Positions 1 through 64,000 of a stretch of 64,000 bases of DNA are shown here, piece by piece. The translations under genes were made by a program, and so were the position numbers. This stretch comes from Sinomonas mesophila. Lineage in GTDB: Bacteria; Actinomycetota; Actinomycetes; Actinomycetales; Micrococcaceae. Under the pieces are notes generated by a model. That model had not been told where the DNA came from and did no database searches. It saw only the letters and a program-made list of their open reading frames with translations. The stretch covers positions 124,001-188,000 of the forward strand of contig NZ_KV908322.1 of assembly GCF_001999765.1 (NCBI RefSeq), in the 5' to 3' direction. How positions within the stretch are numbered: position 1 is the first letter of the stretch; the number at the start of each line of letters is the position of its first letter.

Positions 1-39
1 CTCAAGGGCCCGAGAGCTGCCGACAGAGAGAGGAACGCC

Positions 40-522
40 GTGCCCAAGCCGCGCGTCCACATTGCCACCGACCACGCGGGCATGGAGCTCAGCGCACACC
101 TCGCCGAGCACCTGCGCGGGCAGGGGTTCGAGGTCGTCGACCACGGCCCGACGGCATACGACCCGCTCGACGACTACCCCTCCTTCTGCATCAATGCCGC
201 CCGCGCCGTCGTCGCGGACCAGGAAGCCGGCACGCACGCGCTCGGGATCGTCCTGGGCGGCTCCGGCAACGGCGAGCAGATCGCCGCGAACAAGGTCAGG
301 GGCGTCCGGGCCGCGCTCGCCTGGAACCTCGACACGGCCCGGCTCGCGCGCGAGCACAACGACGCGAACGTCGTCGCCGTCGGCGGCCGGCAGCACAGTC
401 TCGAGGAGGCCACCGCGATCATCGAGGCCTTCCTCGCCGAGCCCTTCAGCAATGACGAGCGCCACGTGCGCCGCATCGGCAAGATCGCGACGTACGAGAC
501 GACCGGCGAGATCGTCGAGTAG
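40..522 (+). CDS. rpiB: Ribose-5-phosphate isomerase B
   Basis: Interconverts ribose 5-phosphate and ribulose 5-phosphate in the non-oxidative pentose phosphate pathway in the cytosol. The 160-residue protein shows the RpiB/LacAB signatures IATDHAG (residues 8-14) and GGSGNGEQIAANK (73-85). The catalytic cysteine of enterobacterial RpiB is absent; as in mycobacterial RpiB, the glutamate of GNGEQ (Glu79) is the probable base. The GTG start at 40 has an AGAGAGGA ribosome site just upstream. The stop lies 6 bp before the next gene, suggesting cotranscription. The order rpiB-nei-tig-clpP1-clpP2-clpX resembles the mycobacterial chromosome. Confidence 0.93.
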   Translation: MPKPRVHIATDHAGMELSAHLAEHLRGQGFEVVDHGPTAYDPLDDYPSFCINAARAVVADQEAGTHALGIVLGGSGNGEQIAANKVRGVRAALAWNLDTARLAREHNDANVVAVGGRQHSLEEATAIIEAFLAEPFSNDERHVRRIGKIATYETTGEIVE

Positions 523-528
523 CGGGCG

Positions 529-1452
529 GTGCCAGAGGGTCACTCCGTCCATCGCCTCGCGCGCCAGTTCACGGACGTCTTCGCCGGCAGGTGGCTTGCC
601 GTCTCGAGCCCCCAGGGCCGCTTCGCCGCAGGAGCGGCCCTGCTCGACGGCCGCGTCCTGCTCGCTGCGGACGCGCACGGCAAGCAGCTGTTCCTCCGCT
701 TCGAGGGCGGGCTGGTCCTGCGGGTCCACCTCGGCCTCTACGGCGCGTGGGACTTCGGCGGGGACGAGACGTTCCGCGGCGCCTCGAGCATCGGCGCGCC
801 CCGGCGCGTAGGGGAGCGGGAGGTCGCGGACGACGGCGTGCTGCCGCCGGGTGGGGCGCGCGCCGCGGCGGAGCCGCCGGCGCCCGTCGGCGCAGTCCGG
901 GTCAGGCTCGTGTCCGAGCACGGGTGGGCGGACCTGCGTGGCGCGAGCGTGTGCGTCGCCGAGACCGAGGCCGAGGCCGACGCGGTCCGTGCACGGCTCG
1001 GACCGGACCCGCTCCGCGCGGACCCTCTCCCTGCGGAGGGGACCACGGCGGGCGGCGAGGAGTTCGCGCGGCGGATCGCGCGCCGTCGTACGCCCGTGGG
1101 GCAGCTGCTCATGGACCAGGCGGTCGTCGCCGGGATCGGCAACGTCTACCGCGCCGAGCTGCTCTTCCGGGCCGGCCTCGACCCGGCGCTGCCGGGGACG
1201 CGTCTGGGCGCCGAGCGGGCCGAAGCGCTCTGGCTCGACGCGTGCGCCGCGCTCGCGCAGGGCGTGCGGGACGGGAGGATCATCACGACCGACCCCGCGC
1301 TGTGGCCTGCGGACGGCGAACTCCCGCCGCCCGAGCACTCCCATTACGTCTACCGGCGCCAGGGGCTTCCGTGCCGGCGCTGCGGCACGGAGATCGCCCT
1401 CGCCGAGGCGGCCGGCAGGAAGCTCTACTGGTGCCCTCGCTGCCAAGCCTGA
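529..1452 (+). CDS. nei: Fpg/Nei family DNA glycosylase / AP lyase
   Basis: Base-excision repair enzyme that removes oxidised bases and nicks the abasic site. It starts with MPEGHS: in this family Pro2 is the Schiff-base nucleophile and Glu3 the acid. A helix-two-turn-helix region is visible around AVVAGIGNVYRAELL (about residues 199-213). The C-terminus carries a four-cysteine zinc finger (CRRC and CPRC, roughly residues 283-305). The 307-residue length is slightly above usual because of an Ala/Pro/Gly-rich insert near residues 85-125. GTG start at 529, 6 bp after rpiB. It most resembles the actinobacterial Nei1 type rather than classical Fpg, judged by MPEGHS in place of MPELPE. Confidence 0.88.
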   Translation: MPEGHSVHRLARQFTDVFAGRWLAVSSPQGRFAAGAALLDGRVLLAADAHGKQLFLRFEGGLVLRVHLGLYGAWDFGGDETFRGASSIGAPRRVGEREVADDGVLPPGGARAAAEPPAPVGAVRVRLVSEHGWADLRGASVCVAETEAEADAVRARLGPDPLRADPLPAEGTTAGGEEFARRIARRRTPVGQLLMDQAVVAGIGNVYRAELLFRAGLDPALPGTRLGAERAEALWLDACAALAQGVRDGRIITTDPALWPADGELPPPEHSHYVYRRQGLPCRRCGTEIALAEAAGRKLYWCPRCQA

Positions 1453-1491
1453 AGGCGCGCGCGAGCGGGTGCGGAGGCAGGGGCCGGGGAT

Positions 1492-1521
1492 TTGACAGGG
1501 GGCGCCCCGGACGGCTTTAGT
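1492..1521 (+). promoter_or_regulatory. Promoter of the tRNA-Gly gene
   Basis: A perfect TTGACA -35 box (1492-1497) is followed 18 bp later by TTTAGT (1516-1521). Initiation would fall a few bases before the mature tRNA-Gly end at 1534. It may also serve the tRNA-Pro gene downstream. Confidence 0.65.
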
Positions 1522-1533
1522 GGGAAGGCGCTC

Positions 1534-1604
1534 GGGGACGTAGCTCAATGGTAGAGCCTCAGTCTTCCAAACTGATTACGCGGGTTCGATTCCCGTCGTC
1601 CCCT
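1534..1604 (+). tRNA. tRNA-Gly (anticodon TCC)
   Basis: Folds into a 71-nt cloverleaf. Acceptor GGGGACG pairs with CGTCCCC, the D arm is GCTC/GAGC, the anticodon loop CTTCCAA gives TCC, and the T loop is TTCGATT. The discriminator base is T1604. No CCA is encoded. Confidence 0.95.
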
Positions 1605-1707
1605 CTTGAACAGTGGGCTCCTTCCTTCCGGGAGGGGCCCACTCGCGTCCCCGGGCCCAATGTGCATTGCCGCGTTCCGTCACTGTATCGTGGTCTGTGC
1701 ACTAGAC

Positions 1708-1782
1708 CGGGGTGTAGCTCAGCTTGGCTAGAGCGCCTGCTTTGGGAGCAGGAAGTCGCAGGTTCAAATCCTGTCACCCCGA
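1708..1782 (+). tRNA. tRNA-Pro (anticodon TGG)
   Basis: Acceptor CGGGGTG pairs with CACCCCG. The anticodon stem CCTGC/GCAGG encloses loop TTTGGGA, giving anticodon TGG. The T loop is TTCAAAT. Discriminator A1782; no CCA is encoded. It lies 103 bp after tRNA-Gly and 66 bp before tig, the same neighbourhood as in other actinobacteria. Confidence 0.95.
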
Positions 1783-1848
1783 CAGTCGCGTCCTGAGGCA
1801 CATGTCCCAGGGCCGCACCCCTATCCGACCATCCAGGAGAGCCACGCT

Positions 1849-3237
1849 GTGAAGAGCGCTGCCGAGAACCTCAGCCCCACCCGGGTCAAGCTCAACGTCG
1901 AGGTTCCCTTCGACGAACTGAAGCCGAACATCGACGCCGCCTACAAGGCCGTCGCTGAGCAGATCCAGGTCCCGGGCTTCCGCAAGGGCAAGGTCCCGGC
2001 CCGCCTCATCGACCAGCGCGTGGGCCGCGGTTACGTCCTCGAGACGGCCATCAACGAGGGCCTCAACGATTGGTACCAGCAGGCCGTGGCCGAGACCGGC
2101 ATCCGCCCGCTCGCCCGTCCCGAGGTCGAGATCACCGAGGTTCCCGACCCGTCCGCGACGGACGGCGAGCTCAAGTTCACCGTCGAGGTCGATGTGCGCC
2201 CCGAGGTCGAGCTGCCCGACTACGCCGGCATCAAGGTCGACGTCGCCGCCGCCGAGCCCTCCGACGAGGACGTCGAGACGGCCCTCGACGAGCTCCGCGG
2301 CCGCTTCGGCACCCTCAAGCCGGTCGACCGCCCGGCCCAGGCCAAGGACTTCCTGACGATCGACATCACGGCGTCGGTCGAGGGCGAGGAGGTCGACTCC
2401 GCGTCCGGCCTCTCCTACGAGGTCGGCTCCGGCACGATGCTCGAGGGCCTCGACGAGGCCGTGACCGGCCTGTCCGCGGGCGAGGAGTCCGTGTTCGAGA
2501 CCAAGCTGGCAGGCGGCGAGCACGCCGGCGAGGACGCCTCGGTCAAGGTCACGGTCACCGCCGTCAAGGAGCGCGAGCTCCCCGAGGCCGACGACGACTT
2601 CGCCCAGCTCGCGTCGGAGTTCGACACGATCGCCGAGCTCCGCGAGGACCTCACGAAGCAGGCGGCGCAGTCCAAGGTCGTCGGCCAGGGCGTCGAGGCC
2701 CGCGACAAGGTCCTCGACAAGCTCGTCGAGCTCATCGAGGTGCCCGTCCCCGAGGCCGTCCTGGCCGAGCAGATCGAGTCCCACTTCAACCAGGCCAACG
2801 GCGGCCACGCGGCCGGCGAGGACCACGACACCGAGGAGCACCGCGCCGAGGTCAAGGCCAACACGGAGCGCGCGTTCAAGAACGAGGTCATCCTCGACGC
2901 GATCGCGGACAAGGAGGAGATCGGCGTCTCGCAGTCCGAGCTCATCGAGTACCTCGTCACGACCGCGAGCCAGTACGGCATGGACCCGAACCAGTTCGCC
3001 CAGATCATGGACCAGTCCGGCCAGGTCCCGATGATGGTCGGCGAGGTCCGCCGCCGCAAGGCCCTCGCCGTCGTCCTCGGCCAGGCCGAGGTCACCGACT
3101 CCGAGGGCAACGCCGTCGACCTGAGCGAGTTCGTCCGCCCGGCCGGCGAGGAGCCCGCCGCGGAGGAGACGGCTGGATCTGCAGAGGACGCCGCCGAGGT
3201 CGTCCCGAGCGACGACCCCGCCGCCGCCAAGTTCTGA
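1849..3237 (+). CDS. tig: Trigger factor, ribosome-bound chaperone
   Basis: Binds the ribosome near protein L23 and shields nascent chains; the middle domain is an FKBP-type prolyl isomerase. The ribosome-docking signature [10 protein letters not shown] is at about residues 42-51. An FKBP-like block follows around residues 160-245, then a long helical substrate-binding region, and an acidic Ala/Glu-rich tail. At 462 residues it is slightly longer than usual, as in other actinobacteria. GTG start at 1849 with AGGAGAG at 1831-1837. A strong terminator follows, so clpP1 has its own promoter. Confidence 0.96.
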
Positions 3238-3277
3238 GGCGCACCGCTGGGCCCCTCGGCCCGCCGGGAAGCCTCTG

Positions 3278-3318
3278 ACGGCCGCCGCGACCAGCCACGT
3301 GCTGGGCGCGGCGGCCGT
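3278..3318 (+). terminator. Terminator after tig
   Basis: Twelve-bp arms ACGGCCGCCGCG and CGCGGCGGCCGT enclose a second 5-bp stem (CCAGC/GCTGG) with loop CACGT. There is only a weak T tract (TTCCG), as is common in GC-rich actinobacteria. It lies 41 bp past the tig stop. Confidence 0.75.
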
Positions 3319-3467
3319 TCCGCGTCAGGGGCGCAATCGGGGCCGCTCCCCGGTGCCATGACGCCGTCAGCGAACAGTGCCCGCCCGGCCGCCACCGCGC
3401 AGCTGAAAGGGGCTAGTGTCCCTGTAGCAGCATTCGAACACTGCAGCAGATGGAGAAGGATCGCACC

Positions 3468-4094
3468 ATGACCACCCAGCAGGAGAGCACCCCCCGGCTG
3501 GCCGCGCCCGGCGAGGCCAACGGCCAGGACAACTTCGTCTACCAGCGGCTCCTCAAGGAGCGCATCATCTGGCTCGGCTCGGAGGTCCGGGACGAGAACG
3601 CCAACGCCATCTGCTCCCAGCTCCTCCTCCTCTCGGCTGAGGACCCGCAGAAGGACATCTACCTCTACATCAACTCGCCGGGCGGGTCCGTCACGGCTGG
3701 CATGGCCATCTACGACACGATGCAGTTCATCCCGAACGACGTCGTCACCGTCGCCACCGGGCTCGCCGCCTCGATGGGGCAGTTCCTGCTCTCCTCGGGG
3801 ACGAAGGGCAAGCGCTACGCGACGCCGCACGCGCGCATCCTCATGCACCAGCCCTCGGGCGGCATCGGCGGCACGGCGTCGGACATCAAGATCCAGGCCG
3901 AGCTGATCCTGCACATGAAGAAGGTCATGGCGGAGCTGACGGCGGACCAGACGGGGCAGTCGGTCGAGACGATCCTCAAGGACAACGACCGCGACAAGTG
4001 GTTCACCGCGCAGGAGGCCCTCGAGTACGGGTTCTTCGACAAGATCGCCGAGCGTGCCGGGCACGTCTCCGGCGGCGGCGGAACCGACAAGTAG
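3468..4094 (+). CDS. clpP1: ATP-dependent Clp protease proteolytic subunit 1
   Basis: Serine peptidase subunit that forms a mixed ring with ClpP2 and degrades substrates delivered by ClpX or ClpC. The nucleophile sits in GLAASMGQF and the catalytic histidine in [11 protein letters not shown] chose ATG 3468, 208 residues, over the in-frame ATG at 3450 because GGAGAAGGA at 3452-3460 is an ideally spaced ribosome site for 3468 and lies inside the longer frame. A TAGTGT element at 3414-3419 is a possible -10. clpP2 starts 31 bp downstream, so the pair is probably one transcript. Confidence 0.95.
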
Positions 4095-4125
4095 AGACGC
4101 CTAAGCAGGCAAGGAGCATTTCGAG

Positions 4126-4785
4126 ATGGACATGAGCATGGGCGTCAACCCCGCCGGGCTTCCCACGGCCCGCTACGTTCTCCCGCAGTTCGAGGAGCGC
4201 ACGCCGTACGGCTTCAAGCGCCAGGACCCGTACACCAAGCTGTTCGAGGACCGCATCATCTTCATGGGCGTCCAGGTCGACGATGCGTCCGCCGACGACA
4301 TCATGGCGCAGCTGCTCGTCCTCGAGGCGAACGATCCGGACCGGGACATCACGATGTACATCAACTCCCCGGGCGGCTCGTTCACCGCGATGACGGCCAT
4401 CTACGACACGATGCAGTTCATCCGGCCCGAGATCCAGACCGTGTGCCTCGGCATGGCGGCCTCTGCCGCCGCCGTGATCCTCGCCGCCGGGACGCCGGGC
4501 AAGCGCCTCGCGCTGCCGAACTCGACGGTCATGATCCACCAGCCGGCACTCTCCGGCGGCTCTGGAGGGCAGGCAACCGACCTCGAGATCCAGGCGCGCG
4601 AGGTCCTGCGCATGCGCGAGTGGCTCGAGCATACGTGGGCCAAGCACACGAACAAGACCCCCGAGGAGATCAGCGCCGACATCGAGCGCGACAAGTTCCT
4701 CACTGCAGAGGAGGCCAAGGACTACGGGCTCGTGGACGAGGTGCTGCAGTCCCGCAAGATCCGCCCGAGCGCGATCGCCCGCTGA
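4126..4785 (+). CDS. clpP2: ATP-dependent Clp protease proteolytic subunit 2
   Basis: Second subunit of the mixed actinobacterial ClpP1P2 protease. The nucleophile motif is [11 protein letters not shown] and the histidine motif [10 protein letters not shown]. An N-terminal extension of about 25 residues before [14 protein letters not shown] is typical of ClpP2 and is probably processed. AAGGAG at 4111-4116 supports ATG 4126; ATGs at 4132 and 4138 are possible but less well spaced. A 15-bp hairpin follows before clpX. Confidence 0.95.
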
Positions 4786-4792
4786 GGTCCAT

Positions 4793-4827
4793 GGCGCCGG
4801 TGTCCGGTTCATCCGGACACCGGCGCC
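4793..4827 (+). terminator. Terminator between clpP2 and clpX
   Basis: A perfect 15-bp stem, GGCGCCGGTGTCCGG with CCGGACACCGGCGCC, and a 5-nt loop TTCAT. It starts 8 bp after the clpP2 stop. A TACAGT -10 candidate for clpX follows at 4859-4864. Confidence 0.75.
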
Positions 4828-4900
4828 GTGCTTCCCGACGAGTGTCAGCGCGGTGGCCTACAGTGGGAAGGTCACAGCTTCTGCAGAAGGGAATCGACGA

Positions 4901-6190
<1,290 letters not shown>

Positions 6191-6277
6191 CCCCAGGTCC
6201 CGCGGTGTCCGCCGCCAGGGGCTACGGGCCTCTGGGCGGGGGCATCGAGACGCACGAGCAGCGCAAGGAGCACACGC

Positions 6278-6901
6278 ATGACCGCCGAGGGCGCAGCCGC
6301 AAAGCAGAGGGCAGACTTCTGGTTCGACCCCGCCTGCCCGTTCGCCTGGGTCACCTCCCGGTGGATCGAGCAGGTCGAGAAGGTCCGGGACATCGAGACG
6401 ACGTGGCACGTCATGAGCCTGTCCGTCCTGAACGAGGGCCGGGAGCTCGACCACGACTACCAGCGCCGCATGGACGACAACTGGGGTCCGGTGCGCGTCA
6501 TCATCGCCGCCTCGGAACTCCACGGGCGCGAGCACATCAAGCCGCTCTACGACGCGATGGGGACGCTCATCCACCAGGAGGGCGTCACCGACCGGGCTGA
6601 GGTGGTCCGCAGGGCGCTCGAGCACGTGGGCCTCCCGGCCGAGCTGGCCTCGGCCGCAGACTCCGACGACTTCGACCCCCAGCTCCGTGCGAGCCACAAG
6701 GAGGGGATCGACAAGGTGGGCCAGGACGTCGGGACGCCCATCGTGGCGTTCAACGGCACGGCCTTCTTCGGCCCCGTCATCACGCGCGTCCCCGTGGGCG
6801 AGGAGGCAGGGAGGATGTGGGACGCCTCCGTGGTGCTGGCCGCCAATCCACACTTCTTCGAGATCAAGCGCACGCGCACCGAGCGGCCCAAGGCCGTCTG
6901 A
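6278..6901 (+). CDS. DsbA-family oxidoreductase of the Rv2466c (mycothiol-dependent nitroreductase) type
   Basis: Thioredoxin-fold protein of 207 residues related to mycobacterial Rv2466c, which uses mycothiol to reduce substrates. Family landmarks are ADFWFDPACPFAW (residues 12-24), WGPVRVIIAA, GTPIVAFNGTAFFGPV (containing the cis-proline loop) and PHFFEIKRTRTE near the C-terminus. The active-site motif reads CPFA (20-23), so the second cysteine of the CPWC motif I recall for Rv2466c is missing and only a monothiol mechanism seems possible. AAGGAG precedes ATG 6278. It lies 87 bp after clpX. Confidence 0.85.
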   Translation: MTAEGAAAKQRADFWFDPACPFAWVTSRWIEQVEKVRDIETTWHVMSLSVLNEGRELDHDYQRRMDDNWGPVRVIIAASELHGREHIKPLYDAMGTLIHQEGVTDRAEVVRRALEHVGLPAELASAADSDDFDPQLRASHKEGIDKVGQDVGTPIVAFNGTAFFGPVITRVPVGEEAGRMWDASVVLAANPHFFEIKRTRTERPKAV

Positions 6902-6963
6902 CGCGGGCGACGGCGCAGGACAACGGCCCTGCGAACTACATTCGAGTAGTTTTCCCGACCCCC

Positions 6964-6993
6964 TTGCATGCCCCCGTGATCGGGACCACAATA
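6964..6993 (+). promoter_or_regulatory. Possible promoter of the small 7023-7085 gene
   Basis: TTGCAT (6964-6969) and CACAAT or ACAATA (6987-6993) are spaced 17-18 bp apart. The segment is noticeably AT-richer than its surroundings. Initiation would be near 7000, about 20 nt before the small reading frame. Confidence 0.4.
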
Positions 6994-7022
6994 ATCAGTA
7001 CCTCATTCGAAAGGATGAGGAC

Positions 7023-7085
7023 GTGGAAACCAAAGATTCAGTGACAGTCGTATCGACGCAGCCTCAGGCAAAGCCGAACGACTGA
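7023..7085 (+). CDS. Possible 20-residue small protein
   Basis: A 21-codon frame (GTG to TGA) encoding a polar 20-residue peptide that starts VETKDS and ends QAKPND. It has a good ribosome site (AAAGGATGAGG, 7010-7020), a promoter candidate at 6964-6993 and a hairpin terminator at 7166-7199. No membrane segment, cysteine or known family is visible. A nearly complete expression cassette around so short a frame is why it is listed. Alternatives are a regulatory RNA with an incidental frame, or a degraded gene. Confidence 0.4.
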   Translation: METKDSVTVVSTQPQAKPND

Positions 7086-7165
7086 CCGCCAGTGACGGAG
7101 CGGTAAGACCTGGATTCCAAGGATTCCACGAGACTGCAAGAACGTCACCGCGCAGCCGAAAAGTC

Positions 7166-7199
7166 GAAGCCCCACCAACGTCATCGCTGATGGGGCTTC
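7166..7199 (+). terminator. Hairpin terminator after the small 7023-7085 gene
   Basis: Perfect 9-bp arms GAAGCCCCA (7166-7174) and TGGGGCTTC (7191-7199), a 16-nt loop, then CCCTTTGT. Oriented for plus-strand transcription. Confidence 0.6.
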
Positions 7200-7269
7200 C
7201 CCTTTGTCCGGATGCGGCCGTGCTGTCCGCTCCGTGAAGGGCTTGCTGACCACTCCACGACGGCCGGTG

Positions 7270-7302
7270 CGCGGCCCGAAGCCCCAGGGGCTTCGGGCCG
7301 CG
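7270..7302 (-). terminator. Long palindrome terminating valS
   Basis: GCGGCCCGAAGCCCC (7271-7285) is perfectly repeated inverted at 7287-7301, with one more flanking pair on each side, leaving an effective 3-nt loop. It sits 9 bp past the valS stop, so it most likely ends valS and also insulates the convergent small transcript. Confidence 0.75.
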
Positions 7303-7310
7303 CCGGCTGT

Positions 7311-9926
7311 CTAGGCCTCGGCGGGGGCGAGCTCGACGGAGCTCACAGTGAGCTCCCCGGCGCCATCCACGAGCTCGATCGTGCGGGCGTTGGCCGCCGC
7401 ACGCAGGTCGCCGAGTCCGTTCTGGAGCTGCTTGAGCTGCTCCGCGGGGGCGGAGACGACGGCCGAGAGGACCTCGGTGCGCTGCTTGACCTTGGCCTCG
7501 GACTTGGCCTTGCGGATGCCGGAGAGCGCGGCCCCGACCGTCGGCAGCATGCCCGTGTCGCCGTCGGCCACGGCCACCGGTGCCGGCCACGCGGCGCGGT
7601 GGACAGAGCCCGAGCGCCACCAGCGCCAGACCTCGTCCGTCGCGAACGGCAGGATCGGGGCGAAGAGACGCAGGACCGCGTCGAGCGTCGTGGCGAGGGC
7701 CGCGAGCACCGAGGCCTTCTGTTCCTCGCCCTGGGCCCCGTAGGCGCGGTCCTTGACGAGCTCGACGTAGTCGTCGGTGAACTGCCAGAAGAACGACTCC
7801 GTAATCTGCAGCGCCTTGGCCGGGTCGTAGGCGGCGAAGGCCCCGCCCGCCTGCTCCACGACCTCCGCCAGCTGGGCGAGGAGTGCGCGGTCCAGGGCGT
7901 TGACGAGGACCGGGTCCGATCCGTCCGCGAGCACGTTGGCCTCCGTCGCGCCAAGGCCCAGCACGAACTTGGAGGCGTTGAGGATCTTGATCGCGAGGCG
8001 CCTGCCGATCTTCATCTGGGCGACCTCGAAGGCGGTGTCCGCGCCGAGGCGGGCCGAGGCGGCCCAGTAGCGGACGGCGTCCGCCCCGTACTCCTCGAGG
8101 ATGTCAGTCGGGACCACGACGTTGCCCTTGGACTTGGACATCTTCTTGCGGTCCGGGTCGAGGACCCAGCCCGAGATCGCCGCGTGCTTCCACGGCACCT
8201 TGCCGTGGAGCTCCTCGCCGCGTACCACGGTCGCGAAGAGCCACGTGCGAATGATCTCGTGCGCCTGCGGCCGCAGGTCGAAGGGGAACACCTTGCCGTA
8301 GAACCCGTCGTCGGTGCTCCAGCGCCCCACGATCTGCGGGGTCAGCGAGGACGTCGCCCAGGTGTCGAAAATGTCGGGATCGCCCGTGAAGCCGCCGGGG
8401 ACGTCGCGCTGCGACTCGTCGTACCCGGGGGCGGGCTCCGCGACGGGGTCCACCGGGAGCGACTCGTCGGAAGGGACGATGGGCGAGGTGTAGTCGGGGT
8501 TGCCGTCGTCATCGAGCCGGTACCAGACCGGGATCGGCACGCCGAAGAAGCGCTGGCGCGAGATGAGCCAGTCGCCGTTGAGGCCCTCGACCCAGTTCTC
8601 GTAGCGCGAGCGCATGAACGAGGGGTGCCACTCGAGCTCGCGGCCGCGCGTGATGAACGTCGCGCGGCGGTCCTCGTCGCGGCCTCCGTTGCGGATGTAC
8701 CACTGGCGGCTCGTGACGACCTCGAGCGGCTTGTCGCCCTTCTCGTAGAAGTTCACCGGGTGGAGGATCTTCTTCGGCTCGCCGTCGAGGAGGCCACGCT
8801 CGGTGAGGATCTTCACGACCGCCTCCTTCGCGGAGAACGCCGTCTTGCCGGCGATCTCCGCGTAGGCCTCGTGGCCCTCCTCCGAGGTGATCCAGTCCGG
8901 CGTCTCGCTCTGGATGCGGCCGTCGCGGCCGATGATCGCGCGCGTGGGCAGCTGGAGCTCGCGCCACCACGTGACGTCGGTCAGGTCGCCGAAGGTGCAG
9001 ACCATCGCGATGCCCGAGCCCTTGTCCGGCTTCGCGAGAGGGTGGGCCTTGACCTCGACCTCGACGCCGAAGAGCGGCGAGGTGACCTTCGTGCCGAAGA
9101 GGTGCTGGAAGCGCTCGTCGTCCGGATGCGCGACGAGGGCCGCGCAGGCTGCGAGGAGCTCGGGGCGCGTCGTCTCGACGTGGATGGGCTCGCCGTCCGG
9201 CGTCGTGAACGCGTAGCGGTAGTACGCGCCCGGGACCTCGCGGTCCTCGAGCTCGGCCTGGGCCACGGCCGTGCGGAAGGTGACGTCCCACAGGGTGGGA
9301 GCTTCGGCGAGGTACGCGTCGCCGTCGGCGACGTTCTTGAGGAACGCGCGCTGGGACACGGCGCGGGACGTCGCATCGATCGTGCGGTAGGTCAGGTCCC
9401 AGTCGACCGAGAGGCCCAGCGTCTTGAAGAGGTGCTCGAAGACCTTCTCGTCCTCGACCGCGAGCTCCTCGCACAGCTCGATGAAGTTCCGGCGCGAGAC
9501 GACGTCGAAGTCGCGCTGGTTCTTGGCGGGCTGGGCCGGCGGGCGGTAGCCGGCGTCGTACGCGATCGACGGATCGCAGCGGACGCCGTAGTAGTTCTGC
9601 ACGCGGCGCTCGGTGGGCAGGCCGTTGTCGTCCCAGCCCATCGGGTAGAACACGTTCTTCCCGGTCATGCGCTGGTAGCGCGCGAGCAGGTCGGTCTGCG
9701 TGAAGGAGAACATGTGGCCGACGTGCAGCGAGCCCGAGGCGGTGGGCGGAGGGGTGTCGATCGAGTAGACCTGCTCCCGCGTGGTCTCGGGGTCGAACCG
9801 GTAGGTCCCCTCCGCGAGCCAGCGTTCGGTGAGCTTGGACTCGAGGCCCTCGAGGGCGGGCTTGTCGGGAACGGCGGTCGGGGTGCGTCCGGGCGTGTCT
9901 GTACCCGCGGTGACTGCTTCAGGCAT
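7311..9926 (-). CDS. valS: Valine-tRNA ligase
   Basis: Charges tRNA-Val. A class I synthetase with the HIGH-type motif HVGHM (about residue 63) and KMSKS in KKMSKSKGN. The editing (CP1) domain, anticodon-binding domain and C-terminal coiled-coil arm are all present; 871 residues. Its neighbours are transcribed in the opposite direction, so it forms a single-gene unit with its own strong terminator. A GGAAG site lies about 11 nt before the ATG at 9926. Confidence 0.97.
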   Translation of the reverse strand: MPEAVTAGTDTPGRTPTAVPDKPALEGLESKLTERWLAEGTYRFDPETTREQVYSIDTPPPTASGSLHVGHMFSFTQTDLLARYQRMTGKNVFYPMGWDDNGLPTERRVQNYYGVRCDPSIAYDAGYRPPAQPAKNQRDFDVVSRRNFIELCEELAVEDEKVFEHLFKTLGLSVDWDLTYRTIDATSRAVSQRAFLKNVADGDAYLAEAPTLWDVTFRTAVAQAELEDREVPGAYYRYAFTTPDGEPIHVETTRPELLAACAALVAHPDDERFQHLFGTKVTSPLFGVEVEVKAHPLAKPDKGSGIAMVCTFGDLTDVTWWRELQLPTRAIIGRDGRIQSETPDWITSEEGHEAYAEIAGKTAFSAKEAVVKILTERGLLDGEPKKILHPVNFYEKGDKPLEVVTSRQWYIRNGGRDEDRRATFITRGRELEWHPSFMRSRYENWVEGLNGDWLISRQRFFGVPIPVWYRLDDDGNPDYTSPIVPSDESLPVDPVAEPAPGYDESQRDVPGGFTGDPDIFDTWATSSLTPQIVGRWSTDDGFYGKVFPFDLRPQAHEIIRTWLFATVVRGEELHGKVPWKHAAISGWVLDPDRKKMSKSKGNVVVPTDILEEYGADAVRYWAASARLGADTAFEVAQMKIGRRLAIKILNASKFVLGLGATEANVLADGSDPVLVNALDRALLAQLAEVVEQAGGAFAAYDPAKALQITESFFWQFTDDYVELVKDRAYGAQGEEQKASVLAALATTLDAVLRLFAPILPFATDEVWRWWRSGSVHRAAWPAPVAVADGDTGMLPTVGAALSGIRKAKSEAKVKQRTEVLSAVVSAPAEQLKQLQNGLGDLRAAANARTIELVDGAGELTVSSVELAPAEA

Positions 9927-9985
9927 GGGGCCAATTCTTCCATGGATTGCAACCTCAGTCGGCGGCGGCGCGGCGGGAGCGCCCC

Positions 9986-9991
9986 TAGCAT
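9986..9991 (+). promoter_or_regulatory. -10 element placed for a leaderless DUF488 transcript
   Basis: TAGCAT ends 7 bp before the A of ATG 9998, so transcription would start at the start codon. No ribosome site precedes that ATG. Confidence 0.5.
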
Positions 9992-9997
9992 GGGCAC

Positions 9998-10426
9998 ATG
10001 GGCACGATCGGCATCCGCCGGGTGTACGACCCCTCGCCGAAGGGGACGTACCGAATCCTCGTCGACAGGGTCTGGCCCCGCGGGCTCAGCAAGGACGCCG
10101 CCGCCGTCGACCTCTGGCTCAAGGAGGTCGCCCCGTCGACCGAGCTCAGGACGTGGTTCGGCCATGACGCCGAGCGCTTTGAAGAGTTCGCGCGCCGGTA
10201 CCGGGACGAGCTCGAGGACTCGGAGGCCTTCACGGAGCTCGCCGCCGCCGTGAAGGACCACGCGAAGGTGGAGCTCGTCTACTCGGCGCGGGACGAGGAG
10301 CACAACCAGGCGATCGTCCTACGGGACCTCATCCGGCGGCCCGGAGCCGCCCGTGCCACCACGCCGTCCCGCGGCGCGTCCGCGGCGCGGGGGAGCGCGG
10401 CGCCGGAGCCGGGAAGCGCGCCATGA
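9998..10426 (+). CDS. DUF488 family protein (YeaO-like)
   Basis: Small cytosolic protein of unknown biochemical role, 142 residues. The family pattern is clear: IRRVYDPSP, ILVDRVWPRGLSK, WFGHD and a final VELVYSARDEEHNQA region. The last 40 or so residues are a low-complexity Ala/Pro/Arg tail and overlap the 3' end of the convergent gene by 98 bp. The start is supported by the conserved N-terminus and by a -10 element that predicts a leaderless mRNA. Confidence 0.85.
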   Translation: MGTIGIRRVYDPSPKGTYRILVDRVWPRGLSKDAAAVDLWLKEVAPSTELRTWFGHDAERFEEFARRYRDELEDSEAFTELAAAVKDHAKVELVYSARDEEHNQAIVLRDLIRRPGAARATTPSRGASAARGSAAPEPGSAP

Positions 10427-10859
10427 CCGAGAACCCATCAGGGCACATCCCCGCCCGGAGCGAGCCGCCGGCGCGCGCGGCGTGCTGCTCGAGGGCCGCG
10501 ATGTCTGCCCCCGCCGAGAGCAGCTGGCTGAGGGCCGTCTCCCCGGGGGTGTCTGTGAGGCGGAGCTCGAGGCCGCCGCGCGACCAGTGGAGCTCGAGCA
10601 CGACGGGTGCGGCCGCGTCGGCGTGGGCGGCCGCGTTGGCGAGCCCGTAGAGGATCACACGGAAGGCGGCCTCCTCTCGTGCGGCGCCCAGGGGCACGGG
10701 CGTCCCGGTCTGGGTGATCTGCAGCCGCAGGCCCAGGCGGCGCCCCGCGCCGACGAGGCCCTCCGCATGGGCGAGGCTCGGGCCTGCCGGCCTGGACGGC
10801 GGGCGCGCGCCGTCGACTGCCTGGCGGGTCCGGTTCCAGTGGCTGGGCAAGGCGGACAT
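10329..10859 (-). CDS. Histidine-kinase-like ATPase domain protein, degenerate
   Basis: 176 residues. The central part (about 60-140) resembles the HATPase domain of NarL-type sensor kinases: an N-box-like EAAFRVILYGLANAAAHADA followed by VVLELHW and a weak G-box (LTDTPGE). No transmembrane region, phospho-acceptor histidine or DHp domain is present, and the glycine-rich ATP lid looks eroded. ATG 10859 is chosen because AGGAGG lies 5 nt upstream; longer versions would run into the divergent T-box leader. It could be a stand-alone regulator or a kinase remnant. No partner response regulator is adjacent. Confidence 0.55.
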   Translation of the reverse strand: MSALPSHWNRTRQAVDGARPPSRPAGPSLAHAEGLVGAGRRLGLRLQITQTGTPVPLGAAREEAAFRVILYGLANAAAHADAAAPVVLELHWSRGGLELRLTDTPGETALSQLLSAGADIAALEQHAARAGGSLRAGMCPDGFSVMARFPAPAPRSPAPRTRRGTAWWHGRLRAAG

Positions 10860-10991
10860 GGATGCCTCCTCGAGGGCGATAATTGCATGCCGACCCCAGC
10901 AGTATCGGCAGCGCAGGCCAATAAGTCCAGTCGCTAGATAAATAGAGGCCGCGTGTCTCCCTGCGCTTCGACACGTGCGGGCGGCGCGCCG

Positions 10992-11227
10992 TAGACTAGA
11001 CCCCAAAGCGTCGACCCGGCCATCACCGGCGAGCTTCCGGAAGAACGGCAGGCGGCCCTCGCGGCGGCAGGCCCAGTAGAACCGGACGGGCAGGCCCGTC
11101 ACAGCCACAATGAGAGGCCCACTGCGCAGGCATGCCGGCGGCGGGCAAGTGAGGTGGTACCGCGGTGCTGCCCGGCAGATCCGGGCGGAGGCCGTCCTCG
11201 CATCGTCAGCAGCGAGCCAGGATCCGA
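10992..11227 (+). promoter_or_regulatory. T-box riboswitch leader of ileS, with promoter
   Basis: Senses uncharged tRNA-Ile. A TAGACT -10 at 10992-10997 puts the transcript start near 11004. A short stem I carries an ATC codon (11022-11024) as likely specifier; AGAAC motifs and paired purine-rich segments follow. The T-box core GAGGTGGTACCGCG spans 11151-11164 and is followed by the TGCCCGG/CCGGGCG hairpin. No terminator with a U-tract is seen and the start codon is near, so control is probably translational, as in other actinobacterial ileS leaders. Confidence 0.85.
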
Positions 11228-14200
11228 GTGAGCGTGTACCCCAAGGCCACCACCGCAGCGGACGCAGTCAGCAGCGAGAGCACCCCCAGCCGGACGCAGA
11301 CCGGCGCCGTGCGCTTCCCCGAGGTGGAGGAGCGCATCCTGAAGTACTGGGACGAGGATGGCACGTTCCAGGCCTCCATCGACGCCCGGGACGCCGGCCG
11401 CAACGGCGACAACGAGTTCGTCTTCTACGACGGCCCGCCCTTCGCGAACGGCCTGCCCCACTACGGCCACCTGCTCACGGGCTACGCGAAGGACCTCGTC
11501 GCCCGCTACCAGACCCAGCGTGGCCGCCGCGTCGAGCGCCGCTTCGGCTGGGACACGCATGGGCTGCCCGCCGAGCTCGAGGCCATGAAGCAGCTCGGCA
11601 TGAGCGACAAGGCGCACATCGACCGGATGGGCATCGACAAGTTCAACGACGCATGCCGCGCCTCTGTCCTGAAGTACACCCACGAGTGGGAGGCGTACGT
11701 CAAGCGCCAGGCCCGATGGGTCGACTTCGAGAACGACTACAAGACGCTCAACGTCGAGTACATGGAGAGCGTGATCTGGGCGTTCAAGACGCTCTATGAC
11801 AAGGGCCTGACGTACAACGGCTACCGCGTCCTGCCGTACTGCTGGAAGGACGAGACGCCCCTGTCCAACCATGAGCTGCGCATGGACGAGGATGTCTACA
11901 AGGACCGCCAGGACCAGACCGTCACCGTCACCTTCCCGCTCCGCGCGGGCGAGTCCGAGCTCTCCCGCGAGCTCGAGGGCGTGCTCGCCCTCGCCTGGAC
12001 GACGACGCCCTGGACCCTTCCCACGAACCTCGCCCTCGCCGTCGGACCCGAGGTGCGCTACGCCGTCGTGCCCGTGGGGCCGAACGGGGTGAAGGTCGCT
12101 GGCGAGGGCGCGTTCGACGGCGCGCGGTTCCTCCTCGCCGAGGACCTGCTCGGCTCCTACGCCAAGGATCTGGGGTATGACGACGGCGCTGCCGCCCTCT
12201 CCGCCGTCGAGCGCACCCTCGCCGGGGATGAGCTCGAGGGCCTCCGCTACGAGCCGCTCTGGGACTACTACGCGGACACGGAGACATGGGGCACGCAGAA
12301 CGCGTGGCAGATCCTCGTCGCTGACTACGTCACGACGACCGACGGCACCGGCATTGTCCACCAGGCCCCGGCCTACGGCGAGGACGACCAGAAGGTCTGC
12401 GAGGCCGCCGGCATCCACGTGATCCTGTCCGTGGACGAGGGCGCCCGCTTCCTGCCCATGTTCGCGTCGTCGGCCAACGGGGCTGCGCCCCTGAAGGACA
12501 TCGCCGGCCTGCAGGTCTTCGAGGCCAACAAGCCGATCACGCGCGTGCTCCGCGAGCAGGGCCGCCTCGTCAAGCAGGCCAGCTACGATCACAGCTACCC
12601 GCACTGCTGGCGCTGCCGCAACCCGCTGATCTACCGCGCGGTCTCGAGCTGGTTCGTCGAGGTCACCAAGATCAAGGACCGCATGATCGAGCTCAACGAG
12701 CAGATCACCTGGATCCCCGGCAACGTCAAGCACGGCCAGTTCGGCAAGTGGCTCGAGAACGCCCGCGACTGGTCGATCAGCCGCAACCGCTACTGGGGCT
12801 CGCCCATCCCGGTGTGGGTCTCGGACGATCCGAACTACCCGCGCACCGACGTGTACGGCTCGCTCGCCGAGATCGAGCGCGACTTCGGCCGGGTGCCGCT
12901 CAATCACGACGGCGAGCCGGACCTGCACCGGCCGTTCATCGACGAGCTGACGCGCCCCAACCCGGACGACCCGCGCAGCCCCGAGGAGGGGCAGTCCACC
13001 ATGCGGCGCGTCCCCGATGTGCTGGACGTCTGGTTCGACTCCGGTTCGATGCCGTACGCCCAGGTGCACTACCCGCACGAGAACCAGGACTGGTTCGAGA
13101 CGCACAACCCGGGCGACTTCATCGTCGAGTACATCGGGCAGACCCGCGGCTGGTTCTACACGCTGCACATCCTCGCCACGGCGCTCTTCGACCGGCCGGC
13201 GTTCCGGAACGTCATCAGCCACGGGATCGTGCTCGGCTCCGACGGGCAGAAGATGTCCAAGAGCCTGCAGAACTACCCGGACGTCTCCGAGGTCCTCGAC
13301 CGCGACGGCTCGGACGCCATGCGCTGGTTCCTCATGTCGAGCCCGATCCTGCGGGGCGGCAACCTCATCGTCACCGAGCAGGGCATCCGCGACGGCGTGC
13401 GCCAGGTGATCCTCCCGCTGTGGAACGTGTACAGCTTCTTCACGCTCTATGCCAACGCTGCGAAGGCAGCGAACCCATCAAACACAGCGGAGTCGGGCTA
13501 CGAGGCGAGCCTGCGCTATGACAGCTACTCCGAGCCGCTCGACCGCTACCTCCTCGCCCAGACCGGGCGCCTCGTGGAGGCCATGCAGGAGAACCTCGAC
13601 GCGTACGACATCTCGAGCGCGTGCGACGCCCTGCGCGACTACCTCGACATGCTCACGAACTGGTACGTGCGCCGGTCACGCCAGCGCTTCTTCGACGAGG
13701 ACAGGGACGCCTTCGACGCGCTCTACACCGCGCTCGAGGCCGTGTGCCGCGCCTCGGCGTCGCTCCTGCCGCTCGTCACCGAGGAGATCTGGCGCGGCCT
13801 CACGGGCGGGCGCTCCGTCCACCTCGCCGACTGGCCCGACGCGGGCCTCTTCGCCGACGACGCGGCGCTCGTGGCCCAGATGGACCGCACCCAGGCCGTG
13901 TGCTCGGCCGGGTCGTCGCTGCGCAAGGCCGGGAAGCTGCGGGTGCGCCTGCCGCTCAAGGCGCTCACCGTCGTCGTGCCCGGCGCCGCCTCGCTGGCCG
14001 GAAGCGAGGCCGTCATCGCAGACGAGCTCAACCTCAAGTCCGTCCGGCTGCTCGACGCGGCCGAGGCGAGCGAGGAGGAGTTCGGCATCGAGCGCAAGCT
14101 CGTCGTCAACGCCCGCGCCGCCGGCCCGCGCCTCGGCAAGGGCGTCCAGCAGGCGATCAAGGGGTCGAAGAGCGGCGACTGGTCGGTCTCGGACACCGGC

Positions 14201-14620
14201 ACCGTGACGGCAGGCGGGCTCGGGCTCGAGCCGCACGAGTACACGCTCGAGACGGTCGTGGACCCCGCGAAGGCCGGCGCCTCCGCGGCGGTGGCCATGC
14301 TCCCGGGCGGCGGCTTCGTGGTCCTCGACACCGAGGTCACCCCGGAGCTCGAGGCCGAGGGCATCGCCCGCGACCTCGTCCGCACCGTCCAGCAGGCCCG
14401 CAAGGACGCCGACCTCAACGTGAGCGACCGCATCCGCACGACCATCACCGCCCGCGCCGAGGTGCTGGCCGCCGCGCGCGCCCACGAGGGGCTCGTGGCC
14501 GGGGAGACCCTGAGCGTCGAGCTCGTGCTCGTCGAGGCCGACGCCGAGCCCTCCGCCGTCGTCGCGGTCGTCGCCTCCGCACAGTCCGAAGCCCAGCCGG
14601 CAGGGGAGGGGGTCCTGTGA
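11228..14620 (+). CDS. ileS: Isoleucine-tRNA ligase
   Basis: Charges tRNA-Ile. 1130 residues, a long class I enzyme with the HIGH-type motif PHYGH in [12 protein letters not shown], an editing domain, KMSKS in [13 protein letters not shown], and a full anticodon-binding and C-terminal domain. Its length and motifs fit the eukaryote-like IleRS subgroup common in actinobacteria. The start is GTG 11228 or GTG 11234; AGGA at 11219-11222 fits both. The upstream T-box couples its expression to tRNA-Ile charging. The stop overlaps the folC start by 4 bp (GTGA), so folC and the next gene share the transcript. Confidence 0.96.
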
Positions 14621-15990
14621 GCGGCGGCCTGCCCGAGCTGGCAACGGTCGAGGAGGTCTACGCCGAGCTCCTCGGCCGCGCCCCCGAGAACAAGATGGAG
14701 CCCAGGCTCGCGCCGCTCTTCCGCGCCATGGACGTCCTCGGCGAGCCCAACCGGGCGTTCCCGATCGTCCACGTCACCGGGACGAACGGCAAGACGTCCA
14801 CGGCCCGCATGATCGAGGCCGGGCTCCGGGCCCACGGGCTGCGCACGGGCCGCTACACGAGCCCGCACCTCGTGCGCGTGACCGAGCGGATCAGCATCGA
14901 CGGCGAGCCCGTGCCCGATGCGACCTTCGTGCGGATCTGGAACGAGATCGCGCCCTACCTCGGGATCGTCGACGCCGAGCTCGAGGCCGCCGGGCAGCCG
15001 CGGCTGACGTACTTCGAGTGCGTGACGATCCTCGGCTTCGCCATCTTCGCCGACGAGCCCGTCGACGTCGCCGTGATCGAGGTCGGGCTCGGCGGGATCA
15101 CCGACGCGACGAACGTCGGCGACGGCGCCGTCTCGGTGGTCACCCCGATCTCCCTCGACCACACCGACCTGCTCGGGGACACCGAGGCGGACATCGCCGC
15201 GGAGAAGGCAGGCATCATCAAGCCCGGTGGCTTCCTCGTGAGCGCTGCCCAGCCCGCGGACGCGGCCCAGGTGCTGCTCGAGAAAGCCCGTGAGGTCGGT
15301 GCCGCCTACCGGTTCGAGGGCGTCGAATTCGGCGTCGAGTCCCGCTCGCTCGCCGTCGGCGGGCAGCTCGTGACCGTCCAGGGGCTCGCGGGCCGCTACG
15401 AGGACATCGCCGTTCCCCTGCACGGCGCACACCAGGCGCAGAACGCCGCAGTCGCGATCGCGGCCCTCGAGGCGTTCTTCGGCGGGGGCGAGCGCGAGCT
15501 CGACACCGGCCTGCTGCGCGAGGCCTTCGCGGACGTGACCTCGCCGGGCCGGCTCGAGGTCATCCGCACCGCGCCGACCATCGTCCTCGACGCCGCGCAC
15601 AACCCCGACGGCATCCGGGCCAGCTCGGCCGCCCTGTCCGAGGCCTTCGACTTCTCGGTGCTCGTCGTGGTCCTCGGCGTGCTCCGTGAGAAGGACGCCG
15701 AGGAGATCCTGCGGACCCTCCAGGAGGAGCTCGCCGAGCTGCCGGTCGAGTACTGCTTCACGCAGTCCGCCTCCCCGCGCGCGATCCCTGCCGAGGAGCT
15801 TGCCGAGCTCGCGATAGACCTCGGCTTCGGGGAGGACGCCGTGCACGTCGAGTCGAAGCTCGACGACGCCATCGAGTATGCGGTCGAGCGCGCCGACGCC
15901 GTGGGCGACTTCGGCGGCGGGGTGCTCGTCACCGGCTCGATCACCGTCGTCGGCGAGGCCCGACTCCTGCTCGGGAAGGGGGCCGTGTGA
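14617..15990 (+). CDS. folC: Folylpolyglutamate synthase / dihydrofolate synthase
   Basis: Adds glutamate to dihydropteroate or folates with ATP. Mur-ligase-like enzyme, 457 residues. The P-loop is [10 protein letters not shown] (about residues 51-60), followed by [11 protein letters not shown], the VGLGG(I)TDATN motif, and the SLDHTDLLG and KAGIIKPG blocks. The GTG start at 14617 overlaps the ileS stop. Translational coupling to ileS places folate polyglutamylation under the T-box transcript. Confidence 0.94.
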
Positions 15991-16454
15991 TGGCCCGCCT
16001 GACCAAGGCGCAGCGCGAGTGGCGCCCCGGCATGCCGAAGAAGCGGCGCAGCGTCAAAGTCATGTTCGCGTCCCTGACGCTCGTGACCGAGGCGTTCGTG
16101 GTGTTCTTCGCGACCCTCGTCGTGTTCGGGCTGCGCGGCCGGGAGCTCGGCGCGCCCCTCGTCCTCACCGGCGGGTTCGGCCTCGTCGTCGTCTTCGTCC
16201 TCGCGTGCGCCGTCGTTGCGCGGCCGTGGGGCGTCTGGGTCGGGTGGGCGCTCCAAGCGGTGCTTGTGGCCCTCGGCTTCCTGGAGCCCATGATGTTCGC
16301 CGTCGGCGCGGTCCTCGCGCTCACGTGGTGGTACGGCATCAGGACGGGTGCCCGGATCGACCGTGAGAGTGCCCAGCGCGAGCGCGAGCAGGCCGAATGG
16401 GAGAAGGCCCACCCCGAGGAGGCCGGGGGCGCAGGCGCCCCGGACGGCCAGTAG
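15990..16454 (+). CDS. DUF4233 membrane protein
   Basis: 154 residues with a basic N-terminus, four hydrophobic segments (about residues 25-135) and a charged, Glu/Ala-rich tail. This matches the actinobacterial DUF4233 family usually found directly after folC; function unknown. The ATG at 15990 overlaps the folC stop by one base (TGATG); GTG 15987 is an alternative. Part of the ileS-folC transcript. Confidence 0.8.
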   Translation: MARLTKAQREWRPGMPKKRRSVKVMFASLTLVTEAFVVFFATLVVFGLRGRELGAPLVLTGGFGLVVVFVLACAVVARPWGVWVGWALQAVLVALGFLEPMMFAVGAVLALTWWYGIRTGARIDRESAQREREQAEWEKAHPEEAGGAGAPDGQ

Positions 16455-16489
16455 CGCCCCCGGCGGCCGGCCGGACCCCGTCCGATCAG

Positions 16490-16495
16490 TAGACT
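16490..16495 (+). promoter_or_regulatory. -10 element of ndk
   Basis: TAGACT, 36 bp before the ndk start. No clear -35 box. The same hexamer precedes ileS, rplU, obg and proA in this window. Confidence 0.5.
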
Positions 16496-16531
16496 GGCAG
16501 GCAAACGAGAGTCCCCGACCCAGGAGCATCT

Positions 16532-16951
16532 GTGAGCACTGAACGCACCCTTGTCCTCGTCAAGCCGGACGGCGTCGCCCGCGGGCTGACCGGAGAGATC
16601 CTGGCCCGCGTCGAGGCCAAGGGCTACCACCTCGCCGACATCAAGCAGCTGGTCCCGAGCCGGGACCTGCTGGCCGAGCACTATGCAGAGCACGAGGGCA
16701 AGCCGTTCTACGAGCCGCTCCTCGAGTTCATGGCCGGCGGTCCCGTCGTCGCCGCCGTGTTCGAGGGCCACCGCGTCATCGAGGGCTTCCGCTCGCTCGC
16801 CGGCGCCACCGACCCGACGACGGCCGCCCCCGGCACGATCCGCGGCGACTTCGGCCGCGACTGGGGCCTCAAGGTCCAGCAGAACCTCGTCCACGGCTCC
16901 GACTCGCCCGAGTCGGCCGAGCGCGAGATCAAGATCTGGTTCGGCGCCTGA
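16532..16951 (+). CDS. ndk: Nucleoside diphosphate kinase
   Basis: Balances nucleoside triphosphates by phosphate transfer through a phosphohistidine. 139 residues. TLVLVKPDGVARGL is the N-terminal signature, and the active-site histidine is in NLVHGSDSPESAEREI near residue 117. GTG start at 16532; AGGAGC lies just upstream. A strong bidirectional terminator follows. Confidence 0.96.
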   Translation: MSTERTLVLVKPDGVARGLTGEILARVEAKGYHLADIKQLVPSRDLLAEHYAEHEGKPFYEPLLEFMAGGPVVAAVFEGHRVIEGFRSLAGATDPTTAAPGTIRGDFGRDWGLKVQQNLVHGSDSPESAEREIKIWFGA

Positions 16952-16983
16952 TCCACTGAGCCCACGGCGCAGCTGCGCCCACG

Positions 16984-17021
16984 GCGAAGGGCCCTCCCGC
17001 GGCTGCGGGAGGGCCCTTCGC
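16984..17021. terminator. Bidirectional terminator between ndk and the VKOR gene
   Basis: A 17-bp stem (core GAAGGGCCCTCCCGC / GCGGGAGGGCCCTTC) with loop GGCT. It lies between the convergent 3' ends of ndk and the VKOR gene and can serve both. Confidence 0.8.
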
Positions 17022-17064
17022 GCGTCAGGGCCGGGACCGGAGCCGGCCCGGCTGAATCCTCCAG

Positions 17065-17694
17065 CTACATCGTCGAGGGCACGAACATGTGGATGAACCG
17101 GAAGAAGATCGACGCCGCGACGCCCACGTACAGGACGGCGACGATGACCCAGCCCCAGTCAGCGAGGACCCTTGCGACGGCGGGGGGCGCCGGGATGACT
17201 CCCTGGACGACGTTGCGGGCGGTCGTCCAGACGAACATCGGGATCATCATGGCCCACACGACCATGCAGAGCGGGCACAGGATCCCGATCGAGTACAGGG
17301 CCTGGCTCCAGAGCCACACCACGAACGCGAAGCCCAGCGTCACACCGGTCTGGAGGCCGATCCAGTACCCGCGCCCGACGTGGGCACCCGCGAGCAGGCC
17401 CACCGCGGTCGTGATCGTCACGGCGAAGGCGACGATGCCGATGAACATGTTGGGGAAGCCGAAGACTGAGCTCTGCCACGTCTCCATGACGTCGCCGCAC
17501 GAGACCCACGGGTTGACGTCGCAGACCGTCACGTGGCCCGGGTTCTCGAGCTTCTCGAGCTTCTCGAGGACGAGGGCGCCCGAGGCGAGCCAGCCGACGA
17601 CGCTCGTGACAAGCAGCAGCCATGCGAACGGCCTCGTGCGGGCCATCGTGGGGCCCGCATCGGCGGCCGGCACGGTTGAGGTCTGGGTGAACAT
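17065..17694 (-). CDS. Vitamin K epoxide reductase family membrane protein
   Basis: Integral membrane thiol oxidoreductase that re-oxidises periplasmic-side DsbA-like proteins using a quinone. 209 residues with about five transmembrane segments. The loop cysteines Cys58 and Cys66 (VTVCDVNPWVSCG) and the active-site pair Cys140-Cys143 (CPLC) are intact. AGGAAGGA precedes the ATG at 17694. Its DsbA-type partner is not adjacent. Confidence 0.9.
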   Translation of the reverse strand: MFTQTSTVPAADAGPTMARTRPFAWLLLVTSVVGWLASGALVLEKLEKLENPGHVTVCDVNPWVSCGDVMETWQSSVFGFPNMFIGIVAFAVTITTAVGLLAGAHVGRGYWIGLQTGVTLGFAFVVWLWSQALYSIGILCPLCMVVWAMMIPMFVWTTARNVVQGVIPAPPAVARVLADWGWVIVAVLYVGVAASIFFRFIHMFVPSTM

Positions 17695-18097
17695 GGGGTG
17701 AGCGGTCCTTCCTCGCGTGATGTCGGCATTCTAGGACGGCAGGCTGGACACGGGCCGTACGGACCGGCCTCGCTTCGCCCCCCGCGTGGCGGGCGTGTGA
17801 GAGAATGCCAGTGGCCGGGCACTGTCCCACATGCAGTGGTCGGTCCGGTGTTCAGCGCGAAGACCGCCAGCCCCCTCGGGCCCCGCCGGATCAGTGATCC
17901 GCATGGGGCCGTCGGGGCCAGAGCGGCACCTGGCCGGCCCTGACGGTAGGCGGGTTGCACGCGGCACCGGCTCTGCGCGGCGAACCCCGCGCGGGCAACG
18001 GACTGACTTTCTGTCGGCGCCCGCGGGTGCCGGCTCGTGGTGCCGCCGCGAGCGCCGGATGTGGGGGCGACCGTGGCGGCCTTTGGAGTACGCACAG
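17695..18097 (+). promoter_or_regulatory. Upstream region and long leader of rne
   Basis: About 400 bp without a convincing gene. A GAGAAT element at 17798-17803 is a possible -10, which would leave a leader of about 290 nt rich in short G+C inverted segments. Long RNase E leaders are used for autoregulation in other bacteria; that role here is an inference. Confidence 0.35.
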
Positions 18098-21000
18098 ATG
18101 GATATCGAACAGCAGGCCGCCGAGACGGCCCCTGAAGCAGCCCCCGCGGAGGAGACGGAGAAGCCCCGCCGCAGGACAGCCCGGCGGCGGACCGCCGCCC
18201 CGACAACCGACGCCGCGACGACCCCCGCCGAGGTGAGGACGGCCGACGCCACCGAGGCGGTGAAGGCGTCCGACGCCGCCAGCGACGGCGCTCCCGCCGA
18301 GCCGCCCACCCCCGAGAAGCCCAAGCGAGCGCCCCGCAGCCGCAAGAAGGCGGCGCCTGTCGAGGAGTCTGCCTTCTCAGAGCCGGTTCCCGCCGAGCCG
18401 GTCCCCGATGACGCGGCTTCCGCCGAGGCGGCGGCGCGCGAGTCTGCCCCCGTGCGCTCGCGCCGCCGTGCGAGCGCCCGCGCCGCGGCAGCCCAGGCCG
18501 ACTCGAAGTCCGCCGCGGCGACGCCCGCCCCGGACGCGGAGGCGCGCGCCCAGCAGGCCGAGGCCACAGCCCCCGAGCCCACGGCGCCCTCGTTCCGTGC
18601 GAAGAGCTCCGTGCGGGCACGCCGCCGCGCCGCCACGTCGGCGCCTGCCGCCCCCGCCGCGGCCCCGACCGACACTGAGCTGGCTATGGCCGTGGGAGAC
18701 GCCGAGCGGGCTGCCGCCGAGTACACCGCTGCCGAGCGGGCTGCCGCTGAGCACGCCCCTGCCGAGCAGGCTGCCGCCGAGTACGCCGCTGCCGAGCAGG
18801 CGCCGGCCATCGAGCCGGCGCCGGCAGCAGCCATGGCCCCGACGGAGGCTGGGGTGCCCCAGGAGGCCCCCACCGCCGAGGAGGCCTCCCAAGAGCAGGA
18901 GCTCAGCGGGTTCGCGGCCCTCTTCAGCGATGCCGCTTCGCCGACCTCTCTCCTGTTCCAAGCACCGGACCTGAGCGCGGTCGTCCGGCCCGCCCCCGCC
19001 GAGGAGCCCGAGGGCGAGGAGGAGTCCGAGGAGGACGAGGAGGCGCTTCCCTCGCGCCGCCGCCGCCGCAGCCGCGGCCGCCGCGGGCGCTCCCGCGGCG
19101 GCGAGGAGACCGGAGAGGAGGCCGCCGGCGAAGGCGAGGACGAGGAGGCAGAGGGCGACGCCGACGAGGTCACGTCGCGCCGTCGCCGTCGCCGCCGCCG
19201 GGGCGAGGTCGACCTCGAGCTCACGGGCGGCGAGGACGGCGATCCGCTCAACACGGTCACGCGGGTGCGTGCGCCCCGCACCACCTCCGAAGGCACGTCC
19301 AGCCGCGTCCAGAGCGTCAAGGGCTCGACGCGCCTCGAGGCCAAGAAGCAGCGCCGCCGCGAGTCCCGCGAGTCCGGCCGGCGCCGTCACGTCATCACCG
19401 AGGCCGAGTTCCTCGCCCGGCGCGAGTCGGTCGACCGGCAGATGGTCGTGCGGCAGAAGGAGGACCGCATCCAGATCGCCGTCCTCGAGGACGGTGTGCT
19501 CGCCGAGCACTTCGTCTCGAAGACGCAGCAGGACTCCCTCATCGGCAACGTCTACCTCGGAAAGGTCCAGAACGTCCTGCCGTCCATGGAGGCTGCGTTC
19601 GTCGACATCGGCCGCGGCCGCAACGCCGTGCTCTACGCGGGCGAGGTCAACTGGGACGCGGCGGGCCTCGACGGCGCCCCGCGGCGCATCGAGAACGCGC
19701 TCAAGTCCGGCGACTCGGTGCTCGTCCAGGTCACGAAGGACCCGGTCGGGCACAAGGGCGCGCGCCTCACGAGCCAGATCTCCCTCCCGGGCCGCTATCT
19801 CGTGTACGTCCCGGGCGGGTCGATGACGGGCATCTCGCGCAAGCTCCCCGACGTCGAGCGCAACCGGCTCAAGCGGATCCTCAAGGACCGGCTCCCCGAG
19901 GACGCGGGCGTGATCGTGCGCACGGCGGCCGAGGGCGCGAGCGAGGAGGAGCTCACCCACGACATCAACCGCCTGCGGGCGCAGTGGGAGTCGATCCAGT
20001 CGCAGGCGTCCTCGACGAAGGTGCTCGCCCCCGAACTCCTCTACGGCGAGCCTGACCTGACCATCAAGGTGGTCCGGGACGTGTTCAACGAGGACTTCTC
20101 GAAGCTCATCGTGAGCGGCGACGAGGCGTGGGACACGATCGAGGCGTACGTGACCTACGTGGCCCCGGACCTGCTCGGCCGGCTCGAGAAGTACCAGGGC
20201 GAGGACGACGTCTTCGCGCAGTGGCGCATCGACGAGCAGATCCACAAGGCCCTCGACCGCAAGGTGTTCCTGCCCTCGGGCGGCTCCCTCGTGATCGACC
20301 GCACCGAGGCCATGACGGTGATCGACGTCAACACGGGCAAGTTCACGGGCTCGGGCGGCAACCTCGAGGAGACCGTCACCAAGAACAACCTCGAGGCCGC
20401 CGAGGAGATCGTCCGCCAGCTGCGCCTGCGCGACGTGGGCGGGATCATCGTCATCGACTTCATCGACATGGTCCTCGAGTCGAACCGCGACCTCGTGCTG
20501 CGCCGCCTCGTCGAGTGCCTCGGCCGCGACCGGACCAAGCACCAGGTCGCCGAGGTCACGTCCCTCGGGCTCGTGCAGATGACCCGCAAGCGCATGGGCA
20601 CGGGCCTGCTCGAAGTCTTCAGCGAGACCTGCGAGGTGTGCGCCGGCCGCGGCGTCATCACGTACGAGGAGCCGGTCGAGCGCGGCAGCCGTCCCTCGGT
20701 GGCGGCCGTGGAGCCGCAGCAGGCACGCGCCGATGCGAACGGCGGCGGCCGCAAGCGGCGCCGGCGCGGCGGCCAGGTCGCCGAGGCCCCGCCGGCACCG
20801 GCGGCCCCGGCCCCGGCCCCCGCGGACGAAGCCCAGCGGCAGGCCCGCGCGCAGGCGACCCGGGCGGCCCTCGCCGCCGTCGCCGCCGCGGCGCACGCGG
20901 CGCACCTGCACGACGACGAGGTGGCCGCCGCGCGCGCGGCCGCCGAGGCCCACGCAGCCGAGGCTCCGGCGTCGCAGCTGACCGCCTCGGCGCCCGCCGC

Positions 21001-21544
21001 TGAAGCCGCCCCGGCACAGACTGCGCCCGGCGAGATCCAGGGGCCCGAGGTCCCAGCCACCTTCGCCGCCCCGGCGGCTCCCGAGGCTCCCACGCCCCGC
21101 CTCGGGCTGCCGCTGCCCCCGGCTCAGGCACCCGGCGTGGCCGCGCCGCCGGTCTCCGGCCACGGCGCCCCCGCGGTGCTGACGATCGGCGGGGAGCGGA
21201 TCCAGCTGCCGCACGGCGAGGCCCCGGCCGAGCCGCCCGCCCCGACTCCGACCCCGATCCTGAGCCTCGACGACCTGAGCCACGCCTTCGACCAGCTCAC
21301 GGGGGAGCGGCACACGCCCTCCGAGGGCGAGCGCCCCGGCCGGCGGCGCCGCAGCCGCGGCGCGCGCAGCGGCCAGGGCTCCGCGGAGGTGACCCGCGTC
21401 GAGCAGTCCTCGGGCGCCGTCGGCGGCCAGACCCGCTCCGCCGCAGCCCCGGCCAAGCCCCAGCCGACCGAGCCGGGGCACGGCCCCGACGAGGGCGACG
21501 GCCCGCTGATCCTGGGCGTCGGCGTGCCGGCGTCGGAACTCTAG
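18098..21544 (+). CDS. rne: Ribonuclease E/G family endoribonuclease
   Basis: Endonuclease for mRNA decay and rRNA/tRNA processing. 1148 residues: an Ala/Pro/Glu-rich N-terminal arm (1-310), acidic and Arg-rich tracts (310-370), an S1 domain (about 475-580), the RNase E/G catalytic core with IDVNTGKFTGSG (about 743) and DFIDM (about 786), a zinc-link cysteine pair CEVCAGRG (about 845), and a long C-terminal Ala/Pro arm. ATG 18098 is chosen because GGAG lies 10 nt upstream and the longer frame has no support. Both disordered arms are typical of actinobacterial RNase E. The N-terminal arm contains a 30-bp tandem repeat. Confidence 0.93.
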   Translation: MDIEQQAAETAPEAAPAEETEKPRRRTARRRTAAPTTDAATTPAEVRTADATEAVKASDAASDGAPAEPPTPEKPKRAPRSRKKAAPVEESAFSEPVPAEPVPDDAASAEAAARESAPVRSRRRASARAAAAQADSKSAAATPAPDAEARAQQAEATAPEPTAPSFRAKSSVRARRRAATSAPAAPAAAPTDTELAMAVGDAERAAAEYTAAERAAAEHAPAEQAAAEYAAAEQAPAIEPAPAAAMAPTEAGVPQEAPTAEEASQEQELSGFAALFSDAASPTSLLFQAPDLSAVVRPAPAEEPEGEEESEEDEEALPSRRRRRSRGRRGRSRGGEETGEEAAGEGEDEEAEGDADEVTSRRRRRRRRGEVDLELTGGEDGDPLNTVTRVRAPRTTSEGTSSRVQSVKGSTRLEAKKQRRRESRESGRRRHVITEAEFLARRESVDRQMVVRQKEDRIQIAVLEDGVLAEHFVSKTQQDSLIGNVYLGKVQNVLPSMEAAFVDIGRGRNAVLYAGEVNWDAAGLDGAPRRIENALKSGDSVLVQVTKDPVGHKGARLTSQISLPGRYLVYVPGGSMTGISRKLPDVERNRLKRILKDRLPEDAGVIVRTAAEGASEEELTHDINRLRAQWESIQSQASSTKVLAPELLYGEPDLTIKVVRDVFNEDFSKLIVSGDEAWDTIEAYVTYVAPDLLGRLEKYQGEDDVFAQWRIDEQIHKALDRKVFLPSGGSLVIDRTEAMTVIDVNTGKFTGSGGNLEETVTKNNLEAAEEIVRQLRLRDVGGIIVIDFIDMVLESNRDLVLRRLVECLGRDRTKHQVAEVTSLGLVQMTRKRMGTGLLEVFSETCEVCAGRGVITYEEPVERGSRPSVAAVEPQQARADANGGGRKRRRRGGQVAEAPPAPAAPAPAPADEAQRQARAQATRAALAAVAAAAHAAHLHDDEVAAARAAAEAHAAEAPASQLTASAPAAEAAPAQTAPGEIQGPEVPATFAAPAAPEAPTPRLGLPLPPAQAPGVAAPPVSGHGAPAVLTIGGERIQLPHGEAPAEPPAPTPTPILSLDDLSHAFDQLTGERHTPSEGERPGRRRRSRGARSGQGSAEVTRVEQSSGAVGGQTRSAAAPAKPQPTEPGHGPDEGDGPLILGVGVPASEL
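18701..18800 (+). repeat. 30-bp tandem repeat inside rne
   Basis: Three full copies and a 10-bp partial copy of a 30-bp unit beginning GCCGAGCGGG (18701, 18731, 18761, 18791). In frame it encodes 10-residue repeats of the type AERAAAEYTA. Length variation by whole units would keep the frame. Confidence 0.8.
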
Positions 21545-21553
21545 AGGGCGCTG

Positions 21554-23089
21554 GTGGGGCGGATCCCTCGCGTCCTCAGCATCGCAGGATCCGACCCCTC
21601 CGGCGGGGCGGGCATCCAGGCGGACCTGAAGAGCATCGCGGCCATGGGCGGTTACGGCATGAGCGCCATCACGGCGCTCACGGCGCAGAACACGCGCGGC
21701 GTCACGGCGGTGCACACGCCGCCGGCGGGGTTCCTCGCGGCGCAGCTCGAGGCCGTGTCAAGCGACATCGCGGTCGACGCCGTCAAGATCGGCATGCTCG
21801 CTGACGCGGACGTGATCCGCACCGTCGGCGCGTGGCTCGAGCGGACCAGGCCCGGCGTCGTCGTGCTCGATCCGGTCATGGTGGCCACGAGCGGCGACCG
21901 GCTGCTCGCGGCGGAGGCCGAGGAGGCCCTGCGCGGGCTCCTCTCGAGCGCGGATCTCGTGACGCCGAACCTCCCCGAGCTCGCGGCGCTCGTCTCGGAG
22001 CCCGAGGCCGAGACGTGGCCCGTGGCGCTCGAACAGGGCCTCCGGCTCTCCGAGCGCACCGGGGCGGCCGTGCTCGTCAAGGGCGGCCACCTCGAGGGGG
22101 CCGAGTGTCCCGACGCGCTCGTCGACGCGGCGGCGCCCGAGGGCGGCCGCGTCGTCGAGATCCCAGGCCTGCGCGTGGACACGCCGAACACCCATGGCAC
22201 GGGCTGCTCGCTCTCCTCGGCCCTCGCGACCGTCCAGGCGCGCACCGGGGACTGGGGCAGGTCCCTCGCCGTGGTCAAGCAGTGGCTCCGCGGCGCGCTC
22301 GAGGCCTCCGCCCTCCTCGAGGTCGGCGGCGGTCACGGGCCCATCCACCACTTCCACCACGCCGAGGCCGCCGTGCCGCTCGCGGAGGGGGAGTTCGCCG
22401 GCGCGCTGTGGGACGCGACGGAGAAGGTACGGGCCGAGATCGACGCGCTCCCGTTCGTCGCGGAGCTCGACGCCGGCACGCTCGCCGAACGGGACTTCGC
22501 CTACTACCTCGCCCAGGATGCGCAGTACCTCAACGGCTATTCGCGGGTCCTCGCGCGGGCGAGTGCGCTTGCCCCGACCGAGGCGGAGCAGGCCTTCTGG
22601 GCCGAGGGCGCGCGCGTGTGCCTCGAGGTCGAGGCGGAGCTGCACCGCACGTGGCTCTCGCGCCACCCGCAGGACGGCGGGAGCCTCGCCCTGGGCCCGG
22701 TCACGAAGGCCTACGTGGACCACCTGCTCGCGGCCTCGGCCTCGGGCAGCTACGCCGTGCTCACGGCCGCCGTCCTCCCGTGCTACTGGATCTACGCCGA
22801 GGTGGGCGCCGCCCTGCATGCTCGCCTCGTGTCCCGGCGGGAGGCCGGAGGAGACCGGGGCGCCGGAGAACACAGGGACGCCGGAGAACACCGGGAGCAC
22901 CCGTACGCGGACTGGATCGAGACCTACGCGGATGAGGGCTTCGCCGAGGCCACGCGCCGTGCCGTCTCCTACACCGACGCCGCCGGGCGTGCGGCGTCGG
23001 CGGGGGAGCGGCAGGCGATGCACGCCGCCTTCGCGGCCTCCGCCGCCTACGAGCGCGAGTTCTTCGACGCGCCGCGTCGGTACGCGTGA
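21554..23089 (+). CDS. thiD: Bifunctional hydroxymethylpyrimidine (phosphate) kinase / TenA-type thiaminase II
   Basis: Thiamine pyrimidine synthesis and salvage. Residues 1-260 are ThiD: GSDPSGGAGIQADLK (about 12-26), a VLDPVM block and the ribokinase-fold DTPNTHGTGCSLSSAL motif. Residues 285-511 are TenA: ALPFVAEL, FAYYLAQDAQYL, and CYWIYAEVG with the conserved glutamate; a conserved late tyrosine region is in the last 30 residues. The fusion would salvage aminopyrimidine and phosphorylate the resulting HMP. An 8-residue charged insert (RDAGEHRD-like) near 440 looks like local duplication. GTG start at 21554, 9 bp after rne. Confidence 0.9.
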   Translation: MGRIPRVLSIAGSDPSGGAGIQADLKSIAAMGGYGMSAITALTAQNTRGVTAVHTPPAGFLAAQLEAVSSDIAVDAVKIGMLADADVIRTVGAWLERTRPGVVVLDPVMVATSGDRLLAAEAEEALRGLLSSADLVTPNLPELAALVSEPEAETWPVALEQGLRLSERTGAAVLVKGGHLEGAECPDALVDAAAPEGGRVVEIPGLRVDTPNTHGTGCSLSSALATVQARTGDWGRSLAVVKQWLRGALEASALLEVGGGHGPIHHFHHAEAAVPLAEGEFAGALWDATEKVRAEIDALPFVAELDAGTLAERDFAYYLAQDAQYLNGYSRVLARASALAPTEAEQAFWAEGARVCLEVEAELHRTWLSRHPQDGGSLALGPVTKAYVDHLLAASASGSYAVLTAAVLPCYWIYAEVGAALHARLVSRREAGGDRGAGEHRDAGEHREHPYADWIETYADEGFAEATRRAVSYTDAAGRAASAGERQAMHAAFAASAAYEREFFDAPRRYA

Positions 23090-23112
23090 GCCGCGCGGCC
23101 GCCGTCATGGTC

Positions 23113-23375
23113 TAGACTGGGCAAGCGTGCTTTCCGGCCCGGCCGTGCTTTCCGGCCAACGGGCCGGACCGGCTCATTTGCAGCCGGGCTGAGGACTGGC
23201 GTATCCTTGATCCTCGGTGCTTTCGCCGTCATTTGGGCTCTGCTCCCAGGGATTCCCCTCGCGGACTCGCGGCACGAAGCACAGCTGGGCGCCTGACTCC
23301 CCGTGCATGGGCACGGATGCCGGGCGCCGCGCGCAAAGAGCTTTAGAAATATCGTCGAGAGAAGTGAGTTCCCAA
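23113..23375 (+). promoter_or_regulatory. Promoter and long structured leader of rplU-rpmA
   Basis: TAGACT at 23113-23118 is the probable -10, giving a leader of about 250 nt. It contains a direct repeat of GTGCTTTCCGGCC (23127-23139 and 23145-23157) and several G+C inverted repeats, including GGCCGG pairs. No gene is evident. A ribosomal-protein autoregulatory leader is plausible but unproven. Confidence 0.5.
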
Positions 23376-23687
23376 GTGGTGTACGCGATTGTCCGCGCTG
23401 GCGGCCGCCAGGAGAAGGTTTCCGTCGGAGACTTCGTGACCCTCAACCGCGTGGCCGGCGCCGCCGGCAGCACCATTGAGCTGCCCGCGCTGCTCCTGGT
23501 CGACGGCGACAAGGTCACCTCGTCCGCTGCCGACCTGTCCAAGGTCACGGTCACGGCCGAGGTCCTCGAGGACCTCCGCGGCCCGAAGATCGTCATCCAG
23601 AAGTACAAGAACAAGACCGGGTACAAGAAGCGCCAGGGCCACCGCCAGGAGCTGACCAAGGTCAAGATCACCGGCATCAACGCCTGA
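23376..23687 (+). CDS. rplU: 50S ribosomal protein L21
   Basis: Binds 23S rRNA in the large subunit. About 103 residues: [19 protein letters not shown] at the N-terminus and [14 protein letters not shown] at the end are diagnostic. Tandem GTG codons at 23376 and 23379, and another at 23364, are possible starts; 23376 gives the usual MVYAIV form. AGAGAAG lies upstream. rpmA follows 61 bp later. Confidence 0.95.
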
Positions 23688-23748
23688 ACCTCGCGGTTCA
23701 TCTGATTTTTCACCTGATTTCCTGACATTCCCTAGGGAGGCATAGCTC

Positions 23749-24000
23749 ATGGCACACAAGAAGGGCGCAAGCTCCACCCGCAACGGCCGCGACTCGAACG
23801 CCCAGCGCCTCGGCGTGAAGCGCTTCGGCGGCCAGACCGTCAACGCCGGCGAGATCCTCGTCCGCCAGCGCGGCACGCACTTCCACCCGGGCAACGGCGT
23901 GGGCCGCGGTAAGGACGACACCCTGTTCGCCCTCACCGCCGGCGCCGTCCAGTTCGGCACCCGCCGCGGCCGCCGAGTCGTCGACGTCGTCGCCGCGTAG
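23749..24000 (+). CDS. rpmA: 50S ribosomal protein L27
   Basis: Large-subunit protein near the peptidyl-transferase centre. 83 residues starting [16 protein letters not shown], the unprocessed type found in actinobacteria, with no Firmicutes-style leader peptide. AGGGAGG precedes the ATG. Terminator at 24050. Confidence 0.97.
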
Positions 24001-24049
24001 CGCGAAGACACCGCAGCTTTACGTGCCCCGCGGGGCACTCACCACGCAC

Positions 24050-24083
24050 AGGGTGGAGCGGGCCAGTGGGTCCGCTCCACCCT
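24050..24083 (+). terminator. Terminator after rpmA
   Basis: Perfect 12-bp arms AGGGTGGAGCGG and CCGCTCCACCCT, a 10-nt loop, then TTGCTGT. A shorter palindrome GTGCCCCGCGGGGCAC lies just upstream at 24023-24038. Confidence 0.75.
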
Positions 24084-24116
24084 TTGCTGTGCCCGGGTCG
24101 GCCCGGGCGGCACCAC

Positions 24117-24122
24117 TAGACT
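24117..24122 (+). promoter_or_regulatory. -10 element of obg-proB
   Basis: TAGACT, 39 bp before the obg GTG, after the rpmA terminator. AAGGAG follows at 24144-24149 as the ribosome site. Confidence 0.5.
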
Positions 24123-24155
24123 CGGGGGAGACCCCGACGACCTAAGGAGAACACC

Positions 24156-25769
24156 GTGGCGAGCTTCGTGGACCGCGTCGTGCTGCATGTCTCGGGCGGC
24201 AACGGAGGCCACGGCTGTGTCTCCATCCGGCGCGAGAAGTTCAAGCCCCTCGCCGGCCCCGACGGAGGCAACGGCGGCAATGGCGGGAGCGTCGTCCTGC
24301 GCGTTTCCTCGCAGACGACGACGCTGCTGGACTACCACCACTCGCCCCACCGGCACGCGGAGAACGGCGGGCCCGGCATGGGCGACTGGCGCGCCGGGCA
24401 CCAGGGCGCCGCGCTCGTCCTGGCCGTCCCTGACGGCACCGTCGTCAAGTCCCGCGACGGCGAGGTCCTCGCCGACCTCGTGGGCGAGGGCGCCGAGTAC
24501 GTCGCCGCGGAGGGCGGCCAGGGCGGCCTCGGCAACGCCGCCCTCGCCTCGGCCAAGCGCAAGGCCCCGGGCTTCGCTCTGCTCGGGATCGAGGGCGAGT
24601 CCCGCGACATCGTGCTCGAGGTCAAGACCATCGCCGACATCGCGCTCGTGGGCTACCCGTCGGCGGGCAAGTCGAGCCTCATCGCCGCGATGTCCGCGGC
24701 CCGGCCGAAGATCGCCGACTACCCCTTCACGACGCTCGTGCCCAACCTCGGCGTCGTCCAGGCCGGCGACGTGCGCTTCACGATCGCCGACGTCCCCGGC
24801 CTCATCGAGGGAGCGAGCGAGGGCCGCGGCCTGGGCCACGACTTCCTCCGGCACGTCGAGCGCTGCGCCGCGCTCGTGCACGTGCTCGACTGCGGGACCC
24901 TCGAGGCGGAGCGCAATCCGCTCGACGACCTCGCGGTCATCGAGGCGGAGCTCGAGAAGTACTCGGCGGACATGGGCTTCGCCGGGGCGGACGGCGAGGT
25001 CGTGCCGCTCAACGAGCGCCCCCGCCTCATCGCGCTCAACAAGGTCGACCTGCCCGACGGGCGAGACATGGCCGAGATGGTCCGGCCCGAGCTCGAGCGC
25101 CGGGGCTACCGCGTCTTTGAGGTCTCCGCGACGAGCCACGCGGGCCTCAAGGCCCTCGGCTTCGCGATGGCCGAGGTCGTCCAGGCCGCGCGCGCCTCCG
25201 TCAAGGCCGCGCCACGCAAGGTCGCCCCCGCCGTCCTGCGCCCCCGCGCGGTCAACGAGGCGGGCTTCCGGATCCGCCGCGAAGAGCGCAACCTCGAGCC
25301 GCTCTTCCGCGTGATCGGCGAGAAGCCCGAGCGCTGGGTCAAGCAGACCGACTTCGCGAACGAGGAGGCCATCGGCTACCTCGCCGACCGGCTCAACCGG
25401 CTCGGGGTCGAGGACGAACTGTTCAAGGCCGGCGCCAGGGCCGGGGACACGGTCGTGATCGGCGAGGAGGACGGCGTCGTCTTCGACTGGGAGCCGACCA
25501 TGATGACCGGTGCCGAGATCCTCACCGGGCCTCGGGGTACAGACCTCCGCCTCGCCGACTGGGAGCGCCCGACGCGTGCGCAGAAGCGCGAGGAGCACGA
25601 GGAGCGCAAGGCGGCCAAGGCCGCCGCCCGGGCAGAGCTCGAGGCCGAGCGGCGAGCCGGGATCTGGACCGAGTCGACGCGCCGGCGCCAGCAGCCGGCC
25701 ACGGACCGCGACGCCGTCGCCAGCGACGAGGCCGCGGAGGGGGAGTGGGCGGATGACGACGACCTCTGA
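24156..25769 (+). CDS. obg: GTPase Obg/CgtA
   Basis: Essential GTPase for 50S assembly and stress response. 537 residues: glycine-rich Obg domain (2-160) with [18 protein letters not shown] domain with P-loop GYPSAGKSS (about 165), [10 protein letters not shown] (G3) and NKVDLPD (G4), the C-terminal OCT domain (about 355-435), then an Arg/Ala/Glu-rich tail usual in actinobacteria. GTG start at 24156 with AAGGAG. The 3' end overlaps proB by 17 bp. Confidence 0.95.
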
Positions 25770-26889
25770 GACGCTCGTGCGCGGGCGGGAATGGCTCCCC
25801 GAGGCACAGCGGATCGTGGTCAAGGTGGGCTCGTCCTCGCTCACGACCATCCGGGGAGGGATTTCCGAGAAGGCCCTCGCCGCGCTCGTGGACACCCTCG
25901 CTGATCGCGCCAACGCCGGGACCGAGATCGTGCTCGTCTCCTCGGGGGCGATCGCCGCGGGCCTCGCGCCCCTCGGCCTCGCCCGCCGCCCGAAGGACCT
26001 CGCGACGCAGCAGGCGGCCGCGAGCGTCGGCCAGGGCCTGCTCATGGCCCGCTACACCCAAGCCTTCGCCGCCCACGGCGTGACCGTGGGCCAGGTGCTG
26101 CTCACTGCCGAGGACCTCGTGCGCCGCACGCAGTATGCCAACGCGCACCGGGCCCTCGAGCGGCTCCTGAACCTCGGCGTCGTGCCGATCGTGAACGAGA
26201 ACGACACCGTGGCGACGCACGAGATCCGCTTCGGCGACAACGACCGGCTCGCGGCCCTCGTCGCGCACCTCGTCCACGCCGACGCGCTCGTGCTCCTCTC
26301 CGACGTGGACTCCGTCTACACAGGCCCGCCCTCCGAGGGCGGCGTGCGGATCGAGCACATCCGCGGGCCCGAGGATCTCGACGGCGTCCGGATCGGCAGC
26401 GCGGGCAAGGCCGGCGTCGGCACGGGCGGCATGGCCACGAAGGTCGAGGCGGCGGGGATCGCCGCCGGCTCCGGCATCCCCGCCCTCGTGACCTCGACGG
26501 CCGCCGCGGCGCGCGCCCTCGCGGGCGAGGACGTCGGGACGTGGTTCAGCGTGAGCGGCAGGCGCAAACCCGTCCGGCTGCTGTGGCTCGCCCACCTCGC
26601 GGCGACCCGCGGCTCGCTCGTGCTGGACGACGGCGCCGTGCGGGCCGTGCGGCACCGGCACCGCTCGCTCCTGCCCGCCGGGGTCACGGCCGTGTCCGGC
26701 GACTTCGAGGCCGGGGACCCGGTCGAGCTCACGGACGCCGCGGGCGCCGTCATCGCGCGCGGGCTCGTGAACTTCTCGGCGGCCGAGCTCCCCGCGATGC
26801 TCGGGCGCTCGACGCGCGAGCTCGGGCGCGAGCTCGGGCCCGAGTACGAGCGCGTCGTCGTGCACGTGGACGATCTCGTCCTCGTCTGA
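25753..26889 (+). CDS. proB: Glutamate 5-kinase
   Basis: First step of proline synthesis: phosphorylates glutamate. 378 residues: amino-acid kinase domain with [11 protein letters not shown] and the substrate motifs [11 protein letters not shown] and NENDTVA, then a C-terminal PUA domain (about 285-375). ATG 25753 lies within obg, giving a 17-bp overlap and likely translational coupling; the longer in-frame start at 25510 is rejected because it lies deep inside obg. proA follows 59 bp later but has its own -10. Confidence 0.94.
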
Positions 26890-26936
26890 GCCTGCCCACT
26901 GTGACCTGCGCCGAGGCGGGCTCCACCCCCGGTCGG

Positions 26937-26942
26937 TAGACT
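26937..26942 (+). promoter_or_regulatory. -10 element predicting a leaderless proA transcript
   Basis: TAGACT ends 7 bp before the A of the proA ATG (26949), so the transcript should begin at the start codon. There is no ribosome site in between. Confidence 0.55.
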
Positions 26943-26948
26943 TGATCC

Positions 26949-28301
26949 ATGACTGACACCGCCCACGAGACCGTTCCCGTCGAGCACACGCCTTCCGCGT
27001 CAGAGGCCCCCGCGGCTTCCGCACAGCCGGCGTCCTCGCCAGCGGATGTCGAGGCGGCCGTCAACGAGATCGGCGACCGCGCGCGCCGCGCCGCCCGCCA
27101 CATGGCGCGCGCCAACCGCGCATGGAAGGACAGCGCCCTCAGGGCGATCGGCGCCGCGCTCAAGGCCAAGGAGGAGGACATCCTCGCGGCCAACGAGAAG
27201 GACCTCGAGGCCGGCCGCGCGAACGGCACCTCGAAGGCGCTCCTCGACCGCCTCGCGCTCACGCCCCAGCGCATCGACGGGCTCGTGGACGCCCTCGAGA
27301 ACCTCGCGGGCCTGCCCGACCCGGTGGGCAACGTGGTCCGCGGCCAGACCCTGCCCAACGGCCTGCGCCTGCGCCAGGTCAACGTGCCCATGGGTGTCGT
27401 CGCCGCGATCTACGAGGCACGCCCCAATGTCACTGTGGACATCGCCGGCCTCGCGCTCAAGAGCGGCAACGCGGTCATCCTGCGCGGCGGCAGCGCGGCG
27501 GCGAACACGAACACGGCGCTCGTGGCGATCCTGCGCGACACCCTCGTGGAGGTCGGCCTGCCGGCCGACGCCGTGCAGAGCGTCGACGCGTACGGGCGCG
27601 AGGGCGCGAACGTGCTCATGAAGGCCCGAGGCCGCGTCGACGTGCTCATCCCGCGTGGTGGGCGCGAGCTCATCCAGAGCGTCGTTCTCAATTCGACCGT
27701 CCCCGTGATCGAGACGGGCGAGGGCAACGTGCACATCTTCGTCGATGAGAGCGCCGACGAGGAGATGGCCGTCGACATCCTGCTCAACGCCAAGACGCAG
27801 CGCCCGAGCGTGTGCAACACGGTCGAGACGCTCCTCGTCCACCGCGGGAGCACGGTCCTCCCCGCGCTCGCCCGGGCCCTCGCGGCCAAGGGCGTGCGCC
27901 TCCACGTCGACGGCCGCACGATGGAGGGCCTGCCCGAGGGCGTCGATGCGACGGCCGCGACGGACGAGGACTGGGCCACCGAGTACATGGACCTCGACCT
28001 GGCCGTCGCGACCGTCGACTCGCTCGACGACGCCATCGAGCACATCCGCCGCTGGAGCACGGGCCACACCGAGGCGATCGTCACGAACGACCTGCGCAAC
28101 GCCGAGCGCTTCGTCGCCGAGATCGACTCCGCGGCCGTCATCGTCAACGCCTCGACGCGCTTCACGGACGGCGGGGAGCTCGGCCTGGGCGCCGAGGTCG
28201 GCATCTCGACCCAGAAGCTCCACGCGCGCGGGCCCATGGGCCTGACGGAGCTCACGACCACGAAGTGGATCGTCCAGGGCGAGGGGCAGGTCCGCGCCTG
28301 A
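26949..28301 (+). CDS. proA: Gamma-glutamyl phosphate reductase
   Basis: Second step of proline synthesis: NADPH-dependent reduction of gamma-glutamyl phosphate. 450 residues of the aldehyde dehydrogenase superfamily. The catalytic cysteine is in RPSVCNTVETLLVH (about residue 288); other family blocks are VPMGVVAAIYEARPNVT, VPVIETGEGNVHIFVD and GAEVGISTQKLHARGPMGL. The first 35 residues are a variable Ala-rich extension. ATG 26949 fits a leaderless mRNA. Confidence 0.96.
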   Translation: MTDTAHETVPVEHTPSASEAPAASAQPASSPADVEAAVNEIGDRARRAARHMARANRAWKDSALRAIGAALKAKEEDILAANEKDLEAGRANGTSKALLDRLALTPQRIDGLVDALENLAGLPDPVGNVVRGQTLPNGLRLRQVNVPMGVVAAIYEARPNVTVDIAGLALKSGNAVILRGGSAAANTNTALVAILRDTLVEVGLPADAVQSVDAYGREGANVLMKARGRVDVLIPRGGRELIQSVVLNSTVPVIETGEGNVHIFVDESADEEMAVDILLNAKTQRPSVCNTVETLLVHRGSTVLPALARALAAKGVRLHVDGRTMEGLPEGVDATAATDEDWATEYMDLDLAVATVDSLDDAIEHIRRWSTGHTEAIVTNDLRNAERFVAEIDSAAVIVNASTRFTDGGELGLGAEVGISTQKLHARGPMGLTELTTTKWIVQGEGQVRA

Positions 28302-28310
28302 GCGTCGCGG

Positions 28311-28377
28311 TAGGATGATCCAAGCAGCCGGACGGCCGCGCCCCGTGGACGGTTCACCGTACCGCCCGGGCGCGGCC
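28311..28377 (+). promoter_or_regulatory. Hairpin after proA and -10 candidate for the next gene
   Basis: TAGGAT (28311-28316) is a -10 candidate. Arms GGCCGCGCCC (28334-28343) and GGGCGCGGCC (28368-28377) enclose a smaller ACGGT/ACCGT hairpin. The structure could end proA or form a leader for 28407; the order (-10 first) favours a leader structure. Confidence 0.45.
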
Positions 28378-28406
28378 GCCGCATCCACCGACCCGAAGGG
28401 ACAACA

Positions 28407-28649
28407 ATGCTGGCAACGCTGATCAGCACCGCAGTGAACGTGACCGGCCAGGCGGTTGGTCACGAGGAGCGCGCGCCGCTCATCGCGGAGCCGTGGGTGA
28501 TCGGCGTCGTGATGTTCGCCATCTTCGTGGCCCTCATGTTCACCACGATGGCCTTCAAGAGCCTCGGACGCCGCCACGAGCCCGTCGAGGAGCACGCGGA
28601 CCCGCACCGCCAGCACCCGAACAAGCACGACCGCGGCCAGGGCCACTGA
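28407..28649 (+). CDS. Small single-span membrane protein
   Basis: 80 residues of unknown function. One transmembrane helix (about residues 30-48, [21 protein letters not shown]) is followed by a cytoplasmic His/Arg/Glu-rich tail with many histidines. GAAGGGA precedes ATG 28407. Small proteins of this layout are common between proA and nadD in Micrococcaceae, but I know no assigned role. Confidence 0.75.
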
Positions 28650-28660
28650 ACCCTCTGGCC

Positions 28661-29344
28661 GTGGGTCCGGCTGACCAGCGCGCGAGCGGACGGCGGGTCC
28701 GCCTCGGCGTCATGGGCGGAACCTTCGACCCGATCCACCACGGCCACCTCGTGGCCGCGAGCGAGGTCGCGTCGAAGTTCGCCCTCGACGAGGTGGTCTT
28801 CGTCCCGACCGGGGAGCCGTGGCAGAAGTCGAAGCGGCGGGTCAGCCAGGCCGAGCACCGCTACCTCATGACGGTGATCGCGACGGCCGCCAACCCGCGG
28901 TTCACGGTGAGCCGGGTGGACATCGACAGGCCCGGGCCCACGTACACGATCGACACCCTGCGGGACCTGCGCCGGCTGCGGCCGGAGGCGGACCTCTACT
29001 TCATCACCGGCGCGGACGCGATGGCGCAGATCGTCTCGTGGAAGGACGTCGACGAGCTCTGGGACCTCGCCCATTTCGTCGGTGTCACGAGGCCAGGCCA
29101 TGAGCTGCACGACCTCGGGCGCAAGGACGTGAGCCTGCTCGAGGTCCCGGCCATGGCCATCTCGTCGACGGACTGCCGCGCACGCGTCGCGGCGGCCGAG
29201 CCCGTCTGGTACCTCGTGCCCGACGGGGTCGTGCAGTACATCGCCAAGTACGGGCTGTACCGTGCTCACGACGGCGCGGGCTCGGTGGGGGAGCCCGCGC
29301 CGGCACGGGAGCACAGCGGCAGCACGGGAACGACCAAGCCATGA
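28661..29344 (+). CDS. nadD: Nicotinate-nucleotide adenylyltransferase
   Basis: Makes deamido-NAD from nicotinate mononucleotide and ATP. 227 residues from GTG 28661. Signature blocks are [16 protein letters not shown] (about 16-31), [17 protein letters not shown] and the C-terminal [10 protein letters not shown] 28712 would cut into the first strand, so GTG 28661 is preferred although its ribosome site is weak. The next gene overlaps the stop by 4 bp (ATGA). Confidence 0.93.
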
Positions 29345-30663
29345 GCAACGACGAGACACCGATCACGAGCAGGCGCCAGCGGCGCCGCGCGCAGGCCGAG
29401 CGCGCCGAGAGCGGGCAGGAGCAGCAGCTCACGCCCGCTCAGGCCGAGGCCGAGGCCCGCGCCAAGGCAGAGGCCGAGGAACAGGCCGCCCGTGCCCGGG
29501 CCGAAGGGCTCGCCGCCGCCCACGCGGCGGCAGCCACGACCGGCGCGCGGGAGCCGGAGGCCGCGACGGCGCCCCTGCCCGCAGCCCTCCGGGCCCAGGC
29601 CCAGCCGGCACGGCCGGCCCCGGCCCAGGATCCCACCGGGCGGGCCCGTCGGGCCCTCGACGTCCCGGCGGACAGCGACGGTCACGCCGAGCGCACATCC
29701 CAGGCCCGCGCCCGCGACCGGGCCACGCATCAGGCGCTCCGACAGCTCCACGAGAAGGAGCAGGCCGCGCAGAGCGCCGCCCAGACCGCGGCGCTGCCGA
29801 GCCGCCGGGCCCTGCGGCAGCAGGTGGACACCGGCCGGATCCCGACCATCGGGGAGCAGGCCGGCCCGGTTCCCGAGGCGCCGGGGCCCAGCCAGCAGCC
29901 CACGGCGCCGATGGCGGGCCCGATCCCTGTCGTGCCCCCGGCGCCCGGCGCGGCCGCCGCGCCCGGCCCGGTGCCCGGCGTCGACCCCGCACCGCCCACG
30001 GCGATGCAGGGGATCGTGCCCAACGGGCTGACCGTCACGCCAGCGCTCGGGCCCGAGACCGGCTCGTTCCGCAAGCTCAGCCACGAGCAGATTGCCGCCG
30101 CGCGCGAGATGCTCAAGGAGCAGGCCAAGAACCAGGCCGCCATGATCGAGGCGCAGCGCTCGGGCGGCACCGACGTGGACCCTGAGCTGCTCGCGCAGCA
30201 GGTCGCGATGGCCGAGCGCGCCGCCGTCCTTAACCGGCGCGCGCGGGCCAAGCAGCGCCTGGCCGAGGAGACCCGGCGCGAGAGCGCCGCGCCGCGGAAG
30301 GCCCCGACGCCGAGCGCCACGGACAACCTCGCGATGGTGACCCCGCTCGAGTTCGTGCGCGTCCCCGGCGTCCCGCATCCAGTGATGAAGCCGCCGTCCA
30401 CGACCCACGTGCCCCTCGCCGCCGGCGCCACGGGCCAGGTCGCGAAGCAGCCGGTGCGGACCCAGGCACCCGACGCCGTGCCGCCGGTCGAGGCGGCCCC
30501 GGTCTCGGCGCGCAGCGCCCACGGGCTCGACCCGCTCGGCTCGGCGCAGGCCGGGGCTGGGCGCGCCGAGCGCGAGCGGCTCATCCTGCTGGGCATCGGC
30601 GCGCTGGGGGTCCTGGCGCTCATCGTCGCCGTCATCATGACCGTGCTCGGCGGCGGCAGCTAG
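29341..30663 (+). CDS. Ala/Pro-rich protein with a C-terminal membrane anchor
   Basis: 440 residues, function unknown. A basic N-terminus ([14 protein letters not shown]) is followed by coiled-coil-prone Ala/Glu/Gln stretches, Pro/Ala linkers, a predicted helical segment (about 240-320, ISHEQ-type start) and one C-terminal transmembrane helix (about 420-437). It overlaps nadD by 4 bp and precedes rsfS by 32 bp, the usual actinobacterial position for such a spacer protein. No enzyme motif is visible. Confidence 0.75.
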
Positions 30664-30695
30664 CCGCCGCCCGCTACCCAAGCTCAAGGAGAAGA

Positions 30696-31088
30696 GTGAG
30701 CGCAACAGAGTCCGCCGTCCAGCTGGCCCGCACGGCCGCGAGGGCCGCCGCCGACAAGCTCGCGGAGAACATCGTGGCCGTCGACGTCAGCGAACGGCTC
30801 GCCATCACCGACGTGTTCGTCATCGCCTCCGCGGCGACGGAGCGCCAGGTCAACGCTGTCGTGGACAACGTCGAGGACGAACTCATCGTCCGGCTCGACC
30901 GCCGCCCCGTACGTCGCGAGGGCCGCTCCGAGGGCCGCTGGGTCCTGCTCGACTTCGGCGACGTCGTCGTGCACGTCATGCACGACGAGGACCGGGCCTT
31001 CTACGCGCTCGAGCGCCTCTGGAAGGACTGCCCCCTCGTAGACCTCGAACTCGAGGACGGCGGCGCCGCGACGCCCGCCGCCGGCTGA
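30696..31088 (+). CDS. rsfS: Ribosomal silencing factor RsfS
   Basis: Binds L14 and blocks 30S-50S joining under starvation. 130 residues of the DUF143/Iojap family with AENIVAVDVSERLAITDVFVIASA, RREGRSEGRWVLLDFGDVVVHVM and the FYALERLWKD end. GTG start at 30696 with AAGGAG. The stop directly abuts the next start. Confidence 0.95.
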   Translation: MSATESAVQLARTAARAAADKLAENIVAVDVSERLAITDVFVIASAATERQVNAVVDNVEDELIVRLDRRPVRREGRSEGRWVLLDFGDVVVHVMHDEDRAFYALERLWKDCPLVDLELEDGGAATPAAG

Positions 31089-31754
31089 ATGCGCGAGCGC
31101 AAGGGGCGCCGGGTCGTCTTCTGGCGGCACGGGCGCACCGATTGGAACGCGGCCGGCAGATTCCAGGGGCAGACCGACATCCCGCTCAATGAGGACGGCC
31201 GCGTCCAGGCGCAGGATGCCGCGCTGCGGCTCGCCTCGCTCATGCCCGACGCGATCGTCTCCTCCGACCTGGAGCGCACGCGCGCGACGGCTGAGGCGCT
31301 CTCGGCGGTCACGGGGCTTCCCGTCGCCCTCGACGCGGGCCTCCGCGAGACGAACGCCGGCCACTGGCAGGGGCACACGTTCGACGCGATCCGGGCGCTC
31401 TACGGCGACAGCCTGCACCGCTGGGAGGACGGGGATGTGCACGTGCCCGCGGGGGGCGCCGAGACGCGCCTCGACGTGGCCGCCCGGGTGCGCGCCGCCG
31501 TCGACCGCGCCCTCGGCGCGGCGCCCGCTGACGGCACCCTCGTCGTCGTGAGCCACGGCGGGGCGATCCGCGTCGGCCTGGCCGAGCTCCTCGGCCTGCC
31601 GCACGGCCTCTGGGGCGCTCTTTCGGGCCTCGCGAACTGCTCGTGGTCCGTTCTCGAGGAGCGGCGCCCGCACCCCGACGGGTCGCCGCGCTGGCGCCTC
31701 GGAGAGCACAATGCGGGCACGCTCCCGGTGCCCGTGACGGTCGAGGAGGGCTGA
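31089..31754 (+). CDS. Histidine phosphatase family protein
   Basis: Phosphoglycerate-mutase-like phosphatase, 221 residues. The phosphohistidine motif is FWRHGRTDWN (RHG at 13-15), with SSDLERTRATAEAL and a second histidine in VVVSHGGAIR. The substrate cannot be inferred. It starts immediately after rsfS and is probably cotranscribed with nadD-rsfS. The name gpmB-like is often used, but the mutase role is unlikely to be reliable. Confidence 0.9.
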   Translation: MRERKGRRVVFWRHGRTDWNAAGRFQGQTDIPLNEDGRVQAQDAALRLASLMPDAIVSSDLERTRATAEALSAVTGLPVALDAGLRETNAGHWQGHTFDAIRALYGDSLHRWEDGDVHVPAGGAETRLDVAARVRAAVDRALGAAPADGTLVVVSHGGAIRVGLAELLGLPHGLWGALSGLANCSWSVLEERRPHPDGSPRWRLGEHNAGTLPVPVTVEEG

Positions 31755-31773
31755 CTCTGGGAGCGGCTCCGAT

Positions 31774-31803
31774 TTGTGCAGAGGGGTCGCGACGTTCTAA
31801 GAT
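31774..31803 (+). promoter_or_regulatory. Promoter of the tRNA-Ala pair
   Basis: TTGTGC (31774-31779), an 18-bp spacer, then TAAGAT (31798-31803). It lies 70 bp before the first tRNA. Confidence 0.5.
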
Positions 31804-31871
31804 ATTCGAGTTGCTCCGGACGGGGCGAGAGGATCGCGAAGTCCTCTACGAACGGTCCGAGGCTACACTCT

Positions 31872-31944
31872 GGGGCTGTGGCGCAGCTGGTAGCGCACCT
31901 GCATGGCATGCAGGGGGTCAGGGGTTCGAGTCCCCTCAGCTCCA
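31872..31944 (+). tRNA. tRNA-Ala (anticodon GGC), copy 1
   Basis: 73-nt cloverleaf: acceptor GGGGCTG/CAGCTCC with one G-T pair, anticodon stem CCTGC/GCAGG, loop ATGGCAT giving GGC, T arm GGGGTTCGAGTCCCC. No CCA is encoded. Only one nucleotide separates it from the next tRNA. Confidence 0.93.
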
Positions 31945-31945
31945 C

Positions 31946-32021
31946 GGGGGTATGGCGCAGTTGGTAGCGCGTCTGCATGGCATGCAGAAGGTCAGGGGTT
32001 CGAATCCCCTTACCTCCACCA
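31946..32021 (+). tRNA. tRNA-Ala (anticodon GGC), copy 2
   Basis: Acceptor GGGGGTA/TACCTCC, anticodon stem TCTGC/GCAGA, loop ATGGCAT giving GGC. The CCA end is encoded at 32019-32021, unlike the first copy. It has the same anticodon but a different acceptor stem, so this is a diverged copy and not a recent exact duplication. Confidence 0.93.
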
Positions 32022-32024
32022 CGG

Positions 32025-32047
32025 GAGGCCCGGATGATCCGGGCCTC
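32025..32047 (+). terminator. Terminator after the tRNA-Ala pair
   Basis: Perfect 10-bp arms GAGGCCCGGA / TCCGGGCCTC with loop TGA, followed by TTTTCGTTT. The best T-tract terminator in the window. It marks the left edge of the accessory island. Confidence 0.85.
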
Positions 32048-32285
32048 TTTTCGTTTCCGGCCGCGGTCCTCGGACCGGGGTCTTCTTTTTCTTCGGCTGG
32101 TACCTGCGGGTGGGGTCGATGGTGAAGTCGGCAAGGATCTCGCCGGTTCAGGGCCATGCGGGCTGTTCGTGGTTGAAGGCTGTGCTCCGAGACGGGGTGC
32201 GGACCGGGGCTCCCGCTTCGGACGGGCACGCGAGCGGTGAGCGCTCGAGGCGTCGGCGGTTCAGTGAAGTCGATCCCTCTGGCAG

Positions 32286-32564
32286 GTGCCTCGGCCCATG
32301 ACGTCGGCGGCGGCGCCGAACACGCCGCTCTCGGCCACCGCCGCAGAAACGGCGGCTACGGCTGCGGCAAGGGCAACTCGCTGCGCCATCGGAGGCAAGC
32401 TGCCCACCGGGACCGATCTGCGGTCCGAGAAGCAACAGAAGACGCTCGAGGCGGAGTCCAATGCCCAGGAGGCCCATTTCAAGGTCGAGCTCGCCCCCTG
32501 CACGCGCCTGATCATCGAGTGGGCTCCGGCCCTCATCCCCACTGGTCCGTCCGCCGCACCCTGA
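32286..32564 (+). pseudogene. Possible ISL3-type transposase fragment
   Basis: A 92-residue frame. The segment KLPTGTDLRSEKQQKTLEA with a following acidic/His stretch resembles the region of actinobacterial ISL3 transposases that reads roughly T-x2-QQ-x-RLE before an EHVEVE-like motif. Nothing before or after continues the protein. The rest of 32048-32635 holds no other recognisable gene. The assignment is tentative. Confidence 0.3.
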
Positions 32565-32635
32565 CATCGTCCCCGGCATGGATGTCCACGGATCTGTTGA
32601 CGCGGGGATTCCGGCCCAGGTGCGCTGTCACTCTG

Positions 32636-32746
32636 TCATGCTGCACGGAGGTAGGGCTCGCCGTCGGTGCCGAACATTCAGCTGCCGAGGGCGTGGTCGA
32701 CGACGACGGGGGTCGCCTGCTTGAGGATAGGGCTCAGGGAGGCCAT
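32636..32746 (-). pseudogene. Remnant of a class III aminotransferase N-terminus
   Basis: ATG at 32746 has a fair ribosome site (AAAGGTGAACG) and reads MASLSPILKQATPVVVDHA, then a stop at the position of LGS*, then in the same frame MFGTDGEPYLR. Class III aminotransferases (ornithine/GABA type) commonly start with SPVLKQATPVVVDHAEGSYLYDTDGRRYLDF. The N-terminus is therefore clear, interrupted by a nonsense codon and lost beyond about 36 residues. It faces away from the GntR gene and may once have been its target. Confidence 0.6.
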
Positions 32747-33002
32747 CGTTCACCTTTCGGGTAGGGTGCGGCCAGCACTTGGACGTCTGCTGCAGGGAGG
32801 GCCCGGAGAGTAGAGGGTGCTGGCCGTGGCATTTGGGGCTCTTCAGCGGGCTTGCGCCGTCTGCGGAACCGCGGTGCCGGCTAGGCCGGCGTGGACTCGA
32901 GCGCTGCGGTCGCCCAGTTCTCCGAACCACGCGCCATTTCGTTCTGGGAGGAACGCTCCCGTTCCCATCTCTCGTGGTTCCATGCTGGATTACATGGCTC
33001 TT

Positions 33003-33014
33003 ATTGTCAACAAT
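33003..33014. promoter_or_regulatory. FCD-GntR type operator, site 1
   Basis: ATTGTCAACAAT: perfect 5-bp inverted arms ATTGT/ACAAT around a 2-bp centre. It lies between the aminotransferase remnant and the GntR gene. Confidence 0.6.
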
Positions 33015-33110
33015 CAACGATGAAGATGTCGGCTGGACCTCTCGTGAGGCGAGGGGCAGCGGCGTCCGCAGCGGATGAACGATGGGAAAATTGGCCAATA
33101 CGGGGTTAGG

Positions 33111-33122
33111 ATTGTTGACAAC
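33111..33122. promoter_or_regulatory. FCD-GntR type operator, site 2
   Basis: ATTGTTGACAAC, one mismatch to site 1 in the opposite orientation, 29 bp before the regulator start. This suggests autoregulation. Confidence 0.6.
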
Positions 33123-33150
33123 ATGTTCGTCTAATGGCAGGGGGAGCGCC

Positions 33151-33837
33151 ATGAAGAGCGGCCAAGAGCTCCGACCCATCGTTCAGGAGTCCACGCCCTC
33201 TTTGGCCGCGGCCCAGCTGAGAAGGCACATCGCCGAGGGAACTCTGCCGCCCGGTGCCCAGCTCGTGGAGGCCGACATCGCCAGGGAGCTCGGCGTGAGC
33301 AGGGGGCCGATTCGTGAGGCAATTCAGCGTCTCACCCAGGAGGGCCTCTTGGTCAGCATCCGCAATAGGGGTTTCTTCGTCTCCGAATTCGATGAGGGCG
33401 ACATCCGCGATATCTATGAAGCGCGGACCGCTGTGGAGAAGGCGGCCGCATCGATCCTCGCCGACGGCGATCCTTCCCGGGCGGGAGCAGAACTGCTCGG
33501 CTGCGTTGACCGCATGGATGAGGCCAGATCCGCGGGCGATCAGGTTGCGATCTCAGAAGCGGACATCGCCTTCCACGAAAGGCTCGTCGCGATGGCTGCG
33601 AGTCCGAGGCTTTCGAAAATGCATGCCACGCTGCTGACCGAGACGCGCATGTGCCTCAACCGGCTGCGGGGACGCTACGAGGACGAATCGGTGCGCGTCG
33701 CAGAGCATCGCGGAATCGCTGAGGCGATCCGTGATGGGAAGCGCGATCTCGTCATGGATCGACTCGACGCCCACAAGGATGACGCCCTCGTAAGGCTGTT
33801 CCCCACCCATGAAGCGAGCAGCACGGCCGCCTCGTAA
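33151..33837 (+). CDS. GntR family regulator, FCD (FadR) subfamily
   Basis: 228-residue DNA-binding regulator. Winged helix at about residues 18-80 (GTLPPGAQLVEADIARELGVSRGPIREAI, GFFVSEF) and an all-helical FCD ligand domain (85-215) with DIYEARTAVEKAAA, ADIAFHERLVAMA and late histidines expected to hold a metal and a carboxylate ligand. ATG 33151 is preferred over 33082 because GGGGGAG precedes it and the longer frame runs through the promoter. Two operator-like sites lie in front. It probably controls the ABC importer downstream, which carries the same site. Confidence 0.88.
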   Translation: MKSGQELRPIVQESTPSLAAAQLRRHIAEGTLPPGAQLVEADIARELGVSRGPIREAIQRLTQEGLLVSIRNRGFFVSEFDEGDIRDIYEARTAVEKAAASILADGDPSRAGAELLGCVDRMDEARSAGDQVAISEADIAFHERLVAMAASPRLSKMHATLLTETRMCLNRLRGRYEDESVRVAEHRGIAEAIRDGKRDLVMDRLDAHKDDALVRLFPTHEASSTAAS

Positions 33838-33984
33838 GGGGTGCTTGTCTTCTCCGCGGGTCTACAGGCTCTCGCAGCCCGACCGAGAAGCGCTCGCAGG
33901 GATAGCCCTCTCCAACCACTCGAGGTGGAAGGGTTCAGGCCTCCGGCTTCACCGGAGTGGCGCGTGGAAGCGTCAGGCCTTCGT

Positions 33985-34560
33985 CTACGTGACATAATTC
34001 GTGCCGCCGGGTCTCCAGTCCGGTCTGAAGGAGAGCCCGCGGGCGAACCTGCCCTCATCTGTGCGCCACGGGGTGGTTCGGTAGGCCTGGGATGGTGCGG
34101 TGGCCTGGATCAGGGCGTGGGCGCGGACGAACACCTGCGCCCCGCACAGGTGTGCCGGGACGGAGTAGTGGGCGTCTTCGAAGGTGACCATCGAGGTGTT
34201 TCTCGAGACCGTGCGGGCCAGGCCGAGCGCGACCGTGTGCGCGGTGTCCGGCGCGCGAAGTTCAGGGTCTGCTGGTTCCGCGCCGGCACCCCGGCCACGT
34301 GGGCGGGGTGCCGTTCTTCTCGTTGTCCGTGAGCACACAGGTCGGTGCCCCGCGAGCCGTCGCTGAAATCCTGGTGCAGCCACATGCACGGCTCGGCGAT
34401 CCCCCGAGTGTAGGCCAGTGCGAGCAGGGCTTCTTCCTGGGCGACTTCGGTGGCGCGCGGACACCATCCTCAAACCCCCAGGGAGAGCCCCGCCGGCCCC
34501 TCGGGCCCTCGGGTAGAACCCTTGAATCTCAGATTGTCGAGCAGTACTATCGAACTGTGA
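33985..34560 (-). pseudogene. IS21-family istA transposase remnant
   Basis: Only the Mu-transposase C-terminal region is clear: LGLARTVSRNTSMVTFEDA, YSVPAHL and GAQVFVRAHA, matching IstA. Upstream (34300-34560) is a frame-broken Arg/Pro-rich sequence. No istB and no catalytic DDE core are found. A 6-bp palindrome GGACAC-AA-GTGTCC at about 34566-34579 could be part of an old insertion boundary. 33838-33984 and 34580-34760 contain nothing recognisable. Confidence 0.6.
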
Positions 34561-34771
34561 TGTAGGACACAAGTGTCCGACAAAATGACAGGCGAGAGTA
34601 GGTGTCCTGACCATCCCCGGAGAGCTACTCAAGGAGGCGGGAGCCATGTGGATGTCGATGAAGTCGTCCAGGCGTGGAGCCGGTTCCGGAAGCCCCGTTC
34701 TCTAGCGGGCGAAGCGCCTCATCGTGGCCGACGGGCGGATCGCTGCGGATGGGCAAAGATCCCTATTGTTG

Positions 34772-34783
34772 AGTGTTGACAAT
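34772..34783. promoter_or_regulatory. FCD-GntR type operator, site 3
   Basis: AGTGTTGACAAT, one mismatch to the island consensus, overlapping a further half-site (ATTGTTGA from 34765). It lies 84 bp before the ABC transporter ATPase start. Confidence 0.55.
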
Positions 34784-34866
34784 GAGGCTATCGGCTTCTA
34801 GCGTTTGAAGCAGCGATCCGGGGCATCGACTACGATGCCCCGCACCCGAAATTGCAGAGGGAATTC

Positions 34867-36564
34867 GTGAACACTCTTGAAGTCACCGGCCTGAAGATCT
34901 CGATTCGCGGTCGCGAGCTCGTGAAGGGCATCTCATTCAGCATTGCGCAGGGGCAGCGAGTTTGCCTGCTCGGCGAATCCGGTTCTGGCAAGTCTCTTAC
35001 GGCGGCCGCCGTCTTGGGGCGGCTGCCGGCGAACGCCGTCGCCAAGGGCAGCATCCGAATCAATGGCGTGGAGGTGCTGGGCGTTCCGACGTCCAAGCGC
35101 CCGGACGAAGCACGGGTCGGGATGGTGTTCCAGGACTCCGCCGTGGCGTTGAACCCTCTGGTGCGCATCCGCGATCAGCTCATCGAGCCGCTGCGCCGCC
35201 ACCGCGGCCTCTCAAAGCGGGATGCGCTCAGCGCCGCCGTGGAGTTGGCTGGCTCAGTCGGCCTTCCCGACCCCGAGCGCCTAGTCGACCGCTTCTGTGC
35301 TGAGCTCTCCGGTGGTCAGCGCCAGCGCGTGTGTATCGCACTCGCACTGGCCTGTACTACGCGGCTGATGGTTGCTGACGAGCCGACGACGGCACTCGAT
35401 GTCGTAACGCAGGCGCGTGTTCTGGACGTGCTGAAGAAGTACACGGCAGGGAAGAACACTCCGGCCCTGCTGTTCATCACCCACGACTTCGCCGTCGCCT
35501 CCGAGCTGTGCAGCGAATCCGTGGTCATGAAGGACGGGACCATCGTCGAGCAGGGGCAGATCCACGGGATCTTCGCCTCTCCGAAGGACCCCTACACGTG
35601 CGAGCTGATCCGCGCGGCACGGGCCGCAACGATCGAGCCGTACATCGAGAAGCTACAGGCCGAGGACCAGCCAGAGCCAATGCCCGGGCTGGCGCCGACA
35701 TACTTCGACATCAGCGGGGTCAGCCGCGCGTACCCCATGCCGCGGAAGAAGGCCTTCGCCAAGCCGCAGATGAAGGTGGCGCTGCAGCCGACCACGTTGA
35801 AGATCGCTGCCGGCGAGCGGATTGGGATCGTGGGGGTCTCTGGCTCTGGTAAGACCACTCTGCTGAAGATCATGCTCGCGCTCGAGTCCACCGACACTGG
35901 GGCGGTGGTGAGCGACGGCAAAGAGGTCTTCCCGGCCGAGGTCCGCGCCCTGAAGTGGTACCGCCGCCGGGTGCAGTACGTGCCGCAGGATCCGGCGAGC
36001 TCGCTGGATCCGTTCATGACCGTCCGGGATCTCGTCGCCGAGCCGCTGGTGCGCCTGAACGTCCCCGGCGACCGCGACGAGGCGGTGCGGGTGGCGTTGG
36101 AGTCCGTGGGTCTCGACGAGAGGTTCCTCTTGCGCCGCGCGAGCGAGCTCTCGGGAGGGCAGGCGCAGCGTGTGGCCATCGCCCGCGCGATCGCCACCGA
36201 ACCCGACTTCCTGATCGCCGACGAGCCCGTGAGCGGCCTGGACCTTCCCATGCGCGAGTCGATCGTGGCCCTGCTCACCCGGATCTCGGAGGAGCGCGGC
36301 ACCGGCATCATCGTGGTCTCCCACGATCTGTCCATGGTGGCCAGCATGTGCAGGCGCACCGTGGTCATGCACGGCGGGGAAGTCGTCGAGGACGCCCCGA
36401 CCGCGCAGCTTCTGACCGATCCGCAGCACCCCCGCACGCGAGAACTCCTCAGGGCGATCCCCACCCTGCACGTCCTTCCCCAAACGCTCCTCACAGACAG
36501 CGCATTGAGCCTCCTTGACAGCCCAGGCAAGGCGCTCCCCGCACAGCTCACCCGAAAGGCCTGA
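34867..36564 (+). CDS. Dipeptide/nickel-type ABC transporter, fused double ATPase
   Basis: Energises the importer encoded downstream. 565 residues equal DppD plus DppF in one chain: first P-loop GESGSGKS (about 38-45), signature LSGGQRQR and Walker B LMVADEPTTALD; second P-loop GVSGSGKTT (about 326), signature LSGGQAQR and LIADEPVSGLD. The first half lacks the usual C-terminal cysteine-rich oligopeptide extension. GTG 34867 follows AGAGGGAA; a TTG at 34852 would add five residues. The next gene starts 3 bp after the stop. The GntR-type site upstream suggests regulation by the 33151 protein. Confidence 0.9.
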   Translation: MNTLEVTGLKISIRGRELVKGISFSIAQGQRVCLLGESGSGKSLTAAAVLGRLPANAVAKGSIRINGVEVLGVPTSKRPDEARVGMVFQDSAVALNPLVRIRDQLIEPLRRHRGLSKRDALSAAVELAGSVGLPDPERLVDRFCAELSGGQRQRVCIALALACTTRLMVADEPTTALDVVTQARVLDVLKKYTAGKNTPALLFITHDFAVASELCSESVVMKDGTIVEQGQIHGIFASPKDPYTCELIRAARAATIEPYIEKLQAEDQPEPMPGLAPTYFDISGVSRAYPMPRKKAFAKPQMKVALQPTTLKIAAGERIGIVGVSGSGKTTLLKIMLALESTDTGAVVSDGKEVFPAEVRALKWYRRRVQYVPQDPASSLDPFMTVRDLVAEPLVRLNVPGDRDEAVRVALESVGLDERFLLRRASELSGGQAQRVAIARAIATEPDFLIADEPVSGLDLPMRESIVALLTRISEERGTGIIVVSHDLSMVASMCRRTVVMHGGEVVEDAPTAQLLTDPQHPRTRELLRAIPTLHVLPQTLLTDSALSLLDSPGKALPAQLTRKA

Positions 36565-36567
36565 TCC

Positions 36568-38088
36568 ATGAACCAGAAACAACGCCGCCGCTCCCTTGCC
36601 ATCGGCTCGCTCGCTGTGGTCTCCGCCCTGGCCCTGACCGGCTGCTTCTCCAACGGGGGCGCCGGCACGGGCGCGGCCGGGGGGGAGAGCGCCCGCATCC
36701 GGGTCGCCATGGCCCTTGAGCCGGTCGCCGGGCTCTCGGTCTTCAGTGACGACGCCTCGACCGTCTCGCGCTGGGGCGCCATCGAATCCCTCGTGCAGCT
36801 GGACGAGACAGGGGCGGCGCAGCCTCGGCTCGCGACCGAGTGGAAGCAGATCGACGACCTGACGTGGGAGTTCGCCCTCCGCGAGGGCGTCACCTTCCAG
36901 GACGGCACGAAGCTCGACGCCAAGGCGGTCGTGAACTCGCTGCAGAAGGCCCTGGCCGCGAAGCCCCTTCCGCGGTCTGTTGCCGGGCTCCAGATGACAT
37001 TCGACACGCCCGATGATGTGACCGTGCGGATCACCACCGGGACACCCGAGCCGATCCTGCCGCAGCGGCTCTCCAGCCCCCAGCTGGCGATCCTCTCCGC
37101 GGCGGCCTACACGGCCGACGGCACCGCCAGCCCCGTCGGCACGGCAACCGGCCCGTTCAAGGTGACCAACGTCGGCGGCAAATCGACCTTCACCCTGGAC
37201 CGCTATGACGGCTACTGGGGGGAGAAGGCGAAGGCCCCCGGCATCGACGTCACCATCGTCACCGACGGGACGGCTCGGGCCGCGGCGCTGCGCACCGGGA
37301 CCGCCGACGTCGCCGTGGCCCTGCCGATCTCGCAGCTTCCCCAGATCGACCCCGAGCTGGTGCAGGAATTCCCCTCGCCACGGACGACCACACTCTACAT
37401 GAACACCGCCAAGGGCGTTTTCGCCGATCCCGCGATGCGGGCGGCGGCTCGGGCCGCGATCGATCCCAGCGTCCTCGCCAACGACGTCTACGAGGGCCGC
37501 GCCGATGCCGCCCAGGGCCTCTTCGGCCCCGCCCTCCCGTGGGCGAAGGACCTGCGGGGCAACGTTGCGTCCTCGGTCGCTCCCGGCGACCCGCAGGGAA
37601 AGCAGATCACGCTGGCGACCTACTCCGACCGGCCCGAGCTGCCCGAGGACGCCACCCGCATCCAGCAGGAGCTGGAGAAGGCGGGCTTCGTGGTCAAGCA
37701 GGACGTCCGCACGAACGCGAACTTCATCAAGGACGCGCTCAGCGGGGCGTTCGACCTGGTGATCGGCTCGAGGTCCACCCAGCTGGACACCGGCGACCCC
37801 GTCTCCTTCCTCGCCAGCGACTTCACCTGCAAGAGCACCGGCCTCAACTTCGCCCAGCTGTGCAATCCCGAGGTCGATGCGGCGGTCGCGAACGCCTCCG
37901 CCCAGAAGGCTGGCCCGGACCGGCAGAAGGCCATCATGGGAGTCGAAGCCATGCTGCTCCAGCAGAACGTCATCGTCCCGCTCGTGAACGAGCGGCTGGC
38001 CCAGGGCCAGGCGACGGGCGTCAGCGGGGTCGTCCGCGACCCGTTCGAGCGGCGCCTGATCACCAACGAGACCACGGCCGCCCGGTAG
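36568..38088 (+). CDS. ABC transporter substrate-binding lipoprotein (SBP family 5)
   Basis: Extracytoplasmic ligand receptor of the same importer. 506 residues with a lipoprotein signal (basic RRRS, hydrophobic segment, lipobox LTGC with Cys26). Family 5 features are ESLVQLDETGAAQPRLATEWKQ, WEFALREGVTFQDGT and GTGPFK-like TATGPFKVT. Ligands of this family are peptides, nickel or metallophores; the metal-handling island favours a metal complex, but no residue seen here proves it. It is flanked by the ATPase (3 bp) and permease (37 bp) genes. Confidence 0.9.
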   Translation: MNQKQRRRSLAIGSLAVVSALALTGCFSNGGAGTGAAGGESARIRVAMALEPVAGLSVFSDDASTVSRWGAIESLVQLDETGAAQPRLATEWKQIDDLTWEFALREGVTFQDGTKLDAKAVVNSLQKALAAKPLPRSVAGLQMTFDTPDDVTVRITTGTPEPILPQRLSSPQLAILSAAAYTADGTASPVGTATGPFKVTNVGGKSTFTLDRYDGYWGEKAKAPGIDVTIVTDGTARAAALRTGTADVAVALPISQLPQIDPELVQEFPSPRTTTLYMNTAKGVFADPAMRAAARAAIDPSVLANDVYEGRADAAQGLFGPALPWAKDLRGNVASSVAPGDPQGKQITLATYSDRPELPEDATRIQQELEKAGFVVKQDVRTNANFIKDALSGAFDLVIGSRSTQLDTGDPVSFLASDFTCKSTGLNFAQLCNPEVDAAVANASAQKAGPDRQKAIMGVEAMLLQQNVIVPLVNERLAQGQATGVSGVVRDPFERRLITNETTAAR

Positions 38089-38125
38089 CCCGAAGCAGCC
38101 TCAGCACCGAACAGAAGGAGGAACC

Positions 38126-40021
38126 GTGGCCGACTCCACGCAGCTCGTCCCGATCCTTCGCAGGCGCATGCGAAGCCGCCAGCCCAAGGGCCGGCGGGCA
38201 TGGGTGCCCGCAGCCTCGCGGATCATCTCCGCGCTCGTCGTCGTCTTCTTCCTGGGCATGCTGCCCTGGCTCTCGAACCGGGACCCGGCACAGTCGATCT
38301 TCCAGGCCCGCTACGCCGAGGCGGACATGACCCCAGAGGCGCTGGAGGCCATCCGCCAGGAGCTGGGCCTGGAATCGGGCCCGCTCGGGGTGTTCTTCAC
38401 CTGGCTCGGGAACACGCTCAGCGGCGACTGGGGCCTGTCCTGGGTCAGCGAGCAGCCGGTGCTGCCCTTCATGCTGGGCTCCCTGGGCGTCTCGCTCTCG
38501 CTCATGCTCTTCTCCATCGCCGTCGCCGCGGTGCTTGCCACGGCACTGAGCATCAAGACCTTCCGCCGAGGCCTGGCCGGGCGCACCGACCGGACCGGCG
38601 GCGGCGTCGCGGCAGCCTTCACATCGCTGCCCGAATTCCTGCTGGCATCGCTGCTGCTGGTGGTCTTCTCGGTGTGGCTGCGGTGGTTCCCCCCCTTCGG
38701 CTGGTCGAATCTGTCCAACGCCGTCCTCCCGGCACTGGCGATGGGACTGCCGGCCGGAGGGTACATCGGACGGCTGTTCTCCGATGCCGTGGCGGGCACG
38801 TTCAGCGAGCGGTGGGTGGCGACCTGGTCGGTCGCCGGCTTCTCCAAGGCGCGCCTGGTCACGGCGGTAATCCGCCGAGCCCTGCCCGGCGTCACCCCGC
38901 AGATCGGCCTCGTGTTCATCGGGATCACGGCCGGCGCCGTCGCCGTCGAGCAGGTATTCGCGATCCCGGGCATCGGCCGGGCCACCCTCAGCGCCGCCCA
39001 GGCGCAGGACCTGCCCGTGCTGCAGTCCGGGGTGATCCTACTGATGCTGCTCGCCCTCTCCCTCGGGACCGGGGCAGCGCTCGTCCGCCGGCTCCTGCTC
39101 GGCCCCGCCCTGCGCTCGAATTCCATCCCGACCGCGGTGCCGAAGCCGGCGAGCCCGCGCAGCGCGTGGATCCTGCCGATCACCGCGCTTTCGGCCATCG
39201 TGGTCCTGATCCTCCTCGGCCTGTCCCGTGACCCCTACGCGCTGGACTTCCCACGGCTCGCACCGCCCAGCTGGGCTCTGCCGCTGGGGGCCGACGCGGC
39301 CGGGCGCGATGTGCTGGCCCGTGTCTCGAACGGCGCGCTCACGACCATCCTCGTCGCGATCGCCGTCGCTGGCCTCTGCTTCGTCCTCGGCCTCGTCATC
39401 GGCATGTTCCCCAATGCCGCGGCGGGCCCGATCGAGATCAAGAACGCGCTGCCGCACATCATCGCCGGAATGATCGTCGCGGGCATCCTCGGCCCCTCGG
39501 CCTTCGGTGCCGCGATCGCGATAACCCTCACCGGCTGGGCGCCGCTGGCCGCACATACCGCCGCTTTGGTGGCCGAAGTCAGGGCCCAGCCGCACGTGCA
39601 GATAGCACCCGTGCTGGGAGTGGGCCGCGCCCGCCTCATGCTCCGCTACGTCCTGCCCAGCGTCGTCGGACCGGTGTTCCGCCATGCCGCCCTGCGCCTG
39701 CCGGGCATCGCGCTCGCCCTAGCCGCGCTCGGCTTCCTCGGCCTCGGCCCCCGGCCGCCGGCACCCGACTGGGGCCTGATCCTCGCCGAGGGCATGCCCT
39801 ACGTCGAGCGCGCCCCCCTCGCCGTGCTCGTGCCCGCCGGAGCGCTCGTGCTCCTGTCGGTGTTCGCCGTCTCGCTCTCGAGCCTCACCGTCGACTTCCG
39901 TAGCGGCCGGGGCAGGACCCTTCGCCCGCGATCTATGCACCTACAGAATGGCAGGCAAGCAGTCACCGGTCCTACGGCCGTGATGCCCGGGAGCACGTTG
40001 GAGGAAAGCAAGCAGCTCTAG
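38126..40021 (+). CDS. ABC transporter permease, fused DppB-DppC type
   Basis: 631-residue membrane protein combining two permeases. Residues 25-320 are DppB/NikB-like (DPAQSIFQARYAEADMTPEA, then about six helices and an EAA-type loop around GIGRATLSAAQAQDLPVL). Residues 345-600 are DppC/NikC-like (LPLGADAAGRDVLARV, then about five helices). Each half supplies a loop for one ATPase half, so the importer needs only three polypeptides. GGAGGA precedes the GTG at 38126. A terminator follows at 40065. Confidence 0.88.
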   Translation: MADSTQLVPILRRRMRSRQPKGRRAWVPAASRIISALVVVFFLGMLPWLSNRDPAQSIFQARYAEADMTPEALEAIRQELGLESGPLGVFFTWLGNTLSGDWGLSWVSEQPVLPFMLGSLGVSLSLMLFSIAVAAVLATALSIKTFRRGLAGRTDRTGGGVAAAFTSLPEFLLASLLLVVFSVWLRWFPPFGWSNLSNAVLPALAMGLPAGGYIGRLFSDAVAGTFSERWVATWSVAGFSKARLVTAVIRRALPGVTPQIGLVFIGITAGAVAVEQVFAIPGIGRATLSAAQAQDLPVLQSGVILLMLLALSLGTGAALVRRLLLGPALRSNSIPTAVPKPASPRSAWILPITALSAIVVLILLGLSRDPYALDFPRLAPPSWALPLGADAAGRDVLARVSNGALTTILVAIAVAGLCFVLGLVIGMFPNAAAGPIEIKNALPHIIAGMIVAGILGPSAFGAAIAITLTGWAPLAAHTAALVAEVRAQPHVQIAPVLGVGRARLMLRYVLPSVVGPVFRHAALRLPGIALALAALGFLGLGPRPPAPDWGLILAEGMPYVERAPLAVLVPAGALVLLSVFAVSLSSLTVDFRSGRGRTLRPRSMHLQNGRQAVTGPTAVMPGSTLEESKQL

Positions 40022-40064
40022 ACCAGGGTCGGGCGATCAGCCGGGGGTGACAGCCCTCGGCTGG

Positions 40065-40095
40065 GGATGGGCACGGACAGCATCCGTGCCCATCC
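40065..40095 (+). terminator. Terminator of the ABC importer operon
   Basis: Perfect 13-bp arms GGATGGGCACGGA / TCCGTGCCCATCC with loop CAGCA. Confidence 0.75.
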
Positions 40096-40109
40096 ACTCG
40101 GCCTCGCGC

Positions 40110-40265
40110 GAAGCCCCCGTCTTGAGAAGACGCTCGAGAACGCCATTACCGTGCCGGCGAGCACCGTGGGCAACAGCCCCCGCCTGCGCTCCTTCCAGAC
40201 ACAGGCGGCGGCAGTCGCCCACGCCCGGCCGCACGCCAGTTCCGGCCCGAGCACCGGGCGACTGA
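40110..40265 (+). pseudogene. copA 3'-end remnant, partly inverted
   Basis: Positions 40166-40208 read VGNSPRLRSFQTQ, matching the C-terminus of the intact CopA ([14 protein letters not shown]). The 40 bp before it (about 40124-40165) match the preceding CopA codons only on the minus strand (LAGTVMAFSSVFS). The remnant thus contains a small local inversion. It precedes a YHS gene exactly as the intact copA does. Confidence 0.6.
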
Positions 40266-40295
40266 TCCTCTCAGAACCGAACGAAAGGAAACCCC

Positions 40296-40574
40296 ATGTC
40301 CGAGGCACACAACCACGAGGCCGCCCCCGTCCAGGAGCACTCGCACTCCCACTCCCACTCCGAGCACGCCGGCGAAGGCCACTCCCACAGGGTGGCCATG
40401 GCCGATGAGGCCACCGGCGAGTGCCCGGTGATGCTCGGGAACTACGTGGACAAGGAGGATGCCGAGGCCCAGGGCCTCGTCCGCGACTACGAAGGGAATC
40501 GCTACTACCTCTGCTGCGCCGCGTGCGGCCCGCTCTTTGACGCGGATCCCGAGAAGTACCTCGCCGCGCTTTAG
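40296..40574 (+). CDS. His-rich YHS-domain metal-binding protein, copy 1
   Basis: 92 residues, cytosolic. A His-rich N-terminus (seven His in the HSHSHSHSEHAGEGH region, residues 16-30) is joined to a YHS/TRASH-like domain: CPVMLGNYVDKEDAEAQG, then YYLCCAACGPLFDADPEKY, giving four cysteines. Such domains bind copper or other soft metals, so a metallochaperone or buffer is plausible. GAAAGGA precedes ATG 40296. It is about 80 percent identical by eye to the copy at 43114 and more distant from the copy at 56607. It sits behind a copA remnant. Confidence 0.8.
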   Translation: MSEAHNHEAAPVQEHSHSHSHSEHAGEGHSHRVAMADEATGECPVMLGNYVDKEDAEAQGLVRDYEGNRYYLCCAACGPLFDADPEKYLAAL

Positions 40575-40583
40575 GCAACCGAG

Positions 40584-41694
40584 GGGACTGTCAGGTAGCG
40601 GTGGGTCTGGCGCGGCGTGTAGTTAGTTGATTCTTCCGTCGAAGGCGATTGCGGAGGCGTTCAAAGCCGGCTCCACCTCGTGGCCCATCGTGCCCGCCCC
40701 TTGCCCTAGGGGGCCAAGCGAGCGGGTCATGAGGAAGAGGTACTTCAACGTGGTGGCGTCGTTTGGGAAGTGGCCCCTGGCCCTCACGGCGCGCCCATAC
40801 CGGGCGTTGAGGGACTCGATCGCGTTGGTCGAGCAGATCACCCGCCTGATCTCGCGGCGTCCCAGTCCAGGAATGGGGCGAACTCGGGCCAGGCGTTGCG
40901 CCAGAGCCGGGCGATCGCAGGGTACTTCGTGCCCATTTGGCCTCGAACTCCCCGAAGCGTTCCTTGGCTGCGGTCTCGGTCGGGGCGGTGCCTCGGGCAG
41001 GCCCTTGAGCCCGTCGCAGACGGCGATGCTGCACACGTCCTCCACGCCGCGGGTCTTGATCTCGGTCAGGACCCCGAGTCAGTACTTCGCGCCCTCGCCG
41101 CCGTCCCCGGCCCAGTTCCCGAGGATGTCGCGTTCGCCGTCCACCGTGACGCCGAGGACGACGTAGAACGGCTTGTTGCGCACCTGCCCGCCCCGGCCCT
41201 TGACGTGGATCGCGTTCGATGACCACCACCGGGTACACCGGGTCAAGCGGGTTGGCCGACTCGGCCATCTCTTCGGAGACCTTCTCGGTATCCGGGAAAT
41301 CGTGTCCTTGGAGACGGTGGCGCCGTAGACCTCGTCGAAGTGGGCGGCGATCTCCCCGGTGGTCAGGCCGTGGGCCGTCAGCGACAGGATGACCTCGTCG
41401 ATCCCGTCCAGACGCCGCTGGCGCTTCCTGACAGTCGGCGGCTCGAAGGTGCCCTCACGGTCCCGGGGCGCGTCGATTTCCACTGGGCCCACCTCGGTGA
41501 ACACGGTCCTGGTCAGGCCGGCAAGGAGCCACTAGGCTCAAGCCCTGCTCGCGTGCCTACCCCCAGCAGCGACTCCGCGAGCTCCTTCTGATCGATGACC
41601 TCTCCCGTCACGGGATCGATCATCTCCACGGTCTCGGTCATAGCCCTTCCTTTCGGTCAGGCCACGCCGTTCACACCGTTATTCTTACAGTCCC
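40584..41694. mobile_element. IS256-family insertion sequence, decayed
   Basis: The ends are imperfect inverted repeats. Left GGGACTGTCAGGTAGCGGTG (40584-40603) and right, read inward, GGGACTGTAAGAATAACGGTG (41694-41674), matching at about 15 of 21 positions. The length of about 1.1 kb is below the usual 1.3 kb, consistent with an internal deletion. No exact target duplication is seen at the flanks. Confidence 0.7.
40620..41641 (-). pseudogene. IS256 (Mutator-type) transposase, frameshifted
   Basis: Starts at ATG 41641 after AAAGGAAGGG with MTETVEMIDPVTGEVIDQK. Then about 60 residues are missing and the sequence resumes with EVGPVEIDAPRDREGTFEP, RKRQRRLDGIDEVILSL and GLTTGEIAAHFDEVYGA. Later frame changes lead to GERDILGNWAGDGGEGAKY, VCDGLKGLPEA, RRVICSTNAIESLNARYGR and a final RARGHFPND block. 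At least three frameshifts are needed, so no functional transposase is made. Confidence 0.85.
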
Positions 41695-42039
41695 GACCGC
41701 GACGCCAAGACCCGCAGAGTCTTGCAAGGATCTCGTCGGCGATGTTGGTCCAGATCGATGTTGTTCTTCAGTGATCGGGTGGATGTGAGGGTCGCGGCAT
41801 AGTGAGCGCGTGTAGGGGAGAAGTGCCAACCAACCTGATGCCGGTCGCCGAACGAGCGCGGGCCATCGCTGGTCTGCCCCGACATCTCTGCGTCGGGTGG
41901 GGCGCCCTCTGGCAGGCCCTGAAGCTCGAACTGGAACGACTCGCCGCCGCCGTTGTGCGCTTCTCCGGGTCGCTAGGCCGAGGATAGACGAGCGCACGGC
42001 ACCCATGCCAATACCGGCTGACCCTGGCCGGCCCGGTCC
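41695..42039. other. Intergenic, no recognisable gene
   Basis: About 345 bp with short frames only (for example 41802-41987 plus). None shows a recognisable domain or ribosome site. Confidence 0.5.
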
Positions 42040-42215
42040 AGATATGCCGCAGGACCGTGCGGGCTCCTTCGAGCCAATGGTGGCACCGCCCCTGGATCCG
42101 GTGCACGCGGGGGTGTTGGTGGACTGCATCCACGCCAAGGTCCGCGAACGGCACGTCGCGAACCGGCCGATCTACGTGGCACCGGCCCTCACTGCCGAGG
42201 GGACCGCGACGGCCT
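42040..42215 (+). pseudogene. Second IS256 transposase fragment
   Basis: Plus-strand frame reading PQDRAGSFEP joined to PLDPVHAGVLVDCIHAKVRER, HVANRPIYVAPALTAEGT. Both halves are standard IS256 blocks (RDRDGSFEP; PVVFVDCIHVKVRDGQVANRPIYVA), separated in the intact protein by over 60 residues. This is an internally deleted fragment in opposite orientation to the element at 40584. Confidence 0.7.
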
Positions 42216-42439
42216 CAAGGGCCCGACGCCGTGTCAACCTCTGGCGGAAAGACGTCGCCTTGACCGGGTTCGAGATCGGATTCGACGCTCGGCTACCCCT
42301 AGGCCGCCACTGACCAACAGACAACCCAGTTGGCACGAAAAAATCGACAGAGCCGTCGAAAACGACCGAGGTCGACTGAGCAGTGGGAGAGAGATTCGTC
42401 CCAGGCATGTCCCCTCGGCAGAATGGCATACGGCCCGGT

Positions 42440-42870
42440 GACCGTCCTCGTCGTACGTCGAGGACGGTCGTTGCGTGGTCCTTCGTCAGCTGGGCGTGCT
42501 CGACGGTGAGGCATTCGTCCCTGAGCGTCACGTGTCCGGTGATGACGGGGGTGCCTCCTTCAGCAGCGCAGGGTCCGTGGCACGATCAGGGCCCCGATCA
42601 CGAGGGAGACGAGGGCGTCTGCGCGGGTGAAGTTGGTCAGGGCGTTCACGACAGCTGCGATGATCACCGCAGCAGAGCCGAGGGAGGACCAGCAGGCCGA
42701 TAGCAATTACCGGCCAGCCCGATGATCCCGAACCAGAGCATCGTCCCGAAGCCGACCCCGGGCGGTTCGATCAGGCGCCGGAAGGCCTCGACGAGGATGA
42801 ACCCGCCCACGACGAGCAGCAGTCTGGCTGCAGGGCAGCGGCGAGGACCTCTGCCCGCTTGTACCCCACG
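42440..42870 (-). pseudogene. Cation diffusion facilitator remnant
   Basis: Three pieces on the minus strand match CDF exporters: VVGGFILVEAFRRLIEPP and TMLWFGIIGLAGN (42700-42850); SSLGSAAVIIAAVVNALTNF with RADALVSLVIGALIVPRTL (42555-42685); and VITGHVTLRDECLTVEHAQL (42460-42555). Frameshifts and deletions separate them. The second matches VLGDLLGSVAVIIAG of the intact CDF at 54883. Confidence 0.75.
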
Positions 42871-43113
42871 TCCCATGCCCACGGAGAGGGGTTGCGATCA
42901 GGCGCTCCCTGTCCTGCCTTGCATCCGGCGTGCGAGTTCGTGCCCGCTCATCCTTCGTTCTTTCCATCCCTTGGGTCGTTCCATCAGCACGGCAGATACC
43001 GCTCGGGGTGTCTGGCAAGCAGTGGGGAGGAGAGCCAGTCTCCCGGCTCTCCTCCCCGTGGTGTGCCCTGTGGCGGGGCGTGCGTGGACGCTGTGCCCTA
43101 GGGTCCGACTCGC

Positions 43114-43389
43114 CTACAGCACGGCGAGGTACTTCTCAGGGTCCGCGTCGAACATCGGCCCGCACGCGGCGCAGCAGAGGTAGTAGCGGGTGCCCTCGTG
43201 GTCGCGGATGAGGCCCTTGGCCTCGGCATCGGCCTTGTCCACGTAGTTCCCGGGCATCACCGGGCACTCGGCAGTGGTGGCCTCGTCTGCCACGGCGACG
43301 CTGTGGGAGTGGCAGTGCCCCTCGTCGGCGGGCTCGGAGTGGGAGTGCTCCTGGACGGCGGTGGCGTCGTGGTTGTGTGCCTCGCACAT
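43114..43389 (-). CDS. His-rich YHS-domain metal-binding protein, copy 2
   Basis: 91 residues, closely similar to copy 1. The N-terminus is His-rich with an extra cysteine at position 2 and CHSHS later; the YHS part has CPVMPGNYVDKADAEAKG and YYLCCAACGPMFDADPEKY. It is the last gene of the copZ-exported protein-copA-YHS series, 31 bp after copA, with AAAGGA before the ATG. Likely receives or buffers copper beside CopA; that role is inferred from position and domain. Confidence 0.82.
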   Translation of the reverse strand: MCEAHNHDATAVQEHSHSEPADEGHCHSHSVAVADEATTAECPVMPGNYVDKADAEAKGLIRDHEGTRYYLCCAACGPMFDADPEKYLAVL

Positions 43390-43420
43390 GGGGTTTTCCT
43401 TTCGTTGGTTTTCCGGTATC

Positions 43421-45745
43421 TCAGGCGCGCGCCGCTTCGACCGGACGCGGGGTTCGGCTGGGGGCGGGCGACTGCTGGTCCACCGCCTGGCTCTGGAAGG
43501 AGCGCAGGCGGAGGCTGTTGCCGACGACGAAGACGCTGGAGAACGCCATCGCCGCACCGGCAAGCATGGGGTTGAGCAGGCCGAGGGCGGCCAGCGGGAT
43601 CGCGGCAACGTTGTAGGCGAAGGCCCAGAACAGATTGCCCTTGATCGTGCCGAGGGTACGCCGGGAGAGGCGGATCGCATCGGCGGCACTGCGCAGATCG
43701 CCGCGGACGAGGGTCAGGTCGGACGCCTCGATCGCCGCGTCTGTGCCGGTGCCCATCGCGAGCCCGAGGTCCGCCTGGGCCAGCGCGGCGGCGTCGTTGA
43801 CGCCGTCGCCCACCATCGCCACCGTGCGCCCTTCGCCCTGAAGGCGTGCGACGACAGCGGACTTCTCGCTCGGGAGCACCTCGGCGATGACCTGGTCGAT
43901 CCCGACCTCGGCGGCGATGTGCTTTGCCACGACCTCGTTGTCTCCGGTGAGGAGGATGGGGGTCAGGCCAAGGGCCCGGAACTGTCGCACGGCTTCGGCA
44001 CTGGTGGGCTTGACCTGGTCGGCGACAACGAGCACGCCTCGGATCGCACCGTCCCATGCGGCCAGGACCGCCGTCTGGCCGCGCGACTCGGCGGTGCGCT
44101 TTGCCTCGTCGAGCACGGCATCGGAAGCGACCGCCGATTCGTCAAGCAGGCTCTGGCGGCCCACAATCACGCTGTGGCCGTCGACGAGACCGGTGACGCC
44201 CTTGCCCTCGATGTTCCGGAAGTCCCCCACCTCGGGCAGGGGGGCAGCGAGCGCCTCGGTGGCGCCGCGGGCGATGGCCTGCGCGATCGGGTGCTCGGAG
44301 GCGTCCTCGAGCGCGCCGGCAATGCGCAGCAGATCCTCGCGATCCGTGCCGGCGGCGGCGACAGCCTCAACGAGTGTCATCCGGCCCGTTGTCACCGTTC
44401 CTGTCTTGTCGAGCACGACCGTGTCGACGCGCCGGGTGGACTCGAGCACCTCGGGGCCCTTGATCAGGATCCCCAGCTGGGCGCCGCGCCCGGTGCCGAC
44501 CAGGAGTGCGGTCGGCGTGGCCAGGCCTAGGGCGCACGGGCAGGCGATGATGAGCACCGCGACGGCGGCCGTGAACGCCGTCGCGCCCGGGAATCCCGCG
44601 CCGAGCCAGGCGCCCAGGGTCGCCACCGCAACTGCAATGACGATCGGGACGAAGACGCCCGAGACTCTGTCGGCGAGGCGCTGCACCTCAGCCTTCCCGG
44701 ACTGGGCGTCCTCGACGAGCTGGGCGATCTGGGCGAGCTGGGTGTCTGCGCCCACGCGCGTCGCTCGAACGACGAGCCGCCCGCTGGCATTCACGGTCGC
44801 TCCGGTCACGGCATCGCCCGGGCCAACCTCCACTGGCACGGATTCGCCGGTGAGCATCGACGCGTCCACCGCGGAGGTGCCGGTCAGGATCACGCCGTCG
44901 GTGGCGATCTTCTCCCCGGGCCGGACGACGAATTCGTCGCCGACCACGAGCTGCTCGGTCGGGATGCGTGTCTCGACGCCGTCGCGGAGCACGGCGACGT
45001 CCTTCGCGCCCAGCTCGAGCAGGGCCCGCAGTGCGGCGCCGGCCTGGCGCTTGGAGCGCTTCTCGAAGAAGCGTCCGGCCAAGATGAACATGGTCAACCC
45101 AGCGGCGACCTCGAGGTAGATGTTACCCGCGCCGTCGCTCGGGGCGATCGAGAGCTCGAACGCGTGGCGCATCCCGGGCATCCCGGCGGTGCCGAGGAAG
45201 AGCGCGTACAGCGACCACAGGAACGCCGCGAGCGTGCCGAGAGAGACGAGGGTGTCCATGGTGGCGGCACCGTGGCGCAGGTTGGTCCAGGCAGCCTTGT
45301 GGAAGGGGAATGCCGCCCAGAGGATCACGGGAGCGGCGAGGGCCAGAGAGGCCCACTGCCAGTAGGTGAACTGGAGGGCCGGGACCATGGCCATGAGGAT
45401 GACCGGTACCGACAGTACGCACGATGCAATCAGGCGCCGCCGCAGGTCCGCGAGCTCATGGTCAGGCTCCTCGCCCCCCTCCGAGGGCGATGCCTGCTCG
45501 GGAGGGGCGGGCAAGGCCGCGGTGTAGCCGGTCTTCTGGACCTCGAGGATGAGCAGCTGGGGGTCGTAGCCCTCGGGGACGAGCACCTTCGCCTTCTCGG
45601 TGGCGTAGTTCACGCTCGCCTCGACCCCGTCCATCCGGTTGAGCTTCTTCTCGATCCGGTTGGCGCAGGATGCGCAGGTCATCCCGCCGATCTCGAGCTC
45701 AAAGCTCGCGCGCGCAGATTCGGTCGGTGCTGTTGTCGTTGACAT
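43421..45745 (-). CDS. copA: Copper-exporting P-type ATPase
   Basis: Pumps Cu(I) out of the cell. 774 residues: one HMA domain (about 14-78) with GMTCASC at 21-27; two N-terminal helices; A domain with LTGES (298-302); CPC ion-binding motif at 402-404 in [16 protein letters not shown] at 446-450; the HP motif in SEHPIAQAI; and [10 protein letters not shown] near the C-terminus. All P1B-1 residues appear intact. It ends [15 protein letters not shown] with a short Ala/Pro tail. It belongs to the minus-strand copper operon starting at 46928. Confidence 0.95.
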
Positions 45746-45771
45746 GGTGATCCGTTCTCAGGTGCGTGGGC

Positions 45772-46716
45772 TCAATGACCGTGGCTCTCGCCGGGGGTCT
45801 GGGCAGGCTGCGTGCCCGGCGCGCCGTCTGCCGGGAGCACGAACGCGGCAGAGTGGACGGCGCCGTCGATTTGGAAGTCGAAGTAGAGCAGGTACCGCCC
45901 AGAGGTCGGAGCCTCTGCCGCGAACCTCACGGTCGGTCCGCTGAGCTGGCCGCTCTGGGGCTCAGCGCCTTCGGGATGCACGTGCAGATACGCGAGGTCG
46001 CCCTCGCGCAGCGCGACAAGATGGCCGAACGCGCCGAGGTAGGGCTGCAGGGTCGTGACCGGGGCGCCGTCTTTCGAGACGGAGAGCGTGAGCTCCGACG
46101 AGGCGCCGCCCTGGATGTCCCCGGCGATCGTCACCTCGAAGCCGTCGACATTCGCGGTGCGCGTCTCTGCGGGAGAGGCTGCCGGGGCGACCGTCCCAGC
46201 GACCTCAACAGTGCGGGTGAGGGTGAGCGGATTCGAGCTGCCGCCCGGAACGAAGTCGGTGAAGATGCGGTAGGTGCCTGCCGCCTTCCAGGTCCACGGG
46301 ATGGACCAGGAGCCGTCCGGGCCGCGCTCAGGATGGACGTGGCGGAACTCCGAGCCGTCGGTGCGGACGACGATCAGATGCAGGTCCTTCTCGTGCGAAG
46401 TCACATACTCCAGCAGCGGCTGTCCGTCGGCATCGCCGATGGTGAAGGAGAGCGTGCCGGCGGCTCCGACCTCGGCAGGGGCGCTGACCGGACCCAGCTG
46501 GTAGCCCTCAGCCGCAAGCGTCACCCCGCGTGTGGGGCCTTCGTTTCCGCCCTGCGCCTGTCCCATCGCCGCCATGTGGTCCTGCCCCTGACCCATCGCC
46601 GCAACCCGGTCCTGCGCCACGGTCTTCGGGATTGTCGCGCCCGTGACCGTGAACGCCGCGCCGAAGGCGACGGCGAGGCTGGCCGCGTACAGGCCAAGGC
46701 GCGTGGCGGTGCGCAT
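45772..46716 (-). CDS. Exported Met/His-containing protein of a copper operon
   Basis: 314 residues with an N-terminal signal or anchor helix (about 8-30). A Met/Gln/His spacer (MGQGQDHMAAMGQAQGG, about 40-57) could bind copper. Two beta-rich repeats of similar layout follow: FTIGDADGQPLLEYVTSHEKDLHLIVVRTDGSEFRHVHPE and LSVSKDGAPVTTLQPYLGAFGHLVALREGDLAYLHVHPEGAEP-type segments, each ending in HVHPE. The tail is GESHGH. Homologues are widespread next to actinobacterial copA; function unknown. It overlaps the copZ stop by one base. Confidence 0.8.
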   Translation of the reverse strand: MRTATRLGLYAASLAVAFGAAFTVTGATIPKTVAQDRVAAMGQGQDHMAAMGQAQGGNEGPTRGVTLAAEGYQLGPVSAPAEVGAAGTLSFTIGDADGQPLLEYVTSHEKDLHLIVVRTDGSEFRHVHPERGPDGSWSIPWTWKAAGTYRIFTDFVPGGSSNPLTLTRTVEVAGTVAPAASPAETRTANVDGFEVTIAGDIQGGASSELTLSVSKDGAPVTTLQPYLGAFGHLVALREGDLAYLHVHPEGAEPQSGQLSGPTVRFAAEAPTSGRYLLYFDFQIDGAVHSAAFVLPADGAPGTQPAQTPGESHGH

Positions 46717-46928
46717 CAGACCCGCGCCGCCGAGTAGCCTGCCTCGTCCACGGCGGCGATCACCGCAGCGTCGTCAGCAGGGCCATCGGAGCCTGTGACC
46801 ACGAGCCGTCCGGTGGAGGCGCTGATCTCAATCCCCTTGACCCCGGGAATCTGCCCGACCTCGTTGCGGATCGAGACCTCGCAGTGGCCGCAGCTCATTC
46901 CAGTGACCTGGTATTCGGTGGTGCTCAT
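46716..46928 (-). CDS. copZ: Copper chaperone, HMA domain
   Basis: 70-residue single HMA domain with the metal-binding loop GMSCGHCEVS (10-19) and a normal ferredoxin-like fold pattern. Delivers Cu(I) to CopA or CsoR. AAGGGATCC precedes the ATG at 46928. First gene of the copper operon, with two CsoR-type boxes upstream. Confidence 0.92.
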   Translation of the reverse strand: MSTTEYQVTGMSCGHCEVSIRNEVGQIPGVKGIEISASTGRLVVTGSDGPADDAAVIAAVDEAGYSAARV

Positions 46929-46960
46929 CAGTGGATCCCTTCGTATTGGCAGCTAGTCAT

Positions 46961-46977
46961 ATACCCCTAGTGGGTAT
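46961..46977. promoter_or_regulatory. CsoR-type box, copZ site 1
   Basis: ATACCCCTAGTGGGTAT, inverted arms ATACCC/GGGTAT around 5 bp. It lies 33 bp before copZ. Confidence 0.75.
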
Positions 46978-46992
46978 CTCTAAGACAAAGAT

Positions 46993-47009
46993 ATACCCAA
47001 CGGGGGTAC
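46993..47009. promoter_or_regulatory. CsoR-type box, copZ site 2
   Basis: ATACCCAACGGGGGTAC, one end mismatch. It is centred 32 bp (three helical turns) from site 1, and both lie in the divergent region between copZ and the flavoprotein gene. Confidence 0.7.
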
Positions 47010-47109
47010 CCGATGCAAGAGTATGGCGAACGTGAGATTCGACCAAGATCCCGTGCCCACCGGTGCTCGTCAGTTGGTACCTGCATGGGGTATCTTCGGA
47101 CTGGCATAC

Positions 47110-47126
47110 ATACCCTGTAGGGGTAT
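47110..47126. promoter_or_regulatory. CsoR-type box before the flavoprotein gene
   Basis: ATACCCTGTAGGGGTAT, a perfect-armed box 39 bp before the GTG at 47165. It implies that this oxidoreductase is copper-induced. Confidence 0.75.
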
Positions 47127-47164
47127 ATCCAAGGTGCCGAGCGCTTATGGAAGGAAGTTGTACC

Positions 47165-48328
47165 GTGAATCAGGAAGCGAACCCGAGCGTCCTCATCCTC
47201 GGCGGGGGAGCGGCGGGGCGCGCATGCGCCCAGGAGCTACGCACTCGCGGATTCGCAGGCAGGATCGACATGCTCGACGCCGAGCCGGGCGGCGCGATCA
47301 ACCGCACGCTGCTGGACAAGGCCCTGCTTCCGGGGCTGCTCACGCGGGAGCAGATCGCCCTCCCGGCGGTCGAAGGAGTGGCGGTGACGTCGGGCGAAGC
47401 CACTGCCGCCGACCTCGGGACGAAAACGGTCGAGCTACGTGATGGCCGGCGTCTAAGCGCCGACGCCGTCGTGATCGCAACGGGTGCCATGCCTCGCCAC
47501 TCGGACGGCATCGACGTCGCCGCGGAGGTGGCACTGCACCGGCTGCACACCGCCGATGACGCAGACGCCCTCCGCGAGTCGATCCCACAGGCCGATGGAC
47601 GACGGATCGCCGTGCTCGGCGCGGGATTCATCGGCACCGAGCTTGCCAGCCACTATGTTGCCGAGGGCGCCGAGGTAGTCCTCGTGGGCCGGTCGTCTAC
47701 CCCTCTGGTCAGCGCACTTGGCGCCGAGATCTCCCCTCGGCTGGCCGCCCTGCAGCGTGAGCGGACGGACGCACGACTGGGAGCTGCGGTACGCGCGATC
47801 ACGCCGAACGGTGCCCGCGCCCAGCTCTCCCTCTCCGACGGCAGCTCCATCGAGGTTGACGCTGTCATCCTCGCGCAGGGTGCGGTTCCCGCGACCGCAT
47901 GGATAGGGGTGCCGGACGGGATCCGAGTGGACGACCGCCTGCGCGGGCCTGAAGGCGGATGGTACGCGGCGGGAAGCGCGGCATACATCGCCTCCGGCGG
48001 CGAGAGGCTCACGACGGACCACTGGGACGCCGCCGTCGCCCAGGGCCGGCACGCCGCGCGGACGATCCTCCACGACTTCCTGGGCGGCGAAGACCCGGGT
48101 CCCTATCGGCCGACGACGGGATTCACCCTCTCCGCGTTCGGCTCGACGATCGCCGCACGCGGCCTGCGGCGGCCCGACGGCTCGGAGCGAGCGGCCTCCT
48201 GGCCAATCGAACCGCCACGGCCCGACGCCGTGCTGACCGAATTCGTGGACGCTGGTGGAGAAGTGACGGGCGTAGCGGGGTTCAACGCCGGCCCTGCCGT
48301 GGTCCGCGCGGCGGCGGCGATCGCCTGA
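47165..48328 (+). CDS. FAD-dependent pyridine nucleotide-disulfide oxidoreductase-like protein
   Basis: 387 residues. FAD-binding GGGAAG at 13-18, a DLGTKTVELRDG strand, a VVIATGAMPR block near 100-110, NAD(P)-binding VLGAGFIGTELA at about 143, and a C-terminal GGEW-like WYAAGSAAYI FAD segment. The layout fits ferredoxin reductase/CoA-disulfide reductase relatives. No CxxxxC disulfide is seen near the FAD, so the electron acceptor is unclear. GTG 47165 is chosen from AAGGAAG (47151-47157). The CsoR box places it in the copper regulon. Confidence 0.82.
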   Translation: MNQEANPSVLILGGGAAGRACAQELRTRGFAGRIDMLDAEPGGAINRTLLDKALLPGLLTREQIALPAVEGVAVTSGEATAADLGTKTVELRDGRRLSADAVVIATGAMPRHSDGIDVAAEVALHRLHTADDADALRESIPQADGRRIAVLGAGFIGTELASHYVAEGAEVVLVGRSSTPLVSALGAEISPRLAALQRERTDARLGAAVRAITPNGARAQLSLSDGSSIEVDAVILAQGAVPATAWIGVPDGIRVDDRLRGPEGGWYAAGSAAYIASGGERLTTDHWDAAVAQGRHAARTILHDFLGGEDPGPYRPTTGFTLSAFGSTIAARGLRRPDGSERAASWPIEPPRPDAVLTEFVDAGGEVTGVAGFNAGPAVVRAAAAIA

Positions 48329-48780
48329 GCCTGGGGAGTGCCTGTTCTCCTCGGGCGCCCAGCTCGCCGCGCTGGTCTGTCCTGCCAGCGGTGGGCCCTT
48401 GAATCACGACAGCCTTCGGGCGGCTCCTTAGCCATCGCCGCGCTCTGCTACGCGAGCGCGGCCCTGTGCAATGGGGTGAGCCGACCGCGTGTGCTCTGGC
48501 CGACGCTCCTTATCGTCCTGTGCCGGGATGTTCGCTGGCAGCATCTCGGTGAGGCTGGCTGTCAACGCCAAGTCGGTCTACGACTCGGGTCCGGGGGTAT
48601 CGTCTTCTCGGCTCGGCACCCACCTGCAGGCGCACCTGCCGCTTAGGACGGACTCTGAAGGGCACTCGCCACGGAGGGCCAGGGAGGCCCTTGAAGAAGA
48701 GCTCGAGGGATTGCGCCGTGGACGACAGAGGTGTTGGGGCAATCGATGAGGGGGCCACGAAGGAGGCAGCGTGGCCGCAC
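48329..48780. other. Intergenic, no recognisable gene
   Basis: About 450 bp between the flavoprotein gene and the csoR terminator. The short frames (for example 48338-48646 plus) have no ribosome site or recognisable domain. Confidence 0.5.
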
Positions 48781-48821
48781 GACGACGGCGACGCGCCCAC
48801 GGCGGGCGCGTCGCCGTCGTC
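48781..48821 (-). terminator. Terminator of csoR
   Basis: Perfect 18-bp stem GACGACGGCGACGCGCCC with its complement at 48804-48821 and loop ACGGC. It starts 31 bp past the csoR stop on the minus strand. Confidence 0.75.
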
Positions 48822-48851
48822 GTCCTCAGCTGTGGCCCTGCGTTGCCTCGG

Positions 48852-49199
48852 CTATGAACGCACCAGCCTGGCAATCGCGTCTGACGCCTCTTTGATCTTG
48901 ATCTCAGATCCCGGTCCGCCGAGGCGGGCGGCGCCGACAACGCAGTGCCGGAGATGGTCGTCGAGCAGGCCCAGTGCGACACGCTCGAGGGCTTTGTTGA
49001 GGGCGGCGACCTGGGTGAGGATGTCGATGCAGTACTGCTCTTCGTCGACCATCCGGCTGATGCCCCGCACCTGTCCTTCGATGCGCTTGAGGCGCGCCTG
49101 GTAGTTGGCCTTATCAGTGATGTAGGCGTGATGAGAGTCGCCGTGTGCGGCCGGTGCTAGATCTGTGCCGAAAGCTGAATCGTCGGCCATGATGCTCAT
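48852..49199 (-). CDS. csoR: Copper-sensing transcriptional repressor CsoR
   Basis: 115-residue all-helical repressor that leaves DNA on binding Cu(I). The ligand triad Cys57 (EEQYCIDI), His82 and Cys86 (DDHLRHCV) has the same 25- and 4-residue spacing as mycobacterial CsoR (Cys36-His61-Cys65). RLKRIEGQVRGISRM is the N-terminal family signature. A 25-residue His-containing extension precedes it; the ATG at 49190 is an alternative start. Two boxes at 49294 and 49328 indicate autoregulation. Confidence 0.93.
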   Translation of the reverse strand: MSIMADDSAFGTDLAPAAHGDSHHAYITDKANYQARLKRIEGQVRGISRMVDEEQYCIDILTQVAALNKALERVALGLLDDHLRHCVVGAARLGGPGSEIKIKEASDAIARLVRS

Positions 49200-49293
49200 G
49201 ATGGCAGTTTCCCTTCGTGCGGCCTATGCCGTTTCCCGCTGTACGGTGGGGGCCTGGCTGCGTCGTGGTCGGCCCTCGCGGCTCTTCTTCGAC

Positions 49294-49310
49294 CTACCCC
49301 TACGGGGTAT
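49294..49310. promoter_or_regulatory. CsoR-type box, csoR site 1
   Basis: CTACCCCTACGGGGTAT, one mismatch in the first base. It lies 95 bp before csoR. Confidence 0.7.
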
Positions 49311-49327
49311 AGATGGTTTTCTTTACT

Positions 49328-49344
49328 ATACCCTACGAGGGTAT
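49328..49344. promoter_or_regulatory. CsoR-type box, csoR site 2
   Basis: ATACCCTACGAGGGTAT, perfect inverted arms. The two csoR sites are centred 34 bp apart, as at copZ (32 bp). Confidence 0.75.
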
Positions 49345-50011
49345 TGATGCAAGGTTCGGGCGAGGACAGGGAAGAGGGTTACGCCCGATCGGGAGCAAAC
49401 GCCTAGATGCCTGCAAGAGGCAAGAGCCCCTTTAGGCATACTGTCTCAGGTCAGGCGGCAGTCCTGTCGCCTCGATGGTGGTCCGACCCGCTGAGTCCAG
49501 CAGGGGAGTGGTTCCGACGGGGCCTGCGGAACTAGGAATCGCCGGTTACGTGCGCTGTCACGCGTGATGGTGAGCGGCAGATCCCTCCGCCGTACCGGCG
49601 ATCGAGGAGAGGTGCTTCCAGCTGCCATCGCCCAAGGCGTGGCGGAATATGTCCACCAGCCGGAAGCCAGGCCGTTCCCTCGCTCAGGGCGGTGAGCTCG
49701 ATGATCTCGGTGACGTACTTGTCGCCGCGCCTTGCAGCAGCGCGGTGAGGGCGAGGGCAAGGATCTGAGCAGCCGTCATCGCGGGACTCTGGAACGCCCC
49801 GGTGTGGTGAGGGGATCAGCACGGCTGCGCAGCAGGACAAGCTGCCCGGTGTACCCAGTGTCGCGTGCGCGTGCGCGGCCGCGGCGAGGCCGAGGACCAG
49901 ACCGGAGACGACGAGGCGCGCAGCAGCTACAGGGGTGGCCTGTGCTGGCCTGCTCCTCGCCCTTTCCTGCCGCCGCTCCGCGCTGGATGACTGAAATGTT
50001 GTGGGTGCTGG
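49345..50011. other. Mostly gene-free, contains a C-terminal gene fragment
   Basis: Apart from the fragment at 49558-49665, no coding signal is convincing. Short minus-strand frames around 49670-49840 (for example YVTEIIELTALSEGTAW) could be further decay products of the same or a neighbouring gene. Confidence 0.5.
49558..49665 (-). pseudogene. Fragment of the HHHA-tailed protein gene
   Basis: Reads ALGDGSWKHLSSIAGTAEG then SAAHHHA and stop, nearly identical in protein and DNA to the end of the intact gene at 57623-58015 (ALSDGGWKHLSSIAGTAEG, SAAHHHA). The DNA match runs for about 85 bp. No start or upstream body remains. Confidence 0.75.
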
Positions 50012-50386
50012 TCAGTCGTGGGTGGGTTCGCCGGTGAGCCGGTGGTCCGCGTGGTTGATGGTCTCCCGGATCAGCCGAACCAAGTGTCCGTCGTGCAGGG
50101 AGTAGATGACGTGACGGCCGTCCTTGCGGGTGTCGACCAGGCCGCTGAGTCTGAGCTTGGCCAGGTGTTGGCTGACCACGGTCCGCGGCGCCGGAGCAGC
50201 AGCCGTGAGCTCTGTGACGGTCTTGGGGCCCTCGGCCAGCTGCCAGAGCAGCTGGAGACGGGTAGGCTCGGCGAGCATCCGCAGGGTCCCGGCGGCCGTC
50301 TCGAGCAACTCCGGCCCGGGCGCGACGTCATGGACAAGCGAGGCCTCAGCGGCGTGACTGGCTGCCGGGTGCGGCTGGCTGCTCAT
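50012..50386 (-). CDS. ArsR/SmtB family regulator with an alpha5-type metal site
   Basis: 124-residue winged-helix repressor. The recognition helix region is APRTVVSQHLAKLRLSGLVDTRKDGRHVIYSL. The last helix reads DGHLVRLIRETINHADH, giving Asp99, His101, His112 and His115 in the DxH-x10-HxxH pattern of Zn, Ni or Co sensors of the SmtB/CzrA/NmtR group. ATG 50386 matches the usual family length. It overlaps the end of the frameshifted MFS gene by 41 bp. Confidence 0.85.
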   Translation of the reverse strand: MSSQPHPAASHAAEASLVHDVAPGPELLETAAGTLRMLAEPTRLQLLWQLAEGPKTVTELTAAAPAPRTVVSQHLAKLRLSGLVDTRKDGRHVIYSLHDGHLVRLIRETINHADHRLTGEPTHD

Positions 50387-51629
50387 CACCGTGCTCCAAA
50401 CTCTTCGTGGCGGTGGCCCGGGCGTCATGCCGGGGCCAGGACAGGAAGGCACCTACGGCCCCCATGATTGCAAGGATAGTCAACGCGAGCGAAGTCGGGC
50501 CGAGGCCAGCCGCTGCCCCGACGATGCCGGCCAGAGGATAGCTGACGATGTAGCAGGCGTGGGAGAGGGAGAACTGAGCTGTGAACACATACGGCCGGGT
50601 CTCCTCGGTCGAGGCCTGCCGCAGCAGCCTCGCCGACGGGGTCAGGATCGTGGAATTCCCGGCCCCGAGCAGGAACCACAGTCCCAGCAGCCACCACCAG
50701 GTCCCGTTGCCTGCAGGCAGGAACAGCAGCGCTGTCGCCCCGGCCAGCGCGGCGGGGAGGAGGGCGGCGCCGGTGAGCATGACGGTCCGGTCGCCCACAC
50801 GCTCGAGCAGCCGCGGTGCGCTCAGGGCGACGACCATCGACCCGATGCCGAAGGAGGCCAGCGCGATTGCCAGATCGGTGTCGGGGCCGGTGGAGGATCT
50901 CCCGGACGATGACGACGCTGTTCACCAGTACTAGGGCCGTCGGGGCGGACACGACTAGGTTCAGGGCCATCAGGGACCGCAGCCGCCGGTTGCGCCAGAA
51001 GATCCGGACGCCGAGTGTGGTGCGGTGCCATAGTGTGGCTGCCCCGCCCCCCTGCGCTCCAGTTGCGGGCACGGCGGCGGTCACGACCATGAGGGCGGAG
51101 AACAGGAAGCCGCCGACCGTGCCCAGGAACAGGCTGCTGTAGCTGAGCACGCTTAGCAGCAGGGCCGCGATGGCCGGGCTGGCCAGCGCCTCCAGGTCAT
51201 AGGCGAGCCGGGAGAGTGACAGTGCCCGGGTGTAGTCCTTCTCGTCCTTCAGCACGGATGGAATCAGGGACTGGAAGGCGGGAGTGAACGTCGCCGAGGC
51301 CGACTGCAGCAGGAAGATCACCACGTAGATCTGCCAGGCCTCGGTGATGAACGGCAGGCAGAGCGCCATCGCCGCGCGCACCAGGTCCGCGCCGATCAGC
51401 ACCGGCTTCTTCGGAAGGCGCGCCACGACGGCGTTGATCACCGGCGCGAACCCCACGTAGGCGAACATCTTGACCGTCAGCGCCGTGCCCATCACGGCTC
51501 CGGCATCCTTGCCGGCCAGGTCGAACGCCAGCAGTCCCACCGCGACTGTCAGCAGGCCGTGCCCAGCAGCGCCACCACCTGCGCGGCGAACAGCCGCCGG
51601 TACGTCACATCTCGCAAAACAGTCGACAT
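50346..51629 (-). pseudogene. MFS exporter interrupted by two frameshifts
   Basis: Reads MSTVLRDVTYRRLFAAQVVALLGT, then a one-base loss near 51556, then LLTVAVGLLAFDLAGKDAG to SVVIVREILHRP, then an extra base in a GGGG run (plus strand 50883-50886), then DTDLAIALASFGIGSMVVAL to the end near 50346. Both frames keep good codon use and strong similarity to the intact MFS at 52083, so the breaks are recent or are sequencing errors. The protein is related to permeases with 12 helices; substrate unknown. It is followed by its ArsR partner. Confidence 0.8.
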
Positions 51630-51656
51630 CCCGAACCTCAGAGTCTGAGTGCCTCT

Positions 51657-51695
51657 ATGCACCTGAGGTAAGTGCATAAGTGCATTGATATGCAC
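51657..51695. promoter_or_regulatory. ArsR/SmtB-type operator candidate
   Basis: Two overlapping inverted pairs of ATGCAC/GTGCAT: 51657-51662 with 51672-51677, and GTGCAT-TGAT-ATGCAC at 51680-51695. It lies 28-66 bp before the frameshifted MFS gene. This type of TGCA-rich palindrome is typical for SmtB-like repressors; the cognate regulator would be the 50012 or 53342 protein. Confidence 0.55.
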
Positions 51696-51943
51696 AAATC
51701 GTCGCACACCCGATGGGTGCGTGGCCAGCCCGCCTCGGCCTCCGGCTGGACGGCGGCCCTCCAGGGACGGCACTGGCGGCCATGGACTTCCCGGAGCCCG
51801 AGGCGCCGAGCAGACACAGACCCCGGCCCGCCAGGGGCTCGAAGCTGAGCCCTATCCCTGTTCTGGCCGCGGATGCTGATCCGCAGATTCTCGGATCTGC
51901 ACACTTGCCAGGTTGCGCATCACAAACTGCCGTAAGCTGGACT

Positions 51944-51955
51944 GATTGCCAACAA
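51944..51955. promoter_or_regulatory. FCD-GntR type operator, site 4
   Basis: ATTGCCAACAAT, one mismatch to the consensus, in the divergent region between the two MFS genes, 128 bp before the intact one. The rest of 51696-52082 shows no gene. Confidence 0.5.
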
Positions 51956-52082
51956 TCTGACGTAACGAAGATCCCAGGCTCCCGTCCCAAGGAATGGCGA
52001 GGCCAGCCCGCACTCCTGCGCACCCCGCCCCGCGAGAGTCAAATTGTTGCTTATGTGCGCAACTAATGGGATATTGGGTGCC

Positions 52083-53345
52083 ATGCTTCGTATCCTGCGA
52101 CTCCCCGTCATCCGGCGTATGCTCGCTGCGCATGTGCTTGCCCTGCTCGGGACGGGACTGTCCAGCATCGCCCTCGGCTTTGTGGCCTTCGATCTGGCCC
52201 GCGACCAGTCCGGCTCGGTACTCGGAACGGTCCTAGCCATCAAGATGCTCAGCTTCATGGTCGTGGCGCCCCTCGCGGCCGCAGTTCTGGTCCGTGTCCC
52301 GCCACGGGCAGTCCTGGTCGGATCCGACGTGCTGCGGGCCGTTGTCGCCCTCGGGCTGCCGTTCGTGTCGGAGGTGTGGCAGGTCTACGCGCTCATCGTT
52401 GTGCTGCATGTTGCCTCAGCCGTGTTCACGCCGACGTTCCAGTCGACTCTCCCCCGAGTGCTCCCGGACGACCGGGATTATGGGAATGCCCTGGCCCTTT
52501 CCCGGCTGGCCTACGACGTCGAGGCCGTGGTCTCGCCCATGCTGACCGCGCTCCTGCTCCTTGCCATGCCGGCCCAGCACCTGTTCTTCGGCACCGCGCT
52601 GGGCTTCGCCGGATCCGCGGCGCTCCTCGCATCGCTGGCTCTGCCCCTGGCCCTGCCCTCGGAGAGCCACGGCGAACCGTTCCTGAAGCGCCTGACTCTG
52701 GGCAGCAGGCTGTTGTTCACTACACCCGCCCTCCGCGGGATCTTCGCCCTGCACCTCGCAGTTGCCGGCAGCGGGAGCTTTGCTCTGGTCCAGACGGTTT
52801 CGGTGGTCCGCGGTCCCCTGGGGTCGGACGAGACGGCAGTCGCTCTCGCCCTGGGCGCCATGGGTGCCGGCTCGATCTGCGCAGCACTGGCTGCGCCCCG
52901 TCTGGTGGCCCGCCAAGGCACCCGCCGGGTTCTGCTGGTCGCAGGAATCCTGGTGAGTGTGCCGCCCTTTGGCGTGCCGTGGGCGCTGTCGAGCACCGGC
53001 ATCCCCGGCCTCGCCCTCTTGGCCGCCCTGTGGTTTGCCTTGGGTGCGGGGTACTCCGGGGTACTGACGCCGATCGGTCAGGTGATCCGGGCCACGATAC
53101 CCGAAACAGAACTCCCCGCGGTCTTCGCTGCCCAGTTCTCACTGGCCCACGGCTGGTGGCTTATCTGCTTTCCCTTGGCCGGATGGCTGGGAGCGCTGAC
53201 GTCGCTCGGGGCGGCCGCCGTTGCCATGGCCAGCATCTCCTTGGCCGCGACCGTCGCGGCGTCATTCATCTGGAAGCGTCCGGATGTGGCGACGGCGCAC
53301 GCTGTCGGCAATGCTGCCAGAATGACAGAGGAAGCCCGGCTGTGA
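52083..53345 (+). CDS. MFS transporter
   Basis: 420-residue permease with about 12 helices, related along its length to the frameshifted MFS at 50346 (shared ALLGTGL, VAFDLARD/LAFDLAGK, TPTFQS/TPAFQS, LSRLAYDVEA/LSRLAYDLEA). Substrate unknown; its ArsR neighbour and island suggest metal or metalloid export. The start at 52083 matches the conserved N-terminus; 52044 would add residues with no ribosome site. It overlaps the next gene by 4 bp (GTGA). Confidence 0.85.
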   Translation: MLRILRLPVIRRMLAAHVLALLGTGLSSIALGFVAFDLARDQSGSVLGTVLAIKMLSFMVVAPLAAAVLVRVPPRAVLVGSDVLRAVVALGLPFVSEVWQVYALIVVLHVASAVFTPTFQSTLPRVLPDDRDYGNALALSRLAYDVEAVVSPMLTALLLLAMPAQHLFFGTALGFAGSAALLASLALPLALPSESHGEPFLKRLTLGSRLLFTTPALRGIFALHLAVAGSGSFALVQTVSVVRGPLGSDETAVALALGAMGAGSICAALAAPRLVARQGTRRVLLVAGILVSVPPFGVPWALSSTGIPGLALLAALWFALGAGYSGVLTPIGQVIRATIPETELPAVFAAQFSLAHGWWLICFPLAGWLGALTSLGAAAVAMASISLAATVAASFIWKRPDVATAHAVGNAARMTEEARL

Positions 53346-53758
53346 ACCACGCCAAGAAGGCAGCCAACGCCGCCGCGGAGGCTGCCAACGCTGCCAAGCC
53401 GCTGGCGGAGGTCTCGCTTCCGTCCGACGCAGACCTCGACGGCGCGGCCGAGTTGGCGCGCCTAGTCGCCGACCGGACGCGGCTGGGCATTCTGGCGCTG
53501 CTGGCCCCGCGCGAACTCTCGGTTGGGGAGATCGCCCAGAAACTGAACCGCCCCGTCGCCTCCGTCTCGCAGCATCTGGCCAAGCTGCGGATCGGGCGGC
53601 TGGTGAGTTCCCGCCGGGCGGGAACCACGATCTACTCACTCACGCTTGCAGAGCGAGCACGCGCTCTACGACCGGCCCCCCACCACGAAGCTCCTCCGCC
53701 CGGGGCCGAAGACCACGGGCGTCGGGCCAGCCTCCTGCCTGTCACAGACCGTTCGTAG
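53342..53758 (+). CDS. ArsR family regulator
   Basis: 138 residues. An Ala/Asn-rich N-terminal stretch is followed by a winged helix (ELARLVADRTRLGILALL, LSVGEIAQKLNRPVASVSQHLAKLRIGRLVSSRRAGTTIYSL split across the domain). The tail contains paired histidines (HHEAPPP, EDHGRR) that could bind metal but do not match a standard site. The GTG start overlaps the MFS stop, so both are one transcript. The 3' end overlaps the convergent GntR gene by 17 bp. Confidence 0.78.
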   Translation: MNHAKKAANAAAEAANAAKPLAEVSLPSDADLDGAAELARLVADRTRLGILALLAPRELSVGEIAQKLNRPVASVSQHLAKLRIGRLVSSRRAGTTIYSLTLAERARALRPAPHHEAPPPGAEDHGRRASLLPVTDRS

Positions 53759-54512
53759 CCGCCGGCCCGTGGTGGTCCAGGGACCGTGCTTCGAGGGTTG
53801 CCGTTGCATGGCCTTCCGCTCCCGAGAGGTGCCTGTGGAATGCGGAGTGGATCTGCGTCATGGTACCATCCGCAATCAGTTTCGCCATGGCCATGTGGTC
53901 GTGGCTCAAGGTGTTCGGGGTCGGATAGGCCTGTTCGAGGTTGAACATGCAGATCAAAGATTCGGCGGCCAGGGTGCTGTAGGCACGGAGCAGTCGCGAG
54001 TTTCCAGCGTGGACGATCAGGGCTGTGTGGAAATCAAGGTCCAGGCGTGAAACAAGCGCCCAGTCCGAGGCGGCCAGTGCCGCCGGCAGTTGCGAGGCGA
54101 TGCCTACTAACTCATCGGAGACTTCCCTCCGTCGCTGGGCCGACCGGGCCGTGATGATCTCTGCCGCACCGATCTCCAGAATCTCCCTGACGCCGTAGAT
54201 CTCCTCAACGTCCTGATTCGTCAGTTCGATCACGAAGACGCCCCGGTTGGGCCTGTTGACCAACAGGCCCTCCTGGCACAGGCGCTGGAGCGCCTCGCGC
54301 ACGGATGGACGCGAAACGCCGAGCTGCCTCGCCACGAGGGCCTCGTTGATCTGCTCGCCGGGTGCGAAGAGGCCGTGGACGATCCGCTCGCGAAGCAGGT
54401 CCGCAATCCTGACGGCGATGGGTTTCGGTGTGATGGCGGAAAGGCCCGCTGCTTTGGTCATCTCTTCCCGATTCCTCTCTTTCCTGGCGAGAGGCCCTCT
54501 GGCAGCCGTCAT
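53742..54512 (-). CDS. GntR family regulator, FCD subfamily, second copy
   Basis: 256 residues. Winged helix around 30-95 (GLFAPGEQINEALVARQLGVSRPSVREAL, GVFVIEL) and FCD domain 100-235 with EEIYGVREILEIGAAEI, DLDFHTALIVHAG, a LSHDHMAMAK histidine pair and FHRHLSGAE, so the metal ligands are present. ATG 54512 is chosen because AGGAG lies 5 nt upstream; ATG 54461 is a weaker choice. A decayed relative lies directly upstream at 54560. Confidence 0.87.
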   Translation of the reverse strand: MTAARGPLARKERNREEMTKAAGLSAITPKPIAVRIADLLRERIVHGLFAPGEQINEALVARQLGVSRPSVREALQRLCQEGLLVNRPNRGVFVIELTNQDVEEIYGVREILEIGAAEIITARSAQRRREVSDELVGIASQLPAALAASDWALVSRLDLDFHTALIVHAGNSRLLRAYSTLAAESLICMFNLEQAYPTPNTLSHDHMAMAKLIADGTMTQIHSAFHRHLSGAEGHATATLEARSLDHHGPAATNGL

Positions 54513-54559
54513 CACACTCCTGTTGGCAGTCGGTCCCCGGGCCGCTCCCGCCTAAGTCT

Positions 54560-54855
54560 AGAGCCGTCGGTGACCGCGCTCCGCAGCACTCACCGCGAGG
54601 GGGATCTCGTGCGGCGGACCGGTAGCGACCAGTTCGGAGATAGCCCTGTGGTCCTCTTTTCCGGACTCGGCGACAAGCGTCATATTGAACTGAAGGTCCA
54701 CAGGGATGAACCTGTCCCGGTCGCGCACTTCCCATCGGGCCCGGCCGAACGGGCCACGATGGCATCCGCGGCGGCGAGCTCCACGGTCTCACGGGCAAAG
54801 TAGATGTCCTCGACGTCTTCCCTGGTCCGCTCGGCCAGCTGGTCGGGCGGGCAGG
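54560..54855 (-). pseudogene. GntR/FCD regulator fragment
   Basis: The minus strand reads LAERTREDVEDIYFARETV then ELAAADAIVARSAGPDGK, then shifts frame to LQFNMTLVAESGKEDHRAIS with ELVATGPPHEIPLAV. These are FCD-domain segments. The DNA-binding domain is gone and at least one frameshift is present. 54513-54559 and 54856-54882 hold nothing else. Confidence 0.7.
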
Positions 54856-54882
54856 GCGGGAGGACCGAAGGTCCTGGGCTAC

Positions 54883-55941
54883 TTAGGCATGGACTTCCTG
54901 CTCGTGGGAGGCATGGTCCCGGGATTCGATCTGGAGCGTGCTGTGGCCGGTGTCGAAGTGCTCTCCGAGGCAGGCGAGGAGCTCATCGAGTATCGCGTGG
55001 GATCCGTCAGCAATCGTCCCATCGTCCACGACGACGTGGGCGGAGAACACGGGCACACCCGAGGTGATGGTCCAGGCGTGCATGTCGTGCACGTCCTGCA
55101 CGCCGGGAACACTCAGCAGGTGGGCGCGCGTCTCCTCAAGGTCCATGTCCTTCGGAGTGGCTTCCATCAGCACATTCAGAACGTCCTTCAGCAGGCTCCA
55201 CGCCCTTGGCAGGATCAGGAGTGCAATGGCTATCGAGGCGATCTGGTCAGCGAGCATCCAGCCTGTCAGCCAGATGATGATGCCGGCGATGATCACCGCC
55301 ACCGAGCCGAGCAGGTCACCCAGGACCTCCAAGTAGGCGCCCCGAACATTGAGGCTTTCCTTCTGGCCCGACTGGAGAATCAGCAACGAAACGAGGTTCG
55401 CCACGGCCCCGGCAATCGCCGCAAACAGCATGGGCCCGGATTCGACCTCGACGTCCGTGCCGAGGCGCTGGACCGCCTCGACGAAGATCAGGACGGCAAT
55501 CGCCGCGATTGCGACTCCGTTCAGCAGGGCGGCGAGCACCTCGACGCGCTGGTAGCCGAAGGTCCGCTTCGCGGACGCCGGTCGCGTCGCGATGACGCTG
55601 GCAATCAGGGCGATGAAGACTCCCGTCGCGTCCGTGAGCATGTGCCCGGCGTCGGCCAGTAGGGCCAGGGAGTTGGAGATCATCGCCCCGACCACCTGCA
55701 TCAGGAAGATCGACGCGGTGATGCACAGCACGATGATCAGTTTCTTGCGGTGTCTTCCGGTGGCCGTCGAGTGGTCCCCCAGACCGTGGCTGTGGCCGTG
55801 GTGCCCGTGGTCGTCTGCCTTGGCCCTCGGTGCGCGATGGCCCGCGCTGAAGGCCCACCGGTGATGGTGGCCGCCGTGGCCATGCCCGTGACCCTGGTGG
55901 CTCGGGGCCGTCGGAGTCGGGGCTTTGCTGGGTGAAGTCAT
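54883..55941 (-). CDS. Cation diffusion facilitator exporter (CzcD type)
   Basis: Exports divalent metal, probably Zn/Co/Ni, in exchange for protons. 352 residues: a His-rich N-terminus (HGHGHGGHHH and HGHHGHSHG), six helices, the metal site pattern LADAGHMLTDATG in helix 2 and its counterpart LEVLGDLLGSVAV in helix 5, and a C-terminal cytoplasmic domain with QDVHDMHAWTI. ATG 55941 gives the usual CDF start; 55953 is an alternative. A GntR-type site lies 27 bp upstream, so this exporter may share control with the importer at 34867. Confidence 0.9.
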   Translation of the reverse strand: MTSPSKAPTPTAPSHQGHGHGHGGHHHRWAFSAGHRAPRAKADDHGHHGHSHGLGDHSTATGRHRKKLIIVLCITASIFLMQVVGAMISNSLALLADAGHMLTDATGVFIALIASVIATRPASAKRTFGYQRVEVLAALLNGVAIAAIAVLIFVEAVQRLGTDVEVESGPMLFAAIAGAVANLVSLLILQSGQKESLNVRGAYLEVLGDLLGSVAVIIAGIIIWLTGWMLADQIASIAIALLILPRAWSLLKDVLNVLMEATPKDMDLEETRAHLLSVPGVQDVHDMHAWTITSGVPVFSAHVVVDDGTIADGSHAILDELLACLGEHFDTGHSTLQIESRDHASHEQEVHA

Positions 55942-55967
55942 GCCGGCAAACATAGCAGGGTCGTCAG

Positions 55968-55979
55968 ATTGTTGACAAT
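55968..55979. promoter_or_regulatory. FCD-GntR type operator, site 5
   Basis: ATTGTTGACAAT, the perfect form of the site, between the CDF gene and the divergent copZ2. Confidence 0.6.
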
Positions 55980-56012
55980 GGGCCATCAACCGTTCGGCCT
56001 CGTTTGACTTGC

Positions 56013-56029
56013 ATACCCCCCTTGGGTAT
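56013..56029. promoter_or_regulatory. CsoR-type box, copZ2 site 1
   Basis: ATACCCCCCTTGGGTAT, perfect arms, 55 bp before copZ2. Confidence 0.75.
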
Positions 56030-56044
56030 AAAAGAGGCATGCGC

Positions 56045-56061
56045 ATACCCTATAGGGGTAC
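56045..56061. promoter_or_regulatory. CsoR-type box, copZ2 site 2
   Basis: ATACCCTATAGGGGTAC, one end mismatch, centred 32 bp from site 1. This is the same spacing as before copZ. Confidence 0.75.
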
Positions 56062-56083
56062 TTAATCAAGGGAGGGAACGTTC

Positions 56084-56296
56084 ATGGCCACGGTTGAATT
56101 CCAGGTAACAGGCATGACGTGCGGCCACTGCGAGCTGTCCATCCGCGAAGAGGTGCACGAGGTGGCGGGCGTCGAGTCTGTCGAGGTAAGCCACCAGACA
56201 GGAAGGCTGGTGGTCACTGGCGACCGAACTGTCGACGCCGCTGCAGTCATCGCCGCCGTCAAGGAGGCTGGCTACCTGGGGGTGCTGTCGTCGTAA
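56084..56296 (+). CDS. copZ: Copper chaperone, HMA domain, second copy
   Basis: 70 residues with the loop GMTCGHCELS (10-19) and a TGRLVVTG strand shared with the first CopZ (about 60 percent identical by eye). GGGAGGGAACGTTC precedes the ATG. It is followed by a copA remnant and a YHS gene, so it heads a second, eroded copper operon. Confidence 0.9.
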   Translation: MATVEFQVTGMTCGHCELSIREEVHEVAGVESVEVSHQTGRLVVTGDRTVDAAAVIAAVKEAGYLGVLSS

Positions 56297-56329
56297 AGGC
56301 AGCATGACGGCTGGGGCCTACGCAGCGAC

Positions 56330-56545
56330 TGCGGCCGCGACTCGATCCGGCTCGCGCGCTGGACCCTCGGCACAATCAAGACCCACCTTCGCCTACAAGG
56401 TCGCCGCGATCCCCTGGCCGCCCGGCCTGCTGAACCAATGCTCGCAGGAGCCGCGATAGCGTTCTCCAGCGTCTTTGTGGTCATCAAAGGTCTTCCGCCT
56501 GCGCACTTCAAGAGCCAGACGGGCAATACGTCACCGGCCACTGCG
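56330..56545 (+). pseudogene. copA C-terminal remnant
   Basis: Plus-strand pieces ARWTLGTIKTHL (56350-56395) and [19 protein letters not shown] (56438-56494), then FKSQTG, correspond in order to [30 protein letters not shown] and FQSQA at the CopA C-terminus. They are in different frames with deletions between them. It lies between copZ2 and YHS copy 3, where an intact copA would be expected. Confidence 0.75.
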
Positions 56546-56606
56546 CACTCCCGTGCACGGCAGCCGATCGACGAACCCACAACCCCATCCACCGAAAGGA
56601 ACCCCC

Positions 56607-56861
56607 ATGGGAAGCTGCTGTAGCACGAACAACACCCCCACCAACAGCAAGCGCGAGGACCTGACCCTCACCACCGCACCGGCACAGGCCGACGACGCTG
56701 TCACTACCTGCCCGGTTATGGTCGGCACCACAGTAGTGAAGGCTGTCGCAGAGTCCGCCGGCCTCTTCCGCGACCACGAAGGCAAGCGCTACTGGTTCTG
56801 CTGCGCCGGCTGCGGCCCGGCCTTCGACGCTGACCCGGCAAAGTACGCGCACGCCGTCTGA
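56607..56861 (+). CDS. Cys-rich YHS-domain metal-binding protein, copy 3
   Basis: 84 residues. The N-terminus is MGSCCS followed by a Thr/Asn-rich spacer instead of the His-rich segment of copies 1 and 2. The YHS domain has CPVMVGTTVVKAVAESAG and RYWFCCAGCGPAFDADPAKY, keeping the cysteine set. GAAAGGA precedes the ATG at 56607. The paired N-terminal cysteines may add a soft-metal site. Confidence 0.8.
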   Translation: MGSCCSTNNTPTNSKREDLTLTTAPAQADDAVTTCPVMVGTTVVKAVAESAGLFRDHEGKRYWFCCAGCGPAFDADPAKYAHAV

Positions 56862-57309
56862 CGCACGGCGGCAGGAGCGGACCCTGAGCGCGCGGTGGCC
56901 TAGCCTGGCCGCTGCGCCCTCGCCGTGTCCGCCTTTCGGCAGAACGGGATCCATCGTCGACAGCACCCCCAGAGGACCGTGCCAGGACAGCGGTTGCGCT
57001 GGACGCTGACTCTGGGGTGCCCGTGGCGATCGAAGGCCAGGCCAGGAATCCGGCCGGCCGACAACGAGCAGCACTGCAGCGGAAGGGATCCATGGCATGG
57101 ATTCCCGCACCCGCGTGGCGGCACAGGACCACTCGCCGTCTCAGCCGCCCCTGCGCGGAAGACCATGACTACGAGCACCACGCGGCCTCCGGCCACCTGC
57201 AACGACCTCGACCAATGCCATGCGGCCCACGGTTATCTCGCCGACAATCGGCTCTCTGGCGGCAATGCTCCGAGATGAAGCGCGGGCTGGCAAGATGCAG
57301 GAGGCCACC
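56862..57309. other. Intergenic, no assigned gene
   Basis: About 450 bp. A short plus-strand frame (57220-57339) ends in an Ala/Glu-rich helix-like stretch (RDEARAGKMQEATEAIARSV) and could be the tail of a lost gene; I do not recognise it. Nothing else is convincing. Confidence 0.4.
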
Positions 57310-57620
57310 GAAGCTATCGCCCGGTCCGTTCGCGCCTGAACCCGCAGCCAGGTCCCCTGCGATGCGGGGCGAGGAAGAACTTGGCGGTGCGCTTCACCTC
57401 GTCGAGTGCGGGATCGGGCCCGACTGCCAATTCGTCCAGCAGGGGCTGGCTGCCTACGGTCACGCTGTGGCCGTCGACGACGCCGGTGACGCCCTTGCCC
57501 TCCATGTCCTCGCGTCGAGCGCGATGGTGTCGACGCTTGGGGTGGACTCGAGCACCTCAGGGCCTTGATCAGGATCCCTAGCGGTGCGCCGCGCCCGGTG
57601 CCGACCAGGACGGCGATCTA
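57310..57620 (-). pseudogene. copA internal remnant
   Basis: The minus strand reads [16 protein letters not shown] near 57600, matching the segment after the CPC motif of CopA. After a frameshift and a deletion of about 70 residues it reads EGKGVTGVVDGHSVTVGSQ and LLDELAVGPDPALDEVKRTA (57370-57505), matching [19 protein letters not shown] and the following part of CopA. The CPC and DKTGT residues are not preserved. Confidence 0.8.
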
Positions 57621-57622
57621 GG

Positions 57623-58015
57623 TCATGCGTGATGGTGAGCGGCAGATCCCTCCGCCGTACCCGCGATCGAGGAGAGGTGCTTCCAGCCGCCATCGCTCAA
57701 GGCGTGGTAGGCAACGTGCAGTTCTTTGGCCGGGCTCTTGGAGGACTCGAGGTCGTTTCCGTCGAGGGCAGCGGCCAGCCTTCCGGCCGAATCCACGAAC
57801 GTCTCGGCCGTTTGCCGAAGCTCTTCAGGCCAAGCAGTGGCAGCGACGGCAGTGCGGGCATGCCGGAGAAGGGCGGACCACTCCGGGTCTATGGTCGGGG
57901 ACGGTTTGCCGATGGAGGTTGCTATGCCGTGGAAGCCGACGCCGTCGATGTAGGTCAGGGCCGCGATCAGCCCTGCCGTGGTGCCTGAGTCGTGGCTCGA
58001 GTCGCTGTGCGTCAT
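57623..58015 (-). CDS. Predicted helical protein with HHHA tail, unknown function
   Basis: 130 residues, no signal peptide or cysteine. Four or five amphipathic helices are suggested by the spacing of hydrophobic residues, ending AKELHVAYHALSDGGWKHLS and SAAHHHA. Histidines cluster at both ends (THSDSSHDSG; HHHA), so metal binding is possible. ATG 58015 is selected because AAAGGAAG lies 7 nt upstream. A fragment of a second copy exists at 49558. I do not recognise a named family. Confidence 0.7.
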   Translation of the reverse strand: MTHSDSSHDSGTTAGLIAALTYIDGVGFHGIATSIGKPSPTIDPEWSALLRHARTAVAATAWPEELRQTAETFVDSAGRLAAALDGNDLESSKSPAKELHVAYHALSDGGWKHLSSIAGTAEGSAAHHHA

Positions 58016-58427
58016 GACGTTGCTTCCTTTCGGGCAGCCGCTTGATCTTTGGGCTGGGATCAAGGATGACCTCCACCGGGGAAGGGCTCAAGGATCGCGC
58101 CTGCTGACTTTGTCCACTCGAAGAAGAAGGACGGAGCCACTCCTTCGGGATCCAAGCATCGATCGCGCCGCGCGCAGGAGCCCGCCGGGGATATCCCCGC
58201 CAGGCGGCAGCCCAGTCCATGACGAAGTAGGCCGCGGGGGCGTCCGGCCGGCAAGCGCGATCTCGGATCCAGGTCTGCTATCCGCCGCGGTGAGGGCACG
58301 GCGACGGATTGGGCTCGTGCGTAGAACCCGCCCCTCGGCTTGAACTGAACGCCACCGGCGGCTTTCGCCCTGGTCTCGGGTACTCGGTGACCGACCTGTC
58401 CCCGGTCACGTGGGTCTTGTTGTAACG
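58016..58427. other. Intergenic, no recognisable gene
   Basis: About 410 bp. A minus-strand stretch near 58150-58240 (FVMDWAAAWRGYP) looks protein-like but has no start, continuation or known family. Confidence 0.4.
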
Positions 58428-58465
58428 CCCTCGGTCCCGTCTGCTTCTGCCGACGGGACCGAGGG
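58428..58465 (-). terminator. Terminator of the multicopper oxidase gene
   Basis: Perfect 14-bp arms CCCTCGGTCCCGTC / GACGGGACCGAGGG with a 10-nt loop, 15 bp past the oxidase stop on the minus strand. Confidence 0.75.
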
Positions 58466-58480
58466 ACGGGGTACGGGCCC

Positions 58481-60016
58481 TCACTCGATATAGCTGAGGA
58501 CCCCCATCATCCCCTGGGCGGCGTGGTAGGCGTTGTGGCAGTGGTAGAGCCACTGGCCGGGGTTGTCCGCATCGAGGACGACGGAGACCGTGGCGCCCGG
58601 GCGCACGATGACGGTGTCCTTCCTCGCTCCGGACTGGCCGATCTGGAACGTGTGGCCGTGCACGTGCATGGGGTGCCACATGGTGCCTTCGTTGACGAAG
58701 TCGATCTGGACGCGGTCCCCCTCCCGCACCTCCAGGGCACCGTCGTAGGGGCTGTGCATGGCGAAGCGCCTGCCGTTGATGCCCCAGTCGTAGGCCATCA
58801 TCGACCCTGTCAGCCTGACGGTGTGAGTCACTGTCGGGGCCTTCGCGGGGAGGCGGACCTCGGCTGCGGAGGCGAGTTGGCCGCCGTCGACCACAGTCCC
58901 GCCGAGCTCGGAGGGCAGCGCGGCCGGAATGGGCTCCTTGCCGCTTCCGGTGCTGATGCGCCCCAGGGCGAGGCCGGTCTTGCCCTCGGGAAGGGCCATG
59001 AGCGGGGTCCAGCCGGCCGGAACGGTCAGCAAGGCGTCGATCCGCTCGCCCATGCCGAGCACGACAGCGTCGACGTCCTTGCGCTCCACGGGGTAGCCGT
59101 CGGTGTGGGTCAGCGTCAGGCGGACCCCGGGTGCGCCGACGCGGTAGGCGGTGTCGCCGGCGGCGTTGATGATCCGAAGCCGGACGCGGTCCCCCGGCTT
59201 TGCCGTGATGGTCTCGGGGTCGGAGGGGGTGCGGCCGTTGAAGAGGTGCAGCGGGTAGCGCACGTCCCCAGCATCGCCGCCGAGGAAGTCGCTCGACGCG
59301 CCCATGGACATGTGCTTCCCGCCCATCATGCCGCCGCTGTGCATCTCGCCCATGCCCTTGGACAGTTCGGCCAGAACGTCGTTGGGGGTCCCGGTGACCC
59401 CGTCCATCCAGTCGTCCAGAAGGATGATCCACTCGTGGTCGTAGTCCTTGGCCTCGTCGGGGTCGTCCACGATGAGCGGCCCGTAGAGGGCACGCTCGCG
59501 CTGGAGCTCGATATGGGAGTGGTACCAGTGGGTGCCGGAGTGGGGCAGGCGGAAGCTGTAGGTGAAGTCGGCGCCGGCCCCGATTGGCTGCTGGGTCAGG
59601 GTCTCCACTCCGTCCTGGTCGTTGGCCAGGGCCAGACCGTGCCAGTGGATGACCGTAGCCTCGGGCAGGCCGTTGTGGAGGGCGACCTGGAGCCGGTCAC
59701 CCACACTGCCCCGGAGCAGTGGCCCGTTGATGGCGCCGTTGTAGCCCCAGGTGGGGATCTTCTTCGCGTCAATGGCGACCGTGGCGGGGGCCGCCGTGAG
59801 GGCCTTCTCCACTGTCTTACCCGTGGACCGGCGGGCCTGCTCGAGTGCCTGCACGGCCGAGTCGCTGGCCAGGACGCGGCGCGTGGCCGCGGCGGAGGGA
59901 GCGGAACAGGCTGCCAGCAGCGCGGCCGAGGCTGTGGCGAGGGACAGCCCGAGCAGCCGGCGGCGGGTGAGCGCTGCCTCCGGGAATCGGGGCGTGGTCG
60001 GTTTCAGGTAGTTCAT
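58481..60016 (-). CDS. Multicopper oxidase, Tat-exported lipoprotein
   Basis: Extracytoplasmic oxidase, probably oxidising Cu(I) to the less toxic Cu(II). 511 residues. Signal with twin arginines (LTRRRLLGLSLA, 17-28) and lipobox LLAAC (Cys37). Copper ligands: HWHG (124-127), HWYHSH (163-168), HPMHVHGH in the C-terminal domain, and HCH-x3-H-x4-M (492-503) with the type 1 ligands. A Met/His/Gly-rich insert (MHSGGMMGGKHMSMG, about 227-241) resembles the copper-gathering segments of CueO-like enzymes. No CsoR box is seen before it. Confidence 0.93.
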   Translation of the reverse strand: MNYLKPTTPRFPEAALTRRRLLGLSLATASAALLAACSAPSAAATRRVLASDSAVQALEQARRSTGKTVEKALTAAPATVAIDAKKIPTWGYNGAINGPLLRGSVGDRLQVALHNGLPEATVIHWHGLALANDQDGVETLTQQPIGAGADFTYSFRLPHSGTHWYHSHIELQRERALYGPLIVDDPDEAKDYDHEWIILLDDWMDGVTGTPNDVLAELSKGMGEMHSGGMMGGKHMSMGASSDFLGGDAGDVRYPLHLFNGRTPSDPETITAKPGDRVRLRIINAAGDTAYRVGAPGVRLTLTHTDGYPVERKDVDAVVLGMGERIDALLTVPAGWTPLMALPEGKTGLALGRISTGSGKEPIPAALPSELGGTVVDGGQLASAAEVRLPAKAPTVTHTVRLTGSMMAYDWGINGRRFAMHSPYDGALEVREGDRVQIDFVNEGTMWHPMHVHGHTFQIGQSGARKDTVIVRPGATVSVVLDADNPGQWLYHCHNAYHAAQGMMGVLSYIE

Positions 60017-60071
60017 CTGGTGGTCCTTCCTGTGCAGTCCGAGCCGCGTTTGGGGGCTTGGGACCGTTGCC

Positions 60072-60280
60072 TTAGCCGTCGATGAAGAGGGCTAGGTGGG
60101 AGTCGTCGGAGTTCTTGATGGCCAGCTGCGCGCCCCAAGCCGTGCTCGAGGGTCGGACGCCGCTGCCCTCGTCCACGGGATCGGTGTAGATCCCAGGCGG
60201 TTCGAGGGCGTGGTCGCCGCCTACTCCGGGCTTCTGCGGGGACGCGGCATCCGCTACGTGGTGGCGGCTGAGGCCGGTCT
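60072..60280 (-). pseudogene. C-terminal fragment of an unknown gene
   Basis: An open minus-strand frame without a start codon signal, ending AAGCCGTCG-side stop at 60072. It encodes LEPPGIYTDPVDEGSG, AWGAQLAIKNSDDSHLALF and IDG. It looks like a genuine protein C-terminus, but I cannot assign it. 60017-60071 and 60281-60321 hold nothing else. Confidence 0.35.
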
Positions 60281-60321
60281 AGGTCTGGGTGTCGTCGAAG
60301 AGGCCGGTGGCAGAGAGCGGT

Positions 60322-60723
60322 TTACGTGCGGCTTATCGAAAGCTGGTGCAGCGAAGGAGCCGGCAGCGGGGGGCCGCGGTAGGAGAGGAAGCCGGCGACG
60401 GCAGGATCCGCCCGGAGCGAAGGCTGCTCAGAGGGCAGCAAGGGCTGTGCGCTGTCGGGGGACGGCGGGGCCAGAACGCAGACCGTGCCGGTGTTGGCCG
60501 CAGGGTTCTGCGGCTCGGTGGGGCACGTGCGCTCTCCCATGAGCATGGAGGCGGGCTGGTCGGCAGTAGAGGCTGCCGCAGCGTGGTCGCCCGCCATCCC
60601 AGCCATGCCCGCATGCGAGAGGGAAAGGCCGTGCATGCCCATAACGCCGAGCACGATCAGGACTGCGGCGAGGACGCCCAGGTAGGAGGCGCGGGCTGCA
60701 CGCCGGAACCCCTGTCCTTCCAT
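60322..60723 (-). CDS. DUF6153-like small membrane protein
   Basis: 133 residues. One N-terminal transmembrane helix (about 10-32), then a Met/His-containing stretch (MHGLSLSHAGMAGMAGDHA) and a disulfide-capable pair of cysteines (RTCPTE and VCVLAPP), ending in a Pro/Ser-rich tail. The layout matches the DUF6153 proteins found in actinobacterial copper regions; function unknown. ATG 60723 follows AAGGAGG at ideal spacing. A CsoR box lies 49 bp upstream. Confidence 0.75.
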   Translation of the reverse strand: MEGQGFRRAARASYLGVLAAVLIVLGVMGMHGLSLSHAGMAGMAGDHAAAASTADQPASMLMGERTCPTEPQNPAANTGTVCVLAPPSPDSAQPLLPSEQPSLRADPAVAGFLSYRGPPLPAPSLHQLSISRT

Positions 60724-60771
60724 GCCGCTGCCTCCTTGGTCGCTCACTGGGCCAGACTGCCTCGATCTACA

Positions 60772-60788
60772 ATACCCACCCCGGGTAT
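60772..60788. promoter_or_regulatory. CsoR-type box before the DUF6153-like gene
   Basis: ATACCCACCCCGGGTAT, perfect inverted arms. The rightmost box in the island. Confidence 0.7.
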
Positions 60789-61034
60789 CGGAGCGCTAGA
60801 CGGGGACGGCCGCGACGGTGATTGCCCGGGCAATTCCGCGGCGTCGCGCCTCACTCAAGACGTAGACGCGGACGAGCCCGAGGGGTGGAGTACCAGACAC
60901 TCCAATGCTCGTTGGCGTCTAGCGTAGATGTTCAATGAGCCCTACGTAGGATTGTCAACAACCTGACTGGGCAGGCCGAGCTGCTGTCCGCGCGCGAGTC
61001 GGTCGAGGGCTCGGCGTGAAGGGCGCCAACGAGC
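60789..61034. other. Right edge of the island, no gene
   Basis: About 245 bp without a recognisable gene. It contains a sixth FCD-GntR-like site, ATTGTCAACAAC (60951-60962), which is not in front of any identifiable gene. Its presence suggests a promoter or gene lost by deletion. Confidence 0.45.
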
Positions 61035-61064
61035 GCGAGCCCCGTCCTTTGGGACGGGGCTCGC
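61035..61064 (-). terminator. Terminator after the dehydrogenase gene
   Basis: Perfect 13-bp arms GCGAGCCCCGTCC / GGACGGGGCTCGC with loop TTTG, 39 bp past the dehydrogenase stop on the minus strand. Confidence 0.75.
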
Positions 61065-61102
61065 ACTCGTTCTGCTTTTGCGTGTTGAGGACTGGCGGCA
61101 GA

Positions 61103-62062
61103 CTAGCCGATCGGTGTGGGCGGACGTTCGCCGCTGAGCAGGGCGAGCGCGTTCTCGGCGGCGAGCATCGCCATCGCGGTGCGCGTCTCCACGGTGGCGG
61201 AGCCCAGATGCGGCAGCAGCACCACGTTGTCGAGCTCCAGCAGCGCGGGATGCACCGTGGGCTCGTTCTCATAGACGTCCAGTCCGGCACCCGCGATCTG
61301 GCCCTCACGCAGCGCCGACGCGAGCGCCGCTTCGTCGACGATCGGCCCGCGCGCGGTGTTGACAAGGTACGCAGAGCTCTTCATCGCCGCGAGCTGCTCG
61401 GCACCGATCAGGTGATGCGTGGCAGGCCCGTAGGGGCAGTGCAGCGAGACGACGTCGGAGACGGCCAGCAGCTCGTCGAGATCGACCCGCTGGGCGCCCA
61501 GCTCGGCGGCGATCTCGGAATCGATCTCACTGCGCGACTGGTAGACGATCTCCATGCCGAAGGCCTTGGCCCGGCGCGCGGTCGCCTGGCCGATGCCGCC
61601 CATGCCGACGACGCCGAGGGTCTTTCCCTGCAGCCCGCTGCCGAGCAGGAAGAACATGCCCCACTTCCAGGCCTGGCCGGAGCGGATGAGCCGCTCGCCC
61701 TCGCCGAGCCGGCGGGTCGCCATGAGGATGAGGCTGAGCGCGATGTCGGCCGTGGCGTCCGTGAGCACGCCGGGGGTGTTGGTGGCCACGACGCCCCGCT
61801 CGGTGCAGGCCGGCACGTCGATGTTGTCGTAGCCGACGGCGACGTTGGCGACGACCTTGAGCTGCGGGCCGGCGGCGTCGAGCAGCTCGGCGTCGATGCG
61901 TTCGGTCAGCAGGCTCACAATCGCCTCGGCGCCGGCCACCCGGCGCAGGAGCTCCTCGCGGCCAATCGATTCCGGGCCCTGCCAGGCATCGACGTCGTGC
62001 TCGGCGCGGAGCTTCTCGATGGCGGCGTCGGGGATACGCCCCGTGACGACGACCCGGCTCAT
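61103..62062 (-). CDS. D-2-hydroxyacid dehydrogenase (glyoxylate/hydroxypyruvate reductase type)
   Basis: 319 residues. NAD(P)-binding GVVGMGGIGQATARRAKAFG (about 146-165), the catalytic Arg in VNTARGPIVDEAAL, Glu in AGLDVYENEP and His in LLPHLGSAT. It reduces a 2-oxoacid such as glyoxylate or hydroxypyruvate; the substrate cannot be set from sequence alone. ATG 62062 overlaps the aminotransferase stop (ATGA), giving tight coupling; a start at 62077 is unlikely. The pair may convert an amino acid to its 2-hydroxyacid through the oxoacid. Confidence 0.9.
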   Translation of the reverse strand: MSRVVVTGRIPDAAIEKLRAEHDVDAWQGPESIGREELLRRVAGAEAIVSLLTERIDAELLDAAGPQLKVVANVAVGYDNIDVPACTERGVVATNTPGVLTDATADIALSLILMATRRLGEGERLIRSGQAWKWGMFFLLGSGLQGKTLGVVGMGGIGQATARRAKAFGMEIVYQSRSEIDSEIAAELGAQRVDLDELLAVSDVVSLHCPYGPATHHLIGAEQLAAMKSSAYLVNTARGPIVDEAALASALREGQIAGAGLDVYENEPTVHPALLELDNVVLLPHLGSATVETRTAMAMLAAENALALLSGERPPTPIG

Positions 62063-63258
62063 GCCGTCTCGATCCACTCGCGCAGGCGGCCGAGGCCGTC
62101 GCGGATGTCGGCCACGTCGATGCCCGAGTAGGCGAGCCGGATGTACTGCCGCTCCTCGCCAGGCTGGCGTCGGCCGAAGTGCTCACGCGTGCAGAAGGAG
62201 ACGCCGGTCTTGTACAGGGCCTCCGTGGCGAAGTCGCCGACTGCCGTGAAGCCCAGGCGCTCCATGGCCTCGGTGACGTCGGGGAACAGGTAGAACGTCG
62301 ACTGCGGTACGGCGACGTGCATGCCCGGGATCGCGTTCAGGAGCTCGCATGCGGCATCCCGACGCTCGCGCAGGACGTCGAGCATCTGCTGCACGGGCTC
62401 CTGGGGGCCGCGGAGCGCCTCGATGCCGGCCCACTGTACGTAGTGCGTGGTGCACGACTCGTCGTTGGTGTTGAGCGTGCTGAGCACCTTGGCGATCTCC
62501 ACCGGGGCGACGGCGCAGCCGAGGCGCGAGCCGGTCATGGCGAACTTCTTGCTGAACGTGTACAGGATGACCGTGCGCTCCGCCATGCCGGGGAGCGAGG
62601 CGATCGAGCTCGAGACCCCCTCGTAGCGGGTCTCGAAGTAGGCCTCGTCCGAGAGCACCCAGAGATCGTGCTCCTGGGCGATCTGTGCAATGGCCTCGCG
62701 CTCGGCCGCCGTGGACTCAGCCGAGATGGGGTTCTGCAGGTCGTTGTAGATGATGGCGACCGTGTTCGGGGTGATCGACGCGCGCACCTGGTCGAGGTCG
62801 ATCGCGAAGCCCTCGCTCGTGGGCAGGTAGCGGTAGGGCACCGCCGTGCCGCCGAGGTACTCGATCTGCGACTCGTAGATCGGGAAGCCGGGGTTCGGGT
62901 AGAGCACCTCCTGGCCGGGGTTCATGACGGCCTGGAGGAACTTGGTGATGACGGGCTTGCCGCCGGTCATCACCACGACGTTCTCGGGGGTGAAGCTGAT
63001 GCCGCGACGGGAGCCGAGGTCGTCGGCGAGGGCCTCACGCAGCTGCGGGATGCCAGGGCCGGGGCAGTAGCCCGTGTAGCCGTCCGCGATGGCGCGGTTC
63101 ATCGCCTCGACGATGTGCGGGGCCGTCGGGATGTTGATGTCGCCGAGGTGGAAGGGGTACACGCGGTTCCCCTGGGCCTTCCACGCGGCCGCGGCTTGCG
63201 CGACGCTGAAGGCGGTCTCGGTGCCCAGGCGTTCGAGCCGGTGTGCGAGTTTCTGCAT
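62059..63258 (-). CDS. Class I/II aminotransferase, PLP-dependent
   Basis: 399 residues. The PLP lysine is in YTFSKKFAMTGSRLG (about 233-247); the cofactor-site asparagine and aspartate are in IIYNDLQNPISAE (about 168-180) and LWVLSDEAYFE; the C-terminal arginine is in RQYIRLAYSGID. The usual NNPxNPTG is NDLQNPIS here, so the substrate range may differ. GAGGAG 10 nt before the ATG supports start 63258. First gene of a two-gene operon with the dehydrogenase. Confidence 0.9.
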   Translation of the reverse strand: MQKLAHRLERLGTETAFSVAQAAAAWKAQGNRVYPFHLGDINIPTAPHIVEAMNRAIADGYTGYCPGPGIPQLREALADDLGSRRGISFTPENVVVMTGGKPVITKFLQAVMNPGQEVLYPNPGFPIYESQIEYLGGTAVPYRYLPTSEGFAIDLDQVRASITPNTVAIIYNDLQNPISAESTAAEREAIAQIAQEHDLWVLSDEAYFETRYEGVSSSIASLPGMAERTVILYTFSKKFAMTGSRLGCAVAPVEIAKVLSTLNTNDESCTTHYVQWAGIEALRGPQEPVQQMLDVLRERRDAACELLNAIPGMHVAVPQSTFYLFPDVTEAMERLGFTAVGDFATEALYKTGVSFCTREHFGRRQPGEERQYIRLAYSGIDVADIRDGLGRLREWIETA

Positions 63259-63308
63259 GCAGTTCCACTCCTCATCGAGTTGACGGTCAGTCTTCCGGCG
63301 GATGCAGG

Positions 63309-63328
63309 ATTAGTATGGAACTAATATA
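63309..63328 (-). promoter_or_regulatory. Operator-like inverted repeat and -10 of the aminotransferase operon
   Basis: ATTAGT-N5-ACTAAT (63309-63325) is a perfect inverted repeat in a markedly AT-rich patch. On the minus strand TATATT (63328-63323) is a good -10 overlapping it, about 65 bp before the aminotransferase start. A dimeric repressor would block initiation here. Confidence 0.55.
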
Positions 63329-63445
63329 TCAACCCGCGCACTCTGATGTGCAACAGATCTCATAGAAAACAGCGCCAGATGTCGGGATCTCCCGGAGAGC
63401 GTCGCGGCCGCGGCGGAGGCACGGGTCGGCATCTGCCCCGGAGGA

Positions 63446-63841
63446 TCATCCAGTCGGCCGCGCCGACAGCCCCAGACCCGGCTTGCGCCGGTGCACCGAG
63501 AAGTACACGAGACCCTCGGCGCCTGCCGTGAACCCACGCCGCGTGCGCCGCGGGAGCCACACGATGCCGCCGGGTTCGAGCGCGACGTCTCCGCCCGCCG
63601 TCGTGAGGATCCCGGAGCCGGAGACGACGTGCAGGATCACGTCGAGGTCGGGGCCTGCGTGCTCGCCGATCGAGCCGCCGGGCCCGAGGGCGATGACGTT
63701 CGCGTCGAGGTCCCGCTCGTCCGCGGCGAGCCGCCACACGGCCCCCTGCCCCTCTGCGTCGCGCGCGAGTGCGCTCGTGTTGGCGAGGACGCGGGGGAGG
63801 TCTTCTGCGCGGGGATCGACCATGGGCGCCACTCTAGCCAT
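63446..63841 (-). CDS. Cupin-domain protein
   Basis: 131-residue single cupin. Motif 1 is roughly GGSIGEHAGPDLDVILHVVSG (split: GEHAGPDLDV with His and Asp/Glu ligands) and motif 2 is LEPGGIVWLPRRTRRG, lacking the usual late histidine. Binding of a small molecule or metal is possible; enzymatic function is uncertain. Start at 63841 or at ATG 63823, neither with a strong ribosome site. Confidence 0.75.
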   Translation of the reverse strand: MARVAPMVDPRAEDLPRVLANTSALARDAEGQGAVWRLAADERDLDANVIALGPGGSIGEHAGPDLDVILHVVSGSGILTTAGGDVALEPGGIVWLPRRTRRGFTAGAEGLVYFSVHRRKPGLGLSARPTG

Positions 63842-63906
63842 CCAGCGCGGCTGCGCCCCGTGGTGGTCGGGGGGCCCCGATCCTCTGGCCCGATATCCTG
63901 AACCAC

Positions 63907-64000
63907 ATGAGCGATACCCTTCCGACGTGCCCCGAGTGCGGCAGCGAGTACACCTATGAGATGGGGGAGCTGCTCGTCTGCTCGCTCTGCGCCCACGAGT
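63907..64000 (+). CDS. PhnA/YjdM-type zinc-ribbon protein, truncated by the window end
   Basis: Only the first 31 codons are inside the window. CPECGSEYTYEMGELLVCSLC is the start of the PhnA zinc ribbon, two CxxC pairs. These proteins are widespread and of unclear function despite the phosphonate name. ATG 63907. Confidence 0.75.
   Translation, partial: MSDTLPTCPECGSEYTYEMGELLVCSLCAHE

Follow-up and report, generated by a model that had tools for sequence, protein, structure and literature searches.

In high-GC Gram-positive bacteria, the buffering of cytosolic copper is mainly attributed to CopZ, CopA and thiols. Small proteins of another kind have been described in archaea, where the copTMA cluster encodes CopM, a free-standing TRASH/YHS-type protein that shares a transcript with copA and has been suggested to act as a copper chaperone (PMC3595675, PMC5328820). 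It is encoded upstream of copA under the control of CopT, and lengths of 56 and 71 aa are given for S. metallicus. In actinobacteria, the YHS domain of a Mycobacterium phlei adenylyl cyclase confers a copper response as a fused sensor, with D178, C181, C204 and C208 as proposed ligands (PMC4626032). Of 10 CopA-like proteins that were tested in E. coli, 3 were likewise predicted to contain YHS (PMC11082258), a rhizobial Cu-ATPase group carries an N-terminal H-rich segment with two TRASH/YHS domains (PMC5552934), and "TRASH/YHS domain metallochaperones" are mentioned in passing for a Kocuria strain (PMC13388538). No study of the YHS proteins described below was found in the literature searched.

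The analysed window, a stretch of 64,000 nucleotides from Sinomonas mesophila, contains three YHS genes: YHS1 (40296–40574, + strand, 92 aa), with a His-rich tail and a CPVM...CCxxC core; YHS2 (43114–43389, − strand, 91 aa), located behind an intact copA; and YHS3 (56607–56861, + strand, 84 aa). As proposed in the initial annotation, all three reading frames are open and preceded by AAAGGA-type ribosome sites, and the ends of the proteins have diverged, the tail being His-rich in YHS1 and YHS2 and GSCC in YHS3. The YHS domain PF04945 matches all three proteins; YHS1 (30.9) and YHS3 (33.7) exceed the gathering score of 30.3, whereas YHS2 scores 25.5, under the threshold, yet is 77% identical to YHS1. 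The TRASH family PF24273 gave 17.2–19.7 bits, under its gathering score of 27, and the Pfam scan found no HMA match and no additional domains other than weak, sub-threshold ones. A whole-genome search at E ≤ 0.001 returned no YHS beyond these three, and searching 14 further genomes of the genus revealed none. Since YHS is present in only 1 of the 15 genomes, its own, the island was probably acquired. The same sporadic pattern is seen in the order, where 38 of 396 genomes exceed 75 bits, and YHS is therefore dispensable.

From their sequences, YHS1–3 can be assigned to an actinobacterial YHS subfamily with a C-x2-M ... CC-x2-C core and a His- or Cys-rich tail. C-x2-M and CC occur in 71 of 71 subfamily proteins (L084 and L033, the latter frameshifted in the Hiyo8 tail, are not part of this set), whereas canonical YHS domains have D-x2-C (DPVCGM); both C-x2-M and C73 fall outside the two core patterns by which the loci were found. 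In 25 other YHS loci, the first ligand pair is D-x2-C in 21, C-x2-C in 3 and masked in 1. The second pair, C-x3-C, is present: an alignment of 61 sequences shows no variation at C72, C76 or the additional C73; the extra Cys is not unique to the subfamily, as CC also occurs in 4 of the 25 other loci. Tails with CC or at least three His were counted in 65 of 68 proteins, leaving out L061, L095 and L101 for their short starts (L062 and L071 are the same protein as L061, counted once). Start codons were chosen by rule, and the match position of L084 was set by hand with an approximate start at 4950. AlphaFold gave pLDDT > 90 at core residues 41–80. By sequence, phenol hydroxylase is matched over 28 residues (E 6e-5); Foldseek also ranked these enzymes first, but gave no significant match (best E 0.22).

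The M. phlei cyclase shares with these proteins a YHS domain in an actinobacterial setting, but relative to the ligands proposed there, Asp is replaced by Cys, the first Cys by Met, and a further Cys follows C72. Since YHS/TRASH domains are related to zinc-binding folds, the core could instead hold Zn(II) or some other thiophilic metal in a structural role, the copper linkage being a general metal-island context. The TRASH protein L24e binds Cd in a crystal, as told in PMC4626032. This explanation is held to be quite improbable, because the two replacements are a shift towards soft ligands and the operators and neighbours of the YHS genes, described below, are of copper type.

In the window, the operator pattern TAC-X9-GTA with G-tracts, the form to which S. 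lividans CsoR binds (PMC3902906), was found nine times with at most one mismatch against 0.43 expected. An alternative consensus, ATACCCCN3GGGTAT, with three mismatches stayed at chance level (8 vs 5.0 expected), and N4 spacing gave no matches. Two boxes (46962–46976 and 46994–47008) precede copZ1 (46716–46928, −), an HMA gene followed by a recurrent operon member without Pfam or NCBIfam match (45772–46716, −), copA1 (43421–45745, −), which encodes an intact Cu P1B-type ATPase of 774 aa, and YHS2. A further box (47111–47125) is assigned to the FAD/NAD(P)H oxidoreductase (Pyr_redox_2) gene of the island (47063–48328, +), whose true start probably lies downstream of it. Two boxes (49295–49309 and 49329–49343) lie before csoR (48852–49199, −), and two more (56014–56028 and 56046–56060) in the interval between an intact copZ2 (HMA; 56084–56296, +) and a divergent cation diffusion facilitator gene (54883–56046, −), the true start of which is probably internal to the predicted ORF. 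Another (60773–60787) is found before a DUF6153 gene (60322–60747, −) that precedes a multicopper oxidase gene (58481–60016, −). YHS2 and YHS3 are thus each within a unit bearing CsoR-type boxes. For YHS1, no such box was detected in 1.3 kb upstream, even allowing two mismatches.

Linkage with copA was evaluated in 80 named loci, the best 80 of 300 when ranked by similarity to YHS2 and hence not a random sample. A copA gene lies directly upstream on the same strand in 65 of them (56 of 68 distinct cores), with a median gap of 37 bp, and the same holds for 25 of 27 further distinct loci (a second set that excludes both the 80 and those of the window), so that the conserved copA–YHS linkage anticipated for other genomes was indeed observed. 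Besides YHS, copZ is found in 65 of these best 80 loci (the HMA domain within copA itself being disregarded), and csoR-like matches in 53. The usual source of YHS would be a copZ–(uncharacterised gene)–copA–YHS operon. In the 65 copA–YHS loci, copA is whole and in one frame in 61, cut by the contig end in 2 and shows a frame change in 2 (L097 and L109). The initial annotation had described copA as decaying while YHS survives; this is what is seen in the window, but it is not a general rule.

This tight order would also be expected if YHS acted only on CopA, as a partner or a regulatory domain, being in effect a cytosolic metal-binding domain split off from the pump and useless away from its copA. 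A natural CopA–YHS fusion in Tsukamurella tyrosinosolvens, a single 859-aa ORF known from one record, speaks in its favour, as does L028, where a CopA-like part and a canonical YHS are read in a single open frame. Other apparent fusions were mostly BLAST alignments running through a stop and were not counted. The YHS/TRASH domains described in CopA-type ATPases belong to the same family but are part of the pump, whereas here, that one fusion apart, the protein is separate. Against such a restriction to CopA, copA is missing upstream of YHS in 15 of the best 80 loci, with a CsoR-type box nearby in 12 of them; in addition, in 6 of the 15, YHS precedes a different, second Cu-type ATPase, about 38% identical to copA1. 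A role with CopA only is therefore considered rather unlikely.

The position of the operator distinguishes the two kinds of loci. The best 80 loci contain 139 perfect boxes, where base composition predicts 0.75, and one mononucleotide shuffle, the other control, gave 1. Within 400 bp upstream of YHS, a perfect box was found in 12 of the 15 loci without copA and in 0 of the 65 with copA (P = 8e-12; best 80 of 300), or in 9 of 12 against 0 of 56 distinct cores (P = 4e-9). Five of the 12 are Tsukamurella loci whose boxes lie between YHS and a divergent copZ; those of L052 likewise fall between YHS and a divergently oriented gene, and those of L060 stand before copZ. Of the three misses, L084 has a box with one mismatch, while L049 and L089 have none. 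The smaller second set makes the contrast weaker, since a near box also occurs at 2 of 25 YHS genes behind copA and, at its two copA-less loci, L017 has only one-mismatch boxes and L146 a box 498 bp before the match. What is new here is this regulatory point, a near CsoR-type operator at most copA-less YHS genes of the best 80 loci and at none of those behind copA.

Most copA-less loci still lie amid copper-type genes. Five of the 15 have a divergent copA–copZ, a Pyr_redox gene resembling that of the cop operon is beside YHS in L052 and L089, a DUF326 gene is near it in L036, and L017 of the second set adjoins a csoR-family gene. In L086, the box is present and no copper gene was recognised among the scanned neighbours. 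The valued role of its own that had been suggested for YHS is upheld insofar as it is not tied to copA alone, because copA-less YHS genes mostly have a CsoR-type operator near. Since this is a copper-type switch, YHS probably binds copper intracellularly in its own right, although the boxes as sequence motifs suggest co-regulation rather than function.

Neighbouring genes could also be read as pointing to a copper relay or sensor partner in regulation, for instance delivering Cu to CsoR or to the oxidoreductase, instead of a buffer. The M. phlei YHS works as a sensor domain (PMC4626032), and the csoR-like matches (53 of the best 80 loci) and the two loci with an adjacent Pyr_redox gene are in line with this. 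Nevertheless, the YHS proteins show only the weak, sub-threshold extra Pfam domains mentioned above. Moreover, copper operons commonly have csoR beside them anyway, and little probability is given to a regulatory relay.

As the initial annotation stated, two of the three copA copies in the window are remnants, copA1 being intact and those on the YHS1 and YHS3 sides decayed. Before YHS1, a copA 3' remnant with spacer (40165–40295, +, about 131 bp) differs from copA1 by 6/7/7 changes by codon position, the coding signature being gone, and is itself preceded by an inverted 38-bp copA 3' piece (40126–40163, −). Between copZ2 and YHS3, a decayed copA 3' remnant (56321–56601, +; the frameshifted copA match at about 56321–56522) with 13 gap runs scores highest to the copA of Arthrobacter SF27, and two inverted copA pieces downstream of YHS3 (57379–57507 and 57514–57618, −) are nearest to Hiyo8 copA and copA1. 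Remains of a Mutator-family transposase (40623–41504, −) lie between YHS1 and YHS2.

With such transposase and copA debris in the island, a short YHS gene may simply outlast its neighbour, the 2.3-kb copA having broken first and selection being unneeded in the window. Purifying selection on the copies, which had been named as a check, was found in part. Core omega is 0.24 for YHS1–YHS2 and 0.28 for YHS3–SF27, and the latter comparison, with 13 synonymous and 11 nonsynonymous changes, is significant (P = 4e-4). Compared with the nearest relatives, 4 of 4 gaps in YHS genes are in frame, whereas in the copA remnants next to them 1 gap of 17 has a length divisible by three (Fisher P = 8e-4). In neutral simulations, the frame and all 14 invariant core residues were kept in 1.3% of runs for YHS3 (27 substitutions) and 4.8% for YHS1 (21 substitutions). 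These findings count against chance survival of a small target, which is considered rather unlikely, but not decisively, as the spans compared include time preceding the loss of copA. Chance survival has a better footing at YHS1, where the branch alone shows 4 synonymous and 5 nonsynonymous core changes, not significant (P = 0.10), and a neutral gene of its size stays open in 51% of runs at 21 substitutions (59% without the start-codon requirement); the simulation by itself is no proof of selection for YHS1. The idea that each copy is valued is not borne out for YHS1, given this branch test, neutral survival in about half of the runs and the missing box, and the gene is best seen as a probable relic, or else as an additional copy without regulation. 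In contrast, copZ2–YHS3, with copA mostly gone, is the best support for the reading of the initial annotation.

On balance, it is considered somewhat likely that the small YHS proteins are accessory factors which bind Cu(I) in the cytosol and belong to a mobile copper-resistance system under CsoR control, acting as a CopM-like buffer or feeder for export ATPases. The copA linkage, the boxes, the invariant core with its confident AlphaFold prediction, the CopA–YHS fusion and the copper response of the M. phlei domain speak for this reading, whereas the sporadic occurrence and dispensability of YHS speak against it. When copper rises, CsoR would leave the TACCCN5GGGTA operators and YHS would be made. 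The folded core would bind Cu(I) via C42, M45, C72/C73 and C76, the disordered His- or Cys-rich tail may supply loose extra sites, and the protein would buffer copper and pass it to the resident export ATPase, that is CopA or, in some copA-less loci, the second Cu-type ATPase. In the window, copA1–YHS2 would be the working pump module, while copZ2–YHS3 would be a reduced one that lost the pump but retains its operators together with CopZ and YHS, and for which copA1 could stand in. L060, an intact copZ–YHS–ATPase unit without copA, may be regarded as a precedent for it.

CopM resembles the window proteins in being small, stand-alone and copA-linked, and the gene order and CsoR-type boxes would fit a shared transcript with copA and induction by copper. 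The likeness to the archaeal protein is one of description. The actinobacterial genes differ in following copA and in being preceded by CsoR-type boxes, and their products in having the His/Cys tail and the C-x2-M core. As for CopZ, the YHS proteins are similarly small, with no signal seen, belong to the same operon and would serve the same pump, but they are of another family without HMA match, and copZ co-occurs with them in 65 of the best 80 of 300 loci.

More tentatively, Actinobacteria might possess, independently of CopZ, a second carrier for cytosolic Cu(I), namely a separate YHS domain in which the Asp/Cys pair is changed to Cys/Met and the His/Cys tail is tunable. It might be a portable part of the CsoR regulon, serving different export ATPases, able to fuse with CopA and retainable after local loss of the pump. 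The copA-less loci with a CsoR-type box make a separate role of YHS directly testable by deletion. If true, an additional copper carrier would be gained, a YHS protein that is plasmid-borne, probably regulated by copper and equipped with a Cys/Met site.

The three small YHS-domain genes YHS1 (40296-40574, + strand), YHS2 (43114-43389, − strand) and YHS3 (56607-56861, + strand) are real, with intact reading frames and favourable placement for translation, and they are the only PF04945 matches in a search of the whole 4.0-Mb genome. The initial annotation had described all three as intact with good ribosome sites and two of their three copA neighbours as remnants, and both descriptions were borne out. 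The Cu P1B-type ATPase gene copA1 (43421-45745, −) is intact and adjoins YHS2. Beside YHS1, what is left of copA is about 131 bp of 3′ end with spacer and an inverted piece of 38 bp. The copA before YHS3 survives as a frameshifted 3′ remnant, with two further inverted copA pieces downstream. These downstream pieces resemble the type of copA1 and Arthrobacter Hiyo8, and the remnant scores highest, by a narrow lead, with the copA of Arthrobacter SF27, which points to the probable entry of two copA lineages into the island. Elsewhere in the genome, an ATPase is 59% identical to copA1, its frame open, in the stretch read, to the stop after RLTRFKR; another reaches about 43/39%, and there are weaker partial matches.

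YHS2 is the last gene of the unit copZ1 (46716-46928, −)-X-copA1-YHS2, with CsoR-type operator-like boxes (TACCCN5GGGTA) at 46962 and 46994 upstream. The X protein (45772-46716), which is without Pfam or NCBIfam match, has an N-terminus resembling a signal or anchor and recurs in many of the best 80 of 300 relatives' loci, ranked by similarity to YHS2. YHS3 is preceded by copZ2 (56084-56296, +) and the copA remnant, with boxes at 56014 and 56046 ahead. These divergent boxes are common to copZ2 and a His-rich cation diffusion facilitator (54883-56046), suggesting that this metal efflux gene is under copper control.

The subfamily was defined by 71 distinct proteins, 68 from the 80 named loci and 3 from the window. 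C-x2-M and CC are present in the folded core of all 71, and of the 68 proteins whose tail spans 15 residues or more, 65 carry CC or at least three His in it (His content 12.5% in the tail vs 1.0% in the core). In 25 other YHS loci (24 weak phylum matches and L028), with motifs counted by eye, D-x2-C was found in 21 and C-x2-C in 3, one being masked; CC at the second pair also occurred in 4 of the 25, so it is not unique to the subfamily. One Asp and three Cys have been proposed as YHS copper ligands (PMC4626032). Relative to that set, the subfamily has Cys for Asp and Met for the first Cys, a change that would suit Cu(I). AlphaFold predicted the core confidently (block means >90, residues 41-80) and the tail with low confidence. 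Among solved structures, the best sequence matches are to YHS stretches in phenol hydroxylase (E 6e-5); Foldseek hits were to the same enzymes, without significance.

The copA-YHS linkage proposed from the window was found elsewhere: copA lies directly upstream of YHS in 65 of the best 80 of 300 loci (median gap 37 bp), 23 of these having a second ATPase downstream. This copA is whole in one frame at 61 loci, cut by a contig end at 2 and with a frame change at 2, L097 (Nesterenkonia sp. PF2B19) and L109 (Microbacterium sp. Se63.02b), where the downstream YHS is intact and the change is possibly real decay or sequence error. The L109 genome also has a whole copA-YHS pair (L056, same contig), a parallel to the window if not a sequencing error. 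Among the same 80 loci, copZ is present in 65 (copA's own domain not counted) and csoR-like matches in 53. Of the 15 YHS without upstream copA, six are followed by a second ATPase that shares about 38% identity with copA1, and five, from Tsukamurella, run divergently to copA-copZ. The neighbours at L052 are an ATPase on the opposite strand and a Pyr_redox gene, at L089 a Pyr_redox gene, and at L036 a Csp-like DUF326 gene plus ResB and cytochrome assembly genes; nothing copper-like was found among the neighbours scanned at L086. The second ATPase of L060 is above the NCBIfam copper-ATPase cut-off, and copZ-YHS without copA at this locus is a natural arrangement comparable to copZ2-YHS3.

In shape (TAC-X9-GTA) the box agrees with the operators described for S. 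lividans CsoR (PMC3902906). The window contains 9 boxes at up to 1 mismatch (8 perfect) vs 0.43 expected, and the best 80 of 300 loci 139 perfect boxes vs 0.75 expected. A perfect box within 400 bp of YHS was found at 0/65 loci behind copA vs 12/15 others (P = 8e-12), or 0/56 vs 9/12 for distinct cores (P = 4e-9). In 11 of the 12 positives (L036, L086, L091, L102, L112, L052 and five Tsukamurella) it lies 36-95 bp upstream of YHS. At L052 it falls between YHS and a divergent gene, and in the Tsukamurella loci between YHS and divergent copZ; the L060 boxes (−341, −310) precede copZ. The misses were L084, with a 1-mismatch box, and L049 and L089, with none. A second set of 48 loci (41 distinct) had 28 outside the 80, one being YHS3 itself; copA was upstream in 25 of the other 27, with a near box in two (L014, L133). 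In the remaining two, the box of L146 stands 498 bp ahead of the match, and L017 has two 1-mismatch boxes (about −160 and −45). With both sets pooled, and L146 counted positive, a near box accompanied 10/14 YHS without upstream copA vs 2/81 with it (P = 6e-9); the contrast persists, though with exceptions.

Selection on the three copies, which the initial annotation had implied, was supported in part. Core omega (NG86) was 0.24 for YHS1-YHS2, 0.20 for YHS2-Hiyo8 and 0.28 for YHS3-SF27 (0.20-0.59 over all ten pairs). Tail omega was 0.38-0.86 in close pairs and 1.3-1.9 in distant ones, where alignment means little; in the Hiyo8 YHS (L033 4969-5240) a frame change, real or a sequencing error, falls after MCEAHNH and ahead of the later tail. 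By simple binomials on site counts, without transition or codon-bias correction and over spans that take in time preceding copA loss, pairwise core changes gave P = 0.01 for YHS1-YHS2 (8 synonymous, 8 nonsynonymous) and P = 4e-4 for YHS3-SF27 (13 and 11). With changes polarised by Hiyo8 and others, the same test was significant on the YHS2 branch (4 and 2, P = 0.02) and not on the YHS1 branch (4 and 5, P = 0.10). Alignment gaps were in frame in 3/3 cases for YHS1-YHS2 (12, 6, 3 nt) and 1/1 for YHS3-SF27, and in one case among the 13 and 4 gaps of the copA remnants, a comparison limited by aligner-dependent placement, the naturally variable copA tail and a little included spacer. Differences by codon position in the remnant before YHS3 (14, 6, 24) show a third-position excess, which indicates that its copA died relatively late; the remnant by YHS1 (6, 7, 7) shows none.

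No box was found in 1.3 kb upstream of YHS1, even with 2 mismatches allowed. A search for a sigma-70-type promoter gave no match either, a result of little weight in a genome of this kind. YHS1 sits directly behind a peptide/nickel-type ABC transporter (34867-40021; ATPase, SBP_bac_5, long permease), whose binding protein is closest to NikA types, far under cut-off.

Matches were found in the own genome only within the genus (1/15 genomes), in 16/149 family genomes including it (one, G114, with a canonical-kind YHS), and above 75 bits in 38/396 genomes of the order, with a score gap below, down to 40 bits. Among the matches listed for the order, three above 75 bits occur in the own genome only and two in three others. 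Plasmid-borne relatives comprise 17 records, 12 mobilizable or conjugative. The conjugative plasmid of Hiyo8 carries csoR, reductase, copZ, copA and YHS in the order of the window, its YHS being 86% identical to YHS2; MFS-type pieces separate csoR from the reductase there, whereas the window has such pieces elsewhere. On Paenarthrobacter aurescens plasmid pTC2 (L171 6001-6219), a YHS match directly follows copA, with no gene listed in an incomplete gene table. The ferredoxin-reductase-like FAD enzyme of the window (47063-48328) has a CsoR-type box at 47111 ahead; similar oxidoreductases occur in copper clusters of Hiyo8 and Micrococcus luteus plasmids and adjoin YHS in L052 and L089, and it may have a Cu-linked reductase role. 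At 60322-60787, a CsoR-type box (60773) is followed by a DUF6153 gene and then a multicopper oxidase (58481-60016).

The copper island is mobile and of ordinary make. Its YHS subfamily is under-described and probably copper-regulated. The role of their own that had been proposed for the YHS proteins is not supported for YHS1, is fairly supported for YHS3 and is well supported at the level of the family.
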